Positions 1 through 64,000 of a stretch of DNA of 64,000 bases are shown here, piece by piece. The stretch is from the NCBI GenBank assembly GCA_028293545.1, contig JAQGOP010000011.1, positions 1-64,000 on the forward strand. Direction: 5' to 3'. The stretch's first letter is position 1. Each line of letters begins with the position of its first letter. Made by a program: the position numbers and the translations under genes. The notes beneath the pieces were generated by a model. It made no database searches, had not been told where the DNA came from, and saw only the letters and a program-made list of their open reading frames with translations. The stretch comes from Verrucomicrobiota bacterium (GTDB taxonomy: Bacteria; Verrucomicrobiota; Verrucomicrobiia; Opitutales; Opitutaceae).

Positions 1-118
1 GGCCCTTCGCGAGCGCGGGGAGCTTGGCGCCGCCGAAGAGCAGCATGATGATGACCAGAATGATGATCAGCTCGGGAGCGCCGAGGCCGAAAATACCGGC
101 GAGCAGGAGGGAGGACAT
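1..118 (-). CDS. tatA: TatA/TatE twin-arginine translocase subunit (partial, N-terminus)
   Basis: The reverse strand from 118 starts MSSLLLAG and reads through a GAPELIIIL segment and one hydrophobic helix to LLFGGAKLPALAKG, where the window ends. A short N-terminus, a single membrane helix and an amphipathic helix opening with FGGAKLP are the hallmarks of TatA/TatE, the pore-forming subunit of the twin-arginine translocase in the inner membrane. About 39 residues are present; the charged tail lies outside. It starts 49 bases after the end of rpoD on the same strand, so it may be the last gene of a dnaG-rpoD-tatA transcript. Its partner tatC lies some 54 kb away at 54101. Confidence 0.85.
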   Translation of the reverse strand, partial: MSSLLLAGIFGLGAPELIIILVIIMLLFGGAKLPALAKG

Positions 119-167
119 GGGCGGGACGTTAGTTTGGGCGGAAGACGAGTAAAGGACCAAAGCGGTC

Positions 168-2000
<1,833 letters not shown>

Positions 2001-2027
2001 AGAAATGGAAATGGTCTCTACTAAAGG

Positions 2028-3890
2028 CTAAACCGCTACGGGCAATTGTAGCGGTTGGCGGAGCTGGCGTTGTATTTCTGAACGTTCTTTTAAGAGTGAA
2101 ATTGGGTCAGAATTACTGTCCGCACCGTGGTTGGCTAAAGCAAGTTCTATTTGCCTCAGCCGCGGCTCGAGCGCCCGCAGGCACAGGTTCCGCAGGCCTT
2201 CATTGGCCACTTTCACGGGATCGTCAATCGCCGGGCGGTCGAAGAGCAGCGAAGCGGCAAGCGTCTTCTCCTCAGGAGTTTCGAGCAGGTCCTCGAGATG
2301 CCCCCGGCCCGGCCACGTGTCGTGCTCGAATTCACCGAGGAAGCGGTTGAGCAAGACGCCGGCGGGATGCGCGATGTCGATCCAGTCGTGCGGGAGCGCG
2401 GAGGCGAGCACCTTGCCGAGCGATTCAAAGTGGAGGCACAGCATCAATAAATCGTGCTCGGGCGTTTTTCCCGCCGGCGACGGCGGCTGGGGCGCAGGCG
2501 CCGCCGCGGCGTGGGCCGGGCGTCCGGCGGACTGTCGCGCCTGCTTGGAAAGCAACGTCTGGAAATCGCGCTGCAGCGCGCCCGCCGCGAGGCGAAGGTG
2601 CCCGGCGGCTTCGGCGATGAACTCCGAGCGCGCGACTTCGCCTTCGGCTGCGGCGATGAGCTCGAGCACTGACTGGCCGGCGCGCGATTTCGTTTCCGCG
2701 GACGCGGCCGCGGGATCCGGCAGGAGCGAACGGCACGCGAAACCCATCGCGGACAGCGCGCCGTGGCGGACCTCTTCGTATGCGGCGAGCCCGCGTTCGC
2801 GAAAGAGCGAGTCGGGATCGTCGCCTTTGGCGAGGACGAGGAATCTCACCTCGAGCCCGGCTTTCAACGCCATGGGCAGGAAGCGCATCGCGGCTTTTTG
2901 GCCCGCGCTGTCGCCGTCGAGGAAACATTCCACCTGCGTGTGATACCGCCGCAGCAACACCAGTTGTTGCTCGGTGATCGAGGTGCCCTGCGGTGCGATC
3001 GCCGATTTCAGGCCGACGCTCCAGCAACGCAGCGCGTCGAGCTGGCCCTCGACCATCACGAACGGGCGGCCCTCGCCGACCGCGGTGCGGGCGCGGTCGA
3101 GGTTGAAGAGCAGGTTGCCCTTCGTGAAAATCGGCGTCTCCGGCGAGTTCACGTACTTGGCCTCGCGCGCGGGATCGTCCTCGGGCGTGAGCTCCGTCTG
3201 GCGGGCCGTGAACGCGACGATGCGGGCCTGGTGGTCGCGGATCGGAATCATCAGTCGCCCGCGAAAACGCGGCTTGAGCGAACCGAGCGTGATCATGGCG
3301 CCGTCGCGGACAAAAAAGAGCCCGCACTGGCGAATCGCCTCCTCGGAAAATTTCCGTTTCAGCAGCAGCGCGCCCAGGCCTTCGTCGGCGGTGGCGGCGA
3401 CGCCGATTTTGAATTCGTCGGCCAGCTCCAGGGTGAAGCGTCGCTGGGTCGTCCAGTATGCGCGGATGAAATCGCCGGCGGGGGTCGCGGCCTTGAAGGC
3501 TTGGTGGAAATGCTCGGCTGCGAGTTCGTGGATCTCGAAAATTTCCTGCCGCAGCGAGCGCTCCTCGCGGCTTGGCCCGCCGGAGCCTTCCTCGTATTCG
3601 ATCACGATGTTGAAGCGCTGGCCGAGCGCCTCGACGGCCTCGGTAAAACCGAGTTGTTCGGTTTCGCGAACGAAGGAAATGATGTCGCCGGCCTTGCCGC
3701 ATCCGAAGCATTTGTAGAACCCCTTGTCGGCGTCGACGTTGAACGACGGGGTTTTCTCGTTGTGAAACGGGCAGAGGCCCTTGAGCCGGCCCGCGCCGGC
3801 TTTTTTCAAGGTCACCACGCGCGACACGACGTCGGCGAGGTTCACGCGCAACTTGAGATCGCGGACGCAGGTGGGCTTGATGGCGGGCAT
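2028..3890 (-). CDS. dnaG: DNA primase DnaG
   Basis: DnaG makes the RNA primers for replication. The 620-residue product has an N-terminal CHC2 zinc finger (C40, H43, C61, C64 in CPFHNEKTPSF and CFGCGKAGD). It also has the RNA-polymerase-like core (RGRLMIPIRDH, about 210) and a Toprim domain with VEGQLD (E281) and the acidic DGD at 325-327. The Toprim motif reads VEGQLD rather than the common VEGYMD, keeping both acidic residues. The C-terminal 170 residues, after an Ala/Pro-rich linker near 460-480, should be the DnaB helicase-binding region. The ATG at 3890 starts the protein at the expected place before the zinc finger. The gene is first in a probable operon with rpoD. Confidence 0.96.
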   Translation of the reverse strand: MPAIKPTCVRDLKLRVNLADVVSRVVTLKKAGAGRLKGLCPFHNEKTPSFNVDADKGFYKCFGCGKAGDIISFVRETEQLGFTEAVEALGQRFNIVIEYEEGSGGPSREERSLRQEIFEIHELAAEHFHQAFKAATPAGDFIRAYWTTQRRFTLELADEFKIGVAATADEGLGALLLKRKFSEEAIRQCGLFFVRDGAMITLGSLKPRFRGRLMIPIRDHQARIVAFTARQTELTPEDDPAREAKYVNSPETPIFTKGNLLFNLDRARTAVGEGRPFVMVEGQLDALRCWSVGLKSAIAPQGTSITEQQLVLLRRYHTQVECFLDGDSAGQKAAMRFLPMALKAGLEVRFLVLAKGDDPDSLFRERGLAAYEEVRHGALSAMGFACRSLLPDPAAASAETKSRAGQSVLELIAAAEGEVARSEFIAEAAGHLRLAAGALQRDFQTLLSKQARQSAGRPAHAAAAPAPQPPSPAGKTPEHDLLMLCLHFESLGKVLASALPHDWIDIAHPAGVLLNRFLGEFEHDTWPGRGHLEDLLETPEEKTLAASLLFDRPAIDDPVKVANEGLRNLCLRALEPRLRQIELALANHGADSNSDPISLLKERSEIQRQLRQPLQLPVAV

Positions 3891-4002
3891 GGGCAGCGTC
3901 GACGGTGGCGCGAGAAGAATGCACTTTCAACCCACCGGGGAGGCTGTCAAGTTTCGCGGCTCGCCGAGGAAACATTACCGGGTTTTGGGCGACATATAAC
4001 AC

Positions 4003-5043
4003 ATGCGCTTTCCTTTTTTGACGCTGCTCCTGGGTGCGATTTTCGCCGCCTCCGCCTTGCGCGGGGCCGAAGTGGCCGTGCCGCGCACGCCTTCGAACGA
4101 GCCGGTGCTGCAGGCGCAGCTGACGGCGTTCGATGACGAGACCTACAATCACGACGTCGAGGCGCTGATTGCGCGGTTTGAGGCGACCTCCGGCAAGAAA
4201 CTGGTGCCGGGCGTGAAGAAAAAAGCCGGGTTGAAAATCTACACCGATTCGGGCCCGGGCATGGCGACGCCGGTGCCATTGGTAAAAGCCGTGATCGCGG
4301 CCTTGGAAAAGCGGGGCTTCGAAAAGAAGAACATTTTCCTCGTCGGGCTGAACCAGCTGCGGCTGCGGATGACGGGTTACCTGCCTTCGCTGGTGACGGG
4401 CGAGACTCCGTTCAAGGGCCACCCGGTGTTTGTGCTCGAGTCGGGCAAGTTCTATGACCCCGTCTGGTTTTACGACAGCCCGCTCCCGCAGCGTTTCGAC
4501 CCGATCCTCGCGGAGCAGCAGACCAAGGATTTCCCGAACAACTCGACGAAGGACGAGGACCGCAAGAGCTTCCTCGCCACGCCGCTGTTCCTGGATGCGG
4601 ATTTCTGGATCAACCTCCCGGTTTATACGGACCATCCGATGCTCGGCGTGAACGGAGCGCTCGTGAACGCGACGCTCTGGAACGCGTCGAACACCGGCCG
4701 TTTCTTCCGCTCGCCCGCGAACGCCCCGGCGGCGGTGGCGGAGATGAGTGCGATCCCCGAATTGCGGCAGACGTGGATGTTCACGCTCGTGAGCCTCGAG
4801 CACTACCAATTCATCGGCGGGCCTTATTTCAATTCACTCTATTCCGCGTCCGAGCCGCTGCTATGGCTGAGCACGGACCCCGTGATGCTCGACGCGTTGA
4901 TGCGCAGCCGGATCAACGGCCTGCGGAAACAATCGGGCTTCGAGCCGATCTCGGAGGAAATCCGGACGCTGGAGTTTGCCGAGACGCTGGGCGTGGGCTC
5001 GACGCACATCTCGTCCGCGAGATTCATCCCGGTCGTGCAATAA
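4003..5043 (+). CDS. secreted DUF362-like protein
   Basis: This 346-residue protein begins with a clear signal peptide (MRFPFLTLLLGAIFAASALRG, cleavage probably after ALRGA). The mature part has an alpha/beta look, with KAGLKIYTDSGPGMATP, a stretch on choosing an index (VKAVIAALEKRGF) and FWINLPVYTDHPMLGVNGAL. These resemble the DUF362 family of unknown function, whose members often act near redox or metal enzymes; this assignment is made by eye. No cysteine cluster for an iron-sulphur centre is visible. It is transcribed divergently from dnaG and precedes nuoA by 45 bases. Secretion is well supported; the function is not. Confidence 0.6.
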   Translation: MRFPFLTLLLGAIFAASALRGAEVAVPRTPSNEPVLQAQLTAFDDETYNHDVEALIARFEATSGKKLVPGVKKKAGLKIYTDSGPGMATPVPLVKAVIAALEKRGFEKKNIFLVGLNQLRLRMTGYLPSLVTGETPFKGHPVFVLESGKFYDPVWFYDSPLPQRFDPILAEQQTKDFPNNSTKDEDRKSFLATPLFLDADFWINLPVYTDHPMLGVNGALVNATLWNASNTGRFFRSPANAPAAVAEMSAIPELRQTWMFTLVSLEHYQFIGGPYFNSLYSASEPLLWLSTDPVMLDALMRSRINGLRKQSGFEPISEEIRTLEFAETLGVGSTHISSARFIPVVQ

Positions 5044-5088
5044 ACCGCTTGTCAGCGCCGCTCCGCTCCGCCCAATTCAAGCGACGAC

Positions 5089-5463
5089 ATGACTTCCGCT
5101 GCGTATCTCCCATTCCTGATCCAAGCGCTGCTGGCCGGCGGCATCACGGCGGTGATCATCGGGGCGAGTCATTTATTGGGGCAGCGCGCGAAGGGCGGCA
5201 AGATCAAGGACTCAGCCTACGAGTGCGGCGTCCCAGCCGAGGGCGTGGTGCATACGCGGTTCTCGGTGAAATTTTTCCTTACCGCGCTGCTGTTCATGTT
5301 GTTCGACCTCGAGATCGTGATCCTGGTGCCGTGGACGTTTATCTACCGGGAATTTCTCGCGCAGGGCATTCCGATTGTCGGCCCCATCATGTTTTTCATT
5401 GGCGTGCTCGTGCTCGGCTTGGTTTACGAAATGAAGAAGGGCGCGCTCGAGTGGGAAAAATAA
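5089..5463 (+). CDS. nuoA: NADH-quinone oxidoreductase subunit A
   Basis: NuoA is a small membrane subunit of respiratory complex I, near the quinone site. The 124 residues have three hydrophobic helices. The conserved cytoplasmic loop contains YECGVPAEG followed by RFSVKFFLTALLFMLFDLE, including the cysteine and acidic residues typical of the family. The length is normal. The gene stands alone: the genes on either side are a DUF362-like protein and a PTS/diadenylate cyclase fusion, with no nuoB following. The rest of complex I must therefore be encoded elsewhere, or this is a second copy. Confidence 0.93.
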   Translation: MTSAAYLPFLIQALLAGGITAVIIGASHLLGQRAKGGKIKDSAYECGVPAEGVVHTRFSVKFFLTALLFMLFDLEIVILVPWTFIYREFLAQGIPIVGPIMFFIGVLVLGLVYEMKKGALEWEK

Positions 5464-5508
5464 TCCCGGGCTGAACCGCCCCGGTTGCCGCCAAGAAACC
5501 CCCCTCGC

Positions 5509-6852
5509 ATGCGGCTCGATCGTATCATTTCCCGCAGTCGGATCATCGACCTGCGGAGCTTGGACCTCGAGGGAGCGCTCCAGGAACTGCTCGCCGTTTC
5601 CGTCGAACGCTTTCCCGACCTGAAGCCGGAGGCGCTGCTCAAGGGCCTGCTGGCACGCGAGAGCACGATGACGACCTACCTCGGCCTCGGTGTCGCGCTC
5701 CCGCACGTGCGCGTGAAGATGCGGCGCCGTTACGTGCTCGCGATCGGGCGCAGCCGCGTGGGCGTTCGCCACGACGGCGCGGTTGGCGATGAACGCGTGC
5801 ACCTCATCGTGATGCTGATCGCCGGGGAAAATGCGCGCGATTACCTGCAGGTACTCGCGTCGATTGCGCAGCAGGTGAAGGAACCCGAGCTGGTCGACAA
5901 ACTCGTCAACGCGCCCGACCTCGACGCGCTGCACGAACGGCTCATCGGTGGTTTCGGCGGCATCCGGCCGGTGCAGACCCAGCAGAATCGCGTCAATCGG
6001 CTGATGTTTCGCGAAGCGGAACGCGTGGCGCGCGGAGCGGATTGCGGGGCGATCATGGTTTTTGGCGACACGTTTGTCGGCGGCATCGAATCGGGCACGG
6101 TGCGCTCGAAGTTGAAGACGATCCTCGTCACGCGAAACCCGATCGAGCCGACCGAGGATCATAATTCCTTCGCGGAAACCATCCAGGTCCGGTCGTTTTC
6201 GAGCCATCGTCTCGCCCAGTTGCGGAGCGCGATGCTGGTGGCGCTGACGCGCGGGATCATCGTTTTCACCGATCGCATCTGTTGCGTCGGCGGCACCACG
6301 GGCAGCAACCAGTTCGATACGCTCGTGGTCGTCGACGTGGAGCGGGAGTTCCAAACCCTGCTGACCGGCCAGACGGCGGACCTCCTGCCCGAGGATGTGA
6401 AGCCGGAGGTGCTGGAGCGGGTGATCGCGGTGGCGACGGAGTTGGCGGTGGAAGGTCGCGAAGGACGCTCGGTGGGATGCCTCTTTGTGGTCGGGGACAT
6501 CGACAAGGTGGAATCGTTCACCAAGCCGCTCGTGCTCAATCCGTTCTTTGGGTACAAGGAAGAGGACCGAAACATCTTGAATCCTTTCATGGATGAAACG
6601 GTGAAGGAATTTTCCTCGATCGACGGGGCGTTTGTGATCCGCGGGGACGGTGTCGTGGCCTCCGCCGGCAGCCTGATCCAGGCGACGGACAGCGATCATG
6701 CGTTGCCGAGCGGGTTGGGCAGCCGTCATGCAGCCGCTGCGGCTATCAGCGTGGCGGCCAATTGCATAGCGATCGTAGTGTCGTCGAGCACGGGCCAGGT
6801 AACGCTGTTTCGGCGCGGGGTGATGCTGCCGCTGACGGAAAAACGGCGCTGA
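5509..6852 (+). CDS. PTS EIIA-like / diadenylate cyclase (DisA_N) fusion protein
   Basis: The 447-residue product joins two signalling modules. Residues 1-150 look like a PTS fructose/mannitol EIIA domain, with GVALPHVR carrying the phosphorylatable histidine (H66). Residues 170-330 look like the pyruvate-kinase C-terminal-like domain seen in archaeal DacZ cyclases (ADCGAIMVFGD, CCVGGTTGSNQFD). Residues 365-440 are a DisA_N diadenylate cyclase core, with DGA at 372-374 and GSRHA at 404-408. These cyclases make c-di-AMP from two ATP. The usual RHR motif reads RHA, so activity needs testing. There is no membrane segment, unlike CdaA. The ATG at 5509 is preferred over a TTG at 5485 because it is the first ATG and is close to the domain start. 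Confidence 0.8.
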   Translation: MRLDRIISRSRIIDLRSLDLEGALQELLAVSVERFPDLKPEALLKGLLARESTMTTYLGLGVALPHVRVKMRRRYVLAIGRSRVGVRHDGAVGDERVHLIVMLIAGENARDYLQVLASIAQQVKEPELVDKLVNAPDLDALHERLIGGFGGIRPVQTQQNRVNRLMFREAERVARGADCGAIMVFGDTFVGGIESGTVRSKLKTILVTRNPIEPTEDHNSFAETIQVRSFSSHRLAQLRSAMLVALTRGIIVFTDRICCVGGTTGSNQFDTLVVVDVEREFQTLLTGQTADLLPEDVKPEVLERVIAVATELAVEGREGRSVGCLFVVGDIDKVESFTKPLVLNPFFGYKEEDRNILNPFMDETVKEFSSIDGAFVIRGDGVVASAGSLIQATDSDHALPSGLGSRHAAAAAISVAANCIAIVVSSSTGQVTLFRRGVMLPLTEKRR

Positions 6853-6887
6853 GCCCGCACGGACGGTTGCTGGGGAAGAGGTGAAAG

Positions 6888-6960
6888 AGGGGAGTTGAAA
6901 GTGGGCGGGAAAAGCCGGTCCGGGGCTTTCAACCTTCAATTTTCCCCATTCAACTCGGGC
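6888..6960. repeat. imperfect inverted repeat upstream of rpmG
   Basis: The segment around 6890-6912 (gagttgaaagtgggcggga) is matched in inverted form by ttttccccattcaactc at about 6941-6957. It could form a hairpin in the leader or between the cyclase gene and rpmG. No T-tract follows, so it is not a convincing terminator. The role is unknown. Confidence 0.4.
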
Positions 6961-7031
6961 ATCTCCCCGCAGTTTGGAGTTGCAGAGAGGAGCGCTGGGC
7001 TGTCTTTAGACCCCTCAACCATTTAAAAATC

Positions 7032-7196
7032 ATGAACGAAGTTGTCACCCTGGAATGCACCGAAGCCAAAAAAGAGGGCAAACCCGTCTCCCGCTATCTC
7101 ACGAAGCGGAATAAAAAGACCGTTACCGAGCGCATCGAGAAGAAGAAGTACAACCCCTTCCTCAAGCGCCACACGCTGCACAAAGAGATCAAGTAA
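7032..7196 (+). CDS. rpmG: 50S ribosomal protein L33, zinc-free type
   Basis: This short reading frame encodes 54 residues beginning [18 protein letters not shown] and containing [12 protein letters not shown] and [18 protein letters not shown]. That matches bacterial L33 of the large ribosomal subunit, including the [13 protein letters not shown] ending. Only one cysteine remains (C9) and the second CxxC pair is absent, so this is the C-minus form that does not bind zinc. In bacteria with both forms, the C-minus paralogue serves under zinc limitation; whether a C-plus copy exists here is unknown. A strong terminator follows 25 bases downstream, so the gene is probably monocistronic. Confidence 0.93.
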
Positions 7197-7221
7197 GGTC
7201 TCGTTTGCCGCCAATCCTTCA

Positions 7222-7248
7222 GCCGGTCCGTTTGGACCGGCTTTTTTT
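7222..7248 (+). terminator. intrinsic terminator of rpmG
   Basis: An 8-bp perfect GC-rich stem (gccggtcc pairing with ggaccggc) closes a gttt loop and is followed by seven T residues. It lies 25 bases after the rpmG stop codon. Confidence 0.92.
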
Positions 7249-7267
7249 GTGGGCCAAGGGCCTGCCA

Positions 7268-7300
7268 ATTTCGGATCGCGGATTTCGGATTGCGGATCGG
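7268..7300. repeat. dispersed repeat, family A
   Basis: A copy of the ttcggatcgcggatttcgg / attgcggatcgg motif that recurs at 11317, 37760, 43463, 45579, 45699, 46182, 50821 (inside valS) and 61071. It sits in a 160-base gene-free stretch between the rpmG terminator and the end of the small membrane gene at 7409. Nothing else is recognisable in that stretch. Confidence 0.75.
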
Positions 7301-7408
7301 TCGGACAAAACACGCTTGCCGCTATTCGTTGAGCCGCAGGGTTAGATTAGGCGTTCGGCGGCAGGCCTCCGGTGGATCGATTTTCCGCCATCCGGAATTT
7401 GGCCTGCG

Positions 7409-7654
7409 CTACGTCCCGATGCTGAGCGGGCCCCAATCAAAGGCGACGTGGAGGCCGATCAGGATGATCGGGTAAAACAACGCGACGTAGCCGAGCCACA
7501 ATTTCTTCCGCGACAGGATCGGCACGCAGAGGAAGCACGCGACAAAAGCGACGGCCCAGATGTTGCCGACCACGTGGCCGTCATCCATCCAGTGCGACGC
7601 CACGTGGCACGCGGTGAGGGCGACGTAGGGTGAAAAAAACAAGACCCGCTTCAT
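7409..7654 (-). CDS. small integral membrane protein, unknown
   Basis: An 81-residue protein, MKRVLFFSPYVAL..., with two to three hydrophobic helices (about 5-15, 28-45 and 53-72) and a lysine/arginine-rich turn SRKKLW. It starts 6 bases after the stop of the preceding 84-residue gene, so the two are almost certainly co-transcribed downstream of the Mrp-type ATPase. No family was recognised. Confidence 0.6.
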   Translation of the reverse strand: MKRVLFFSPYVALTACHVASHWMDDGHVVGNIWAVAFVACFLCVPILSRKKLWLGYVALFYPIILIGLHVAFDWGPLSIGT

Positions 7655-7660
7655 GCGGGC

Positions 7661-7915
7661 CTACTTCTTCGCTTCGGACATCGGGGCGGCGCTATTGGCA
7701 GCCACCTGCTGTCGGCGCGCGGCACGCCAGCTCTCGCGATGCTTGCGGATCCAGTCGAGAAGCGCGCGCTCGAAACCGATATCGTAGCCAAGCCGCTCCG
7801 ACTCCAGCCATTTGTGCTTCAGGATTTCCTCCCGCTCTGCCAGGAATTCCTGGTAGAGGCTGGATTGTTTGACGAATTCCCGCGTGGTTGCGGGTTCTTG
7901 GGCACTGGAAGTCAT
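7661..7915 (-). CDS. small conserved soluble protein, unknown
   Basis: An 84-residue, mostly helical and charged protein. Its core, SLYQEFLAEREEILKHKWL then ERLGYDIGFERALLDWI, has the regular spacing of aromatic and acidic residues of a conserved small domain. Similar short segments occur in many Gram-negative proteins of unknown function, possibly in DUF4032-type proteins, but the link is from memory only. The gene lies between the mrp homologue (73 bases upstream) and a small membrane gene 6 bases downstream, all on the minus strand. Confidence 0.6.
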   Translation of the reverse strand: MTSSAQEPATTREFVKQSSLYQEFLAEREEILKHKWLESERLGYDIGFERALLDWIRKHRESWRAARRQQVAANSAAPMSEAKK

Positions 7916-7988
7916 GCAGCGGTTCGAGGCGGAAAACGATCAGAGCGAGGCGGCGAGTGGTGTCAATGCCTGCAATTTTCCCAAATTG

Positions 7989-9065
7989 TCACGCAGGAAG
8001 CACGCGCGGTTTGGTCAGGCGGTCAAGCAAGGTGTGGGCAATCGCCCGGAAGGTTTCGGCCGCGGGACTTTCGGGAGATTTCACCACGACCGGCATCCCG
8101 CTATCGCCGCCTTCGCGAATTTCCGAGAGCAGTGGCACCTGGCCCAGGAGCGTGGTGCCGAGTTTTTCAGCAGTGACGATGCCGCCGCCCGTGCCGAAGA
8201 GCGCGTGCTTCTGGCCGGCGGAATCGACGAACCAACTCATGTTTTCGGCGACGCCCAGCAGCGGGACATTGACCTTCTGGAACATCAGCCCGCCTTTGCG
8301 CGCGATGTTGGTCGCGGCGGCCTGCGGCGTGGTGACGAGAATGGCGCCGTCGAGCGGAAGTGTCTGGACGAGGGAAAGCTGGGCGTCACCGGTGCCAGGC
8401 GGCAGGTCCACGAGCAGCACGTCGAGTTCGCCCCATTTCACATTTTGGACGAATTGCTGAATCGTCTTCATGATCATCGGGCCGCGCCAGACCACCGGCG
8501 TGTTCTCGTCGACGAGGAAACCCATGCTCATCACCTTCACGCCGTGGCGTTCCATCGGGACGAGGAAATCGCCGTCGACTTCCGGGCGGCCCTGCAGGCC
8601 CATCATCAGCGGCACACTGGGGCCGTAGATATCGCAGTCCATAAGCCCGACCCGGCCGGGACGTTCGCGCTTGGTCAAGATTTGGGCGAGTGCGCAGGCC
8701 AGGTTGACGGCGAACGTGCTTTTGCCGACGCCGCCTTTGCCGGAGGCGATCGCGACCGAGTGGGCGATGCCTTTCGGGGCGGCGGCGTTGCCGCCGAGAT
8801 TTCCGCCGGCGGCGGGGGTCTTCGCGGCACTGACGGCGATGTCGATGATGGTTTCCTTCACACCCGGCATGGCGCGAAGGCATTTATCGACCTCGGTTTT
8901 GACGTAGAGCGGGATCTTGGGATCGCTGGTGGTGATCGCGAGCGAGACCTTGGCGGTGCCGTCGACGAACGCGGCGCTGCGGACTAATCCGAACGAGACG
9001 ATGTCGCGGCTGAAGCCGGGATACTTCACTTGCTTGAGCTGTTCTTTGATGTCGTCGGAAGTCAC
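7989..9065 (-). CDS. Mrp/NBP35-family P-loop ATPase (iron-sulphur carrier-like)
   Basis: Mrp/ApbC proteins bind and deliver iron-sulphur clusters. The 358 residues start with a DUF59/MIP18-like domain (1-85), then a linker, then the ATPase domain with the deviant Walker A GKGGVGKST (109-117), MDCDIYGPS, GLMDCD and VDLPPGTGDAQLS motifs. The ATPase family call is firm. The CxxC pair expected after ENMSWF, which ligates the bridging cluster in characterised Mrp proteins, is absent: the sequence reads ENMSWFVDSAGQKHALFG. The cluster-carrier role is therefore uncertain for this copy. Two small genes follow on the same strand. Confidence 0.9.
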   Translation of the reverse strand: MTSDDIKEQLKQVKYPGFSRDIVSFGLVRSAAFVDGTAKVSLAITTSDPKIPLYVKTEVDKCLRAMPGVKETIIDIAVSAAKTPAAGGNLGGNAAAPKGIAHSVAIASGKGGVGKSTFAVNLACALAQILTKRERPGRVGLMDCDIYGPSVPLMMGLQGRPEVDGDFLVPMERHGVKVMSMGFLVDENTPVVWRGPMIMKTIQQFVQNVKWGELDVLLVDLPPGTGDAQLSLVQTLPLDGAILVTTPQAAATNIARKGGLMFQKVNVPLLGVAENMSWFVDSAGQKHALFGTGGGIVTAEKLGTTLLGQVPLLSEIREGGDSGMPVVVKSPESPAAETFRAIAHTLLDRLTKPRVLPA

Positions 9066-9169
9066 GGTTGATAAAATTTCGAGCGGAAGGGAAATAAAGT
9101 TGTTATGCGCGGTCGGGGTGTAAATAGAAATGCCCGAAGCTCTCGCACCTTTAAGTCATACTTTCTCCC

Positions 9170-10357
9170 ATGCAAAATTTCCTGCGTATTTTCCTGCTGG
9201 CACTCGTGGTCGCCGCGCCGATTTTCGGCGAGGGCACGCGCGACATCGGTGAGGTCAACTTCATTGCTGAAAACAAAACGATTCCCGTGCGCGTCTCGAG
9301 CAGCACCCCGGCGCTCAACGACCTCGCGCAGAAAGCGTTCGGCGTCCATGGCCGGTACCGCCTCACCCCGAGCCTGTTTGCCTACGACATCAAGTTCACA
9401 CTCGTGAGCGCGACGCAGGTGCGCGTGGACATCGCGAAGGGTTCGGCGGGCACCGCGTTTTCCTCCGACATCGCATCGGGTCGCAACGAATCCGAAGCGC
9501 TGCTGCGCGCGGCGGACATTGCGGTGGAAAAAACGAACGGCCTCGGCCTGAAGGGATTCTTCACCGCCCGGCTCGCATTCGTCGGCGACGGCGGCGGGAA
9601 GAATGAGATCTTCACGAGCGATTTGTTTTTCCGGAAGGTCACGCAGGTGACGCATGACCGGGCTTTCGCCATGACGCCACGCTGGTCGCCCGACGGCTCG
9701 AAACTTCTCTACACCAGTTTCTTCAAGTCCGGGTTTCCCGACATTTTCCAGATCGACCTGAACACCTACCAACGCACGACGTTCGTGAGCTTCAAGGGCA
9801 CGAACAGCGGCGCGCGCTACAGCCCAAACGGTGGGCAGGTGGCGATGGTATTGAGCGGCGAAGGCACGCCGGAAATTTATATCAGCAACGCGCAGGGGCG
9901 GCAGGTGTCGCGGAAGACGCGTTCGGATTCGGTCAAATCGTCGCCGTGTTTCTCGCCGGACGGCTCGCGTTTGGTTTTCACGATGGAGCCGGGCCCGCAG
10001 CTTTACATGATGTCGACGGCCGGAGGATCGGCCTCGCGCGTTTCCTCGGGCTTCGGATATTGCGCCGAGCCGGATTGGTCGCGCCAGAATCCGAACAAGA
10101 TTGCGCTGACGGTGAGGGCAGGTGGCTACCAGATCGCGGTGTTGGATCTTTCAACCCGCACGATCACGGTCGCTTCCAAGGCGGTATTTGACGGCGTGGA
10201 ACCGAGCTGGCTGCCGGATGGGCGCCACATTGTTTACACCGCGCGGGATCGTCAGCAAAGCGTGCTCAGCATTTTGGACACCGAGACGGGCAAGAGCGTG
10301 CGAATCAGTCCGAAGAGCTTCGGCACGGCGATGAAGGCGAGTGTCTGGTCGCCGTAA
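9170..10357 (+). CDS. TolB-like periplasmic beta-propeller protein
   Basis: The 395-residue protein begins with a signal peptide (MQNFLRIFLLALVVAAPIFG). Residues 25-150 match a TolB-type N-terminal domain. Residues 155-395 hold five or so PD40/WD40-like blades, seen as repeats of the form xPxWSPDGSKLLYTS, ARYSPNGGQVAMV, PCFSPDGSRLVFT, PDWSRQNPNKIAL and PSWLPDGRHIVYT. TolB belongs to the Tol-Pal envelope complex; no tol genes are adjacent, so a separate propeller protein is possible. It is followed by a bidirectional terminator shared with the convergent sodA. Confidence 0.82.
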   Translation: MQNFLRIFLLALVVAAPIFGEGTRDIGEVNFIAENKTIPVRVSSSTPALNDLAQKAFGVHGRYRLTPSLFAYDIKFTLVSATQVRVDIAKGSAGTAFSSDIASGRNESEALLRAADIAVEKTNGLGLKGFFTARLAFVGDGGGKNEIFTSDLFFRKVTQVTHDRAFAMTPRWSPDGSKLLYTSFFKSGFPDIFQIDLNTYQRTTFVSFKGTNSGARYSPNGGQVAMVLSGEGTPEIYISNAQGRQVSRKTRSDSVKSSPCFSPDGSRLVFTMEPGPQLYMMSTAGGSASRVSSGFGYCAEPDWSRQNPNKIALTVRAGGYQIAVLDLSTRTITVASKAVFDGVEPSWLPDGRHIVYTARDRQQSVLSILDTETGKSVRISPKSFGTAMKASVWSP

Positions 10358-10403
10358 GGAGCCGGGCGTGACGGACTGGAAGCCGCAGCGGACGAAGTCC
10401 GCG

Positions 10404-10524
10404 GGTGGAGCGACTTGTCCCCAAGGCGCTGTTTGGCTCCGTCGGCGTTTAAACGCATTCGGAGCCGCTCCCATTCGACAGGCTCAGGGTCTTCGACAAC
10501 GCGTTAGGGACAACGCGTTCCACC
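10404..10524. repeat. cluster of dispersed repeats, families C and D
   Basis: The 10358-10524 gap holds three repeat pieces. The first, ggtggagcgacttgtcccca (about 10404-10423), is family C. The second, ggctccgtcggcgtttaaac (10434-10453) continuing to ggagccgctcc at 10471, is family D, also at 42721. The third is an inverted family C copy at 10495-10524 (acgcgttagggacaacgcgt). All are palindromic or near-palindromic and lie between convergent genes. Confidence 0.7.
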
Positions 10525-10556
10525 AAAAAGCCGCGCCTTGTGAGCGCGGCTTTTTT
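10525..10556. terminator. bidirectional intrinsic terminator between tolB-like gene and sodA
   Basis: A 12-bp stem (aaaaagccgcgc with gcgcggcttttt) closes a seven-base loop. T-runs flank it on both strands, so it can stop transcription from both convergent genes. Confidence 0.88.
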
Positions 10557-10574
10557 GAAAAACGTTTCGGCGAC

Positions 10575-11207
10575 TTACTTGGTCGCGGAGGTGAAATTCG
10601 CTTCGGCGGCGTCCCAGTTGGCGACGTTCCAGAAGGCGCCAATATAGTCGGGGCGGCGATTCTGGTAATTGAGATAGTAGGCGTGTTCCCAGACATCGAG
10701 GCCGAGGACCGGCTTGCCTTCGATGCCGGCGACGGCCTTGCCCATCAGCGGGCTGTCCTGGTTCGCGGTGGAACCGACGGCGAGTTTCTTGTCCGCGCCG
10801 ACATACAGCCAAGCCCAGCCTGAGCCGAAGCGCGTGGCGCCAGCCTTGGCGAACTCTTCCTTGAATTTATCGAAGCTGCCGAAAGTCGAATTGATCGCGT
10901 CGGCGAGCTTGCCCTTCGGGGCTCCGCCTTTGCCGGGACCCATGATGGTCCAGAAGAAAGAGTGGTTCGAATGGCCGCCGGCGTTGTTGCGCACGCCACC
11001 GCGGATCGCTTCGGGAACCTTGCTGAGGTCGGCGATGAGGACATTCACGTCCAGCGCGGCGAGATCGGCATGATCCTTGAGGAGATTGTTGGCGTTCGTG
11101 ATGTAAGCCTGGTGGTGCTTGCCGTGGTGGATTTCCATCGTCTTCGCATCGATGTGCGGGACGAGGGCGTCAAAGGCGTAGGGGAGGGCGGGCAGCGTGT
11201 AAGCCAT
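10575..11207 (-). CDS. sodA: superoxide dismutase, Mn-type signature
   Basis: This enzyme converts superoxide to oxygen and hydrogen peroxide. The 210 residues carry all four metal ligands: H27 (EIHHGKHH), H82 ([10 protein letters not shown]), D171 and H175 ([11 protein letters not shown]). The family signature DVWEHAYY is present. G78 in GGHSNH and Q150 in [10 protein letters not shown] are typical of manganese rather than iron enzymes. The ATG at 11207 ([10 protein letters not shown]) is the family's usual N-terminus; the open frame extends upstream to 11354 through a family A repeat and is not likely translated. There is no signal peptide, so it is cytoplasmic. It is convergent with the TolB-like gene. 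Confidence 0.95.
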
Positions 11208-11316
11208 GTTGGTATTGATTGAGGGTTGGAAGGAGTTCGTCCGAAAACGAGGGAAGGCGAAGGTGCAAAAGGTGCGGCGTGTCGTCAACTGCCGAGGGCA
11301 GTTTGGGAAAGCATAC

Positions 11317-11390
11317 AATTGCGGATTTCGGATTGCGGAGACCGGAAACCGCATAGGAAGACTCGGAAGGTGGCGCCGGTTTCCGAGCGG
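11317..11390. repeat. dispersed repeat, family A, long copy
   Basis: The upstream region of sodA (11208-11462) contains gcggatttcggattgcggag followed by accggaaaccgcat and then an inverted echo, gcgccggtttccgag (about 11372-11386). The two echoes of the accggaaacc part could form a hairpin. Nothing else is recognisable in this 255-base gap. Confidence 0.7.
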
Positions 11391-11462
11391 CTCGTTACGT
11401 GTTTAAATTCTTCCGGCGTGGGTTTCGAGTTGGACTCCAACGGAGCCGTGCGGAGACCGGCG

Positions 11463-11984
11463 TTACGGGTCTGTTCGCTTCAGGCGGAAAAACGCCTGCA
11501 GCAAATCGCGACATTCGGTTTCCAAGACGCCGCCGACGGTGAGCTCGAGGTGATGGTTTACGCGCGGCAGGGCGTTCAGGTCAGTCGCGCCGCCGAGGCA
11601 GCCCATCTTGGGGTCCGGCACGGCGTAACATACGCGTTTGAGCCGCGACATCAGCGTGGCGCCGGAACACATCGGGCAGGGTTCCTTGGTGACGTACAGC
11701 GTGGCGCCTTCGAGACGCCAGTTGCCGAGTTTCGCGGCGGCCTGGGTGATCGCGAGGATCTCGGCATGTGCGGTGGGATCATGGGCGGATTCGACGGTGT
11801 TGTGCGCCGAGCCGATGATTTCGCCGTTGAGCTCGATCACGGCGCCGATCGGGACTTCGTCCCGCCGCCAGGCGTCGATCGCCTGGTTGTAGGCGAGGCT
11901 CATGTAAAACGCATCGTCGCGCTGGAGCTGGGACGGGAAACGTTTTTCGAAAGGGCAGGGAAGGGGCGTGGGAAGATCAGCCAT
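11463..11984 (-). CDS. tadA: tRNA-specific adenosine deaminase
   Basis: TadA converts adenosine to inosine at the wobble position of tRNA-Arg and is usually essential. The 173 residues contain the zinc and catalytic motif HAE (73-75, in PTAHAEILAI) and PCPMCSGA with zinc-binding C103 and C106. The glycine-rich CLGGATDLN part is where the family contacts RNA. The N-terminus has about 25 residues before the core (MADLPTPLPCPFEK). The same fold includes guanine deaminases, but the motif spacing fits TadA best. It is transcribed divergently from infA. Confidence 0.85.
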   Translation of the reverse strand: MADLPTPLPCPFEKRFPSQLQRDDAFYMSLAYNQAIDAWRRDEVPIGAVIELNGEIIGSAHNTVESAHDPTAHAEILAITQAAAKLGNWRLEGATLYVTKEPCPMCSGATLMSRLKRVCYAVPDPKMGCLGGATDLNALPRVNHHLELTVGGVLETECRDLLQAFFRLKRTDP

Positions 11985-12107
11985 GGAGCGGGCTCCGTCG
12001 GTTGGGTCCGAGGGAAAGCCTTGCTTACGAGGGGGGTTTCCGCCTTACAAGGGACTTTTATTTCGCCGCACGACCTATGACGCAACCCACGACCCGCACC
12101 CTCGCCC

Positions 12108-12371
12108 ATGGCTGACAGCAACTCGATCGAAGTGGAGGGCAAGGTGGTTACCGTGCTACCCGGCACGATGTTCAAGGTCCAACTGGCGAACGGGCACGTG
12201 GTGCTCGCGCATATTTCCGGGAAGCTGCGGAAAAATTTCATCAAGATCGCCGCGGGCGATACCGTGAAAATGGAGATGAGCCCCTATGACCTGGAGAAGG
12301 CGCGCATCACGTTTCGCGTGAAAGAACAGAACAGCACCTACCGTCCGCCGCCCCCGCGTCGCCGGTTCTGA
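12108..12371 (+). CDS. infA: translation initiation factor IF-1
   Basis: IF-1 occupies the A site of the 30S subunit during initiation. The 87 residues form an S1/OB-fold, with [56 protein letters not shown] and a closing TFR. These match IF-1 along nearly its whole length. The C-terminal extension [15 protein letters not shown] is longer and more basic than in E. coli (72 residues). The xerC-like gene starts 38 bases downstream in the same direction. Confidence 0.94.
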
Positions 12372-12409
12372 GTCGAGCACCGGCCGGCCCGGGGATTTTT
12401 TTTCGCGCC

Positions 12410-13345
12410 ATGCGGGTTGACCACAGCCAAGCCGCGCCCGCCTTCGCCCACGACACGGACGCGTTCCTTGCCTTCCTCGCGCTCGAGCGCGCGTTGGCGA
12501 AAAACACGCTCACCAGTTATCGCAGCGACCTCGACCAGGCCGCGGCCTTCCTGGCCAGGCGTGGCGTGGCGGACTGGCGGCACGTCGATCGCGAGCAGGC
12601 CGCGGAATGGATCCATTCGCTGAGCAAGCGCGCCTGCGCCCCGGCGAGCCTCGCGCGCAAGCTCACGGCGCTCCGCGGGCTCGCGCGCTTCCTGGCTCGC
12701 GAAAAAATCTGCGACAAGGATTTCACCGACCTGCTCACGGGGCCCAAGCTGGTGCGGCGCATTCCCGGCACGCTCACACCCGCAGAGATCGAGCGCCTGC
12801 TCGCCGCGCCGGCGGGCGGCGACGCGCGTTCACTGCGAGACCGGGCGCTGCTGGAATTATTTTATTCAAGCGGCCTGCGGGTTTCGGAATTGGCCGGGCT
12901 CACGCTGCAGCAGGTGAACCTCGAGCAGGGATTTCTCCGCGTCTTCGGCAAGGGATCGAAGGAGCGCGTGGTCCCGGTCGGTGCGAAAGCGGCCGAGGCG
13001 CTGGCCACTTACTTCGCGTCGGGACGCCCGCATTTGGTGAAGAAGAAGACCGGCAGCCAGATTTTCCTGAACCCGCGCGGCACCGCGCTCTCGCGGGTTG
13101 CGTTGTGGATGATCGTGAAGAAAAACGCGCAGCGCGCCGGGATCACGAAGAATGTGAAACCGCACGGCCTGCGCCATTCCTTCGCCACGCACCTGTTGAC
13201 CGGCGGCGCGGATCTGCGCGCGATCCAGGAGATGCTGGGGCACGCGAGCATCTCGACGACGCAGATTTACACGGCGGTTGAATCAAAACGACTGCTCGAC
13301 CACCACGCGAAGTTTCACCCGCGGAATAAGACGAAACCAGAGTAG
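12410..13345 (+). CDS. tyrosine recombinase XerC/XerD
   Basis: These recombinases resolve chromosome dimers at dif. The 311-residue protein has an N-terminal SAM-like core-binding domain (15-105) and a catalytic domain. All catalytic residues are visible: R157 (SSGLRVSEL), K184 (GKGSKERVVP), H252 and R255 (HGLRHSFATHLL), H278 (LGHASISTTQ) and nucleophile Y287 (IYTAV). Length and motif spacing match XerC/XerD rather than phage integrases. Which of the two it is cannot be decided here. The TAG stop codon is the first triplet of a REP-like repeat. Confidence 0.9.
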   Translation: MRVDHSQAAPAFAHDTDAFLAFLALERALAKNTLTSYRSDLDQAAAFLARRGVADWRHVDREQAAEWIHSLSKRACAPASLARKLTALRGLARFLAREKICDKDFTDLLTGPKLVRRIPGTLTPAEIERLLAAPAGGDARSLRDRALLELFYSSGLRVSELAGLTLQQVNLEQGFLRVFGKGSKERVVPVGAKAAEALATYFASGRPHLVKKKTGSQIFLNPRGTALSRVALWMIVKKNAQRAGITKNVKPHGLRHSFATHLLTGGADLRAIQEMLGHASISTTQIYTAVESKRLLDHHAKFHPRNKTKPE

Positions 13346-13380
13346 CGCCGGGTCTCTGACCGGCTCATTCGGGCCCGTCT
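13343..13380 (+). repeat. family B palindromic repeat at the xerC stop codon
   Basis: tagcgccgggtctctgaccg continues to a cgggcccgtcta end, so the two TAG/CTA ends face each other. The first TAG is the stop codon of the recombinase gene. The 13346-13597 gap beyond it (252 bases) shows no gene. Confidence 0.7.
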
Positions 13381-13597
13381 ACGAACATTCGAATTCGACC
13401 GCGGCCGACCGCGATCCATTTATGGGTGGCAGGTTCTGGTCCGGATCGGATGAGCCGGTCGGAAACCGGTGCTCGATCGGGACAGGCGCCGGATTGAATC
13501 CAAGGCCCGGTTTCAGACGTACCAAGTGAACCCGTCGGCTTTTTCCTCCTTCCCCCTCCGATGGTTCCGTGCTTGCTTTCGTTCACCCCGCCCGTCC

Positions 13598-16500
13598 ATG
13601 ACCTCGCACCGTTTGTCCCTTGTCCGCCGTATTTTTTGCGCAGGTCTCGCGGCGTTGGCGGTGGGCGGCAGTGCGCTGCAGGCACAGACTCATATTTCGG
13701 GCACGCAATCCTCCCCGATTGTCGGGGATATCATCATCGATCCCGGCTTGACGGCGACGTTTGACCCGGGCGCGAGTTTCTCCGGGGCGAATGCGACGTT
13801 TTCCAGTACTTCAACGTTCAATTGGAACCAGGTCGGCGCGTTGACCGGAAAGACGATCACGTTGGGAACCAACGTGAACATCCAGGTCCTGACCGGCCAG
13901 TCTCTCACTTTCGGCGCCGGCAGCTCGATGACGGGAACGCTGCTTAATTTTTTCGGGGTCGGGGGTGCGGCCTTCATCAACCAGGGCACGATCAACCAGA
14001 CGACAAGCGGCGGCTCGATCAACATGCCGACCTTCACCAACGCAGCCGGCGGCCTGATCACGGTGTCCGGCGGAGGCTATCTCACTTTCCAAGGCACGAC
14101 CGTGACCAACAACGGGACGATCAGCGCCACCGGGTTTAACAATAACCTGATTTTCTACACGATGAACAACCTGGGCCTGGTCACCGGCGACAATGGTGCG
14201 TCCATCGTTTTCCAAGGCACGGGGTTTACCACCGCGAACCTTGGGACGATCCAGCTTTCCAACGGTGCGCAGGCCCTGATCGTCGGGTCGATTAACAACT
14301 CATCGGCGACCTTGGCGGCCCCGACCGGTGGCGCGTTCCAGCTCTACGGCGGCACGGTGACCGGCGGTACGATCAATAATAACGCGCTCCAGTTTACGAC
14401 GAACGGCGGCTTCCTCGATGGTGCGACGCTGGTCGGCGATCTCAATCTCGTGACGACCAGTGCGTCCGTTACCTTCAAGAATGCCGCGACCTTTACCGGG
14501 ACCAATTTGAACCTCGCGAGCTCGGCCTACCTCTATTGGCAGCAGGCCACCGCGCTTTCCAACAAGGCGCTCACCTTCGCGGGAAATTCCCTGATCTATG
14601 TTTCCGGCGTGAATAACACCCTGACCTTGGGGGCGGGGACGACCGCGACGGGCCAGATCCAAATTTACAGCGACGGCAGCACCGGTACCGCGATCACGAA
14701 CCAAGGTTCAATCACCCATACCTTCGGTTCGGGTAATATCTACGCGACCAGCTTCACGAACTCCGGTTCAATCACCGCAACCAATGGCTTGCTCTACCTC
14801 GGATACCCGAGCGCGAGTTATGTTTCGACGAATACCGGGACGATCACCGCCGACGGTTCGAGCACGACGGTTTATATCCGCGGGCCGTTCGATAACAACG
14901 GCACGCTGACGGCCCAGAATTCCGGCGTCCTGATATTTGACGGGGCGAACACCTCGGCGAATTTGGGCAACGTCGTGATCACTGGATCGGGGCGGGCGCT
15001 GCTGAACGGTGTCATCGACAACACCTCGAGCACCTTGCCCTCAGTCTCGGGAGGAACCTTCGAACTCTACGGCGGCACGATCACCGGTGGCACGGTTCCG
15101 TCGTCGGCGCTGCTATTCACGACCTCGAGCGGATACCTCGACGGTGTTTCCATTACCGGGGATTTGAATTTACCGACCACCGGTTCGTACGTTTATTTCA
15201 GGAGCGGCACGGGTTTCACGGGCGCGAACGTGAACTTCGGGACGTCGAGCTCGCTCTATTGGCAGCAAGTGGGAACCCTGAGCGGAAAAGCGCTCACCTT
15301 CGCCTCGAACGCCTATCTCTATATCAACGGGGTCAACAATACCCTGACCCTGGCCTCGGGTTCCACCGCGACGGGCTCGGTTTCGATTTATTCGGACGGG
15401 AGTGTCGGCACGGCTTTTACCAACCAAGGGGCGATCGCGTTTACCTCGGGTTCGGGTTCAATCTACGCCGCCAATTTCACGAACTCCGGCACGGTGATGG
15501 CAACAGGGGGAGTGCTCTACCTGGGCTATCCGAGCGTGCCCTATGCAGCGACGAACACGGGGTCGGTGACTTCGGATGGCTCTTCCACGACCGTTTATAT
15601 CCGAGGGGATTTCGACAACAATGGCACACTCACCGCGCAGAATTCGGGCCAGCTTATCTTCGACGGCAATAACACGTCCGCAAATCTGGGCAGCGTTGTC
15701 CTAGCGTCGGGCGGCCGTGCTTTGCTCAATGGCACGATCAATAACGCTTCGGCGTCACTGCCCGCGCCCACGGGCGGCGTTTTCGAACTCTATGGTGGCA
15801 CGATCATCGGCGGCACGGTATCGCCGAGTGCGCTTCATTTTACCACCTCGGCGGGAACCCTGGACAATGTTTCGATCCTCGGTGACCTCGATCTTCCGAC
15901 GGTGAACTCCTACTTCTACTTGAAGAATGGAACCAACTTCACCGGGACGAATGCGAATTTAGGCGCGAGCACCGCGCTCTATTGGCAGCAGGTCGGCACG
16001 CTCACGGGCAAGGCGCTCACGTTTGGGGCCAACTCCTATATTTATGTCAACGGCATCAACAATACGCTGACGCTTGGCCCCGGGTCCACCGCCACCGGCG
16101 CAGTTTCAATCTACTCCGATGGCAGCACCGGGACCGCGATCACGAACCAGGGCGCAATCACCTACAACGGCAGCAGCGGTTCGATTTACGCCGTAAATTT
16201 CACCAACGCGGGCTCGATCCTGGCCTCGGCCGGAACGCTCTACCTGGGCTATCCCAACGCTGTCTACAATGCGACGAATACGGGCAGCGTGACGTCCGAT
16301 GGCGCCGGCACGTATGTTTATATCCGGGGAAATTTCGACAACAACGGCACGCTCACCGCGCAGAATTCGGGCATATTGCGCTTCGACGGGAACACGACGA
16401 CGGCCAACCTCGGCAGCATCACAATCAGTTCCGGGGGAGCGGTTCAGCTCAACGGCCTTGTCGACAACACTGCGGCCACGATCACGGCTCCCACCGGCGG

Positions 16501-18355
16501 CTCGTACGATTTGCTGGGCGGCACGATCGTTGGCGGGACGATTGCTGCCGGCGCGGTGAATTTCACCACGAGCGCCGGCACGCTTGATGGCGTTTCACTC
16601 CTGGGCGATTTAAGCCTGTTGGCGCCGAGCGCGTACGTGCGCCTCGCGAATGGCACCAGTTTCTCGGGCGCCAACCTCAACCTCACGAGCTCGGCGGGCA
16701 TCTACTGGCAGCAGGTGGGCACGTTGGCGGGAAAAAATCTCAACCTCGGCAGCAACTCCTATATCTACCTGACGGGAGTGAACAACGCGCTCACCCTGGC
16801 GAACACGACGACGGTGAACGGCGACGCGAGCATTTATTCCGACGGCAGCACCGGGATCGTGCTGAATCTCCAGGGCGCGATCAACCACACGCTCGGCAAC
16901 GGCACGCTCTCCGCCCCGACGCTGACCAACTCCGGCACGATCACTTCGACCACCGGCATGCTTACTGTGGGTTCGGTTTCGGCAGGCTACAGCACGGTCA
17001 ACACCGGCTCGATCATTGCGGACGGCAGCAGCACCTCCGTTTATATCTACGGCAACTTTGACAACAACGGCACGCTGTCCGCGCAAAATTCCGCGCAGCT
17101 TCTTTTTTACGGTGACAACACCACGGCGAATCTCGGCAGCGTCCAGATCGCGAGCGGCGGGCGGGCGCTGCTGAATGGCGTGCTCGATAATACGGCCGCG
17201 ACGCTCAACACGATCATCGGGGGCAACTTCGAGCTGTATGGCGGCACCGTTAACAATGGAACGGTGGCCCCCGGCGCCTTGGCTTTCACTTCCAGCGGCG
17301 GAGTCTTGAGCAACGTCGCGCTTTCCGGCGACATCAGCGCCAACGCCGGCGCTTACGCGGAGTTCAGGAACGGCACCAACTTCACCGGCGCCAACGCCAC
17401 GCTTAACACTTCGGCCGGGATTTACTGGGAGCAGGTGGGCTCGCTCGTCGGGAAGTCGATTTCCCTCGGCTCGGGCGCCTACCTCTATGTTTCCGGGGTG
17501 AACAATTCGCTCACTATCGATCCCACGACGACGATCACCGGGACCGCGAATATTTATTCGGATGGCAACTCTGGGACCACGATCGTCAACCTGGGGACCA
17601 TCAACCAGACGCTCGGCGGCGGGTCGCTCTATGCGCGCTCGTTCACGAACTCCGGCACGATCAACCTTACGACGGGAACGAACTACCTCGGCTACGCGAG
17701 CGCAGGCTACACCTTCGACAACACCGCGAGCGGCACGATCACCGTCAATGGCGCGACCACCTACCTTCAGGTCCCGCTCAATAACCTGGGAGTGATGAAC
17801 GTCCAAAGCGGCACGCTTGTCACGAGCGGTAACCTGACCAACGGCAGCACAGGCACGCTCAAGGGCTCGGGCTCGGTGCTCGGCGACGTGACGATTGCCG
17901 GCGGCATGCTGACGCCGGGAAATTCCGTGGGCACCCTGACGTTCAACAGCGGTAATTTCGCCGTGACCGGGGCCTCGGTTTTCGGGATCGAGATCAGCGG
18001 CGCGACCGCGGACAAGGCGCTTTTCCTCGGGCCCACGTCGAACGTCGATATCGGCGCGGGCCTGTTGACGCTCAGCGTGTCGTTGTTGACGGCGCCGACC
18101 CCGGGGACGACCTACAGCATCATGTCGATCAGCGGGGGCTCGAATGTATTCAACGGTTACTTCGCCGGCCTGCCGAGCACAGGATCCTCGTTCATCGCCA
18201 CGTTGGGCCTGCAGGACTACCAGTTCACGGTTTCGTACCTCGCGAACACGATCAATTTGGATTTCATGCCCGTGCCCGAGCCGAGCACTTATGTGCTGGT
18301 CGGTGCCGGTCTCGCGATGCTCGTCGCCGCCCGCCTGCGTCGCCGGCGCGCGTGA
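13598..18355 (+). CDS. giant secreted repeat protein with PEP-CTERM signal
   Basis: The product is 1585 residues. A signal peptide (RRIFCAGLAALAVGGSALQA, about 8-28) starts it, and the C-terminus VPEPSTYVLVGAGLAMLVAA then RLRRRR is a PEP-CTERM signal: PEP motif, hydrophobic helix, arginine tail. Such proteins are exported and processed by an exosortase, which is not in this window. The body is six units of about 238-241 residues. Unit landmarks are YWQQVGTL-GKALTF, ATNTGSVTSDG, NFDNNGTLTAQNSG and TTANLGS. The YWQQ landmark recurs at 13817, 14531, 15254, 15977, 16700 and 17420. The Ser/Thr/Gly/Asn-rich beta pattern resembles autotransporter passengers. ATG 13598 is chosen because the signal peptide starts there. 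Likely a surface or matrix protein. Confidence 0.88.
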   Translation: MTSHRLSLVRRIFCAGLAALAVGGSALQAQTHISGTQSSPIVGDIIIDPGLTATFDPGASFSGANATFSSTSTFNWNQVGALTGKTITLGTNVNIQVLTGQSLTFGAGSSMTGTLLNFFGVGGAAFINQGTINQTTSGGSINMPTFTNAAGGLITVSGGGYLTFQGTTVTNNGTISATGFNNNLIFYTMNNLGLVTGDNGASIVFQGTGFTTANLGTIQLSNGAQALIVGSINNSSATLAAPTGGAFQLYGGTVTGGTINNNALQFTTNGGFLDGATLVGDLNLVTTSASVTFKNAATFTGTNLNLASSAYLYWQQATALSNKALTFAGNSLIYVSGVNNTLTLGAGTTATGQIQIYSDGSTGTAITNQGSITHTFGSGNIYATSFTNSGSITATNGLLYLGYPSASYVSTNTGTITADGSSTTVYIRGPFDNNGTLTAQNSGVLIFDGANTSANLGNVVITGSGRALLNGVIDNTSSTLPSVSGGTFELYGGTITGGTVPSSALLFTTSSGYLDGVSITGDLNLPTTGSYVYFRSGTGFTGANVNFGTSSSLYWQQVGTLSGKALTFASNAYLYINGVNNTLTLASGSTATGSVSIYSDGSVGTAFTNQGAIAFTSGSGSIYAANFTNSGTVMATGGVLYLGYPSVPYAATNTGSVTSDGSSTTVYIRGDFDNNGTLTAQNSGQLIFDGNNTSANLGSVVLASGGRALLNGTINNASASLPAPTGGVFELYGGTIIGGTVSPSALHFTTSAGTLDNVSILGDLDLPTVNSYFYLKNGTNFTGTNANLGASTALYWQQVGTLTGKALTFGANSYIYVNGINNTLTLGPGSTATGAVSIYSDGSTGTAITNQGAITYNGSSGSIYAVNFTNAGSILASAGTLYLGYPNAVYNATNTGSVTSDGAGTYVYIRGNFDNNGTLTAQNSGILRFDGNTTTANLGSITISSGGAVQLNGLVDNTAATITAPTGGSYDLLGGTIVGGTIAAGAVNFTTSAGTLDGVSLLGDLSLLAPSAYVRLANGTSFSGANLNLTSSAGIYWQQVGTLAGKNLNLGSNSYIYLTGVNNALTLANTTTVNGDASIYSDGSTGIVLNLQGAINHTLGNGTLSAPTLTNSGTITSTTGMLTVGSVSAGYSTVNTGSIIADGSSTSVYIYGNFDNNGTLSAQNSAQLLFYGDNTTANLGSVQIASGGRALLNGVLDNTAATLNTIIGGNFELYGGTVNNGTVAPGALAFTSSGGVLSNVALSGDISANAGAYAEFRNGTNFTGANATLNTSAGIYWEQVGSLVGKSISLGSGAYLYVSGVNNSLTIDPTTTITGTANIYSDGNSGTTIVNLGTINQTLGGGSLYARSFTNSGTINLTTGTNYLGYASAGYTFDNTASGTITVNGATTYLQVPLNNLGVMNVQSGTLVTSGNLTNGSTGTLKGSGSVLGDVTIAGGMLTPGNSVGTLTFNSGNFAVTGASVFGIEISGATADKALFLGPTSNVDIGAGLLTLSVSLLTAPTPGTTYSIMSISGGSNVFNGYFAGLPSTGSSFIATLGLQDYQFTVSYLANTINLDFMPVPEPSTYVLVGAGLAMLVAARLRRRRA

Positions 18356-18358
18356 AGG

Positions 18359-18391
18359 CGGAGCGGGTTGTCCCTAACACGCTGAGCGGCA
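18359..18391 (+). repeat. dispersed repeat, family C
   Basis: cggagcgggttgtccctaac then acgctgagcggc, related to copies at 10495, 43569 and 55088. It begins 3 bases after the stop codon of the giant repeat protein. Confidence 0.65.
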
Positions 18392-18491
18392 CCGTCCGCG
18401 ATTTATCATTGTCGGAGTCGAACGGGACGCATCGTCCACCGCGTTCCACGCTGTTTGCTTTGCGGGAAATCCTACGCTCGTTGCGAGCAAG

Positions 18492-19466
18492 ATGGAATTC
18501 CAGTTTACTCCAGTCTCGGCTCCGCCCTCCGACGCGTCGTTGCTCGACACGTACTCCCAATCGGTTTCCAGCGCCGTGGCCGCGGCGCACCCGGCCGTCG
18601 TCCACATTGAAGTGCAGGGCAATTCCGCCCCGGGTGGCTCCGGCTCCGGCTTCTTCATTTCGCCCGACGGCTACGTGCTCACGAACAGCCACGTTGTCCA
18701 CGGCGCGCGGGCATTGAAGGTTTTTCTCGCGGACGGCCGCAAGCTGTCGGCCGATCTCATTGGCGACGATCCTGACACCGACCTCGCGGTCTTGCGGGTG
18801 AGTACGGACGAACTTGCGCATCTCGCGCTCGCAGACAGCGACGCGGTGCGGCCGGGCCAGATTGCCATCGCGATCGGGTCGCCCATGGGATTCCAGCAGA
18901 CGGTGACCGCCGGGATTGTCAGCGGGCTCGGGCGTTCGCTGCGCGGCGCCTCGGGACGCCTCATCGACAATGTCATCCAGACCGATGCCGCGTTGAACCC
19001 GGGAAACTCCGGCGGGCCGCTCGTGAACACCCGCGGCGAAGTGATCGGGGTCAACACCGCGATCATCCGCCCGGCACAGGGAATTTGTTTCGCGATCGCG
19101 AGCAACACCGCGCGCTGGGTCGTGGCGTGGCTGATCAAGGACGGCCGGATTCGCCGGAGCTTCATTGGCCTCGCCGGCCAAAATGTCCCGTTGATCCGCA
19201 AGGTCGCGCGCTATCACCACATCGCGCAGGAAACGGGCGTGCTGGTGGCGGGGATGGACCCGGGCAGTCCGGCGGCGCGCTCGGGTTTACTGGAAGGCGA
19301 CATCGTGCTGGCGCTGGATGGCGTCCCGACGCCCGCGATCGACACGCTGCACAAATTGCTGACGGCAGATCGAATCGGTGAGCGGGCGATCGTCACGTTT
19401 CTTCGCGGCGTGGAACTGCGGCGCCACGCGATCATCCCGCTCGAGATGCCGACACGTCCGGAGTAG
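18492..19466 (+). CDS. HtrA/DegP-like serine protease with PDZ domain
   Basis: The 324 residues form a trypsin-like S1C domain with the catalytic triad H67 (LTNSHVV), D97 (DTDLAVLRV) and S173 (NPGNSGGPL), followed by one PDZ domain (about 215-310). DegP-type proteases normally remove misfolded proteins in the periplasm. No signal peptide or membrane anchor is visible from ATG 18492 (MEFQFTPVSAPP), so either it is cytoplasmic or the true start lies elsewhere; no better start was seen. E. coli DegP has two PDZ domains, so this is the shorter DegS-like layout. It lies between two giant secreted proteins. The TAG stop is shared with a family B repeat. Confidence 0.88.
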   Translation: MEFQFTPVSAPPSDASLLDTYSQSVSSAVAAAHPAVVHIEVQGNSAPGGSGSGFFISPDGYVLTNSHVVHGARALKVFLADGRKLSADLIGDDPDTDLAVLRVSTDELAHLALADSDAVRPGQIAIAIGSPMGFQQTVTAGIVSGLGRSLRGASGRLIDNVIQTDAALNPGNSGGPLVNTRGEVIGVNTAIIRPAQGICFAIASNTARWVVAWLIKDGRIRRSFIGLAGQNVPLIRKVARYHHIAQETGVLVAGMDPGSPAARSGLLEGDIVLALDGVPTPAIDTLHKLLTADRIGERAIVTFLRGVELRRHAIIPLEMPTRPE

Positions 19467-19490
19467 CGCAGGCGGCCCGCCCGCTCCGGG
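19464..19490 (+). repeat. family B palindromic repeat at the htrA-like stop codon
   Basis: tagcgcaggcggcccgcccg with an internal gcaggcgg/cccgcc symmetry; the TAG ends the protease gene. The rest of the gap contains a ggaaaccggatcgg piece of family A near 19577. Confidence 0.72.
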
Positions 19491-19628
19491 GAGAAAGCAG
19501 CGAACATGAAGGCAGTTATTCGGCCGCTGCAGCCACCTCTCCACTCGGGCGGGGTCGAAGGCTTTCCGCGGAAACCGGATCGGCACTTCAGCGCTTGACC
19601 CGCGCCGGCTATGACGAACCTCTTAGCC

Positions 19629-19880
19629 ATGGCCACCCCGACGGAGCAGAATTTTGAGGATTATAAACGCGCCGAGAAAAAAGCGCTGCAGTTGCTCGTG
19701 GAGATGAAAGCCGTCACGCCGCGCAAGGTTGATATCGAGCTCGCCTTGCTCGTCGCGGTTTTCGAACTCCACCAAGGCGCGGTGCCGCCCGAAACCGTCG
19801 CGGCCATTGTCCAGGGCCACCTCAAGCAACTCCTCCCGTTCTACGCCGCGAAAGCCGCGGCCAAGAAGGATTCGGCCTGA
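19629..19880 (+). CDS. small conserved helical protein, unknown
   Basis: An 83-residue protein starting MATPTEQNFEDYKRAEKKA, rich in Ala, Lys, Glu and Leu and probably all alpha-helical (LALLVAVFELHQGAVPPETV, then HLKQLLPFY). An in-frame ATG 18 bases upstream (19611) would add six residues; 19629 gives the more natural acidic start. It lies between the protease and the STAS-like gene, all in one direction. No family was recognised. Confidence 0.55.
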   Translation: MATPTEQNFEDYKRAEKKALQLLVEMKAVTPRKVDIELALLVAVFELHQGAVPPETVAAIVQGHLKQLLPFYAAKAAAKKDSA

Positions 19881-19983
19881 CGCAAAAAATGGTTTACCGC
19901 GGCCCGGGCGGGAGGAATTCAGCTGATTCGCCGATGCGCGAAACTTTCCCCGGCTGGCCGCGTCATGCGCGTTCGTAACGCCC

Positions 19984-20361
19984 GTGACTGTCCTTTCCGT
20001 GCTCAACATCGAAGCTGACCCTGTTCGCAATTTTGCGCGGATGCGCTACGTGGGAACCGTCACCGCCGCGCATTTCGTGGATAGCCTTGCGGTCTTCGAC
20101 GGCTTCCTGGGCCAGATGCGTCCCGGGTTCAGCGTGCTGGTTGACCTCAGCGGATTGGATATGATGGAGCTCGAGTGCGTCCCGCACCTCACGGAAATCA
20201 TGGATCGCTGCAAGGCCTGCGGGATCGGCACGGTGGTCCGCGTCATCCCGGATCCCAGCAAGGACATCGGTTTCAATATCCTTTCTCTCATCCACTATCG
20301 CGGCGAAGTGCGGATCATCACGTGCGAGACGCTCGTTGAAGCTGAAAAATATTTCGCCTGA
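19984..20361 (+). CDS. STAS-like (anti-sigma antagonist-type) protein
   Basis: A 125-residue protein with a GTG start (MTVLSVLNIEADPVRNFARM). It has alternating beta strands and helices ending in a strand RIITCETLVEAEKYF. The central VLVDLSGLDMMELECVPHL is reminiscent of the SpoIIAA/STAS fold, where a strand ends in DLSG before the switch residue. That suggests a regulator that binds partner proteins, but the match is by pattern and the conserved serine is in DLSG rather than firmly aligned. It lies 82 bases before the second giant PEP-CTERM protein, so a regulatory link is possible. Confidence 0.55.
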   Translation: MTVLSVLNIEADPVRNFARMRYVGTVTAAHFVDSLAVFDGFLGQMRPGFSVLVDLSGLDMMELECVPHLTEIMDRCKACGIGTVVRVIPDPSKDIGFNILSLIHYRGEVRIITCETLVEAEKYFA

Positions 20362-20442
20362 GTGTCCCGTGGGCAAATTGCACGGTGGCGTACGCATTAA
20401 AATAATTCGACTACGCGACCTAGGTACTTTCACTCAGGGTTT

Positions 20443-23400
20443 GTGAAGCCCCTATTGCGGACCGCCCTAGTTGCGGCGTTGACCCTTTTGCTGGGCGTAA
20501 TGTCGGTCCGCGAAGCGCGCGCAGTAGTTTATACATGGAATTCCGGCGATATAGTCACCGGCTCGATTTCGCCGAGTGGGACGTTGACGATCAACTCCGC
20601 TGACACGCTCGATATCCACACCGGCAACGACCACGACCTCAACGGGCGCCTGGCGGTCAACAATGGCACGGTCCTTTGGGTGAACGGCGATATTCGAGGC
20701 GGCAACGGCGGTGGCTTTGTCAACAATGCGACGTGGAACGACTCGGCCAACAGTTCCCAGATCAACAACGCGTTCGGCGGCAGCGGCGGCACGGTGTTCA
20801 ACAACGCCGTCGGCGGATCCTATAACAAGACCTCCGGCCTGACCACGTTCAACATCGGGTTCACCAACCAGGGCACGATCAACGTGAGCGGCGGCACGCT
20901 GAACCTCGCGCAGGGCGGGACGTTTTCGAACGGCTCGGTCGCCGGCAGTTCCGGTTCCGGCATCCTCAAGCTCACCGGTGGGACGCTTACGATGACGGGC
21001 AACGTGACCCTCACGAATTTCCTGCTGCTGGCGGGAACGTTTTCCGGCAACCACACGCTCACGGGCAGCACGATCAATTGGCAGGATGGGAATATGAACG
21101 GCGCGTTCACGACGACGCTGGCGTCCGGCACTTCGCTCACGATCACGACGGGCGCCGACAAGGATCTCAACGCGCACGCGCTCGTGAATTACGGCACGAT
21201 CAATTGGACCAACGGCAACCTGCGCTCGGGCAATGGCGGGGTAATCACCAACCACGGCCTCTGGGTCGATACGGCCAACGGCGACCAGATCAATAATGCT
21301 TTCGGCGGTACCGGTGGGACGACGTTTATCAATGCCGCGGACGGCACCTACACCAAGACTTCCGGCACGAGTAGCTTCGAAGTGGGCTTCATCAACTACG
21401 GCGCGGTCTCGGTGACCGGCGGCACGCTGAACATCGATGCAGGCGGCACCTTTTATAATGGCTCGACGATCGGGAGCAGCGGGACCGGCGTGGTGCAGTT
21501 GACGGGAGGATTATTCACCGGCGCCGGCGGGGGAAATTTCACCGCGACGAATCTATTGCTGACCGGCGGCACGATCGGCGACGGCATCGTTTTCCTCGGA
21601 ACGACCAATTGGATCTCCAGCAATTTCAATGGGGTGGGCACGTCCCAGGTCGGCGCCGGCGCGACGCTCAACGTGTCGAGCGGGGCGGATCACGATTTGC
21701 AGAGCCACACCGTGGTGAACAGCGGCACGGTGAACTGGCAGGCCGGGAACATTCGCTCCGGTTCCGGCGGCATCATCACCAATCACGGCACCTGGAATGA
21801 CACCGCGGACACCTATCAGGTGAACAATGCCTTTGGCGGCACGGGCGGCACCACGTTTCAAAATGCTTCCGACGGCACCTATCACAAAATCTCGGGCGTC
21901 TCGACCTTGGCCGGCGTCCTCGTCAATGACGGCGTCATCAGCGTCACCGGCGGCACCCTCAACCTCGTTGGCGGCACCCTCAACGATAACTCCACGATCG
22001 GAAGTTCGGGTTCAGGGGTGGTGCAGTTGACGAGTGGGACGTTGACGGGCTCGGGCACGCTTTTCGTCCAGAATTTCCTGCTCAGTGGCGGCGTGGTCGC
22101 CGGCACGCAGACTTTCCAAGGCACGCTCAGCTGGCTGGCGAGTGCGTTCAGCGGGTCCGGCACGTCCACGTTCGGGAGTGGATCCACGCTCTCGATCCTG
22201 ACCGGCAACGATCACGATTACAATGGGCGGACCCTTGTGAACAACGGCACCGTCGCATGGACCGCGGGGAATATCCGCTCCGGCAACGGCGGCTCGTTCA
22301 CGAATAACTCCGTGTGGAACGACTCGAGCAACGGCTTTCAGATCAACAACGCATTCGGCGGATCCGGCGGCACGACTTTCACCAACAACGGCACCTACAA
22401 CAAGACCGCCGGCACGACCACGCTCGCCGGTTCCGTCCTCGTCAACAATGGGACCATCAGTGTCTCGAACGGCACGCTCAACCTCGACGGCGGTATCCTG
22501 AACAACGGATCCACGATCGGGAGTTCCGGCACCGGCACGGTCCAGCTGGTTTCGAGCAACCTGGTCGGCAACGGCACGCTCCACGTGCAGAATTTCCTTT
22601 TGACCGGCGGCTCGCTGAGTGGCACGCAGGCTTTCGATGGCAGCCTGAACTGGGTGGCCACCACGCTCGGCAACACCGGCTCCACGACGATTACAAACAC
22701 GGGCGCGTTCACGATCAGCAGCGGCAACGATCACGATTTCAACAGCCACACGATCGTCAACAACGGCACGGTCACTTGGACCGCTGGCAACCTGCGCTCC
22801 GGCAGCGGCGGCAGCATTACGAATAACGGGACTTGGAATGACTCGGCGAGTTACCAGGTCAACAATGCGTTCGGCGGATCCGGCGGCACGACCTTCGCGA
22901 ACAACGGCACCTATAACAAAACGGGCGGCACCTCGATCCTCGCGAACGGCGTGTTGGTCAACAACGGCATCATCAACGTCAGCGCCGGCACGTTGACGCT
23001 CGACGGTGGCTTGCTGAACACCGGTTCGTCGCTCGTCAGCACCGGTTCCGGTCTCGCCCAGTTGAACTCCGGCGCCCTGTCGGCCATCGGGACGGTCAAC
23101 GTCCAGAACTTTCTGTTGAACGGCGGCGTGCTCCTCGGCTCGCAAACGTTCACCGGCTCGCTGAGCTGGGTGGCGACGGACCTGAACACCGCGTACACGA
23201 CCACCGCCGACAGCGCCGCGGCTTTCATCATTACGTCCGGCAGCGACCACAACTTCAGCAGCCATACGATCGTCAACAACGGCACCGTCACTTGGGTCGC
23301 CGGCGATCTCCGCTCGGGCAACGGCGGCAGGATCACGAATAACGGGGTTTGGAACGACGCCTCCTCGAACCAAATCAACAATGCCTACGGCGGTGCGGGC

Positions 23401-24120
23401 GGCACGGCCTATGTCAACGGCGTCACGGGTGTTTATAACAAGGTTTCCGGCGCGAGCACGATGCAGGTGCCGTTCACGAACAACGGTTACCTGGCGCTGC
23501 AGGGCGGAAGCCTCACGCTGAACAGCACGTTCACGAGTTCGACCGGCCACGTCACGCTCGGCGCGGGCAGCACGCTCAGCTCCGGCAGCGCGCTGGTCTT
23601 TGACGATGGCTCACTGGTTGACGGATCGGGGACCTTGACGGCGCCGTCGATCGCAATGAGCGGCGATTTCGCTCCAGGCAGCGCGTTGAGTTCGGGGGTG
23701 TTGAACGTCACCGCCAACCTCACGCTGCTCGGGGTCTCCCGTTCGGCATTTGGCCTCGGCGGGACGACGGTCGGCAGCGGCTACGACCAGCTCGCCGTCA
23801 GCGGTACGACCACGCTGGGCGGGGACTTGGTGATTTATTTCCGGGGTTCGTTTGAGTCCACGGTGACAAACGGAATGACATTTACGGTGCTCAGTTCGAC
23901 CAACCTCGCGGGCTCCTTCGGCAACATCGTGAACGGAGGCCAGCTTTACTCGGCCGATGGGCTCGCACGGTTCACCGTGAATTACGGAGTCGGCAGCCCA
24001 TTCGGTGCGACCAACGTGGTGCTTTCGAATTATACCATGGTGCCTGAGCCATCGACCTGGGCCCTGTTGCTGAGCGGCGCGGGTTTGCTCGCACTCCGGT
24101 TCCGTCGCCGTCGCAAGTAG
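20443..24120 (+). CDS. second giant secreted repeat protein with PEP-CTERM signal
   Basis: A 1225-residue protein with a GTG start ([20 protein letters not shown]) and a signal peptide ending near AREARA. The C-terminus [20 protein letters not shown] then RFRRRRK is a PEP-CTERM signal. Six internal units of about 172-177 residues are marked by [17 protein letters not shown] and by [15 protein letters not shown] and [12 protein letters not shown]. Landmarks start at 20623, 21151, 21682, 22204, 22723 and 23239. The Asn/Gly/Thr/Ser-rich repeats predict a beta-helix. It differs in sequence from the 13598 protein but shares the plan: six units, a non-repeat C-terminal domain and a sorting signal. 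Likely displayed on or released from the surface. The TAG stop starts a family B repeat. Confidence 0.88.
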
Positions 24121-24146
24121 CGCAGGCGCCCGCCTGCTTCGTGAAG
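24118..24146 (+). repeat. family B palindromic repeat at a stop codon
   Basis: tagcgcaggcgcccgcctgc is a clear palindrome (gcaggcg, two-base loop, cgcctgc). Its first triplet is the stop codon of the giant PEP-CTERM gene. Confidence 0.78.
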
Positions 24147-24262
24147 TAGCGAGTAGCGAACGACCGAGGCCTTTGCCCGCGCATGCTCGCTTTTTCGCGA
24201 CGCCGGTCCCGCGCGCGCTACTTTCGTTTGCCAACCATCCCGGCCCGTCGAACATCGCCGAC

Positions 24263-25459
24263 ATGCTTACACCCGGCACCCTCGGCACTCCGCTCACAGC
24301 GGGCGCGACTCGCGTCCTTTTCCTGGGATCGGGCGAACTGGGCAAGGAGGTCGCGATCGAACTCCAGCGGCTCGGGTGCGAGGTGATTGCCTGCGACCGT
24401 TACCAGAATGCGCCCGCGATGCAGGTGGCGCACCGCAGCTATGTGTTCCCGATGCTCGACGCCCTTTCGCTGCGCCGCGTGATCGCACGCGAGCAGCCGG
24501 ATTTGATCGTGCCCGAGATCGAGGCGATCGCGACGGACGTGCTGGTTGAATTGGAACAGGCGGGACAACGCGTGATCCCCACCGCGCGCGCCGCCAGGCT
24601 CACGATGAATCGCGAAGGCATTCGGCGGCTCGCGGCCGAGGAACTCCAACTCCCGACGTCGCCGTACCGATTCGTGGGGACTGAAGCCGAGGCGTTGTCC
24701 GCGGCGACTGCGCTGGGTTTTCCGTGCGTCCTGAAGCCGTTGATGTCGTCCAGCGGGCACGGCCAGAGCCTCGTCAAGACCGCCGCCGAACTCCCGAAAG
24801 CCTGGCGCTATTCGCAGGAAGGCGCGCGCGCCGGATCCGGCCGATGCATCGTGGAGGGATTCATCCGCTTCGATTACGAAATCACCGTGCTCACCGTCTC
24901 GGCGGTTAACGGCGTGCAATGCTGTCCCCCGATCGGGCACGTCCAGATCGACGGCGACTATCGCGAAAGCTGGCAGCCGTGCCCGATGTCCGAGCAGACT
25001 TGGGCGGAGGCGCAGCGCGTCGCGAAAAAGGTTGTCGGCGCGCTGGGCGGCTTCGGGATTTTCGGCGTCGAATGTTTCGTGCGCGGCGAGGAAGTGATTT
25101 TCAGCGAAGTGAGCCCGCGCCCGCACGACACCGGCCTTGTGACGATTGGCAGCCAGCAGTGGTCGGAGTTCGCGTTGCACGCGCGGGCGATCCTCGGCTT
25201 GCCGGTGCCGCCGATTCGGCTGCTGCGTCCGGCCTTCAGCGTGGCCTTGCTCGGGGAAGGCGAGGGCGTGCCCGTCTTCAGTGGGCTCGAGGCCGCGCTG
25301 GCCGTCCCGGAGACCCATCTCCGGCTCTTCGGGAAACCGGAATGTCGCGGTCATCGGCGCCTGGCGGTCGCGATCGCCACCGGCGAAACGATCGACGAAG
25401 CCCGCGACCGCGCGCGTCAGTGCGCGAGCGCGGTGAAGATTACACTGACCGGGTCGTAA
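24263..25459 (+). CDS. purT: formate-dependent GAR transformylase
   Basis: PurT makes formyl-GAR from GAR, formate and ATP, the third step of purine synthesis. The 398 residues (E. coli 392) form an ATP-grasp protein. It has [21 protein letters not shown] at the N-terminus, [26 protein letters not shown] (nucleotide-binding loop) and [25 protein letters not shown] (metal ligands). ATG 24263 ([11 protein letters not shown]) is chosen because it matches the family N-terminus; the open frame upstream to 24173 carries no recognisable sequence. Other purine genes are at 31322-39010, so the pathway is spread over this window. Confidence 0.95.
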
Positions 25460-25492
25460 GTAGCGCGGGCATCCGGCCTGCCTCGTTCGGTC
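25460..25492 (+). repeat. family B repeat after purT
   Basis: gtagcgcgggcatccggcct starts one base after the TAA of purT. It is the same TAGCGC-start element, here not used as a stop. The rest of the 25460-25616 gap shows no gene. Confidence 0.65.
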
Positions 25493-25616
25493 TGCGCTCG
25501 ACGCCGTGGGCCAAAACTCACGCCCATGCATTGCTCGCCGAAGCGGGCCGCAGGCCGGCACTACGCTGACCCAACTGAACGTTGCACTTTCGATGACTCG
25601 CTGAACGCTCCCACGC

Positions 25617-26528
25617 ATGTTGCCAACTCGGCAGGGTTCAATCCGACTTTTTCGCCTCTGGGGGATCGACGTTCATCTCCATTGGCTCTGGTTCGTCGCG
25701 GGAATCTACCTGGTTTCCCAACGTGTCCCGCAGTATGAGGCCCCGTTCTGGGCGCTGTTCGAGTACCTCGGGTTGTTTTCGATCGTGCTGCTGCACGAAT
25801 TCGGCCACGCGCTCGCCTGTCGCAGCGTCGGCGGAGATGCCCACCAAATCATTCTCTGGCCGCTCGGCGGGGTCGCTTACGTCAATCCACCGGCGCGCCC
25901 CGGCGCCACACTGTGGAGCATCGCCGCGGGGCCGCTCGTCAACGTCGCCCTGATCCCAATCCTCCTGGGTGCCGCAGTCGCGCTGGACGGCACGGGTTGG
26001 GCGGAGGGACGACCGGATTTGGCGCGGTTCATTCGAGCGCTCCAGGATACGAATCTCGTCATCCTCATTTTTAATCTGCTTCCCATCTACCCGCTCGATG
26101 GCGGCCAGATCCTGCGCTCGCTGCTTTGGTTTTTCATGGGCAAGGCGAGGAGCCTGATGGTCGCGTCGGTGCTGGGGCTGATTGGCGGTGCTGCTTTGGC
26201 GGTCTGGGCCGTGAGGGCGCAGTCCATATGGATGGGCATGATGATCTTGTTTCTCCTCAGCAATTGCTGGGCGGGTTTCAAATACGCCCAAGTCATTCGG
26301 AAAATTGAACGCCTGCCGCGTCGCGATGGTTTCGCCTGCCCGGTCTGCCGCACCGTCCCGCCGCTGGGGGCATTCTGGCGGTGCCAGCAATGCCAGCAAC
26401 CGTTCGACATGTTTGAGACGTCCGCAGTGTGCCCGCATTGCGCGACGATCAACGCCGCCACGCTTTGCCCGCACTGCGGCGAATCGCGGCCGATCCAGGC
26501 GTGGGACGCGCGCGTGCATGACATCTGA
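25617..26528 (+). CDS. site-2 protease-like membrane metalloprotease with zinc ribbon
   Basis: M50-family proteases cut substrates within the membrane. The 303-residue protein has the zinc motif HEFGH (60-64) in a membrane helix. The second catalytic motif is NLLPIYPLDGGQ (D161). Several further membrane segments run to about residue 225. The C-terminal 60 residues form a zinc-ribbon region with four CxxC pairs (CPVCRT, CQQCQQ, CPHCAT, CPHCGE). The ribbon is an addition to the basic S2P core and may bind substrate or nucleic acid; that is inference. The downstream methyltransferase gene overlaps it by 11 bases, suggesting co-translation. Confidence 0.88.
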   Translation: MLPTRQGSIRLFRLWGIDVHLHWLWFVAGIYLVSQRVPQYEAPFWALFEYLGLFSIVLLHEFGHALACRSVGGDAHQIILWPLGGVAYVNPPARPGATLWSIAAGPLVNVALIPILLGAAVALDGTGWAEGRPDLARFIRALQDTNLVILIFNLLPIYPLDGGQILRSLLWFFMGKARSLMVASVLGLIGGAALAVWAVRAQSIWMGMMILFLLSNCWAGFKYAQVIRKIERLPRRDGFACPVCRTVPPLGAFWRCQQCQQPFDMFETSAVCPHCATINAATLCPHCGESRPIQAWDARVHDI

Positions 26529-27219
26529 GCCGCGTGGACTCATGACGGAGATACCATCGTCGACGCCGGCACGTGAGGTGCATTGTGCGGATGCGATTCC
26601 CTGGATGCGTGCGCGAGGGCAAATCGTGGGGGCGTGTGCGGTGACTTCGCTGCCCGACGTCTCCGAAGTCGGGCTGGCCTTGCCGGTCTGGCGAACGTGG
26701 TTTCTCGAGGCGGTTCGGCTCGTGGTCGACTCTGTGCCCGACGAAGGCGCAGCCCTCTTTTTCCAGTCGGACATCAAGCATGACGGCGAATGGATCGATA
26801 AAGGCGCGATGGTCGTGCGCGCCGCGGAGGATGCGGGGGCGCGGGTGCTGTTTCACAAGATCGTTTGCCGGCGCCCGCCGGGCACCGCCACGTTTGGCCG
26901 GCCGGGCTACACGCACCTCATCGCGGTCTCCCGCAAAATGAAATGCCCGGCGGTGCTGCCGATCCCGGACGTGATCCTCGATGCCGGACGCCAAACCTGG
27001 GTTCGCGCGATGGGCATCCGCGCCGCGGCCCATGCGGTGGTTTTCGCCCGCGATCACGCGAAAGCCAAAATCATTTTCGATCCCTTCTGCGGCATTGGCA
27101 CCGTCCTGGCGGTGGCCAACGTGCTGGGCTTGGATGCGATCGGCGTGGAAAAAGCCCGGAAGCGGGCGGCCCAGGCGAAGGCGCTAATGATTATTTCATC
27201 GGAAGTCGCGGGACTGTAG
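26518..27219 (+). CDS. putative SAM-dependent methyltransferase (permuted motif order)
   Basis: The 233-residue product has TSLPD (43-47) in the place of a catalytic motif IV. The SAM-binding motif I DPFCGIGT comes only near the C-terminus (188-195), followed by VEKARKRA. That order (motif IV before motif I) is seen in amino-methyltransferases, and the DPFCGIGT form is shared with RNA and DNA base methyltransferases such as the Trm11 and N4/N6 groups. The target is unknown. ATG 26518 overlaps the upstream protease gene by 11 bases; ATG 26542 is an alternative that removes 8 residues. Confidence 0.72.
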   Translation: MTSEPRGLMTEIPSSTPAREVHCADAIPWMRARGQIVGACAVTSLPDVSEVGLALPVWRTWFLEAVRLVVDSVPDEGAALFFQSDIKHDGEWIDKGAMVVRAAEDAGARVLFHKIVCRRPPGTATFGRPGYTHLIAVSRKMKCPAVLPIPDVILDAGRQTWVRAMGIRAAAHAVVFARDHAKAKIIFDPFCGIGTVLAVANVLGLDAIGVEKARKRAAQAKALMIISSEVAGL

Positions 27220-27416
27220 CGGCGAATTTTCAAGGGTGTAAACTGAACGAGGGAACGTCAGTTTCCCTTACGAATTCCCCCGGGAAATCCCCGATAGTAT
27301 TATACACGCGCTTTATTTGTGCCGTGCAACCGGCGGAGTTCGAGAGGGTTGAAAACTGTCCGAAACTCCCGGTCCACCTTAGCACGCCGCTTGCTCTCAT
27401 CCTCGCACAACCCTTC

Positions 27417-27992
27417 ATGAAAAAACTCCTTTTCATTGTCCTCGCCGCCTTGGCAGTCGCCGTGAGTGCTCGCGCGACCACGCTTTCGGACAACAACCCG
27501 GCCGACGTGATCTTCTCGGGCATCAAGACCCGCGACCTGGACACCACGACCTACACGGGCCGTTTCGACCTGACGGGGTATGATCCGCTGACGATGACGG
27601 TGGACAGTGCGTGGGCGGAATTCACCTTTTTTGACCTGCTCGGATCGGAGTCCTTTACCGTTCACTTCACGGATTCGCTCCTGAGTCCCCTCCCGGACAA
27701 TTCCGTAACGCAGGGCAGTTTTTTCTGGTTCCTGACGTTGGGCGGGCCCTTGAACCAACTTGATGGCACCCTGCTGCTGGAACTGGATTCCACCGGCAGC
27801 CTCCATTACACGATCGACCGGCTCACCGGCTCTTTCACGCTCACAAACGCTTATCTCGAGGCCGAGGTGAGCGCGCGCCAGGTCCCGGACGGCGCCATGA
27901 CCGCGCTTCTTTTGGGCTTGGGCCTCATCGGCCTCGCTTCGTTCTCGCGCCTGCGCGTCCGCGTGCGTCTGCAGCGCGTGAAAGCGTCCTGA
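27417..27992 (+). CDS. small secreted protein with VPD-type C-terminal sorting signal
   Basis: A 191-residue protein with a signal peptide (MKKLLFIVLAALAVAVSARA). The C-terminus VPDGAMTALLLGLGLIGLAS is followed by an arginine-rich tail. This resembles the VPDSG/VPEP-type CTERM signals that are sorted like PEP-CTERM proteins. The body is beta-rich (FTFFDLLGSESFTVHFTD) with no recognisable enzyme motif. A very strong terminator follows. The upstream gap 27220-27416 contains no other gene. Confidence 0.78.
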   Translation: MKKLLFIVLAALAVAVSARATTLSDNNPADVIFSGIKTRDLDTTTYTGRFDLTGYDPLTMTVDSAWAEFTFFDLLGSESFTVHFTDSLLSPLPDNSVTQGSFFWFLTLGGPLNQLDGTLLLELDSTGSLHYTIDRLTGSFTLTNAYLEAEVSARQVPDGAMTALLLGLGLIGLASFSRLRVRVRLQRVKAS

Positions 27993-28008
27993 TCTTCCGT
28001 CCGCTTCG

Positions 28009-28040
28009 AAACTGCGGTCCTTCGGGGCCGCAGTTTTTTT
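28009..28040 (+). terminator. intrinsic terminator after the VPD-CTERM gene
   Basis: A 12-bp stem (aaactgcggtcc with gggccgcagttt, one G-T pair) closes a ttcg tetraloop and is followed by a T-run. It lies 17 bases after the stop codon. Confidence 0.92.
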
Positions 28041-28130
28041 ATGCCCCCGCGGCTGGACCGACTTCTCCGCTCTTAGGACAGCGGACTTCAGCGACTCGCT
28101 TCTGCGTCGTGCCGGGCTAGGGTCGTAAAC

Positions 28131-29006
28131 GTGATTCCCACTTTCACGCTGCTCACCATGGCGATCATCGCGTTGTGGCTGAGCGGGGACGAGGCGTCCG
28201 TCATCCCGGCCTGGCGACGCTTCGCGTGGCTGTACCTGGCGGCCGCTGCCGTCGTCGCGGCGCTGGCTTTCGGAATCGTCCGTCCGCTCGGTGTTGGGTG
28301 GATTTTTTTATTCGGCGGTGCGACGTGGGCTTTTTCTCGTCCAACTCTGTCGGGTTGGCACCGCGCCGTCGCGGCTGTCGCGATTCTGGGGCTCGGCGCC
28401 GGGTTGATGGTGCACTTGCTTCCCGGGTTCCAGAACCCGCGCGTCCTCGCGGCAGTGGCTTTCACGCCGGATGCGATCCCGTACACGCTCTATCTGAACC
28501 TCGATAAGACGCTCGCAGGCATCCTGCTGCTCGGATGGTGCCATCGCCGCAGCGCGCGCGCGGCCGACTGGCGAGCCACGCTGGTCGGCGCCGCGCCCTG
28601 GGCCGCGGGATTGTTGGTCGCGATCATGGGGCTGTCGCTGGCGGCGGGGTACGTGCGTTTCGCCCCGAAGTTTCCCCGCGAAAGCTGGCTCTGGATGTGG
28701 GTGAACCTCTGCTTCACCTGCCTCGCGGAGGAGGCGTTGTTTCGCGGTTTCATCCAGGCGCAGCTACAACGAGCTTGGAAAACCATGCAGGGAGGGAACT
28801 GGCTGGCCCTGGGTGTCGCGGCTTTCGCGTTCGGGCTCGCGCATGGGGCGGGCGGTTTGACCTATGTCGTCCTCGCGACTGTGGCTGGCGTCGGCTATGG
28901 CTGGGTCTACCAGCGCACCGGCCGCATCGAGGCGAGCATCCTCACGCATTTCTCGCTGAACACAGTCCACTTTTTCCTGTTCACGTATCCGGCGCTGAAA
29001 GCGTAG
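28131..29006 (+). CDS. CPBP-family intramembrane metalloprotease
   Basis: A 291-residue, mostly hydrophobic protein with a GTG start. About seven membrane helices are visible. CPBP/Abi motifs are present: EEALFRGFIQ (EExxxR), a glycine-rich AFGLAHGAGG with histidine, and LTHFSLNTV near the C-terminus. Family members include CAAX prenyl proteases and bacteriocin self-immunity proteins; the substrate here is unknown. A ribosome-binding site is not obvious. The gene is followed by the Pqi-like operon in the same direction, 173 bases away. Confidence 0.82.
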   Translation: MIPTFTLLTMAIIALWLSGDEASVIPAWRRFAWLYLAAAAVVAALAFGIVRPLGVGWIFLFGGATWAFSRPTLSGWHRAVAAVAILGLGAGLMVHLLPGFQNPRVLAAVAFTPDAIPYTLYLNLDKTLAGILLLGWCHRRSARAADWRATLVGAAPWAAGLLVAIMGLSLAAGYVRFAPKFPRESWLWMWVNLCFTCLAEEALFRGFIQAQLQRAWKTMQGGNWLALGVAAFAFGLAHGAGGLTYVVLATVAGVGYGWVYQRTGRIEASILTHFSLNTVHFFLFTYPALKA

Positions 29007-29179
29007 TTCACCGCCGGGCGCGCCGACAACGCCGTCCGGGCCAGACCCGTCGGCGCCGCCCGGCCTGCCTTTGAAAATCGCCTGTTCCGGGCGAACCAAC
29101 TCCCCTCGGCGCGTTCCAAGGGAGAAGCCTTTTCGAAGGCGATCCTTTTTCCAGCGAGGACTTTCTCGCGCAACCGCGC

Positions 29180-29806
29180 ATGCAACCTGATGAACCGTTC
29201 GTGACTTGCCCGCTTTGCGGCCAGACCCACGCAGCTCCGTTTTTGAAACCGGGACAGCGGGCGTCGTGCGTGCGCTGCGGCAGCCTGCTCGCGGAAGCGG
29301 GGCACCTCGGTCCGCAGGCGCCCTTGGTGTTTGCGTGCACCGGCCTCGTCCTGGCGGTCCCGGCGCTCTTGCTCCCGTTCGTCACGCTCTCGAAGTTCGG
29401 CAAGGAACGAACGGTGCTGCTGACCGATGGGTTCCTGGGTTTCTGGACGCATGGCTTCGCGCCCTTCGGCGCGGCGGTCCTGATCGCGGGAACCATCGCG
29501 CCGTTCGGGCTGCTCGGGTTGCTCGCGGCCTTGTACGTGCTGGGAAAACGGAACCCGGCCCCCGCGCTGCTGCCGCGGCTGCGTCACTGGGCGCACCAGG
29601 TCGAATATTGGGCCATGCCCGAAGTGCAGATCCTGGGAGTCCTCGTCGCGTTTTTTAAACTGGGCAGCGTTGTCAATGTGACGATCGGCCCGGGTTTGTA
29701 CTGTTACGGCGGGTCTTCGCTTTTCACCCTGATGGCTTGGCGTTCCTTCAAACTGCGGCCGCGCGAGCGCCGGCCATTCCGCGCGGCAGCGGTGGCGACC
29801 TCATGA
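29180..29806 (+). CDS. pqiA: paraquat-inducible protein A, first half (zinc-ribbon membrane domain)
   Basis: A 208-residue protein with an N-terminal zinc ribbon of two CxxC pairs (C10, C13, C30, C33), then hydrophobic helices and the sequence PEVQILGVLVAFFKLGSVVN typical of PqiA. In E. coli, PqiA is a single 417-residue protein with two such domains that works with PqiB and PqiC in lipid transport across the periplasm. Here the domains are split: this gene overlaps the next by four bases (ATGA), so translation is coupled. Confidence 0.85.
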   Translation: MQPDEPFVTCPLCGQTHAAPFLKPGQRASCVRCGSLLAEAGHLGPQAPLVFACTGLVLAVPALLLPFVTLSKFGKERTVLLTDGFLGFWTHGFAPFGAAVLIAGTIAPFGLLGLLAALYVLGKRNPAPALLPRLRHWAHQVEYWAMPEVQILGVLVAFFKLGSVVNVTIGPGLYCYGGSSLFTLMAWRSFKLRPRERRPFRAAAVATS

Positions 29807-30339
29807 ACATCTGGGCCCCACGCGCGTCGGCCTCGACCACGCAGTCCGCCGCACTCGCGGTGGCGGCCGTGGTCATGCTCGTGCCGGCCTACACGCTGCC
29901 GGTGATGCACCTCGGGATCCTCGGGCAGCACAGCGCGGACACCACGATTTTCTCCGGCGTCGTCCAGCTCTGGCAACAGGGATTGGGCGGCCTGGCGGCC
30001 ATTGTGTTCACTGCGAGTTTCCTGGTGCCGTTGCTCAAGCTGCTTGGGCTCGCGTGGCTGCTGCTGGCCGCGAACCGGGAAAAGTTTCGCCGTCGCCGCC
30101 CGCGGCTGCTCACGCGGATTTACGGGGCGGTCGATTTCATCGGGCGATGGTCGATGCTCGACGTCTTCCTTGTCGCCTTTCTCTGCGGCGCCGTGCAATT
30201 CGGCCAACTTGCCTCAGTGCAGCCGCGGCCGGGCGTGGCGGCGTTTGGCGCGGTGGTGCTCCTGACCATGCTCGCGACGCATCGCTTCGACCCGCGACTC
30301 CTGTGGGTGGATGTCCCAGCAACTCCGCGCACAACCTGA
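29803..30339 (+). CDS. pqiA: paraquat-inducible protein A, second half
   Basis: A 178-residue membrane protein, the second PqiA domain without the zinc ribbon. Visible family sequence includes VPAYTLPVMHL, a DTTIFSGVVQLWQ region and GRWSMLDVFLVAFL. Its ATG lies within the ATGA overlap at the end of the first half, which explains a split but coupled pqiA. Together with the next gene it forms a three-gene lipid-transport operon. The start at 29803 is supported by the overlap and by the absence of any upstream domain sequence. Confidence 0.82.
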   Translation: MNIWAPRASASTTQSAALAVAAVVMLVPAYTLPVMHLGILGQHSADTTIFSGVVQLWQQGLGGLAAIVFTASFLVPLLKLLGLAWLLLAANREKFRRRRPRLLTRIYGAVDFIGRWSMLDVFLVAFLCGAVQFGQLASVQPRPGVAAFGAVVLLTMLATHRFDPRLLWVDVPATPRTT

Positions 30340-30345
30340 CGCACC

Positions 30346-31266
30346 ATGGCCGCACCCACCCCCAAGGTTTCAAGGTTTCCGCGGATCCCGCTGGTGTGGA
30401 TCGTGCCGATTGTCGCGGCCATCCTCGCCGGCTGGATGCTCTATCGCGAGTGGCGCAAGCACGGCGAGGAAATCACGATCTCCTTCACGGAAGGCGCCGG
30501 CCTGGAGCCGCGCCAGACCAAGCTCGAGTACAAGGGCATCGCCGTCGGCGAAGTGAAGGAAGTGCGGCTCAACCGAAACCTCCATCGCGTCATCGTTCGC
30601 GTGCAGCTCGATAAGAACGTCTCCGCGATCGCGCGCGAAGGCGCCCAATTCTGGATCGTGCAGCCGGAAATCGGATTCGGCGGCGTCAGCGGATTGGAAA
30701 CGCTCCTGACCGGGGCGCGACTGAATGTGCGCCTCGGCGAGGGCCCGCCCGCGACGCGCTTCCGCGGGCTCGACGCGCCGCCCGCACCCGAGCGCACCGA
30801 GGATGGCCGCGCATTCCTGTTGCGCGCCGATCGCGTCGGCGGACTGCAGCCGAAGGCGCCGGTGTTTTATCGCGACGTGAAAGTGGGCGAGGTCGAAACC
30901 GCGCGCCTCGCGGAAGACTCAACCGGCGTGCTAATTCGCATCCGGGTCCAGTTTGCCTACGTGCCGCTGATTCGGGCGAACACGCGGTTCTGGAACGCCG
31001 GGGGCGTGCCGATTCAATTCAGTTTGTTCGGCGGCGCGAACGCGCAGAAAAAATCGCTCCAGTCATTCATCACCGGCGCCATCTCGCTCGCGACTCCGGA
31101 GGCTCCGGGCGAAGTCGCACCCGACGGAACTGAATTTCCGCTCTACAAGGAAGCCGATGACGAGTGGCTGAAATGGCGTCCGGCCATCGCGGTCAAGGCC
31201 GTGGACGTCGCGCCCGAAGAACCCGCGGCGCAGAACGTGATGCCAGGCTTGTTGGGCGGCCGCTGA
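30346..31266 (+). CDS. pqiB: PqiB/MlaD-type MCE domain protein (two MCE domains)
   Basis: MCE proteins form hollow periplasmic tubes that carry lipids between the membranes. The 306-residue protein has one N-terminal membrane anchor (PLVWIVPIVAAILAGWMLY, about 15-33). Two MCE domains follow (about 42-130 and 155-250), each with a GLxPxxxxxxYxGxxVGEV-like segment; the clearest are KGIAVGEVKEVRL and RDVKVGEVETARL. E. coli PqiB has three MCE domains in 546 residues, so this is a compact version. It follows the pqiA pair by 6 bases. No pqiC-like lipoprotein follows: the next gene, purL, faces the other way. Confidence 0.85.
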   Translation: MAAPTPKVSRFPRIPLVWIVPIVAAILAGWMLYREWRKHGEEITISFTEGAGLEPRQTKLEYKGIAVGEVKEVRLNRNLHRVIVRVQLDKNVSAIAREGAQFWIVQPEIGFGGVSGLETLLTGARLNVRLGEGPPATRFRGLDAPPAPERTEDGRAFLLRADRVGGLQPKAPVFYRDVKVGEVETARLAEDSTGVLIRIRVQFAYVPLIRANTRFWNAGGVPIQFSLFGGANAQKKSLQSFITGAISLATPEAPGEVAPDGTEFPLYKEADDEWLKWRPAIAVKAVDVAPEEPAAQNVMPGLLGGR

Positions 31267-31281
31267 TGTTCGATCTTCGGA

Positions 31282-31302
31282 GCAGGCGGGCCGCCTGCGC
31301 TA
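31282..31302. repeat. family B palindrome between convergent pqiB and purL
   Basis: gcaggcgggccgcctgcgcta carries an 8-bp palindrome and ends in a CTA, so it is an inverted copy of the TAGCGCAGGC element. It lies between the stops of pqiB and purL. Confidence 0.75.
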
Positions 31303-31321
31303 CTTTCCGGATCGCGACAAT

Positions 31322-34300
31322 TCATCCCACCCAGGCGCGGGCGTTGTAGAAGAGCTTCATCCACGGGCTGTCTTCGCCCCAGGTCTTGGGCGCCCAGCTC
31401 ATGCAGGCGGACCGGAACACGCGCTCCGGGTGCGGCATCATGATGGTCGTGCGCCCGGTCGTCGTCGTGAGCGCAGTCATGCCCAAGGGCGAACCGTTCG
31501 GGTTGAGCGGATATTTTTCGGTGTAAACCCGCGCGGGTTTTGATCCGCCTTGGGCGGACGATTTCGCCAGCGCGAGAGCCTGCTGGTTGTCGATGAAGCG
31601 GGCGACGACGAGGCCTGAGTCGCTGCACGCGCGGAGCGCGGCGTCGTCCTTGAATTCCGCGTAACCCTCGCCATGCGCCACGGCGATGGGAATCACCGAG
31701 CCCGCCATCCCGGCGAACAGGACGCTCGGCGTGGGTTCGATCTTAACCGACACAAACCGGCCTTCGTAACGCTCCGATTGGTTCTGCACAAAACGCGGCC
31801 AGTGGCTCGAGCCCGGGATGATCGAATGGAGGTTGCTCATCATCTGGCAGCCGTTGCACACGCCGAGCGCGAACGCATCCTCGCGCGCGAAAAATGCCGC
31901 GAACTCCGCCCGGGCCCGGTCATTGAACAGGATGCTCTTGGCCCAGCCTTCGCCCGCGCCAAGCACGTCGCCGTAGCTGAAGCCGCCGCAGGCCGCCAGG
32001 CCACGAAAATCCTCAAGGGAGATTCGCCCGCTGAGGATGTCGGTCATGTGGACATCCACCGCCGCGAATCCCGCGCGCGTGAACGCCGCGGCCATCTCGA
32101 GCTGCCCGTTCACACCCTGCTCGCGCAGGATCGCAATCCGCGGTTTCGCGCCGGGCCGGGCGATTTTCCGATCGTGGCTTCCGCTTTTCACCCCGGGTTG
32201 CCAATCGAAGGTGATCGTCGGCGTGATGCCCGGATTGGTGGGATCGAGCTTCAACCGGAACTCGGACTCCGCGCAGGTGGGATTGTCGCGCAGCGCGGAG
32301 ATCCGGCGCGTGACGTCCGACCAGATGGCGCGCAACGCGAAGAGATTTTGCTCGAAGATGGCTTCGCCGCCGCGGATCACCCGGAAGATATGGGCGCGGT
32401 TCAGCGTCCCGATGCGTGATGTCGCGCTGTCGAGCCCATGCATGCGGAGCACGGCGTTGACGGCCTCGAAATCGTCCGCGCGAATCTGGATCACGGCGCC
32501 CAGCTCTTCGGCGAAGAGTTGCGCGAAGACCGAGGAGTGGGCCGGAAGTTCGAGGTCGACGCCGGTGTGCCCCGCGAAGGCCATCTCGACCACGGTCGCG
32601 AGCAATCCGCCGTCGGCCCGATCGTGGTAGGCGAGCAGCTTTTGCTCGCGCCCGAGCTGCTGGATCGCATTCCAGAAAGCCTTGAGGTCGTCGGCGCGAT
32701 CGACGTCGGGAGGACTCGCGCCGGCCTGTGACAGCACTTGTCCGAGGATCGAGCCACCCAGGCGATTTTTGCCGCGGCCGAGGTCGATGAGCAGCAGCAG
32801 GGTTTCGCCGATGTTTTGGCCGGGGCCGGCCGCCGTGTCGGGGTCGTAGCGCAGCTGGGGCGTGAGCGTGAGTCGGACGTCGTTTACTGCGGCAAACGCC
32901 GAGATGACGACTGAGATCGGCGCGGTGACGCGTTTGTCCGCACCGGACGCGGCGTCCTTCCACGCCGTGCTCATGCTCATCGAGTCTTTGCCGACGGGAA
33001 TCGTGATGCCGAGGGCGGGGCAAAGGTCGATTCCGACCGCGCGCACCGCGGCGTACAAATCGGCGCCGTCGCCGGGAATCGCCGGGGCGGCCATCCAGTT
33101 CGCGGAGAGATTCACTTTGCCGAGTTCGCCGATTTGAGCGGCGGCGAGATTCGTGAGCGACTCGCCCACCGCGAGCCGGGCCGAGGCGGCGGCATCGTTG
33201 AGCGCGACCGGCGTACGCTCACCCATCGCCATGGCCTCGCCGGTATAGACATCGTACGCGGCCGCCGTCACGGCGCAGTCGGCGACGGGGACCTGCCACG
33301 GCCCAACCATTTGGTCGCGGGCAATCAAGCCGCCCAGCGTGCGGTCGCCGATGGAGATGAGGAAAGTCTTGTCCGCCACGGTGGGGTGGGAGAGCACGCG
33401 GCGAACGGCTTCATCCAGCGAAACGCCGTCGAGGTCCAGCGGCGCGAGCGGACGCACGAGTTTCCGATCGCTGCGGTGCATGCGCGGCGGTTTGCCGAGC
33501 AGCACGTCGAGCGGGAGGTCGATCGGCGTGTTCTTGAAATGAGCGTCCTCGAGCACGAGCTGCTTCTTTTCGGTGGCCTCGCCGACGACGGCGAACGGGC
33601 AGCGCTCGCGTTCGCAGAGCGCGGTGAACGTCGCGAGATGCGAGGTGGGCACGGCGAGCACGTAGCGTTCCTGGGATTCGTTGCACCAGATCTCGAGCGG
33701 GCTCATGCCCGGTTCGTCGTTGGGCACGGCGCGCAGCTGGAAACGCCCGCCGCGGCCGGCGTCGTTCACCAGTTCGGGAAGCGCGTTGGAAATTCCCCCG
33801 GCGCCGACGTCGTGGATAAATGAAATCGGGTTCCGCTCGCCGAGCGCCCAACACCGGTCGATCACTTCCTGGCACCGGCGCTCCATCTCCGCGTTGTCCC
33901 GCTGCACGCTCGCGAAATCGAGATCCTCGTTCCCCGTCCCGCTGGCCATGGAACTGGCCGCGCCGCCGCCCAAACCGATGAGCATCGCCGGCCCGCCGAG
34001 CACGATCAGCTGGTCGCCGGGATTGATCGCGCCTTTCTTGACGTGGCCCGCGCGGATATTCCCGAGCCCGCCGGCGAGCATGATGGGTTTATGGTAACCG
34101 CGGATTTCTGTTTGGCCGCGCGCCGCGGAGGCGGACTCGACGGCCGCGGGAACTTCCTGCTCAAAGGTCCGGAAGTAACCGTTGATGTTGGGCCGGCCGA
34201 ACTCGTTGTTGAACGCCGCACCGCCGAGCGGGCCTTCGATCATGATGTCCAAGGCGCTCACGATGCGCCCGGGTTTTCCGTGCTCTTTTTCCCAAGGCTG

Positions 34301-35413
34301 GATCGCGCCGGGCAGCTTTAGATTTGAAACCGTGAAGCCGGTGAGCCCGACCTTTGGCTTGGAGCCGCGGCCCGTGGCGCCTTCATCGCGGATTTCCCCG
34401 CCCGATCCCGTCGCGGCACCCGGAAACGGCGAGATGGCCGTGGGATGGTTGTGCGTCTCGACCTTGCAGAGCACGTGGATCTCTTCGTCGACCGCGGCGT
34501 ATTCGTTGCTTTTCGGGTCGACGAAAAAACGTCCGCCACGAGTGCCGACGAACACCGCGGAGTTGTCCTTGTAAGCCGAAAGAATCCCGTCGCTGTGCAA
34601 CTGGTGCGTGTTCCGGATCATCTGGAACAGCGAAAGATCGCAGGCGGCGCCATCGATGTCCCACGTCGCGTTGAAAATTTTATGCCGGCAGTGCTCCGAG
34701 TTTGCCTGTGCGAACATCATCAGCTCGATGTCGTTCGGGTCGCGCCGCAAGGCGGTGAACGCCCGGACGAGGTAATCGATTTCATCGTCCGCGAGCGCGA
34801 GGCCCAGCGATTGGTTCGCGGCGACGAGGGCGGCGCGACCTTCGGCGAGCACGGGCACGCTCGCCATCGGTCGCGGGGTCTCGTGACGGAAAAGCGCGCC
34901 GAGCGATTCGAAATCGCCGAATACCGCCTGGGTCATCCGGTCGTGAAGGCGGGCACTGAGTTTCAGGCGAAGGGCGCCAGGCGGTAAGCTGGGCGCAGTG
35001 GCCGCAGTCACTTCCGGTGGATTGCTCCCCGCCGCGGTTCGCTTGTCGCCGACGCCATCGGGTGCCAGCCCGATCGTGTAGGCGATGACGCGCTCGATCC
35101 GCTTGACCTTCGCGAGACCGCAGATGTGCGCGATATCCGTGGCCTTGGAAGACCAGGGCGAAATGGTGCCAGGACGCGGGGCGACGATTTGCAGGATTCC
35201 GTCCGCGGCGACGGCGGGGGCGCGGCGCGGACCATACTGGAGAAGCTGGTCGAGGATCGCTCGCTCGGATGGGTCCAGGTCAGCATCGGTTTCGACGACG
35301 TGGACAAACTCGGCGCCCACGGCACGGACCGGCAACCCGGCAGCCGTGAAATCCTGAAGGAGTTTCTGGAGGCGGAAGGGAGAGAGGGCGGGCGAGCCAC
35401 GAAGGATCAACAT
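31322..35413 (-). CDS. purL: phosphoribosylformylglycinamidine synthase
   Basis: PurL converts FGAR, glutamine and ATP to FGAM, the fourth step of purine synthesis. The 1363 residues (E. coli 1295) begin [19 protein letters not shown], the usual start of the large single-chain form. Visible parts are the [20 protein letters not shown] motif of the first AIRS domain, a second AIRS half, and a C-terminal glutaminase with nucleophile cysteine in GVCNGCQ and HGEG. ATG 35413 is chosen by comparison with the family; an open frame upstream to 35614 runs through the purF leader repeat. It is transcribed divergently from purF. Confidence 0.97.
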
Positions 35414-35499
35414 GGTTGGTCCCCGGATGTGACCCAACATCGCCAATCCGGTCAAGTAGCCTGCGCTCGCCCGCCAGGCGCGCCCGCGGATTTTTTTAA

Positions 35500-35627
35500 C
35501 CACGAATGGACACGGGCGGACCCGAATCAGAAATCCGAATCGATTCCTGTTTGATTCTGCCTTCGACCTCGGTTCAAAAATTTCCTCGTTCTGATTCGAG
35601 CCACTCGTTTCCATTCGTGGTCAAAGG
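35500..35627. repeat. imperfect inverted repeat, family E
   Basis: accacgaatggacacgggcg near 35501 is mirrored by tttccattcgtggtcaaa near 35610-35627, so the arms can pair. A related inverted pair (tccacgcctgggcgcgaat against tattcgtgttcattggtgg) occurs at about 49091-49192, ahead of valS. These look like short mobile or REP-type elements with no coding capacity. Confidence 0.65.
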
Positions 35628-35663
35628 ATCGGGATTCCTGCATGGCTTTTTTCGCGCGGCGCT

Positions 35664-35693
35664 TTGTGTTTTGGGGTGGTTTGGGTCTATGAT
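35664..35693 (+). promoter_or_regulatory. candidate sigma-70 promoter for purF
   Basis: TTGTGT, an 18-base spacer and TATGAT lie about 160 bases upstream of the purF start codon. The -10 is good, the -35 fair; it is the best match in the purL-purF gap but still a visual call. Confidence 0.35.
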
Positions 35694-35850
35694 GGAGAAA
35701 GCCGTTGACCATTCGGGGTTCGTCCGCGAAATCACCCGCTTTCCACCACGTGCGGAACCGTTTCCACCTAACACTCATCGACAGCCTTCCCGGCGAAGAA
35801 CCCCGGAAGACAAACGCGGTGTGGGTGGCGAAAAAAAGCAAGGTCCGCGA

Positions 35851-37758
35851 ATGAGCGAACATATTGGCCACGAATGCGGCATCGCCCTGGTCCGGCTGCT
35901 CAAGCCGTTGTCCTACTACCAGGAGAAATACGGCTCGCCGCTGTGGGGCTTCACCAAGCTCTTTCTCCTCATGGAGAAGCAGCACAATCGCGGGCAGGAC
36001 GGCGCGGGCGTCGCCTGTGTGAAATTCGATATGCCGGCCGGCGAGCCGTACATGTTCCGCGAGCGCAATACGGAGCCGAATCCGCTGGATCGCGTGTTCA
36101 AGACGCTGCTGGCTCGTTACGAGGAGCTCGTGACCGAAGGCCGGGTGCACCCGGAGTTTGCGGACACGGTCAAGCAGCACTTCGATTTCGGCGCGGAACT
36201 TTATCTCGGGCATCTCCGTTATGGCACCTCGGGTGGATACGGCGTGAGTGCGTGTCATCCGTATTTTCGTCGGAGTTCCTGGCCGACGCGCAACCTCGCG
36301 CTGTGCGGGAACTTCAACATGACCAACACGCAGGAGCTGAACGACAGCCTCATCGCGATTGGCCAGCACCCGATTTTTTCCTCCGACACGCAGGCCGTCC
36401 TCGAGAAAATCGGCTTCTACCTCGATGAGGAACACGAGGATATTTACCGCTACCTGCGCACCCGCGACCTGTCCGGCGCGGAACTGACGAAGCGGATCAG
36501 CGAGGGGCTCGACCTGACGCGGGTGCTCACGCGGGCGTCGAAAAAATGGGACGGCGGTTATGCGATCGCCGGCCTGATCGGAAACGGCGACGCCTTTGTG
36601 GCGCGCGACCCCTCCGGGATTCGCCCGGCGTATTATTTTCAGAACGACGAAGTCATCGCCTTCGCTTCCGAGCGCGCGCCGCTCATGACGGTGTTCGACC
36701 TCGCTTTGGAACAGGTGAAGGAAGTGGAACCCGGGCACGCGGTCGTCATCAAGAAAAGCGGCACGGTCACCGCGCATCCCTTCACGGCGCCATTGCCGCG
36801 AACCTCGTGCTCGTTCGAGCGGATTTATTTTTCCCGCGGCAATGACATCGACATTTACCGGGAGCGCCAGGCGCTCGGCGCCGGCTTGGCTGACCAGGTC
36901 ATCAAGTCGATCGGGCACGACTGGGCGAACACGGTTTTCGGGTTTGTGCCGAACACCGCGGAAGTCGCCTATTACGGGTTGATGTCGGCGCTGCGCAACC
37001 GGCGCCGCGACGAAGTCAAAGCCGCGATCCTCAAGGCGCAGGCCACGGGCACGCTCACAGAGGCGCTGCTTGACGAATTGATCCTCCGCAACTGGCCGCG
37101 CGGCGAGAAGGTCGTCAGCAAGGACATCAAGCTCCGCACGTTCATCGGCCAGGAAAATCTCCGGAACCAGCTCGCGAGCCACGTTTACGACATCACGTAT
37201 GGGTCGGTGAATCCCGGGGACAACCTGGTGTGCGTGGACGACTCGATCGTGCGCGGCACGACGCTGCGAAAGTCGATCCTGCGGATCCTCGCCCGGCTCA
37301 ACCCGAAGAAGATCGTGATCGTTTCGACGGCCCCGCAGATCCGCTACCCGGATTGTTACGGCATCGATATGTCGGAAGTGGGCAAGTTCATCGCGTTCGA
37401 GGCGGCGATCGAGCTGCTGAAGGAGCGCGGCCAGACCGCGATCCTTGAGGAAGTCTACCAGCTTTGCCGCGATGAAGTCGCGCGCGGCGGGACGGTGAAC
37501 CACGTCCGCAAGATCTACGAACCGTTCACGCCCGAGGAGCTCTCGAAGAAGATCGTCGAGCGGGTGCGGCCGAAAGGCATCGAGTGGACCGGAGAGATCG
37601 AGATCATTTTCCAGACGATCGAAAACCTGCACGCCGCGGTCCCGCACCACACGGGCGACTGGTATTTCACCGGCAAATATCCGACGCCCGGCGGCTATCG
37701 CGTCGTGAACCAGGCCTTCGTGAATTATTACGAGAAGAGCGAAGGACGAGCGTATTGA
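35851..37758 (+). CDS. purF: amidophosphoribosyltransferase
   Basis: PurF makes phosphoribosylamine from PRPP and glutamine, the first step of purine synthesis. The 635-residue enzyme has an N-terminal glutaminase: the nucleophile is C9 in MSEHIGHECGIALVR, so eight residues must be removed or folded away. NRGQDGAGVA and GYGVSACHPYFR follow. The C-terminal phosphoribosyltransferase domain has VCVDDSIVRGTTLRKS for PRPP binding. At 635 residues it is longer than the E. coli enzyme (505). ATG 35851 is chosen at the start of the glutaminase fold. purM follows 145 bases downstream. Confidence 0.94.
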   Translation: MSEHIGHECGIALVRLLKPLSYYQEKYGSPLWGFTKLFLLMEKQHNRGQDGAGVACVKFDMPAGEPYMFRERNTEPNPLDRVFKTLLARYEELVTEGRVHPEFADTVKQHFDFGAELYLGHLRYGTSGGYGVSACHPYFRRSSWPTRNLALCGNFNMTNTQELNDSLIAIGQHPIFSSDTQAVLEKIGFYLDEEHEDIYRYLRTRDLSGAELTKRISEGLDLTRVLTRASKKWDGGYAIAGLIGNGDAFVARDPSGIRPAYYFQNDEVIAFASERAPLMTVFDLALEQVKEVEPGHAVVIKKSGTVTAHPFTAPLPRTSCSFERIYFSRGNDIDIYRERQALGAGLADQVIKSIGHDWANTVFGFVPNTAEVAYYGLMSALRNRRRDEVKAAILKAQATGTLTEALLDELILRNWPRGEKVVSKDIKLRTFIGQENLRNQLASHVYDITYGSVNPGDNLVCVDDSIVRGTTLRKSILRILARLNPKKIVIVSTAPQIRYPDCYGIDMSEVGKFIAFEAAIELLKERGQTAILEEVYQLCRDEVARGGTVNHVRKIYEPFTPEELSKKIVERVRPKGIEWTGEIEIIFQTIENLHAAVPHHTGDWYFTGKYPTPGGYRVVNQAFVNYYEKSEGRAY

Positions 37759-37759
37759 G

Positions 37760-37792
37760 AATTTCGGATCGCGGATTTCGGATTGCGGATTG
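37760..37792. repeat. dispersed repeat, family A, after purF
   Basis: atttcggatcgcggatttcg then gattgcggat, starting right after the purF stop. A degenerate inverted copy, aatccacaatccgcaa, sits at about 37879-37897 before purM. The two copies flank the purF-purM gap. Confidence 0.75.
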
Positions 37793-37903
37793 GCGAACCC
37801 AGCATTTTCCCGGCTCTATTTCCAACATGTACCGCGTTTCCCTGGGCCATGAATTTTTCGGCTTCCTGCAATTCGCATTTCGAAATCCACAATCCGCAAC
37901 CGC

Positions 37904-39010
37904 ATGAGCCTTTCCTACGAATCCTCCGGCGTGAATTACGACCAGCTTGATGCGTTCAAGCGGGCGTGCCAGCGCGCGGCCAAGGGGACGGCGGGTTTGC
38001 TGCGCGAACACGGCTATGCCGAACCGGCTTCGACCCGCGGCGAAAGCGCGTACCTGATGGAGGCGGCGGACCACTACCTGGCCCACGTTGAAGAGGGACT
38101 GGGGACGAAGAACCTGGTCGCCGACGCGGTGTATGCCGCGACGGAAAAAAATTTCTACCGCGAGATCGCGATCGATACCGTCGCGACCATCGTGAACGAC
38201 TTGGCGACCTGCGGGGCGCTGCCGATTTCGGTGGCGATGCATGCGGCCGTGGGGGAGTCGGCGTGGTTTGCCGACAGCCAGCGCATGGAAGCGCTCGTAA
38301 ACGGCTGGGCCGAAGGCTGCCAGCAGGCGGGCGCAGTCTGGGGCGGCGGCGAAACACCGACGCTGCGCGGCATCGTCAATGCGTCCACCATCGTGCTTGC
38401 CGGTTCGGCTGTGGGGAAAATCTTCCCCAAGAGCCGGCGGATCGTCGGCGATGTGCGCGAAGGAGACAGCATCGTTTTCCTCGCGAGCTCCGGGGTGCAA
38501 ACGAACGGGCTGAGCCTGTGCCGGCTGATCGCCGATAAACTTCCGCAGGGTTACCAGACCCCGATCGGCCACGGCGATTCGCGTTCCTTCGGCGAGGCCT
38601 TGCTTGCGCCTTCGGTGATTTACGTGGCGTTCGTGCGCGAATGCCAGCGTCGCGGCCTGAAGCTGAACTACGCCGCGCACGTCACTGGCCACGGTTGGAG
38701 AAAGCTCATGCGGCTCGAGGAATCGTTCGTGTATGAGATCGCCGCCCCGCGGACCGCGCCGGCGCTTTTTCGATTTCTCGAGGAAGCCGGCCCGATCTCA
38801 CCGCGCGAGATGTACGCAACCTTCAACCAAGGCGTGGGCTTCGCGGCGTACGTCGATCCGAAGATCGCCGATGCGGTCGTGGTCGCGGCGAGGGCCGTGG
38901 GTTACGATGCGTGGATCGCCGGCCGGGTGAAAAAAGAGGGAACGCGAAAAGCAGTCGAAGTCCCGTCGCTCGGGTTAGTGTTCGACGGCGAGACGCTGCA
39001 GGTGCGCTAG
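37904..39010 (+). CDS. purM: phosphoribosylformylglycinamidine cyclo-ligase
   Basis: PurM closes the imidazole ring, making AIR from FGAM. The 368 residues follow the AIRS fold. SYESSGVNYDQLDAFKR opens it, GTKNLVADAVY and DTVATIVNDLATCGALP are in the N-terminal half, and GGGETPTL and ASSGVQTNGLSLCR follow. MYATFNQGVGF closes the active site. It follows purF in the same direction, and the distance of 145 bases carries two repeat copies. Confidence 0.9.
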   Translation: MSLSYESSGVNYDQLDAFKRACQRAAKGTAGLLREHGYAEPASTRGESAYLMEAADHYLAHVEEGLGTKNLVADAVYAATEKNFYREIAIDTVATIVNDLATCGALPISVAMHAAVGESAWFADSQRMEALVNGWAEGCQQAGAVWGGGETPTLRGIVNASTIVLAGSAVGKIFPKSRRIVGDVREGDSIVFLASSGVQTNGLSLCRLIADKLPQGYQTPIGHGDSRSFGEALLAPSVIYVAFVRECQRRGLKLNYAAHVTGHGWRKLMRLEESFVYEIAAPRTAPALFRFLEEAGPISPREMYATFNQGVGFAAYVDPKIADAVVVAARAVGYDAWIAGRVKKEGTRKAVEVPSLGLVFDGETLQVR

Positions 39011-39047
39011 GCGTGGCTCCGGTTTGAATTCGGCGCCGCGTCCGGTG

Positions 39048-40061
39048 TCAGACCGCCACGTTCGATAAACCGTGGTCCGCGGCTTCCTGCGCCTTAAGGG
39101 TGACGAAACTCGCGCGGAAAATCTCCGGGGCCGTCAGGGCGGCGCCCGGTTCGCCGCGCAATTCTTTCAGGAAGGACTCGAGGTACCCGCCCGGGGCCGC
39201 CGCTCCCGCTGGCAGGGCGCGGCTCGATTTCGTGCCTTCCTTATAAATCATGATCTCCTTCGCGTTCAGCGCGGTTTCGATCACGCCCTCGCTGCCCCAT
39301 AGCGTGAGGCGCCAGTAGAGGGGGAACGTGTACCCATGGCTGGTGGGCGAAATGTACGACACGTCGGCGAGGAGTCCGGCGCCGTTGCTGAGCTCCATCA
39401 TGAACTGTCCGGCGTTGAGAAATTCGGAGCCGGCGGGCGGACCTGCCTGCCAGACGCGGGCGGCGACGACGCGCTTGTAATCGAGCCCGGTGATCCAGGG
39501 CATGAGGTCGATGGCGTGAACCCCGATGTCGTTGATCGTGCCGCCATGTTTGGCCGCCTCGTGATACCATTGGGCGCGGACGCCGGGGAGGAGGGGATGC
39601 TGGCCGCCGAGTGCGACGGCGCGGATTTCGCCAATCTCACCCGCGCGGACGAGTTCGCGCACCTGGATGAAGATGCCCGAATCGCGCATATCCAGCATCA
39701 TCCCGACGGTGAGTTTCCGCGCGGTCGCGAGCCGGACAATTTCCCCGTACTCGGCGAGCGTGGTGCACATCGGCTTGTCAGCGAGCACATGGCGGCCGCT
39801 CGCGAGGGCGTCGATCACCACCCGGCCACGCTTCACGAACCATTCTCCGACGACCACGACGTCGATCTTCTCGGTCGCCAGCATCGCACGATAATCGGTG
39901 TGGGTGATCTTCACCTTGCCGTTCGCCGCGAGCGCCTCGCGCGTGGCCGCGTCCTCCTCGCAGCACGCGACGACTTCGATCTCAGGATGCGCGGAGGCGC
40001 GGGTGACCAAGTCCCAAATGTGGGGATGCTGGAAGCCGACGATGGCAAAGCGGATTTTCAT
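39048..40061 (-). CDS. Gfo/Idh/MocA-family oxidoreductase
   Basis: A 337-residue NAD(P)-dependent dehydrogenase of sugars or similar compounds. The N-terminal Rossmann part has FAIVGFQHPHIWDLV and the cofactor region CCEEDAAT. The VVGEWFVKRGRVVIDALASG and LADKPMCTTLAEY segments follow, with the conserved lysine of the family motif EKP appearing as DKP. GGTINDIGVHAIDLMPWI fits the conserved catalytic loop. ATG 40061 (MKIRFAIVGF) is chosen; the frame upstream (to 40121) adds a Pro-rich stretch unlike the family. No neighbour hints at the substrate. Confidence 0.88.
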   Translation of the reverse strand: MKIRFAIVGFQHPHIWDLVTRASAHPEIEVVACCEEDAATREALAANGKVKITHTDYRAMLATEKIDVVVVGEWFVKRGRVVIDALASGRHVLADKPMCTTLAEYGEIVRLATARKLTVGMMLDMRDSGIFIQVRELVRAGEIGEIRAVALGGQHPLLPGVRAQWYHEAAKHGGTINDIGVHAIDLMPWITGLDYKRVVAARVWQAGPPAGSEFLNAGQFMMELSNGAGLLADVSYISPTSHGYTFPLYWRLTLWGSEGVIETALNAKEIMIYKEGTKSSRALPAGAAAPGGYLESFLKELRGEPGAALTAPEIFRASFVTLKAQEAADHGLSNVAV

Positions 40062-40249
40062 GGCAGCGAAGTGAGAGGGTGGCGCGGCGCTATCAGGATT
40101 TCCGGGAGACGCTTTGCGCAATCCGAAATTCCGTGGTGGGTGGTTTCGCCGAGGCCCGCGTCAGGCTGGCCAGGCCTAGGTTATCTACCTGTACCAAAGC
40201 ATAGTCGGAAAATATTTGCCCAGGGAAGATGCGTGTTTCTCATTCCTTC

Positions 40250-40426
40250 ATGACGAAAAAAATCTCCAAGAGCCGGGCTCGCACGCCGGCGAAGAAAACC
40301 AAGGTGCGTCCCTATCCGTTTTGGAGGTGTAAACCCAACGCGGAAATGGATCGCGCGGGCGACTGGCTGCTTAGGAATCTTTCCGCAATGCGAGCGGGAC
40401 TTCCGACGGAAGATGCTCCTCGTTGA
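40250..40426 (+). CDS. small basic protein, possible antitoxin partner
   Basis: A 58-residue lysine/arginine-rich protein (MTKKISKSRARTPAKKTK then PYPFWRCKPNAEMDRAGDW). It overlaps the PIN-domain gene by 14 bases, the arrangement common in VapB-VapC modules. No AbrB or ribbon-helix-helix motif is recognisable, so the antitoxin role is inferred from position only. An alternative ATG at 40229 would add seven residues. Confidence 0.45.
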   Translation: MTKKISKSRARTPAKKTKVRPYPFWRCKPNAEMDRAGDWLLRNLSAMRAGLPTEDAPR

Positions 40427-40808
40427 TACAGGAGCAGTGGAGCTGCTGCGACGAAAGAATCGGCGAGCGGAAGAACTCGCGCTGAGATTTTTCCCACCCG
40501 TGATCTGCTGCCAGGTCGCTGGGGAGTTTTTGTTCGGACAGGTAAATGGAAAGGTTTCCCAAGCGACGTTTTTGGAAGCCACCGAATTTCTGGGCACGTT
40601 CGAATTGCTACCCCCAACTTTTCGCGCGGCCGAACGTTACGCTCATGTCCGCGTCGATCTCGCGGCAAAAGGAATAAAGTTATCGGATCCGGACAATTGG
40701 GTCGCCGCCCATGCGTTGGATGAGAATTTTCCATTGCTTTCGACCGATCGCGATTTCCTGCATATTCCCGACGTGCGCTTATACTATCTCCCGCCGGGAT
40801 CGAATTAG
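40413..40808 (+). CDS. PIN-domain protein, VapC-like toxin candidate
   Basis: A 131-residue protein with PIN-domain acidic residues: D5 in LLVDTGAVELLRR, E in AGEFLFGQVNG, and a late acidic pair in LSDPDNWVAAHALDENFPLL with STDRDFLHIPD. VapC toxins of this length are Mg-dependent RNases that cut tRNA or rRNA. It follows and overlaps a small basic gene, supporting a toxin-antitoxin pair. The helicase gene begins 86 bases downstream. Confidence 0.8.
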   Translation: MLLVDTGAVELLRRKNRRAEELALRFFPPVICCQVAGEFLFGQVNGKVSQATFLEATEFLGTFELLPPTFRAAERYAHVRVDLAAKGIKLSDPDNWVAAHALDENFPLLSTDRDFLHIPDVRLYYLPPGSN

Positions 40809-40894
40809 TCCGGCGGTTGCGCCTAGTTTCGGGCCTTTCCGTCCGGCCAAAAGAATATGCTCCGCATTTGGCGATGGCGCTGACACCCTGGTGC

Positions 40895-42691
40895 ATGGAA
40901 AAATTGCGATTCACCGAGCTCGGGTTGTCCGACGAAATTCTCAAGGCCGTCGACAAGATGGGGTTCGAGGAGGCGTCGCCGATTCAGAGCGCCGTCATCC
41001 CGACGATTTTAGGAGGCAAGGATGTCGTCGGCCAGTCTTCAACCGGGTCGGGTAAAACCGCCGCCTTTGCCATCCCGGCGATCGAGCGCGTCGATCCGAA
41101 GATTCGCGCCGTTCAGGTCCTTGTCCTCTGTCCCACGCGTGAACTCGCGGTCCAGGTCGCGGAGGAAATGGGCAAGCTCGCGCTCTTCAAGCGTGGCGTC
41201 ATGGGCGTCCCGATTTACGGCGGCCAAAGCTACGAGCGGCAGTTCCGCGCGCTCGCCGCGGGAGCGCAGGTCGTCATCGGCACCCCCGGGCGCGTGATGG
41301 ACCACATGGAGCGCGGCACGCTGAAGCTCGACAAACTGAAGCTCGTCATCCTCGACGAAACCGACCGCATGCTCGACATGGGTTTCCGCGACGACATCGA
41401 GAAGATCCTCAAGTCGGTCCCGGAAACGCGCCAGTTGCTGTTCTTCTCGGCCACCATTCCGCGGCCGATCCAGGACCTGATCGGTCGCTACTCCAAGGAT
41501 CCCGCGTGGATCCGCATCGAGTCGGTCGCGCAGAACGCCCCGCAGGTCGAGCAGACTTACTTCGAAGTGGACCGGCGTTCGAAGATCGAGGCGCTCACGC
41601 GATTGATCGACGTCCACGATTTCCGTTACGGCATTATTTTCTGCAGCACGAAGATCATGGTCGATGACCTCGACGAGCACCTGCACGCGCGCGGCTACCA
41701 GACCGACCGGCTGCATGGGGATATTTCGCAGACGCAGCGCGACCGTGTGATGGACAAGTTCCGACGGCGTGGATTCGAGTTCCTCGTGGCGACCGACGTC
41801 GCCGCGCGCGGGCTCGACGTCGACGATCTCGAGGTCGTGTTCAATTTCGACCTGCCGAATGACGCCGAAGATTACACGCATCGCATCGGACGAACCGGGC
41901 GCGCCGGCCGGAAGGGCCAGGCCTTCACCTTCGTGTCAGGGCAGGAGCTTTATAAGCTCCAGAGCATGGTGCGTTGGGCGAAACTCGATATCCGCCGTGG
42001 GAAAATTCCGTCGCTCGACGAGGTGGAGGAGGCGCGCACGAACGTGTTCTTCGAGAAAATCCGCACCACGCTCGACGCCAAGAAATTCAAGCCGCACGAC
42101 CTGATGATCGATCGCCTGCTCGACCAGGGTTACGCGAGCACCGACATCTGCTCCGCGTTGATCCATATGCTTCAGGGCGCAAGCGCGGCGACGGCTCCGG
42201 CCAAAGCGCCCAAAGCGGCCGGAGGCGGAGTGCAGTTCGGCACCTCGACGAGCGCGAGCGCACCTGCGCCTGCGGCCGCCAAGCACGTCAAGCCGGCTCC
42301 CGCGTGGGTGAAACCCGCGGCGGCAGCAACGCCGGCGCCGGCCCCGAAGGCCGAGTCAGCGGACGAAGATGCCGCCCCGATGGATGACGACGACGATCGT
42401 CCGCGAAAATCGAAATACGACCGCGCCGCCCGCACGGGCCGCGAGGCGGGCATGGCCACGATCTTCCTGAACGTGGGGCGAAAGGATTTGATTACCCCCG
42501 CCGACATCGTGGGGAAAATTGCCGGCGTCACCCGGCTGCCGGCGTCGGTGGTCGGGGCGATCGATATCCACCAGCGCCATGTGCTCGTCGACGTCGCGGC
42601 CGAACACGCGCCGTTGATCCTGCAAAAACTGGCCGGCATCAAAATGAAGAGCACCGCGCTGGAACCCGCGATGGCGGGCCCGGAAACCTAA
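40895..42691 (+). CDS. DEAD-box-family RNA helicase with DbpA-like RNA-binding domain
   Basis: A 598-residue helicase. Motifs visible from MEKLRFTELGLSD: Q motif GFEEASPIQ, motif I TGSGKTAAF (50-58), Ib PGRVMDH, motif II DETD (154-157), motif III SAT, and HRIGRTGRAG of motif VI. Motif II is DETD instead of DEAD. A low-complexity Ala/Pro/Lys linker runs from about 430 to 500. The end (FLNVGRKDLITPADIVGKIA onwards) resembles the DbpA-type RNA-binding domain of CsdA/DbpA helicases, which work in ribosome assembly or RNA turnover. ATG 40895 gives the family start; ATG 40874 would add seven residues. Confidence 0.92.
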   Translation: MEKLRFTELGLSDEILKAVDKMGFEEASPIQSAVIPTILGGKDVVGQSSTGSGKTAAFAIPAIERVDPKIRAVQVLVLCPTRELAVQVAEEMGKLALFKRGVMGVPIYGGQSYERQFRALAAGAQVVIGTPGRVMDHMERGTLKLDKLKLVILDETDRMLDMGFRDDIEKILKSVPETRQLLFFSATIPRPIQDLIGRYSKDPAWIRIESVAQNAPQVEQTYFEVDRRSKIEALTRLIDVHDFRYGIIFCSTKIMVDDLDEHLHARGYQTDRLHGDISQTQRDRVMDKFRRRGFEFLVATDVAARGLDVDDLEVVFNFDLPNDAEDYTHRIGRTGRAGRKGQAFTFVSGQELYKLQSMVRWAKLDIRRGKIPSLDEVEEARTNVFFEKIRTTLDAKKFKPHDLMIDRLLDQGYASTDICSALIHMLQGASAATAPAKAPKAAGGGVQFGTSTSASAPAPAAAKHVKPAPAWVKPAAAATPAPAPKAESADEDAAPMDDDDDRPRKSKYDRAARTGREAGMATIFLNVGRKDLITPADIVGKIAGVTRLPASVVGAIDIHQRHVLVDVAAEHAPLILQKLAGIKMKSTALEPAMAGPET

Positions 42692-42720
42692 GGCCGAACG
42701 ACCTCCGTTGGCGCGCACCC

Positions 42721-42762
42721 TTTGACTCCGCCGGCGTTTAGACGCAGGCGGAGCCTCGCTCC
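42721..42762. repeat. dispersed repeat, family D
   Basis: gactccgccggcgtttagac continues to gcaggcggagcctcgctcc, matching the family D copy at 10431-10471. Its ggctccg and cggagcc ends are palindromic. It lies between the helicase and HNH genes. Confidence 0.7.
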
Positions 42763-42837
42763 GCGTATGGGCCAACGCGCGCACCGTGCGCTCCGCTTGA
42801 CACTTTAGCAGGCGCGACGCTATCCCGTTGGCCCCGT

Positions 42838-43455
42838 ATGGAAGCCGCGCTCGATCAACCGGTGCTGGTTTTGAACCGCCTATGGCAGGCGGTGAACGTC
42901 ATTGGTGCGCGCCGCGCGTTCGCGCTGCTCGCGCGGGGACATGCGCACGTGGTTCATCACCACGACGAGGATTTTCGGACGTTCACGATGCTGGACTGGA
43001 TCGATTTCTCGACGAACAACCCGCCGATCGCGGAACTCGAAACCGTCCACACGCCGAGCCTCACGATCCGCCTGCCGCGCGTGATCCTCCTTTCGTTTTT
43101 CGACAAGCTGCCGTGCAAGGAGCTCAAGCTGACGCGCAACAACGTTTTCGAGCGCGACAAGAATGCCTGCCAATATTGCGCGAAGGTCCTCCCGCGCGAG
43201 CAGCTCAACCTCGACCACGTCATCCCCCGCGATTACGGCGGGAAGACGACGTGGGAGAACATCGTCTGCTCGTGCATCAAGTGTAATTCGAAGAAGGCCA
43301 ATCGCCTCCCGCACGAGGCGCACATGCGCCTGATCCGGAAGCCCGTCCGCCCGAAATGGCGCCCGGTGATCTCGCTCGTCCTCGGCAACCAGCATCGCGA
43401 AATGTGGAAGGACTTCCTCGACCTGGCCTACTGGAACGTCGAGCTCGACGAGTGA
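42838..43455 (+). CDS. HNH endonuclease family protein
   Basis: A 205-residue protein with an HNH core. It has CQYCAK (CxxC), LDHVIPRDYGGKTTWENIV (catalytic His and Asn) and CSCIKCN (second CxxC), followed by KKANRLPHEA. The N-terminal 95 residues (VLVLNRLWQAVNV, ARRAFALLARGHA) are conserved in a subgroup of free-standing HNH proteins found widely in bacteria. Its targets are unknown. No mobile-element context or partner methyltransferase is adjacent. Confidence 0.85.
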   Translation: MEAALDQPVLVLNRLWQAVNVIGARRAFALLARGHAHVVHHHDEDFRTFTMLDWIDFSTNNPPIAELETVHTPSLTIRLPRVILLSFFDKLPCKELKLTRNNVFERDKNACQYCAKVLPREQLNLDHVIPRDYGGKTTWENIVCSCIKCNSKKANRLPHEAHMRLIRKPVRPKWRPVISLVLGNQHREMWKDFLDLAYWNVELDE

Positions 43456-43568
43456 TTTTTTCGGATTTCGGAAACCGGAACGGACGGGGATCGGAAGGTA
43501 GGGCGGTGTCTCCGATCCGCCTCCGACGCAGCGCCGAGTTGGGCACCAGATTCCTCGATCTTTTCGGA

Positions 43569-43598
43569 AGCGTCTTAGGGACAAGCCGCTCCACCTAC
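43569..43598. repeat. dispersed repeat, family C, supplying a stop codon
   Basis: agcgtcttagggacaagccg then ctccacctac. On the minus strand it begins GTAGGTGGAGCGGCTTGT, and that TAG is the stop codon of the small membrane gene at 43595. Confidence 0.72.
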
Positions 43599-43819
43599 TT
43601 GCCGGAAAATTTCTGCCGCATCACCATCCAGAGCGCGGCGATGACGATCACGTCGCCGGTGAGGATGAACACGCGGATTGGCAGCGGAAAACGCCGCAGC
43701 ATCACGAGCGCGAGAATGGCGCTGCCGCTGACCAGGAGCAGGGCGATCGTGAAGGAGAGCTTTTGCCGCGCGGTTTCGCCGGCGCGGGGATCAGTGGGAG
43801 GAATGGGCGACTTGGACAT
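43595..43819 (-). CDS. small membrane protein, unknown
   Basis: A 74-residue protein with two hydrophobic helices (LSFTIALLLVSGSAILALVM, about 21-40, and VFILTGDVIVIAALWMVM) and a polar N-terminus with SPIPPTDP. It has the form of a small anchor or regulator, but no family was recognised. It lies 57 bases after the histidine kinase on the same strand, and its TAG stop comes from a family C repeat. Confidence 0.6.
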   Translation of the reverse strand: MSKSPIPPTDPRAGETARQKLSFTIALLLVSGSAILALVMLRRFPLPIRVFILTGDVIVIAALWMVMRQKFSGK

Positions 43820-43876
43820 GGGCTCGGTGGTAGTCTTCGCGGGCGGGCGAAAATGTGTCGAGCCTTTGGCGACCGG

Positions 43877-45565
43877 TTACGATTTCGCCAGCGGGAGCGA
43901 AATTCGCATCGTGGTGCCGCCGGGGCCGGTGGAGACAAGCGCGATGTCGCCGTGATGCGCCTGGAGAATCCGCTTCGCGATCGCGAGGCCGAGGCCGGTG
44001 CCGTCGGGGCGGCCGGAAAAAAATGAATCGAAAATGCGGCCGCGCACCGCTTCCGGAATCCCCGTGCCGGTGTCGGCGACGTCGATGCTCGCATGCGCGT
44101 CATCCCCAAGTCCCACCGACAGCGCGATGGCGCCTCCGTCCGGCATGGCCTGCATGGCATTGAGCAGCAGGTTCAGCAGGACCTGCTGAAGCTGGCCCTT
44201 GTTGGCCTCGACCACCAGGGGCTGCGAGGTCGGCTCGTAGAGCAGGTGAATTTTTCCCTGCGAGAGCTTTGGGCGCACCAGGACCAAGGTGTCGCCGATG
44301 ATGTCGGCCAGCGCCCAGCGGGAATGAAGGCTCGACGGCGCCTTGGCGAAATTGAGCACGCGCGTGACGATCGATTCGAGCTGGTCGAGTTTTTCGCTGA
44401 TCACCCGGACGTCCGTGCGCCGAGGATCGGTGGGAGGGAAATCCAGCCCGAGCCCGCCATGGAGGAGCTTGAGCACGGTGAGGGGGTTCCGGATTTCGTG
44501 GGCGATTTCCGCCGCGAGCAGGCCGAGGGTGGTCAGCTGCTCCTGTTTGCGCAGGGTTTCCTCGCTTTTGAAAACGCGGGCGTAAAGCCGGGCGTTCTGG
44601 AGCGCGACGGCGCCGAGGCTGGCGAGCGTGGAGCAGACGCGTTTTTCGTCGTTGTCGAAGCGATGCGCCTGGTCGGTGAAGACCGCGAGGACGCCGAGCA
44701 CTTCGCCCTCGAACAACAGCGGGGTGAGCAAGGCGGCATGCAGCGGGGCGTCTTTCGGGAGGTCGACGATGCCGTCAAAATCGACGGAACGCACATCGGC
44801 GAACTCCACCTGTTTCTGGGTGTGAAGCGCGGCGGCGCCGATGCAGATCCCGGTGGGAAGGTCACCCATCGGCAGCGGCGGCGCGGACGGCGCATCGAGG
44901 GCGCCGAAGCGCAGGCTGTCGCGAACCGGGTCGTGCAGGTACAAGGCGCACGCGCTGGCTTGCAGCATCCGGCGCGCATCGCACGCCAGCGTGTCGAGCA
45001 GTTCCTGGGATTCCAGTTTCGCCACCAGGCTCTGGCCGGTGGTGAGGAGCGTTTCGAGCTGCCGGGCCTTGGCTTGCAGGGCCTGCATTCGCCAGAGCTG
45101 TTGGACAATCTGGGTGGCTTCCTGGGTGAGCCGTTCCAGCAGGACCAGGTCGGCGGGGGTGAAATGCCCGGTGCGGTCGCTTTCCAAGTCGATCACGCCG
45201 ATGATTGTTTCGCCGTCGCCCATTGGCGCCGCCATTTCGGCGCGGGCCGCGGGGCGCACGGCGATGTAGCGCGGTTCGACGGAGACATCCGGCACGAGCA
45301 GCGCCTTCGAGTTGAGCACGCACCAACCGGTGACGCCGTGCCCGAGTTTGAGGCCAAAACTCCCGGCGGTGTCGGGCAGGCCCTGTTCCACTTCGATCTC
45401 GAGGCGGCCGCTGTGCGGGTTGACGAGTGCGATGGACCCCGCGTCGGCGCCGAAGGTGGCGATGAATTCATCGAGCACCTCGCGCAAGGCCGCACGTGGA
45501 TCATCGGCGCGCCCGGCGAGGGAAGTCAGTCGGTAGAGCGCGGGCAGGGCGCGGGAATCCGCCAA
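43877..45565 (-). CDS. GAF-domain sensor histidine kinase
   Basis: The core protein has two GAF domains (about 20-155 and 180-330 counted from LADSRALPAL). A HisKA domain with LAAEIAHEIRNPLTVLK (phospho-accepting histidine) and an HATPase domain with NLLLNAMQAMPDG, DTGTGIP and GTGLGLAIAKRI follow. There is no membrane segment, so it is probably soluble and senses a small ligand through the GAF domains. An ATG at 45664 opens the frame but lies in repeat sequence and a gene fragment. The TTG at 45565, just before the first domain, is the likely start. The cognate response regulator is not nearby. Confidence 0.85.
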   Translation of the reverse strand: MADSRALPALYRLTSLAGRADDPRAALREVLDEFIATFGADAGSIALVNPHSGRLEIEVEQGLPDTAGSFGLKLGHGVTGWCVLNSKALLVPDVSVEPRYIAVRPAARAEMAAPMGDGETIIGVIDLESDRTGHFTPADLVLLERLTQEATQIVQQLWRMQALQAKARQLETLLTTGQSLVAKLESQELLDTLACDARRMLQASACALYLHDPVRDSLRFGALDAPSAPPLPMGDLPTGICIGAAALHTQKQVEFADVRSVDFDGIVDLPKDAPLHAALLTPLLFEGEVLGVLAVFTDQAHRFDNDEKRVCSTLASLGAVALQNARLYARVFKSEETLRKQEQLTTLGLLAAEIAHEIRNPLTVLKLLHGGLGLDFPPTDPRRTDVRVISEKLDQLESIVTRVLNFAKAPSSLHSRWALADIIGDTLVLVRPKLSQGKIHLLYEPTSQPLVVEANKGQLQQVLLNLLLNAMQAMPDGGAIALSVGLGDDAHASIDVADTGTGIPEAVRGRIFDSFFSGRPDGTGLGLAIAKRILQAHHGDIALVSTGPGGTTMRISLPLAKS

Positions 45566-45578
45566 TTGCGGACGTTCC

Positions 45579-45611
45579 GATTGCGGATTGCGGATACCGG
45601 AAACCGGAAAG
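45579..45611. repeat. dispersed repeat, family A, upstream of the histidine kinase
   Basis: gattgcggattgcggatacc followed by ggaaaccggaaag. It follows a remnant of an IVP-type gene and overlaps the region where the kinase frame begins. Confidence 0.8.
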
Positions 45612-45629
45612 TTCAGATTCAGAGGCGAG

Positions 45630-45692
45630 CTAGCTTCCACGCCGGGCGGTTTTGATGCAGGCAACGGTGATTGCCAAGATTTCCCCGACCTC
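45630..45692 (-). pseudogene. fragment of a four-helix-bundle (IVP-type) gene, C-terminal 20 codons
   Basis: Read on the minus strand, this segment gives EVGEILAITVACIKTARRGS then stop. It matches the end of the intact gene at 45738 (EGAEILAITVASIKTARRGS) at nearly every residue. No upstream part is recognisable, so it is a remnant of a second copy. Family A repeats lie downstream of both the fragment and the intact gene. Confidence 0.85.
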
Positions 45693-45698
45693 GGCGTT

Positions 45699-45722
45699 TC
45701 AATTGCAGATTGCGGAAACCGG
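45699..45722. repeat. dispersed repeat, family A, between the IVP-type gene and the fragment
   Basis: aattgcagattgcggaaacc, a shorter copy lying immediately 3-prime of the intact gene at 45738, between it and the fragment at 45630. Confidence 0.7.
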
Positions 45723-45737
45723 GAAGGTCAGAAGTGG

Positions 45738-46091
45738 TTAGCTTCCACGGCGGGCGGTTTTGATGGAGGCGACGGTGATGGCTAAGATTTCAGCGCCTTC
45801 GGCCTGTAGGCTGGCCAGTTGCTCGGGTTTGAGTCGTCCAGCGTCGATCAGCAATTCCATCCAGAAGAGCGATTCATCGCACTCTTCTTCGACCGTGCCC
45901 ATTTTAGAAATGAAATCGGCGCGGGACTTCGCACGGACGGATGCGCGGTAGTTCGCAGCCACGGATGTTCCTGATCGGAGCAGCTGGTTTCCCAAGGTTC
46001 GGGAGGTGCTATCGGGCGGCAGTGCCTCGACCACTTTGATCACGCGAAGCGCATAGGCCCGAGTGCGCGCTTTAAATTCAGCTCGATCCAT
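45738..46091 (-). CDS. four-helix-bundle protein of the 23S rRNA intervening-sequence (S23/IVP) family
   Basis: A 117-residue, nearly all-helical protein starting MDRAEFKARTRAYALRVIK. It has the hallmark LGNQLLRSGTSVAANYRAS and SRADFISKMGTVEEECDESL and ends with a hydrophobic EILAITVASIKTARRGS helix. This family occurs in 23S rRNA intervening sequences and as scattered genes; its role is unclear. Start 46091 is used; the longer frame to 46220 runs into family A repeat sequence. Repeats lie on both sides of this gene, and a fragment of a second copy follows it. Confidence 0.9.
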   Translation of the reverse strand: MDRAEFKARTRAYALRVIKVVEALPPDSTSRTLGNQLLRSGTSVAANYRASVRAKSRADFISKMGTVEEECDESLFWMELLIDAGRLKPEQLASLQAEGAEILAITVASIKTARRGS

Positions 46092-46181
46092 CCCACCGAA
46101 GCCTAACCGAGCCCCAGCGCGCGCAACACGTAACTGCTCCACCGCTCCACTAGACACCGAATTACACCGATCGACCCCGCG

Positions 46182-46223
46182 TTCGAAACCTATCCGGTTT
46201 CCGGTATCCGCAATCCGCAATTC
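46182..46223. repeat. dispersed repeat, family A, inverted, upstream of the IVP-type gene
   Basis: ttcgaaacctatccggtttc then cggtatccgcaatccgcaatt, ending at the glnD stop codon. The same ccggaaaccggat and ggttcgaaa pieces appear in order inside valS at 50821. Confidence 0.8.
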
Positions 46224-49034
46224 TCAGCGTCCCGCCGCCGCCGCTGCCGGTGCGGGCTTGATGATGTCGGCCAAGGTGTCGCGCAGGGCGTGCAGGCGGG
46301 ATTCGTCGATCGGCTTCGTGGGCTCGGAACTCTCGATGTAGAATGTATCGATCGCGACGCCGCGCTCCGTTCCGATGCGGGCGAAGGTGATGTCGAAGCC
46401 GTGGTCGGAAATGGTTTTTGCGAAGCGATAAAGCAGGCCGATCTGGTCGCGCGCCTGGATTTCCACGATCGTGCGCTGCATCGAAAGCTCGTGGTACACT
46501 TCCACCGTCGGCGGAAACGAGGTGTGCAGCGCCTCACCCGCGGGCGTGAACGGCCTGGTCGCCGCGACCCGCTTCGCCTGCGCCACGATTTCCGGGTACA
46601 GGTCCTTGTTCGCCACCAGCGCGGCCTCGATCGTGCGCGCAAAGATTTCCTGCGCACTCGAACTCTGCACCACGCCGCGGTCGGGCTCGACGACATAGAA
46701 GGTGTCGATCGCGATGTGGTCCGAGCGGGAAATCACCTTGGATCCGAGGATGGAAAGCCCGGCGACGCTGAACGCGCCCGCGAGTTTATAAAAGAGGCCG
46801 GCCCGGTCCCACGTCACGACGTTCACCACCGTCAGCGAACGGTTGAGATCGTCCTTCCACTCGATGATCGGCTTCAGCGAGCCGATCGTGTCGGCGTTGG
46901 CGATGCTCTTCAGGAGCCGATTCACCATCTGGATGTGCAGCGTGATCTCGTCGGCGTCGGTCTGGATAAAATAACGCTCGGGCAGCAGGCTGAAGTGGGC
47001 GACGATTTCGTCGGTGCTGATGCCGGGGATTTTGCGGGCAATAAGGTCCTGTTGGGTCATTTGCTTTTTCTTTTCGTAACTGGCAAGGACTCCCTCGCCA
47101 AGGCTCAACCGTTCCAAGGTCGCGCGATAAAGACTCGTATGAAGGGTGTCCTTGTAACTGTTCCAGAGGCTGACCGCCGTGCCCCGGGCGTCGCAGAAAG
47201 TGTGGACGTAGAGGTTGCGGAGTTGCTCGGCGTTTCCGACGAGCTCGGCAAATGCAGCGGCAGTCTGGGGATCATCTACATCCCGCTTCTGCCAGAATCG
47301 TGCCATCACGAGATGATTTTTTATCACGAACGCGACCAATTCCCGGCCTTCCGGCGACACTCCCAAGCGCTCCATGATCGGGCCCGCCAGCCTCACGCCA
47401 CTCTCGGCATGGCCCTGGATGCCGTCGGCCTTCCCGATATCGTGCAGCAGCAGCGTGAGATAAAGCAGCGCCGGGTCGGCGGTTTCGTGGAGCGCCTCCC
47501 GGTACTTCAACGTGATCGGCTCGGCGTTGGTGAAGATCAGGTCGAGCTGGCGGATGGCGTTCAGCGTATGAACGTCGGCGGTGTATCGGTGATAATATTC
47601 GTGCTGCACCATGCAGGTCAGCGCATCGAACTCCGGGATGAACAGCCCCAGCACGCCCAGCTCGTGCATCAGTGACAGCGTGGGAAACACGGCGCCGGTG
47701 GCGGAGAGGATCGCGCGGAAGCTCACCACCGCGTCGTTCGAACGCCGAACCTGCGGCGTCAGGAGCTTCGGGGCGGATTCACGAATGAGCGTCGCCAGGT
47801 GAAAATCCGGCTGGCAGCCGAGCTGCTGGCAATGCCGGAAAACGCGGATGAGGCGCACGGGATCGTCCTGGAAAACCGTCGGGGTCTCCGCCGCCAGTTC
47901 GCGCCCGCGAAGGATGAAGCCGTCGAGCCGTTTGCTGCGCCGAAACCGCGAAGCGAGCAGGCTCTGCCGCAGCGAGATGGGTTCGCCCTGGGCGTCGCGC
48001 CCGATGGTGAGCGCAAGCCGGCTTTCCACGATTTTCGAGACGCGAAAAATGGTCTGGGCCGCCCGATAGTAATCCTGCATGAAATGCTCCACGCGCGGGA
48101 GCAGGTCGACCTCGCCGTAACCGAGATTCTGCGCGACGCGCGGCTGGAGCTCGAGGTCGAGCAGGTCGGTGGGACGGCGGCTGAGGAAATGAAGCTCGTT
48201 GCGCACGCGAAGCAGCCAGTCGTAGGCGCGCGTAAAATCCCGGACCTCCTCTTCGCGAAGATAGCCTTGGGTGACGAGTTCCTCGATGGAGGCGACCCCG
48301 AGTTTCACCCGCGCCATCCAGACCGCGTTTTGATAATCGCGCAGGCCGCCAACGCCGTTCTTCACGTCGGGTTCCTGGATGAAAACGGTGTCGCCAAATT
48401 TTTCGCGGCGACGGGCCTGGTCGTCGAGGCGGGCGGCGATGTAGCCCTTGGGATCCTCGGCGGTCGCAAACGTGCGGTAGGCTTGGGCGAACGACTCGTA
48501 CAACGCGGTCGAGCCGGCGATCAGGCGCGACTCGAGCATCGAGGTGAGGGTCTGGATATCCTTGCGGGCCTCGACAAACACCTCGTCGACGTTGCGCGTG
48601 GAATGCCCGACTTTGAGGCCGCTGTCCCAAAGCGGGTAGAGGACTTCCTTCGAGAGATGCTCGAGGAGAGATTTGACGACGGCCGGCTTCGTTTTTGCCG
48701 GGAAGAGAAACATGATATCGACGTCGCTCAGGGGGCTGAGTTCACGGCGTCCGTAGCCGCCCAGGGCGAGCAAGGCGACGGTCGCCGGAGTCTTTCCATC
48801 GGTCGCCGGGAAGCTGGCGATGGAATGGTCGAAAAGCTGGGTCAGCATCGCATCGATCAGCGCGGCGCGCTCGTGGGCGATTTCCAGCCCCGATCCGCCG
48901 GCCTCGTGATGCTGGCGGAGGGCGGCATCACCGGCCTGGAGGAAGGCCTTGCACGCCGCGAGTCGATCCCCGACGGACGTGCCCGCGGCAAGACTCAGCG
49001 TGGCGCGTGCGGCATTGGGCGGGGAAACGGACAT
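46224..49034 (-). CDS. glnD: [protein-PII] uridylyltransferase / uridylyl-removing enzyme
   Basis: GlnD senses glutamine and modifies PII proteins. The 936-residue enzyme has a nucleotidyltransferase domain (GGYGRRELSPLSDVDIMF, about 92-109), a C-terminal HD domain (LLLHDIGKADGIQGHAESG) that removes the uridylyl group, and two ACT domains at the end (RAGLFYKLAGAFSVAGL and QIGLLYRFAKTISDHGFDI) that bind glutamine. Length is normal for the family. No glnB or ammonium transporter gene is adjacent. It is divergent from valS. Confidence 0.96.
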   Translation of the reverse strand: MSVSPPNAARATLSLAAGTSVGDRLAACKAFLQAGDAALRQHHEAGGSGLEIAHERAALIDAMLTQLFDHSIASFPATDGKTPATVALLALGGYGRRELSPLSDVDIMFLFPAKTKPAVVKSLLEHLSKEVLYPLWDSGLKVGHSTRNVDEVFVEARKDIQTLTSMLESRLIAGSTALYESFAQAYRTFATAEDPKGYIAARLDDQARRREKFGDTVFIQEPDVKNGVGGLRDYQNAVWMARVKLGVASIEELVTQGYLREEEVRDFTRAYDWLLRVRNELHFLSRRPTDLLDLELQPRVAQNLGYGEVDLLPRVEHFMQDYYRAAQTIFRVSKIVESRLALTIGRDAQGEPISLRQSLLASRFRRSKRLDGFILRGRELAAETPTVFQDDPVRLIRVFRHCQQLGCQPDFHLATLIRESAPKLLTPQVRRSNDAVVSFRAILSATGAVFPTLSLMHELGVLGLFIPEFDALTCMVQHEYYHRYTADVHTLNAIRQLDLIFTNAEPITLKYREALHETADPALLYLTLLLHDIGKADGIQGHAESGVRLAGPIMERLGVSPEGRELVAFVIKNHLVMARFWQKRDVDDPQTAAAFAELVGNAEQLRNLYVHTFCDARGTAVSLWNSYKDTLHTSLYRATLERLSLGEGVLASYEKKKQMTQQDLIARKIPGISTDEIVAHFSLLPERYFIQTDADEITLHIQMVNRLLKSIANADTIGSLKPIIEWKDDLNRSLTVVNVVTWDRAGLFYKLAGAFSVAGLSILGSKVISRSDHIAIDTFYVVEPDRGVVQSSSAQEIFARTIEAALVANKDLYPEIVAQAKRVAATRPFTPAGEALHTSFPPTVEVYHELSMQRTIVEIQARDQIGLLYRFAKTISDHGFDITFARIGTERGVAIDTFYIESSEPTKPIDESRLHALRDTLADIIKPAPAAAAAGR

Positions 49035-49090
49035 AGGTGGCTAGATCAGGAAAGGGAGGCGGAAGGAAGGAGGAAAGGCCGATCTTTTTA

Positions 49091-49192
49091 TCCACGCCTG
49101 GGCGCGAATGAGCCCGAATCCAGCACCGGGCGACGCCTTGAATTTCGGAGTCGTGGGTTCGATTTGGGTCTATTCGTGTTCATTGGTGGTGA
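49091..49192. repeat. imperfect inverted repeat, family E, upstream of valS
   Basis: tccacgcctgggcgcgaatg near 49091 and tctattcgtgttcattggtg near 49170 form imperfect arms, related to the pair at 35500. It occupies most of the glnD-valS gap (49035-49277). Confidence 0.6.
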
Positions 49193-49277
49193 AAGGCTTT
49201 GGCTGACGGTCTAAGCTTCTCCTTGCCTCGCCCTCGTGCGGGACGTTTTCTCGGGGGTTTCAGAACTTAAACGCATC

Positions 49278-52115
49278 ATGCCTGAGATCACCAAGAGCTA
49301 CGAATCGCGCGACATTGAGAAGAAATGGTATGCCGCCTGGCTGGAGGCGAAGTGCTTTGCCGGCCGGGTCGATGCCGCCCGCGAACCTTATAGCATCGCG
49401 ATCCCGCCGCCCAACGTCACGGGCGTGCTGACGATGGGGCATGTGCTCAACAACACCATCCAGGACATCCTGATCCGCCGCGCCCGCCTCGAAGGGAAAT
49501 CCGCCTTGTGGCTTCCGGGCACCGACCACGCCGGCATTGCCACCCAGACCGTGGTGGAGCGGGAGCTCCGTAAACAGAAGCAGACGCGGCATGATTACGG
49601 CCGGGAAAAATTCGTGGAGAAAGTCTGGGCCTGGCGGCAGGAAAAGGGCGGGATCATCCTCGAGCAATTGCGCCGACTGGGCGCGTCATGCGACTGGGAT
49701 CGCACCGCGTTCACGATGGACCCGGCTTACTCGCAGCGCGTGATCGCGGTGTTCGTCGAGTTGTTCAATCGCGGCTACATCTATCGCGGCAAGCGGATGG
49801 TCAATTGGTGCCCGGGCACGCAGACCGCGCTCTCCGACGAGGAAGTGATCATGAAGCCGGTCAACGGCTTGATCTACCGCGTGCGTTACGAGCTGACGAA
49901 CGCGCCGGGGAATTTCATCGAGGTCAAAACCACCCGCCCCGAAACGATCCCGGGTGACGTCGCGATCGCGGTGCATCCCGACGATCCACGTTACACCGCC
50001 CTGATCGGCCAAACTGTGCGGCGCCCGATTGGGCCTGCGGCGGAGATGCCGATCGTCGCGGACTCGGCGGTCGACAAGGAATTTGGCTCCGGCGCATTGA
50101 AAATCACGCCGGCGCACGACAAGACCGATTACGAGATCGGCCTGCGCCATCGGCTGCCCGTGATCGATGTGCTCAATCCGAATGGCTCGCTCAACGAACT
50201 GGCCGGCCCGGAGCTCGCGGGGATGGATCGCTTTGCCGCGCGGAAAAAAGCGGCGGAAATGCTGAAGGCCAATGGCGCCCTGGTCGCGGAGGAGCCGTAT
50301 TCGAACAATGTCGGTTATTCCGAGCGCGCCGATGTCCCGATCGAGCCGCGCCTCACGGAGCAATGGTGGCTGCGTTATCCCAAGATCGAGGAAGCGAAGG
50401 CCGCGGTGCGCGATGGGCACATCAAGTTTTATCCCGAGCGCTGGTCGAAGGTTTACCTGCACTGGCTCGAGAATATCCAGGATTGGTGCATCAGCCGGCA
50501 GCTCTGGTGGGGACACCGCATCCCGGTCTGGTACCGGAAGGGCGCAAACCGCAGCGAGCCGCAGAACTGGCACGTGTCGGTGAACGGCCCGGCCGACCCG
50601 CAGGATTGGGAGCAGGAAGATGACGTGCTCGATACCTGGGCGTCGTCGTGGCTGTGGCCGTTTGCGACGCTGGGCTGGCCGGATGCCGAGGAAATGAAGC
50701 GGGCGGGTTTCAATTATTTCTACCCGACGACGACGCTCGTGACGGGCCCCGATATTATTTTCTTCTGGGTGGCGCGGATGATCATGGCGGGGTTGGAACT
50801 CGTGCCAAACGGGAGCGCGGAAGCCGGAAACCGGATCGGTTCGAAACCCACTCAAGGCGCCACCGGCGCGCTGGAATCCCTTTCCGGCATCCGGCATTCG
50901 GTCTCCGAAATCGCCCCTGCCGCCTCGGGTCCGCTGACGGCGAAACAGATCGAGGCGCGCATCCCGTTCCGGAACGTCTACTTCACCGGCATCATTCGCG
51001 ACCAGCAGGGGCGTAAGATGTCGAAGTCGCTGGGCAATTCGCCGGACCCGCTCGACTTGATCGATGCCTACGGCGCCGACGGACTGCGCTTCGGGATCAT
51101 TTCGATCGCGCCGCAGGGGCAGGATATTCGTTTCCAGGAGGACCGCATCGAGAGCGGAAAGAACTTCTGCAACAAGCTCTGGAACGCCTCGCGGTTTCGG
51201 CAGATGAGCGGCGAGGCCGGCGACAACTCGTCGCTCGGAGCGGTGATGGCGCGGATCGATCCGCCGAAGTTCGACTCCGACGACCACGCGATCCTGGAGC
51301 GGCTCCTCGCGACGACGCGCGACGTGGATCGTTGTTTGGCGGAATTCGAATTCAGCGCGGCGGTGCAGGCGCTCTACGGTTTTTTCTGGAACGATTTCTG
51401 CGACTGGTACGTGGAGGTTTCGAAGGCGAAGCTCCAAGCCGCCGACACGAAGGCGAACTGCCTAGCAATCCAGGATCTGGTGCTGCGCCAGGCGCTGCTG
51501 CTGTTGCATCCGTTCATTCCCTTCATCACGGAGGAGCTCTGGCAGCTGCTCGGTTATGCGAAACCGGGCGCGTTCATCGAGGATTCCCGCGCGGAGGGTG
51601 GCGACGAGTTGGCGAAGTCCTACGCGAGCCGCGGCCTTGCGCTCGATCACGAACAGATCGCGACCGTGCAGAACCTGAAGGCGTTTGTTTCCCAGGCGCG
51701 CGCGCTAAAGGCCGAGCATAACCTGGCGAGCCGTCGCGATGTGAAGTTTTCGGTGATCACGAGCGATCGCGATTGGTCGATCCTGTCGGCCAACGCCGCC
51801 AAGGCCAATCGCCTCGCCGGCGCCGCCGAACTCGTGCGGCGCGAGAGCGTGGAAGGCGCGCCCGCGGCGGTGACGGCACTCGGCACGCTCTATCTCGACC
51901 TCGCGAGCACAGTGGACGTGGGCGCGGAAAAAATTCGGCTGACGAAGGAGCTGGAAGCGTTGACGAAGCATGTGGCAGGCACGGAAGCACGGCTGGCGAA
52001 CCAGGCGTTCGTGAGCAAGGCGCCGCCCGCAGTGCTGGAAGGCGCGCGCAAACAACTCGCCGACCAGCAAGCCAAACGCGCCGAGCTCGAGCGTCTGCTG
52101 AAATCCCTCGGGTGA
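49278..52115 (+). CDS. valS: valyl-tRNA synthetase with an in-frame repeat insertion
   Basis: ValRS charges tRNA-Val and edits threonine. The 945-residue protein has the HIGH-type motif in PPPNVTGVLTMGHVLN, a zinc-poor connective-peptide editing region, RKMSKSLGN (K near 580), an anticodon-binding part and a C-terminal coiled coil (LTKELEALTKHVAGTEARLA). ATG 49278 (MPEITKSYESRDIEKKWY) fits the family start. Residues about 512-555, between MIMAGLEL and IPFRNVYFTG, are extra. They are encoded by family A repeat DNA plus unique sequence in frame, an unusual insertion in an essential gene that must tolerate it. Confidence 0.95.
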   Translation: MPEITKSYESRDIEKKWYAAWLEAKCFAGRVDAAREPYSIAIPPPNVTGVLTMGHVLNNTIQDILIRRARLEGKSALWLPGTDHAGIATQTVVERELRKQKQTRHDYGREKFVEKVWAWRQEKGGIILEQLRRLGASCDWDRTAFTMDPAYSQRVIAVFVELFNRGYIYRGKRMVNWCPGTQTALSDEEVIMKPVNGLIYRVRYELTNAPGNFIEVKTTRPETIPGDVAIAVHPDDPRYTALIGQTVRRPIGPAAEMPIVADSAVDKEFGSGALKITPAHDKTDYEIGLRHRLPVIDVLNPNGSLNELAGPELAGMDRFAARKKAAEMLKANGALVAEEPYSNNVGYSERADVPIEPRLTEQWWLRYPKIEEAKAAVRDGHIKFYPERWSKVYLHWLENIQDWCISRQLWWGHRIPVWYRKGANRSEPQNWHVSVNGPADPQDWEQEDDVLDTWASSWLWPFATLGWPDAEEMKRAGFNYFYPTTTLVTGPDIIFFWVARMIMAGLELVPNGSAEAGNRIGSKPTQGATGALESLSGIRHSVSEIAPAASGPLTAKQIEARIPFRNVYFTGIIRDQQGRKMSKSLGNSPDPLDLIDAYGADGLRFGIISIAPQGQDIRFQEDRIESGKNFCNKLWNASRFRQMSGEAGDNSSLGAVMARIDPPKFDSDDHAILERLLATTRDVDRCLAEFEFSAAVQALYGFFWNDFCDWYVEVSKAKLQAADTKANCLAIQDLVLRQALLLLHPFIPFITEELWQLLGYAKPGAFIEDSRAEGGDELAKSYASRGLALDHEQIATVQNLKAFVSQARALKAEHNLASRRDVKFSVITSDRDWSILSANAAKANRLAGAAELVRRESVEGAPAAVTALGTLYLDLASTVDVGAEKIRLTKELEALTKHVAGTEARLANQAFVSKAPPAVLEGARKQLADQQAKRAELERLLKSLG
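50821..50850. repeat. family A repeat inside the valS coding sequence
   Basis: aagccggaaaccggatcggt then tcgaaacccact, matching inverted sequence at 46182-46203. It encodes AGNRIGSKP in the insertion between two conserved parts of ValRS. Confidence 0.78.
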
Positions 52116-52322
52116 CGGAAGAGATGGACGCGCCGTTGTGACGTGCTTGAAATGTTGGAGAACGGAATGGCCGAAGCGACGAGGCTTCCGGGGATAAGTT
52201 TGAGAATCAAGGCCGGTGAGCAGCTGATCGAAATCTGACCTCAGACTGATACTCTTCGTCCACGAAATCTTGACGAGACCGAGGGCGCTTGCCGAACCGG
52301 CTGCGATCCGTCTTCCTCCGTC

Positions 52323-54086
<1,764 letters not shown>

Positions 54087-54100
54087 GGAACCCGAACGCC

Positions 54101-55090
54101 ATGGACGACAGCGAAAATTTCCTCCCGGAAGACGAAGCGGCGACGCCGAAGAAATCATTCTGGGCTCACCTCAACGACCTGCGCACGGCCCTGATGCGAT
54201 CGGCCATCGCCATCGGCGTCGCGCTGGTGGTCTGCCTCCTGGTTTCCGACAAGATCATCGCGATCCTGGAATATCCGCTCCGGAAGATCGACATGTTCGA
54301 GAAGCCGCAGCCGACGGTGAGTTTCCAGATTGGAGCCACCAAGCTCGGTCCTTACCCGGTGACGCGGGAGCAGTTCGACGGCCTGCCGCCGGGCGAGGCC
54401 CCGCAGATTATTTTCCAAGTCGGCGCCGCCCAGGTGGGCAAGGAGCAGGTTGCGACGCTGAAACTGCTGCCCGCGCCGCCGGATGGCACCCCGAGTATGC
54501 GGGTGAAGCTGCACAACTTCGGCCCGGCGGAGGCATTTTTCGTGGCCTTTCACGTGGCGTTGTACGGCGCGCTCATCGTATCGGCTCCGTTTTGGGCTTA
54601 TTTCCTGGGGCAATTTTTCCTGCCGGCGCTCAACATCAAGGAACGAAAACTGTTTTTCGGCTGGATCGGGTGGAGCGTGGTTTTGTTTTTTGCCGGCGTG
54701 GCGATGACTTATTTCCTCCTGCTGCCCCTCGCGTTGCGCGCCTCAATTGAGTATTCCCGGTTGCTGGGCTTCGAGGCTTTCGACTGGCGCGCTGACGAGT
54801 ACATCGGCTTCGTGGCGAAATTTATTTTCGGCATGGGGCTGGGTTTTCAATTTCCGATCGTCGTCCTGCTCCTCGTCCAATTGGGCCTCGTGACTCACCA
54901 CCAGCTCGCCAAGTACCGCCGACACGTCGCGGTGTTGTCGCTGATCCTCGGCGCCGTGCTGACCACGCCGGAGGTGATCACGCAGGTCGCGATGGCCGTG
55001 CCGCTCTACATCCTTTACGAGGCCTGTATCTGGATCGCGTGGTACTGGGACTGGAAAAAGCGGAAGGCCGGCGGAGTGATCGATGTATAG
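54101..55090 (+). CDS. tatC: Sec-independent translocase subunit TatC with enlarged periplasmic loop
   Basis: TatC recognises twin-arginine signal peptides in the inner membrane. The 329-residue protein has FWAHLNDLRTALMRSAIAI at the start, the second-helix FFVAFHVALYGALIVSAPFW, the conserved ERKLFFGW and further membrane segments. Typical TatC has about 250 residues; the extra length lies mainly between membrane helices 1 and 2 (about residues 67-150), in the first periplasmic loop. A TAG stop is shared with a family C repeat. tatA is far away at 1-118, so the Tat genes are not in one operon. Confidence 0.93.
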   Translation: MDDSENFLPEDEAATPKKSFWAHLNDLRTALMRSAIAIGVALVVCLLVSDKIIAILEYPLRKIDMFEKPQPTVSFQIGATKLGPYPVTREQFDGLPPGEAPQIIFQVGAAQVGKEQVATLKLLPAPPDGTPSMRVKLHNFGPAEAFFVAFHVALYGALIVSAPFWAYFLGQFFLPALNIKERKLFFGWIGWSVVLFFAGVAMTYFLLLPLALRASIEYSRLLGFEAFDWRADEYIGFVAKFIFGMGLGFQFPIVVLLLVQLGLVTHHQLAKYRRHVAVLSLILGAVLTTPEVITQVAMAVPLYILYEACIWIAWYWDWKKRKAGGVIDV

Positions 55091-55122
55091 GTGGAACGCG
55101 TGGCCAACGCGTTGAGCGGCGC
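55088..55122 (+). repeat. dispersed repeat, family C, at the tatC stop codon
   Basis: taggtggaacgcgtggccaa then cgcgttgagcggcgc. The TAG is the tatC stop codon. Confidence 0.72.
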
Positions 55123-55242
55123 CGGGGGCAATTGAACGCGAGCGGAGCCAACCCGCGCGTCGGGGACAACCAGGCTTCGCGACTGGCGCGGGATTTACCG
55201 CTTGCGCCGAAGGCGCACGCGTGCGGCCATGGACCGTTCACC

Positions 55243-56386
55243 ATGATCGCACCAGAGACTTTCAATCACATCGAGAACATCACCAAGCGCGCCGGGCACT
55301 TGTGGAGGTTTCTTTGACGTCGACCAAAAGCGACGGGAAATAGAGGCGATGGACGCCCAGATGGGCGCGCCGGGATTTTGGGATAGCAACGAGCGGGCGC
55401 AAAAGCACATCGCCAAGCTCAACGCGCTGAAAAAGGCGGTCCTGCCCGTCGTCGCGTTCCAAAAACGCGTCGAGGACGTGGGCGTGATGACCGAGCTCGT
55501 GGAAGCCGCCGAAGGCGCGGAACGGGAGTCCTACGAGAAGGAAATCGAGACGACGGTGGCCGCCATGGTCACCGAATTGGACCTGATCGAAATCGCTTCC
55601 TTCTTAACCGGGCCGTTCGACCGGAACAACGCCATCCTCGGCATCCAGTCGGGCGCCGGCGGCACCGAGTCCAACGATTGGGCCGATATCCTGTTCCGCA
55701 TGTACAATCGCTGGGCGGAACGCCGCGGGTTCACGGTGGAAGTCCAGGACGTCCAAGTCGGCGACCAAGCGGGCATCAGCAAGGCGACGATCTTGATCAA
55801 GGGCGAAAACGCCTACGGCTACGTGAAGGCCGAGCGCGGCGTGCATCGGCTCGTGCGCATCAGCCCGTTCGACTCGAACAAGCGCCGTCACACTTCGTTC
55901 TGCGCGATCGATGTGATCGCGGAAATCACCGACGAAATTGAAATCGAAATCCCCGAGGGCGAAATCCGCGTCGATGTTTATCGTTCCTCCGGCAAGGGCG
56001 GGCAGGGCGTCAACACCACGGATTCCGCGGTTCGCCTGACGCACATCCCGAGCGGCATCGTGGTGGTCTGCCCAAACGAGCGCTCGCAGATCAAGAACAA
56101 GGCAGCCGCGCTGAACGTCCTGAAGGCGCGCCTCTACGAAAAGAAGCAGGACGAGCAACGCGCCGAGATGGATCGTTTCTACGGGGAGAAAGGCGAAATC
56201 GGCTGGGGCAGCCAGATCCGCAGCTATGTGCTCCAGCCTTACCAGATGGTGAAGGACCTCCGCACCGGCATGAGCACGAGCGATACGCAGGGTGTGTTGG
56301 ACGGCGATCTCGACCGCTTCATCAACGCCTGGCTCCGCGCGGGCTCGCCGCGGCATCGGAACAAGGAAATCCAGATGGAAGAGTGA
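55243..56386 (+). CDS. prfB: peptide chain release factor 2, programmed +1 frameshift
   Basis: RF2 ends translation at UGA and UAA. The 24 codons from ATG 55243 reach TTTCTTTGA; the TGA (55315-55317) is bypassed by a +1 slip on CTT, giving [11 protein letters not shown] in the new frame (55316 on). This is the classic autoregulatory site. An AGGAGG-like gtggagg lies just upstream. The rest of the protein has [13 protein letters not shown] (stop-codon reading SPF), GGQ in [17 protein letters not shown], and a normal C-terminus. The full coding sequence is 55243-55314 joined to 55316-56386. Confidence 0.96.
55301..55320 (+). promoter_or_regulatory. RF2 programmed frameshift site
   Basis: Shine-Dalgarno-like gtggaggt, then ttctttgac: CTT is the slippery codon and TGA the in-frame stop. 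It lets RF2 level control its own synthesis. Confidence 0.93.
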
Positions 56387-56500
56387 GGAAGGGCGGGGGC
56401 TGGAGGGCCGCGCTTACAACAGCCGCCGTTACTTGATCCCTTCGCTCGCAATTTGGCCGTTCAGCCCTTCAGTCGTTCAGCCCTCCAGCCATTTCCGCCG

Positions 56501-57901
56501 ATGCCTGACTTGCCCTACGACCAGATTCGCTCCGCTTTTGCCGGGCAGACGCTGTTCGAGGACAAGACCTGGCGGCTTTCGCCGGAAGCATGGCCGCTCA
56601 CCGGCGATCAGGTGGCGCAGCTGGAAGCGATCGGCGCCGCGTGCTTCGAATTCCACCAGGCGCTGGAAACCCTTTACCTGCGCTCGGTGGCGGGAAAAAA
56701 TCTGCTGCGCAACAAACCGCTGCTCACGCCGTGGGTCGCGGATTACCTCGATCGCGGGAAGCCCGCGGCGCTGATCGCCCATGCGCGCGATTCGCGGAAT
56801 CGCGGCGCGTTTCCCGCGGTGCTCCGGCCGGACCTGCTGCTGACCGATGACGGCTTCGCGTTGACCGAACTCGATTCCGTGCCGGGAGGAATCGGACTCA
56901 CGGCTTTCCTGAACCGTTTGTACGCGAGCGAGGACATCCTCGGTGGCGAGGCGATGATCGCAAATTTCTATGCCGCGCTCGCCGCGCTCAAACCCGATGC
57001 GCGCAATCCTTTCATCGCGCTTGTGGTGAGTGACGAGGCGGCGACTTACCGCCCGGAAATGATGTGGCTGGCGCACCAGCTCCAAGTCCAGGGTCGGCGC
57101 GTGTTCTGCGTTGGGCCCGATGAACTTTTTCCGCTCGGTCCGCAGCTCTGCGTCGATGTCGACGGCAACCCGGAAAAGGTCGACGTCATTTACCGTTTCT
57201 TCGAGTTGTTCGACCTCGCGAACGTGCGTACGGCGAAGTTCATCTTCGAGGCATGGCACGGCGGCGAGGTCGTGATCACGCCGCCGATGCGCCCTTTCCA
57301 GGAGGAAAAACTTTCGCTCGCGCTGTTTCACCATCACCTGCTGCAGGATTTCTGGGCGGAGACGCTGAGCAGCCGCGCCTTGAAATTACTGCGCGGATTG
57401 ATTCCACCTTCGTGGGTGATGGATCCCGCGCCGTTGCCCCCCGGGGCGGTGATTGAAGGGCCGAGGGCGGCGGGACGCATGCTGCACGACTGGCGGGAGC
57501 TGGCGAATGCGACCCAGAAGGAGCGCGACCTGATCCTGAAAATTTCCGGCTACCACGAGACGGCGTGGGGCGCGCGGAGCGTCATCCTCGGCAGCGATTC
57601 ATCACGCGAGGAGTGGCAGGAAGGCGTGCAGCGCGCGGTGGAGTTGGCGCCGACCAACCTGCACTTGCTCCAGGTGTACAAGAAACCGCGTCGCGTCCGT
57701 CATCGCGTCTATGAACGCGAGGCGCCGCATGAAGCCCGGGAAGTCGATGGGCGGCTGCGGCTTTGCCCGTATTATTTTATGGTCGGCGAACAGCCCAAGT
57801 TATCGGGTGCGCTCGCGACGTTTTGCCCGCCGGACAAAAAAATCATCCACGGCATGGTCGATGCCGCGTTGCTGCCGGCGAAGGTTTCAGCAGCGGGGTA
57901 G
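56501..57901 (+). CDS. conserved protein, possible ATP-grasp-like ligase, unknown
   Basis: A 466-residue soluble protein (MPDLPYDQIRSAF). Segments such as LLLTDDGFALTELDSVPGGI, RRVFCVGPDELF, VDVIYRFFELFDLANVRTAK and VVITPPMRPFQEEKLSLAL have the alternating acidic and glycine pattern of circularly permuted ATP-grasp enzymes, but no motif is certain. Such proteins often form peptide-like bonds. The TAG stop is provided by a repeat shared with the convergent gene at 57980. Function is unknown. Confidence 0.55.
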   Translation: MPDLPYDQIRSAFAGQTLFEDKTWRLSPEAWPLTGDQVAQLEAIGAACFEFHQALETLYLRSVAGKNLLRNKPLLTPWVADYLDRGKPAALIAHARDSRNRGAFPAVLRPDLLLTDDGFALTELDSVPGGIGLTAFLNRLYASEDILGGEAMIANFYAALAALKPDARNPFIALVVSDEAATYRPEMMWLAHQLQVQGRRVFCVGPDELFPLGPQLCVDVDGNPEKVDVIYRFFELFDLANVRTAKFIFEAWHGGEVVITPPMRPFQEEKLSLALFHHHLLQDFWAETLSSRALKLLRGLIPPSWVMDPAPLPPGAVIEGPRAAGRMLHDWRELANATQKERDLILKISGYHETAWGARSVILGSDSSREEWQEGVQRAVELAPTNLHLLQVYKKPRRVRHRVYEREAPHEAREVDGRLRLCPYYFMVGEQPKLSGALATFCPPDKKIIHGMVDAALLPAKVSAAG

Positions 57902-57982
57902 CGCGCGGTCTCTGACCCGCCGGCCGAAAGCTTGCGGCCTCTCTCGTGCTTTTCCCAACGGCGGGTCGGAGACCGCGCCCTA
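57899..57982. repeat. long inverted repeat giving TAG stop codons to two convergent genes
   Basis: Left arm gcgcggtctctgacccgccg (57903-57922) and right arm 57959-57978 pair with 19 of 20 matches and a 36-base loop. The plus-strand TAG before the left arm is the stop codon of the 56501 gene. The CTA after the right arm is the stop codon of the 57980 gene. Confidence 0.85.
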
Positions 57983-58276
57983 CATCGCCAGCTGGAGCGG
58001 CGGTTCCGAGCCTTCCGATTTTGGCGCGGGCAGCGGCCCGAGATGATACAGCGCCACCTGCCACTCGAGGTCCTGGCGCGAAGCGACACTGGTGAGGCCG
58101 GACGCGGCGCCATCGGGCAGGAGGTAGTGCCAGGTGTCGTCGCGCATCACGATCACACCGGTCGCGGCGTCCTGCTCGTCGAGCAGGACGCGCGTGACCA
58201 CCACCGCGCCCGGGAGGGCGGGGTGGGGCTGGCGCTCGGCGCGCGCGAAACGAATGACGCGAATCCCAGAACTCAT
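57980..58276 (-). CDS. small conserved protein, unknown
   Basis: A 98-residue protein (MSSGIRVIRFARAERQPHP) with beta-rich VVVTRVLLDEQDAATGVIVM and ASRQDLEWQVALYHLGPL. It starts within the last codon of the 84-residue gene upstream (ATGA overlap), so both are translated together. Its TAG stop comes from a repeat shared with the convergent neighbour. No family was recognised. Confidence 0.6.
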   Translation of the reverse strand: MSSGIRVIRFARAERQPHPALPGAVVVTRVLLDEQDAATGVIVMRDDTWHYLLPDGAASGLTSVASRQDLEWQVALYHLGPLPAPKSEGSEPPLQLAM

Positions 58277-58527
58277 GCCGCGGCTTCTTTCCTGACGCCG
58301 GCGGCGGCTTTCACGGCCTCCGAGGTGAGGTGCGCGAAAAAGGTATCGCGGCGTTCGCGAGCGATCTTGAGATCCTTCGTGCCCAGCGAACGGCGAATGC
58401 GTTCCTTGGTGAAAGGCGTGGGATGCACCGTGTAGTGCAGGAACCAGGTCCCGTGGTTGTCCCACAGGTGATGATTCGGGTTCTCCGCATCGACGCGGAT
58501 ACCGGGGAGTTTAGTTAGGTTGGACAT
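58273..58527 (-). CDS. small conserved protein, possible arm-DNA-binding-like fold
   Basis: An 84-residue protein with HHLWDNHGTWFLHYTVHPT and TKERIRRSLGTKDLKIARER. This resembles the N-terminal arm-binding region of tyrosine recombinases, which read as short beta sheets followed by SLGTKDLKIAR-like turns; no catalytic domain follows, so it may be a stand-alone relative. It overlaps the 98-residue gene by four bases. A terminator-like hairpin lies about 50 bases upstream, at the end of a possible structured RNA. Confidence 0.55.
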   Translation of the reverse strand: MSNLTKLPGIRVDAENPNHHLWDNHGTWFLHYTVHPTPFTKERIRRSLGTKDLKIARERRDTFFAHLTSEAVKAAAGVRKEAAA

Positions 58528-58573
58528 GATGCGTGAGGATCTGTGGTTGGCAGGTTCGCGCATCAGGGTTTGA

Positions 58574-58607
58574 AAACAAAAAACCGACCTGGGCATCAGG
58601 TCGGTTT
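58574..58607 (-). terminator. intrinsic terminator (minus strand) upstream of the small gene pair
   Basis: An 11-bp perfect stem (aaaccgacctg with caggtcggttt, 58581-58591 and 58597-58607) closes a five-base loop. On the minus strand it is followed by TTTTTTGTTTT, so transcription from the right should stop here, 50 bases before the 84-residue gene. Confidence 0.85.
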
Positions 58608-58770
58608 CGTCTTCGGGAGCGCTTTTGGTTCGGCACCCTTGCGGGTTCCGCACATCCGAGGTTTCCCTCGATCCACCGTGGCCGCTCCCGGCCCGGTTGG
58701 CAGAACCGGCTTGTGGAGGGCCAGTTCGTTCCTGATGCAACGCGGAACATGAAAGTCCCAAGCTATCCGT
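58608..58770 (-). ncRNA. candidate structured non-coding RNA or leader
   Basis: On the minus strand the segment folds plausibly into gttcc/ggaac, a tggcc/ggcca stem enclosing ccggtt-ctgcc-aaccgg, and a gggagcg/cgctccc stem enclosing two hairpins capped by gaaa and gcaa loops, followed by the terminator at 58574. It could be an independent RNA or a 5-prime leader with an attenuator for the 58527 gene. It does not match SRP RNA, 6S RNA, RNase P RNA, tmRNA or any riboswitch motif I can recall. This is a visual fold only. Confidence 0.45.
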
Positions 58771-58902
58771 CCAGCTTTTTTTTCAACACACTGTGTCAGC
58801 ACCTCAAACCGGTTGGCGTAATTGACTTGTTTCCAGCCGCTTGACCGGACCGCGTCGCGCTGGAAAAAATTTCGGGCCAATCGCTCTCGCCTCGAAAAAT
58901 CG

Positions 58903-59997
58903 TCAGCGCTGCTCCGGAAAAAGCCGGCGCAGCCCGCCCTCCGAGGCCCCGGCGATTCCGCGTTCAGTAATCAGGCCGGTCACCAATCGTGCCGGAGTCA
59001 CGTCGAAGGCCGGGTTTGCCGCTGGGCTTCCAAGTGGAGTCAACGCGACCAACCCAACGGTGCCATCGTCGCGCCGTCCTGAAATGTGAGTGACCTCGGA
59101 GGCTGATCTTTCCTCGATCGGAATTTCGCGTCGGCCGTCCCGGATCGTCCAGTCGATGCTGGGCGACGGCACCACGGCGTAAAACGGCACGCCATTATCG
59201 CGCGCCGCGAGTGCTTTCAGGTAAGTCCCGATTTTGTTGCACACATCGCCGGCTGCGGTGGTGCGATCGGTGCCGACAATCACGAGGTCAACCTGGCCAC
59301 GCTGCATCAGGTGGCCGCCGGCGTTGTCGACGACCACCGTGTGAGGCACGCCATGGTTCAACAGTTCCCACGCGGTAAGGCTGGCGCCTTGGTTGCGCGG
59401 ACGGGTTTCGTCGACCCAGACGTGCACGGGAATTCCCGCGTCATGCGCCGCGTAAATCGGCGCAGTCGCGAGGCCCACGTCGACCGCGGCGAGCCAGCCC
59501 GCGTTGCAATGGGTCAGGATATTCACGGGCTCGCCAGGCTTCTTCCTGGACGCGAGTTCGCGGATAATGGGCAAGCCGGCGGCGGCGAGGCGATGATTGA
59601 GGGCGACGTCTTCGTCGCAGATTTCTATCGCTAGCTGGCGGGCGGAGTCGGCCCGGCGTTCTCTTTCGAGCGGCGCGAGGTGCGCCCGGACGCGGTCGAG
59701 CGCCCAGCGGAGGTTTACCGCCGTGGGGCGCGTTGCGAGCAGGGTCACGTGTGCGCGAGCCAAGCCTGCGTCCGACGCATCGGCCCGCAGCGCGAGCCAC
59801 AGGCCCCACGCCGCCGTGGCGCCGATCAAAGGTGCGCCGCGCACGAGCATCGCGCGGATGGCGTGGGCGGCCTCGTCGAGCGATGCGAGGCGGGCCGTCG
59901 CGAATGCATGCGGCAGCTTCGTTTGGTCGATGATTTCCACGCTCGAGCCATCATCGCCCGGCCAGATCGTGCGGTAAGCTCGGCCCGAAACATTCAT
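58903..59997 (-). CDS. mtnA: S-methyl-5-thioribose-1-phosphate isomerase
   Basis: MtnA converts methylthioribose-1-phosphate to the ribulose form in the methionine salvage pathway. The 364-residue protein has RGAPLIGATAAWG, ILTHCNAGWLAAVDVGLA with the catalytic cysteine, VDETRPRNQGA, and VGTDRTTAAGDVCNKIGTY with the catalytic aspartate. The family is homologous to eIF2B subunits, but the spacing of both catalytic residues fits MtnA. It follows sucD by 144 bases, with an inverted repeat between. No other methionine-salvage gene is nearby. Confidence 0.92.
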   Translation of the reverse strand: MNVSGRAYRTIWPGDDGSSVEIIDQTKLPHAFATARLASLDEAAHAIRAMLVRGAPLIGATAAWGLWLALRADASDAGLARAHVTLLATRPTAVNLRWALDRVRAHLAPLERERRADSARQLAIEICDEDVALNHRLAAAGLPIIRELASRKKPGEPVNILTHCNAGWLAAVDVGLATAPIYAAHDAGIPVHVWVDETRPRNQGASLTAWELLNHGVPHTVVVDNAGGHLMQRGQVDLVIVGTDRTTAAGDVCNKIGTYLKALAARDNGVPFYAVVPSPSIDWTIRDGRREIPIEERSASEVTHISGRRDDGTVGLVALTPLGSPAANPAFDVTPARLVTGLITERGIAGASEGGLRRLFPEQR

Positions 59998-60056
59998 CTG
60001 CCGCGCATCGTGGAGAGTACCCGGTGAAGGGCAATTGAAGTCCTCCAGGCAGAATC

Positions 60057-60120
60057 TAACTTGGCGCGGTCTGGGAAAAGTGATGACCCGACGATGGTCG
60101 AATCAAGCGCGGCCAAGTTA
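60057..60120. repeat. inverted repeat between sucD and mtnA
   Basis: taacttggcgcg (60057-60068) pairs with cgcggccaagtta (60108-60120) with one bulge and a 39-base loop. It lies upstream of mtnA on the minus strand and could be a leader structure or a sucD-end hairpin. No T-tract follows, and no SAM or SAH riboswitch core was recognised. Confidence 0.5.
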
Positions 60121-60141
60121 ACCTGCCGCTCAACCGCTTTC

Positions 60142-61065
60142 TCAGGATAGCGTCACGCCCTTGGCCTTGGCGGCGCGCAGGAGGGCATCGGCCATGTCGG
60201 AGGGAGTCGCGGCGACTTCGATGCCGCATTCCTTGAACACGGCGATCTTGGCGGCCGCAGTGTCTTCGGCGCCGCCGACGATTGCACCGGCGTGGCCCAT
60301 GCGGCGACCCGCCGGGGCGGTGGCGCCGGCGATGAAGCCCGCGACGGGCTTCTTGCAGTTTTCCTTGATCCAGCGCGCGGCTTCGACCTCGGCGTTGCCG
60401 CCGATTTCACCGATCAGGATGATGCCATGCGTCTCGGGATCGGCATTGAAAAGTTTGATCACGTCGAGGTGCGAGGTCCCATTGACCGGATCGCCGCCGA
60501 TTCCGACGCAGGTGCTCTGCCCGATATTTTTCGAAGTGAGTTGGAAGACCGCCTCGTAGGTGAGGGTGCCCGAGCGCGAGACCACGCCCACGTGTCCCTT
60601 CTTGTGAATGTAACCGGGAGCGATGCCGATGCGGCAGCCGCCGTTTGAATCCTTGCCCGTCCCAGGAGTGACGATGCCGGGACAGTTGGGTCCGACCAGG
60701 CGCGTCTTGCACCCCAACATTGTGCGCTTCACGCGAACCATGTCGCGAACCGGGATGCCCTCGGTGATGGCCACGGCGAGCTCGAGGCCGGCATCGACGC
60801 ATTCGAGGATGGCATCAGCCGCGAACGGCGGCGGGACAAAAATCACGGAAACGGTCGCCCCCGTTTTCTTCGCGGCTTCGGCCACGGTGTCAAAGATCGG
60901 GATCTTTGCGCCCTTGTGCTCGAAAAACTGACCGCCCTTTCCGGGGGTGACGCCGGCGACGACCTTCGTGCCGTAGTCGAGCGACAGCTGGGCATGCTTC
61001 GCGCCGAAGGCGCCGGTGATGCCTTGGACAAGGATCTTGGTTTCGGGGGTGATGAGGATGGACAT
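60142..61065 (-). CDS. sucD: succinyl-CoA synthetase alpha subunit
   Basis: The alpha subunit carries the phospho-histidine of succinyl-CoA synthetase, which makes ATP or GTP from succinyl-CoA in the TCA cycle. The 307-residue protein starts [20 protein letters not shown] and has [28 protein letters not shown], and the active histidine in [12 protein letters not shown]. The ATG at 61065 is the family start; the open frame upstream runs through a family A repeat. The VOC gene lies between it and sucC. Confidence 0.96.
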
Positions 61066-61070
61066 GACTA

Positions 61071-61102
61071 AATTGCGGATTTCGGATTGCGGATCGCGGA
61101 TG
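61071..61102. repeat. dispersed repeat, family A, upstream of sucD
   Basis: aattgcggatttcggattgc then ggatcgcggat, in the gap between the VOC gene and sucD. Some of the longer open frames of the region read through it. Confidence 0.78.
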
Positions 61103-61171
61103 GTAATTTCAGCGCCCAGCGCGATTTTGTGAAGTGAGACAGTCGTCGAAGGGGTGCGGCGATTTTCCGGG

Positions 61172-61543
61172 TTATTGACCGGTTTTGCGCTGGTGCAGGC
61201 CGATCTGGTTGCCGTCGGGATCCTTGATGCCGAACATGCGGCAGGGCGGAAATTCCATGATTTCGAACGCGACCGGCACGTTGTGCTGCTTGGCGTCGGC
61301 GATCGCGGAGTCCAAGTCGGCGACTTCCAACGTGAGCCCGTTGACCGGCGTCCCGCCTGGCATCGCATTCGAAATCGCGAGGGCCTGCCCGGCGACGTCG
61401 TACTCGATCCACCACTGGCCCGGTTGAAACTCGACCACCATGCCGGTCTTCAAGCCGAGGAACGCCTCATAGAACTTCCGGGCGCGAGCGACGTCGGTCA
61501 CAGGGTGAAAGACGAACGCGAACTCTTTTACCTGGATGCTCAT
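61172..61543 (-). CDS. VOC-superfamily (glyoxalase/dioxygenase-fold) protein
   Basis: A 123-residue protein of the vicinal oxygen chelate fold: two similar beta-alpha-beta modules, starting with [20 protein letters not shown] and YEAFLGLK, and ending with [16 protein letters not shown]. The position of metal-binding His/Glu residues differs among members, so an enzyme activity cannot be assigned. It lies between sucC and sucD, 19 bases after sucC, which splits the usual sucCD pair. Confidence 0.85.
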
Positions 61544-61561
61544 GGCGAGGGGCGGGTGGGA

Positions 61562-62746
61562 TTACGCGGCGACGAGCTTGACGATCTTCTGCGCGGCGTC
61601 GGCCATCGTGTCGCCGGACACGAGGGCGAGGCCGGAACTGGCCAAAGTGGCTTTCCCGGCGGCGACGTTGTTGCCTTCGAGGCGAACGACGAGCGGGAGC
61701 TTCAGGCCGACTTCCTTCACGGCCTCGACGATGCCGAGGGCGATGACGTTGCAGTCCATGATGCCGCCGAAAATATTGACGAAGATTCCCTTCACGTTCG
61801 GGTCGCCCAGGATGATCTTGAACGCGGCGACCACTTGGTCCTTCGAAGCGCCGCCTCCGACGTCGAGGAAGTTCGCCGGGCTGCCGCCGAAATGCTTGAT
61901 GATATCCATCGTGCTCATCGCAAGCCCGGCGCCGTTGACGAGGCAGGCGATGTTGCCGTCGAGCGCGATGTAGGAAAGGTTGGCCTTCGAGGCCTCGATT
62001 TCCTTCGGGTCTTCCTCGTTGAGATCGCGCAGCGCGACAATCTCGGGGTGACGGAACAGCGCGTTGTCGTCGAAGGAGACTTTTGCGTCGAGCGCCAGGA
62101 CTTCACCCGTGGGCGTCGTGATCAGCGGGTTGACCTCGACCATCGCAGCATCGGTTTCCCAATACATCGTGTAGAGGTTCCGAATCAGCTTCGCGGCGTT
62201 CTTGGCTTCGGCGCCCGTGAACCCGAGTTTGAACACCAGCTCGCGCACCTGGAAATCAGCGAGGCCGTACGCCGGATCGACAAACACCTTGTGGAGCTTT
62301 TCCGGGGTGTCGTGGGCCACCTTCTCGATTTCGACCCCGCCTTCCGTGGAGGCGACGATCACGGGACGCGACGTCGCGCGGTCGAGAAGGATGGCGAGGT
62401 AGTACTCTTTCTTGATGTCGCTGGCCTGGGTAAAATAGATCGTCTGGACCTTGCGGCCGGCCGGGCCGGTTTGGATCGTCACGAGAGTGTTGCCGAGCAT
62501 TTTGGCGGCTTTCTCCTTCGCCTCGGCCTTGGTCGGGCAGAATTTCACGCCCCCCTTGAATCCATCGGTGAACGTGCCTTTGCCGCGGCCGCCCGCGTGA
62601 ATCTGCGATTTCACCATGACCGGGCCCTCTGGCAGCGTTGCGAGTGCCGCGTCGAATTCCGCGGCTGACTTCGCCGTGGCGCCCTTGGGCACCGGCACGC
62701 CAAATTTTTCGAACAAGGTTTTGGCCTGATACTCGTGGATGTTCAT
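61562..62746 (-). CDS. sucC: succinyl-CoA synthetase beta subunit
   Basis: The beta subunit binds the nucleotide and CoA. The 394-residue protein starts [20 protein letters not shown] and has the ATP-grasp part [21 protein letters not shown]-type [10 protein letters not shown] and the GGGASKDQV and [16 protein letters not shown] segments of the CoA-ligase domain. Length and order are normal for SucC. ATG 62746 is the usual family start. It is followed by the VOC gene and then sucD on the same strand. Confidence 0.97.
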
Positions 62747-62866
62747 GGGGAAGATGCGCAGTAAGCCAGAAGGCGGCTTGGGTACGCACGAAAAAACGAC
62801 GCGAGGCGACGCGCGCGACCCGCTTTGCATGCGCGCTAATCCTGCGTGTAAGCAGAACCAGCCGCG

Positions 62867-63274
62867 CTATCTCAAGTGCTGCTCGATTTCTGCCAGGACA
62901 TCCGTCGCGAGTGGCGGGACGGTCCCCTCAGCCGGAAGCAATCCGCGGCAGAGCGCCAGCGCGCGTTCCTTGGCTTCGGCCGTCTTCAGCCGCTGGGCGA
63001 CGTTCGCCAGGAAGTAAGCGCGAGCTTCGGGAGTCACCGCCGCGGCCCGGCCGTTCGCGAGCGCCCGGTCGGCAAACGATTTATACGGGAGCTTCGGGTC
63101 CCAGCTGAATTTATCGACCGTCCTCGAGATCAGCGTGTCCGCCCTGAACGCCGCTTTCCGGTCGGCCGCCATGCAGAAGAAGAGCAGGTCAACGATGGCT
63201 TCGCGCTGGGCCTGGATCAGTCCGTCGCGACCTGCGCCTTCGACGTTGGACAATCGATGAAAGAGGTTGCTCAT
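62867..63274 (-). CDS. small conserved helical protein, unknown (possibly TerB-like)
   Basis: A 135-residue, mostly helical protein (MSNLFHRLSNVEGAG, then REAIVDLLFFCMAADRKAA and FRADTLISRTVDKF). The sequence around MAADRKAAFRAD recalls the acidic DG-containing helix pair of TerB-like proteins, but the match is weak. It lies 120 bases after the start of sucC and is divergent from the 63356 gene, with 81 bases between. Confidence 0.55.
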   Translation of the reverse strand: MSNLFHRLSNVEGAGRDGLIQAQREAIVDLLFFCMAADRKAAFRADTLISRTVDKFSWDPKLPYKSFADRALANGRAAAVTPEARAYFLANVAQRLKTAEAKERALALCRGLLPAEGTVPPLATDVLAEIEQHLR

Positions 63275-63355
63275 GCGAAGTCACCCTACCGGTCCGACCA
63301 CGCGAAATCACTTACAATGTTGCACCGAAATCCCGGCGGCGCACCATCCCGGACC

Positions 63356-63835
63356 ATGCAATCGCACGAGGTTCTGCGGGAGGTCTTCAAGAAAACCAGC
63401 GCCAAGCAGGTGGCGTCGGACCTCAGCCTGTCACTCTCCCTGATCTATAAGTGGACGGAACCGCCCTCCGACGACTCGGGCAGCGGCGCCAACAACCCCC
63501 TCGATCGCGTGGGCCAGCTGATCAAGTCGACGCACGACCCGCGCATCGCGCAATGGGTCGCGGAACAGTCCGGGGGTTTCTTCATTCGCAACCCCGCCGA
63601 CCTCACCCACACCGGCCAGCTCATCCCACTCACGAATGACATCGTGCAGGAATTCGCCGACATGCTGGCGACGATCGCTTCGTCCGCCTCGGATAGTCGC
63701 ATCACGCCGGAAGAGGCCAAAAAGATCCGCGCCCGCTGGGAAGAATTGAAGAGCGTGACCGAGGCCTTCGTGCGCGCGTGCGAGAGCGGAAATTTCGGCG
63801 ACGTCAAAAAAGCGGCCGACGAAGGCAAGAAGTAG
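63356..63835 (+). CDS. conserved protein with N-terminal helix-turn-helix-like region
   Basis: A 159-residue protein. The start (SHEVLREVFKKTSAKQVASD, LSLSLSLIYKWTEPP) has the look of a phage CII-type or Mor-type helix-turn-helix that recognises DNA. The middle has RIAQWVAEQSGGFFIRNPA. The C-terminal 50 residues (ITPEEAKKIRARWEELKSV) are a coiled-coil-like helix. It may be a DNA-binding regulator. It lies next to the divergent 63274 gene, so the two could be regulated together. Confidence 0.55.
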   Translation: MQSHEVLREVFKKTSAKQVASDLSLSLSLIYKWTEPPSDDSGSGANNPLDRVGQLIKSTHDPRIAQWVAEQSGGFFIRNPADLTHTGQLIPLTNDIVQEFADMLATIASSASDSRITPEEAKKIRARWEELKSVTEAFVRACESGNFGDVKKAADEGKK

Positions 63836-63901
63836 CTTTTCGAGCAGGCAACCGCCGGGCCGGCTGTGGACAAAATTGCCGGGGCGCCGGGCGGGCCCGC
63901 C

Positions 63902-64000
63902 TTACCTTTTCGGAAAAGGCGCGAAAGATTCCGCGGTGCCGACGCGCCAGAAAGGACTGCGCGTGATTTCGGCCTTGGCCGTGAGACGCCAGACTTCGAA
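63902..64000 (-). CDS. partial C-terminus of an unidentified protein
   Basis: On the minus strand the frame from 64000 reads FEVWRLTAKAEITRSPFWRV then GTAESFAPFPKR before a TAA at 63902. The even composition and lack of repeats are compatible with a real C-terminus, but with only 32 residues no family can be named. Confidence 0.35.
   Translation of the reverse strand, partial: FEVWRLTAKAEITRSPFWRVGTAESFAPFPKR

Follow-up and report, generated by a model that had tools for sequence, protein, structure and literature searches.

A superfamily of REPs (repetitive extragenic palindromes) headed by the tetranucleotide GTAG was described in 2013, reportedly by Di Nocera. The available part of that paper (PMC3733652) includes families from Opitutus terrae, a species highly enriched in GTAG REPs. 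It describes short palindromes with GTAG at one end that occur as singles and inverted dimers, mostly at the 3′ ends of genes, and it notes that they often provide TAG stop codons. By description, the repeats analysed here share these features. The same part of the paper neither says how frequently stops are provided nor tests heads against tails, and it does not look at orthologues without the repeat at their stops. Set beside the available parts of PMC12306157, PMC2817692, PMC8266576, PMC3390384 and PMC3116915, it is the only one to state that REPs supply TAG stops. What we add to the 2013 report is the polarity, the tightness of placement and a before/after comparison; the polarity is not claimed as unpublished.

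Three further systems are close, as far as the accessible portions of the papers describe them. The REPINs of Pseudomonas fluorescens SBW25 (Bertels and Rainey 2011, PMC3116915) are likewise inverted REP pairs with long hairpins and a link to RAYTs. However, the SBW25 doublets are described as random in extragenic space, whereas the copies described here crowd at stop codons. The RAYT/TnpA-REP transposases and their REPtrons (PMC2817692, 2010; PMC8266576, 2021) combine a Y1-type gene with GTAG-headed REPs to either side, some of these immediately behind rayt stop codons (PMC2817692). We find a similar arrangement, but the score of the present gene falls just short of an NCBIfam cut-off, and its flanking REPs belong to family D and not to B, the most abundant family. 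Finally, in Escherichia coli a REP less than 16 nt from the stop reportedly lowers protein output (cited in PMC12306157); the hairpins here also lie close behind stops, a likeness of position alone. In a 2025 survey of 4,072 E. coli REPs, 446 are at most 15 nt away (PMC12306157), compared with 62 of our 112 family-B copies, 35 of which are the stop itself.

The locus is a window of 64,000 nucleotides (the whole stretch of DNA that was analysed) from an Opitutae-related MAG of an uncultured bacterium (G000, 84% complete). Copy statistics come from a 1.226-Mb sample (~1.23 Mb, 31% of the MAG) with genes called by our own script, and stop usage in relatives was read from G008 and other congeners, 11 in total. 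The repeats are GTAG-headed REPs of three families, B, C and D, and the window census counted heads matching their three patterns. The features are listed below, with a gene on contig C14 at the end; xerC-like and htrA-like are names from an earlier sequence-only reading.

7387..7411 (−): degenerate family-B REP head; its first 10 nt match B, and TAG 7409-7411 is the stop of ORF 7409-7654 (−)
12410-13345 (+): xerC-like gene; its stop is the TAG 13343-13345 of a family-D REP
13343..13467 (+): family-D REP with inverted partner; arms 13351-13371 and 13447-13467
19464..19488 (+): family-B REP; the htrA-like gene 18492-19466 stops at its TAG, 19464-19466
24118..24141 (+): family-B REP, shorter by one base; the giant repeat-rich gene 20443-24120 stops at its TAG, 24118-24120
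31278..31302 (−): family-B REP, not a stop; 19 nt past the TGA stop of gene 31322-35413 (−)
35770 (−): matched head, not a stop; no gene ends on its strand in the 300 nt upstream
43498..43522 (+): D-like REP head GTAGGGCGGTGTCTCCGATCCGCC, not a stop; inverted relative to the family-C head 43573..43597 and paired with it in the predicted fold
43573..43597 (−): family-C REP head; the small gene 43595-43819 (−) stops at its TAG, 43595-43597
55088..55122 (+): family-C REP; tatC, 54101-55090, stops at its TAG, 55088-55090
57893..57988 (no strand): family-D REP dimer of REPIN/BIME type that fills the space between two convergent genes
57899-57901 (+) and 57980-57982 (−): stops of that pair, genes 56501-57901 (+) and 57980-58276 (−)
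C14:70813-71421: RAYT-like transposase gene, 202 aa, with D-type REPs on both flanks

Ten heads match in the window, and eight of them are stops. The sequence-only reading had named seven repeat heads as stop codons (13343, 19464, 24118, 43595, 55088, 57901 and 57980), and at each place the TAG is indeed an in-frame ORF stop; the eighth case, TAG 7409-7411 (−), was absent from its list. The hairpin that it saw at the convergent pair, with a TAG at both outer sides, is also real. The arms are 30 nt long, 87% complementary and 36 nt apart, and the predicted fold of the 57893-57988 inverted repeat has both stops in the stem at −64.7 kcal/mol. The D-like head at 43498 (+) was missed by the three census patterns. 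Searched alone, the pattern TAGGTGGAGCG is not above chance in the window: it has two matches with at most one mismatch, where 0.62 would be expected, and at least two appear in 14 of 100 shuffles.

That reading recognised two repeat families. The repeats are genuine, but its family B lumps family B proper (GTAGCGCAGGCGGCCCGCCTGCTCCG; window members at 19464 and 24118) with family D (TAG..GGTCTCTGACC; 13343, 57899 and 57982). A single family for all TAGCGC repeats is ruled out, as stem and loop differ between B and D. The consensus sequences of B and D, and of families X and Y in G008, are palindromes of 20-40 nt with GTAG at one end. The head of family C is TAG, and not every copy has a G before it; at tatC it reads ATAG. 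Folds are predicted for family B and, in the window, for copies of all three families. The family-B consensus, GAAG followed by TAGCGCAGGCGGCCCGCCTGCTCCG, gives a predicted 7-bp hairpin. AAG precedes the TAG in 21 of 35 family-B stop copies, in 17 of 24 near copies and in 26 of 53 elsewhere; since it is found away from stops too, we take the AAG to be part of the element. An inverted partner (at most 3 mismatches, within 260 nt) accompanies 49 of 112 B copies, compared with 100 of 2000 random windows. The exact copies form 88 clusters: 64 singles, 23 head-out pairs and one same-direction pair. Inverted pairs of the REPIN/BIME type exist, and singles predominate.

The supply of stop codons by these repeats is real and strong in this genome. 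Family B, the main family, has 112 exact copies in the 1.23-Mb sample: 35 are a stop codon, 40 lie behind a gene on the same strand, 31 behind a gene on the opposite strand and 6 inside predicted genes (stop copies being scored as extragenic). Only one sits in a same-strand gene away from its stop, more than 150 nt from the gene end. Twenty-four copies start 1-5 nt after a stop (14 TGA, 9 TAA and 1 TAG). We simulated uniform placement 100,000 times for the 75 copies that are a stop or lie behind a same-strand gene. In these data 59 fall between −3 and +5 nt, compared with 4.7 under uniform placement and a simulation maximum of 16, and 35 are the stop itself, compared with 0.5. The pattern is non-random, as had been suggested. 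With two mismatches allowed, the B pattern has 257 matches, of which 40 are at stops and 114 inside genes, so that the effect is diluted; the C pattern with one mismatch has 22, 6 at stops and 8 inside genes.

Placement is also polar. Heads lie within 10 nt of a stop in 59 of 112 B copies and tails in none, although gene 3′ ends are faced by 76 B heads and by 60 B tails. The same holds for unpaired B copies (heads 28/48, tails 0/48) and for family D (heads 13/27, tails 0/27). The families of G008 itself are placed more loosely, at other distances from stops, and in its family Y the tail is within 10 nt of a stop in 5 of 56 copies; tightness and polarity are therefore not universal in the genus.

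A comparison with G008 was possible for twelve repeat-stop genes. All twelve end within 4 codons of the orthologue (shifts of −4 to +2 residues), where the stops are TGA in five, TAG in five and TAA in two. The earlier proposal that the repeats create new C-termini stands only in the form of such small shifts and of an element-like last codon, usually AAG. TAG is used by 165 of 949 G008 genes (17%), so the 5 of 12 is an excess (p=0.04), similar to the 11 of 33 found for repeat-free TAG genes; this hints that some repeat-site TAGs may have pre-existed. The xerC-like gene has a G008 orthologue two residues shorter that also stops at TAG, and the htrA-like gene has TAG in G008, G005 and G002, TAA in G009 and TGA in G003 and G006 (L192 of G010 is unreadable). 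For tatC, by comparison, 10 of 11 congeners have TGA or TAA, 8 of the 11 at the identical residue, so the TAG of tatC came with the repeat. The second convergent gene has TGA or TAA at the same residue in all four readable relatives (G002, G004, G006 and G008); both TAGs are derived. The small gene 43595-43819 (−) has a G008 orthologue that ends at the identical residue with TAA, followed by a different GTAG REP. Repeats carry 58 of the 228 sampled TAG stops and the compared proteins are little changed, which makes this a clean case of a mobile repeat rewriting stops genome-wide.

The RAYT-like gene on C14 has two D-type heads upstream and a forward and an inverted head downstream. Its product scores 30.1 bits against PF01797, above the cut-off of 23, and 77.4 bits (E=9.8e-22) against NF047646, just below the cut-off of 80; a phmmer structure search for a solved relative gave no match. 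The 84%-complete MAG yielded no cognate enzyme for family B or C; the RAYT-like gene has D, not B, at its flanks. Two other candidate movers of family B were rejected, each with no B head within ~250 nt on either side: the IS200-like TnpA at C60 (L010), which fits IS200/IS605 (NF033573) better, and a 344-aa Y1 protein at C1 (L012).

We consider it very probable that the repeats are GTAG-type REP elements, that is, non-autonomous mobile hairpins, which settle head-first at stop codons, their TAG becoming the new stop. The conserved GTAG head belongs to the element, and RAYT (REP-associated Y1 tyrosine) transposases would be the movers. Copies would land head-first on the coding strand within ~10 bases of a gene's stop. 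A copy just past the stop would leave the old stop in use, and one in the last codons would be tolerated only with its TAG in frame, giving a new amber stop, usually after the element-derived AAG (Lys). We infer catalysis of insertion by a RAYT, purifying selection as the frame filter, and a polarity that comes from head-first insertion and not from selection alone; no transposition was observed. An extension that we think quite unlikely makes the GTAG head a safe-landing device: the RAYT would join the REP head-first to the exposed non-template (coding) strand past the last translated codon, e.g. in R-loops starting where ribosomes leave the mRNA, and the built-in TAG would make an overshoot harmless; the element would thus have acquired in evolution an in-frame stop of its own as well as the targeting of stop codons. 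Such a device would account for the polarity, the flanking of all three stop types and the few-base precision.

IS200/IS605 elements insert 3′ of a fixed tetranucleotide, and a pre-existing stop (GTAG) might similarly serve a transposase as target, the element proper starting after it. The excess of TAG in G008 and the TAG shared by htrA-like genes in three relatives speak for such a target. Insertion next to TAG, as the sequence-only reading put it, fails for tatC, for the second convergent gene and for the 24 copies with their own GTAG 1-5 nt past a stop, nearly all TGA or TAA, but it may apply elsewhere. At +2, the position of 14 repeats, no GTAG occurs unless CGCA follows it, and the available text of PMC8266576 treats GTAG as the element's guide sequence and places cleavage at CT or CA. 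We hold it to be very unlikely overall. Selection for a hairpin behind the stop (mRNA 3′-end protection, termination or slowed terminating ribosomes, the last reported for E. coli REPs at up to 15 nt from a stop) could instead retain near-stop copies, the TAG being incidental. The predicted stems are stable, and 62 of the 75 copies behind a same-strand gene are within 15 nt of the stop, the range that lowers translation in E. coli (as cited in PMC12306157). Yet the palindrome is nearly symmetric, and selection for hairpins at gene ends, also proposed earlier, by itself leaves the head-only meeting of stops unexplained, given the 60 tails that face gene ends; a polarity this sharp tells a mechanistic origin apart from one by selection alone. 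The G008 families sit at other distances, and copies abutting a stop show no greater divergence than others (0.68 versus 1.34 mismatches), which gives no sign of prolonged sorting by selection. This alternative seems unlikely to us.

The divergence figures also bear on a deletion ratchet, in which copies land anywhere behind genes, deletions then remove the useless spacer as far as the stop, and a lost stop is rescued by the TAG of the head. This would account for the stop swaps, the filled convergent gap and the small C-terminal changes. Abutting copies, however, are on average less diverged (p=0.04), and spacer erosion was rejected on that ground; exact copies at 6-10 nt number zero (a looser head, GTAGCGCA, gives one at 6), and tail sides should erode too, which leaves the ratchet highly improbable. 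That chance or gene calling inflated the stops is hardly credible. An in-frame ORF meeting a TAG-headed repeat must end there, and the calls are from our own script, but the 24 copies past a stop are independent of this trap, G008 orthologues end within 4 codons and 35 stops were seen for 0.5 expected.

Head-first settling of REP elements also touches on why REPs gather at gene 3′ ends, an old question. Family B has a high copy number and is mostly extragenic, and GTAGCGCAGGC tops the 11-mer list of the sample with 112 copies, tied with the overlapping GCGCAGGCGGC. In whole genomes the exact 11-mer core occurs 361 times in G000 and 10-81 times in the 11 congeners (81 in G009, 67 in G005 and 10-28 in the other nine; backwards control 2-20), so a strain comparison would be a direct test. 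Abundance is species-specific: a 13-mer occurs 311 times in G000, 7 times in G009 and 0 times in G008.

All seven TAG repeat heads in the window that a sequence-only reading had named as stop codons are true stop codons, correctly placed. The repeats themselves were also confirmed, but not their grouping into two families. Three families of repetitive extragenic palindromes (REPs) were found, each with a TAG-bearing head, often GTAG, and a tail at the other end:

Family B: GTAGCGCAGGCGGCCCGCCTGCTCCG
Family C: TAGGTGGARCG...
Family D: GTAGSGCGCGGTCTCYGACCCGCC

Ten heads in the window match: eight are stops, including one that had been overlooked (TAG 7409-7411, minus strand), one lies 19 nt behind a stop and one is elsewhere.

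The window occupies the opening 64 kb of contig C8, one of 63 in a 3.96-Mb MAG that is 84% complete. For genome-scale counts we sampled 1,225,711 of its 3,955,760 bases as stretches, the window among them, where a codon-pair script called 926 genes (stops TGA 469, TAA 229, TAG 228). The family B sequence GTAGCGCAGGC, with 112 copies, is among the top 11-mers of this sample. Thirty-five copies are stop codons, 40 lie behind a same-strand gene, 31 behind an opposite-strand gene and 6 within genes. On a scale where -3 means that the head TAG is itself the stop and positive values count nucleotides behind it, the 75 copies with a same-strand gene ahead fall as follows: 35 at -3, 24 at +1 to +5 (behind 14 TGA, 9 TAA and 1 TAG), none at +6 to +10, 7 at +11 to +25 and 9 further off. 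Uniform placement predicts 0.5 at -3 and 4.7 from -3 to +5, where 59 are seen. The proposed non-random association is thus real and strong, and it is of a known kind. PMC3733652 (2013) reports that GTAG REPs often supply TAG stop codons, so stop provision by REPs is an established phenomenon. Unlike the repeats of this genome, the Pseudomonas REP doublets of PMC3116915 (2011) are described there as randomly distributed in extragenic space.

In the other families, 5 of 7 exact family C matches and 9 of 27 family D copies are at stops, and four more D copies lie at 0 to +4. Loosened patterns collected many in-gene matches (family B with two mismatches: 257 matches, 40 stops, 114 in genes; family C with one: 22, 6 and 8). 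Under five patterns, B/C/D-type repeats hold 58 of the 228 sampled TAG stops. Perfect hairpins of at least 7 bp starting no more than 10 nt from the stop follow 29/120 GTAG-ended genes versus 41/806 others, and 9/75 versus 31/871 in the congener G008, our main comparison relative.

Only the head abuts stops. Within 10 nt of a stop there are 59 heads and no tails among the 112 B copies, 28 heads and no tails among the 48 lacking an inverted partner within 300 nt, and 13 heads and no tails among the 27 D copies. Opportunity was similar, since B heads face 76 gene ends and B tails 60. Given the near symmetry of the palindrome, a mere hairpin role should be indifferent to direction. Nor is polarity just a by-product of TAG closing a reading frame, as the 24 B copies at +1 to +5 behind existing stops are also head-first. 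G008 carries GTAG families of its own:

Family X (G008): GTAGCAGCCGA
Family Y (G008): GTAGGGCGGG

These lie behind genes as well, but more loosely, with 3/55 (X) and 6/56 (Y) at stops; within 10 nt of a stop are 7/55 X heads and no tails, and 14/56 Y heads and 5/56 tails. That only heads abut stops, and that spacing differs by family, speaks for a cause in the manner in which the element inserts. PMC8266576 (2021) regards GTAG as an internal guide sequence of the element, in line with a TAG brought by insertion. Just ahead of the stop, 21 of the 35 B stop cases carry AAG, compared with 53 of 264 among other NNG codons. AAG likewise stands before 26 of 53 B copies elsewhere; the last codon is therefore element sequence. 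Stop copies aside, a single B copy falls within a gene of its own strand, over 150 nt from its end, and none of the 112 sampled copies sits in last codons in the wrong frame. Frame filtering, whereby only copies with an in-frame TAG persist upstream of an old stop, probably explains why only such copies are seen there.

New C-termini had also been raised as a possibility, and the proposed comparison of lengths shows small shifts. The 13-mer core has 311 copies in the source MAG and none in G008 (a looser 11-mer, 28). In the 1.18 Mb of G008 compared, 270 of the 926 genes were matched, 170 of them with an alignment reaching the C-terminus. Against G008, the 12 genes whose stop is a REP head are displaced by -4 to +2 residues at the C-terminus, five of them not at all. 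In five other genes a B copy lies behind the stop, and all of these end at G008's residue. Such shifts are not unusual, as repeat-free genes show none in 96/153 and lie within 4 residues in 132/153. The 12 orthologues stop with TGA (5), TAG (5) or TAA (2); for TAG this is more than the background share of 17% (p=0.04), so some TAG stops may predate the repeat.

The clearest before/after case is tatC. In eight of 11 congeners the protein stops at residue 329, as in the source MAG, always with TGA or TAA; two of these, G005 and G008, share the last residues GGVIDV and TGA. The gene is two residues longer in G010 (TAA) and G007 (TGA), and four in G003 (TAG). Related tatC genes in named records come from MAGs labelled Opitutae, Opitutaceae or Verrucomicrobia. 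The window also holds a convergent pair with both stops in one family D dimer:

56501-57901, plus strand, first convergent gene
57980-58276, minus strand, second convergent gene

For the second, G002, G004, G006 and G008 have the same end residue, with TGA/TAA as the stop. Relatives of the first are mixed, five with TGA and six with TAG a few codons further on; its orthologues in G011 (L182) and G009 (L183) seemingly carry an extra ~80 nt at the same place, where the matches are interrupted at query residues 143/146 inside a single open frame. The htrA-like gene has TAG in G008, G005 and G002 and other stops in G009, G003 and G006.

A PF01797 search gave three places in the MAG, two above cut-off. 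One of the three, C14:70813-71421 (L011:1444-2052, minus strand), is a 202-aa ORF resembling REP-associated Y1 tyrosine transposases (NCBIfam model E=9.8e-22, 77.4 bits, cut-off 80). D-type REPs flank it on both sides, and the gene past the upstream flank (L011:2293-3201, minus strand) ends in a REP-head TAG. For B and C, the 84%-complete MAG yielded no cognate enzyme.

Several further repeats were observed. A second repeat, ATTTGAACAGAAGGCAACGAAGGTAACGAAG, often lies within some tens of bases behind a B REP (e.g. L022:209, L047:14737); for it, TTTGAACA occurs 69 times versus 37 expected. Heptamer arrays of the type GTAGCGAGTAGCGGGTAGC lie behind many B copies (e.g. window 24146-24157), with 26 copies of GTAGCGAGTAGC in the sample. 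In G008, copies of family X (GTAGCAGCCGACGTAAGGAGGCTG) are often set 9-24 nt back from the stop instead of abutting it (e.g. L141:10417, L119:19708). Two giant genes (window 13655-18355 and 20443-24120) are made of degenerate internal repeats, 723 nt and ~516-531 nt long. A dispersed repeat, AATTTCGGATCGCGGATTTCGGATTGCGGAT, occurs at 7267-7300, 37760-37793 and 61071-61104, the latter two with 97% and 79% identity to the first.
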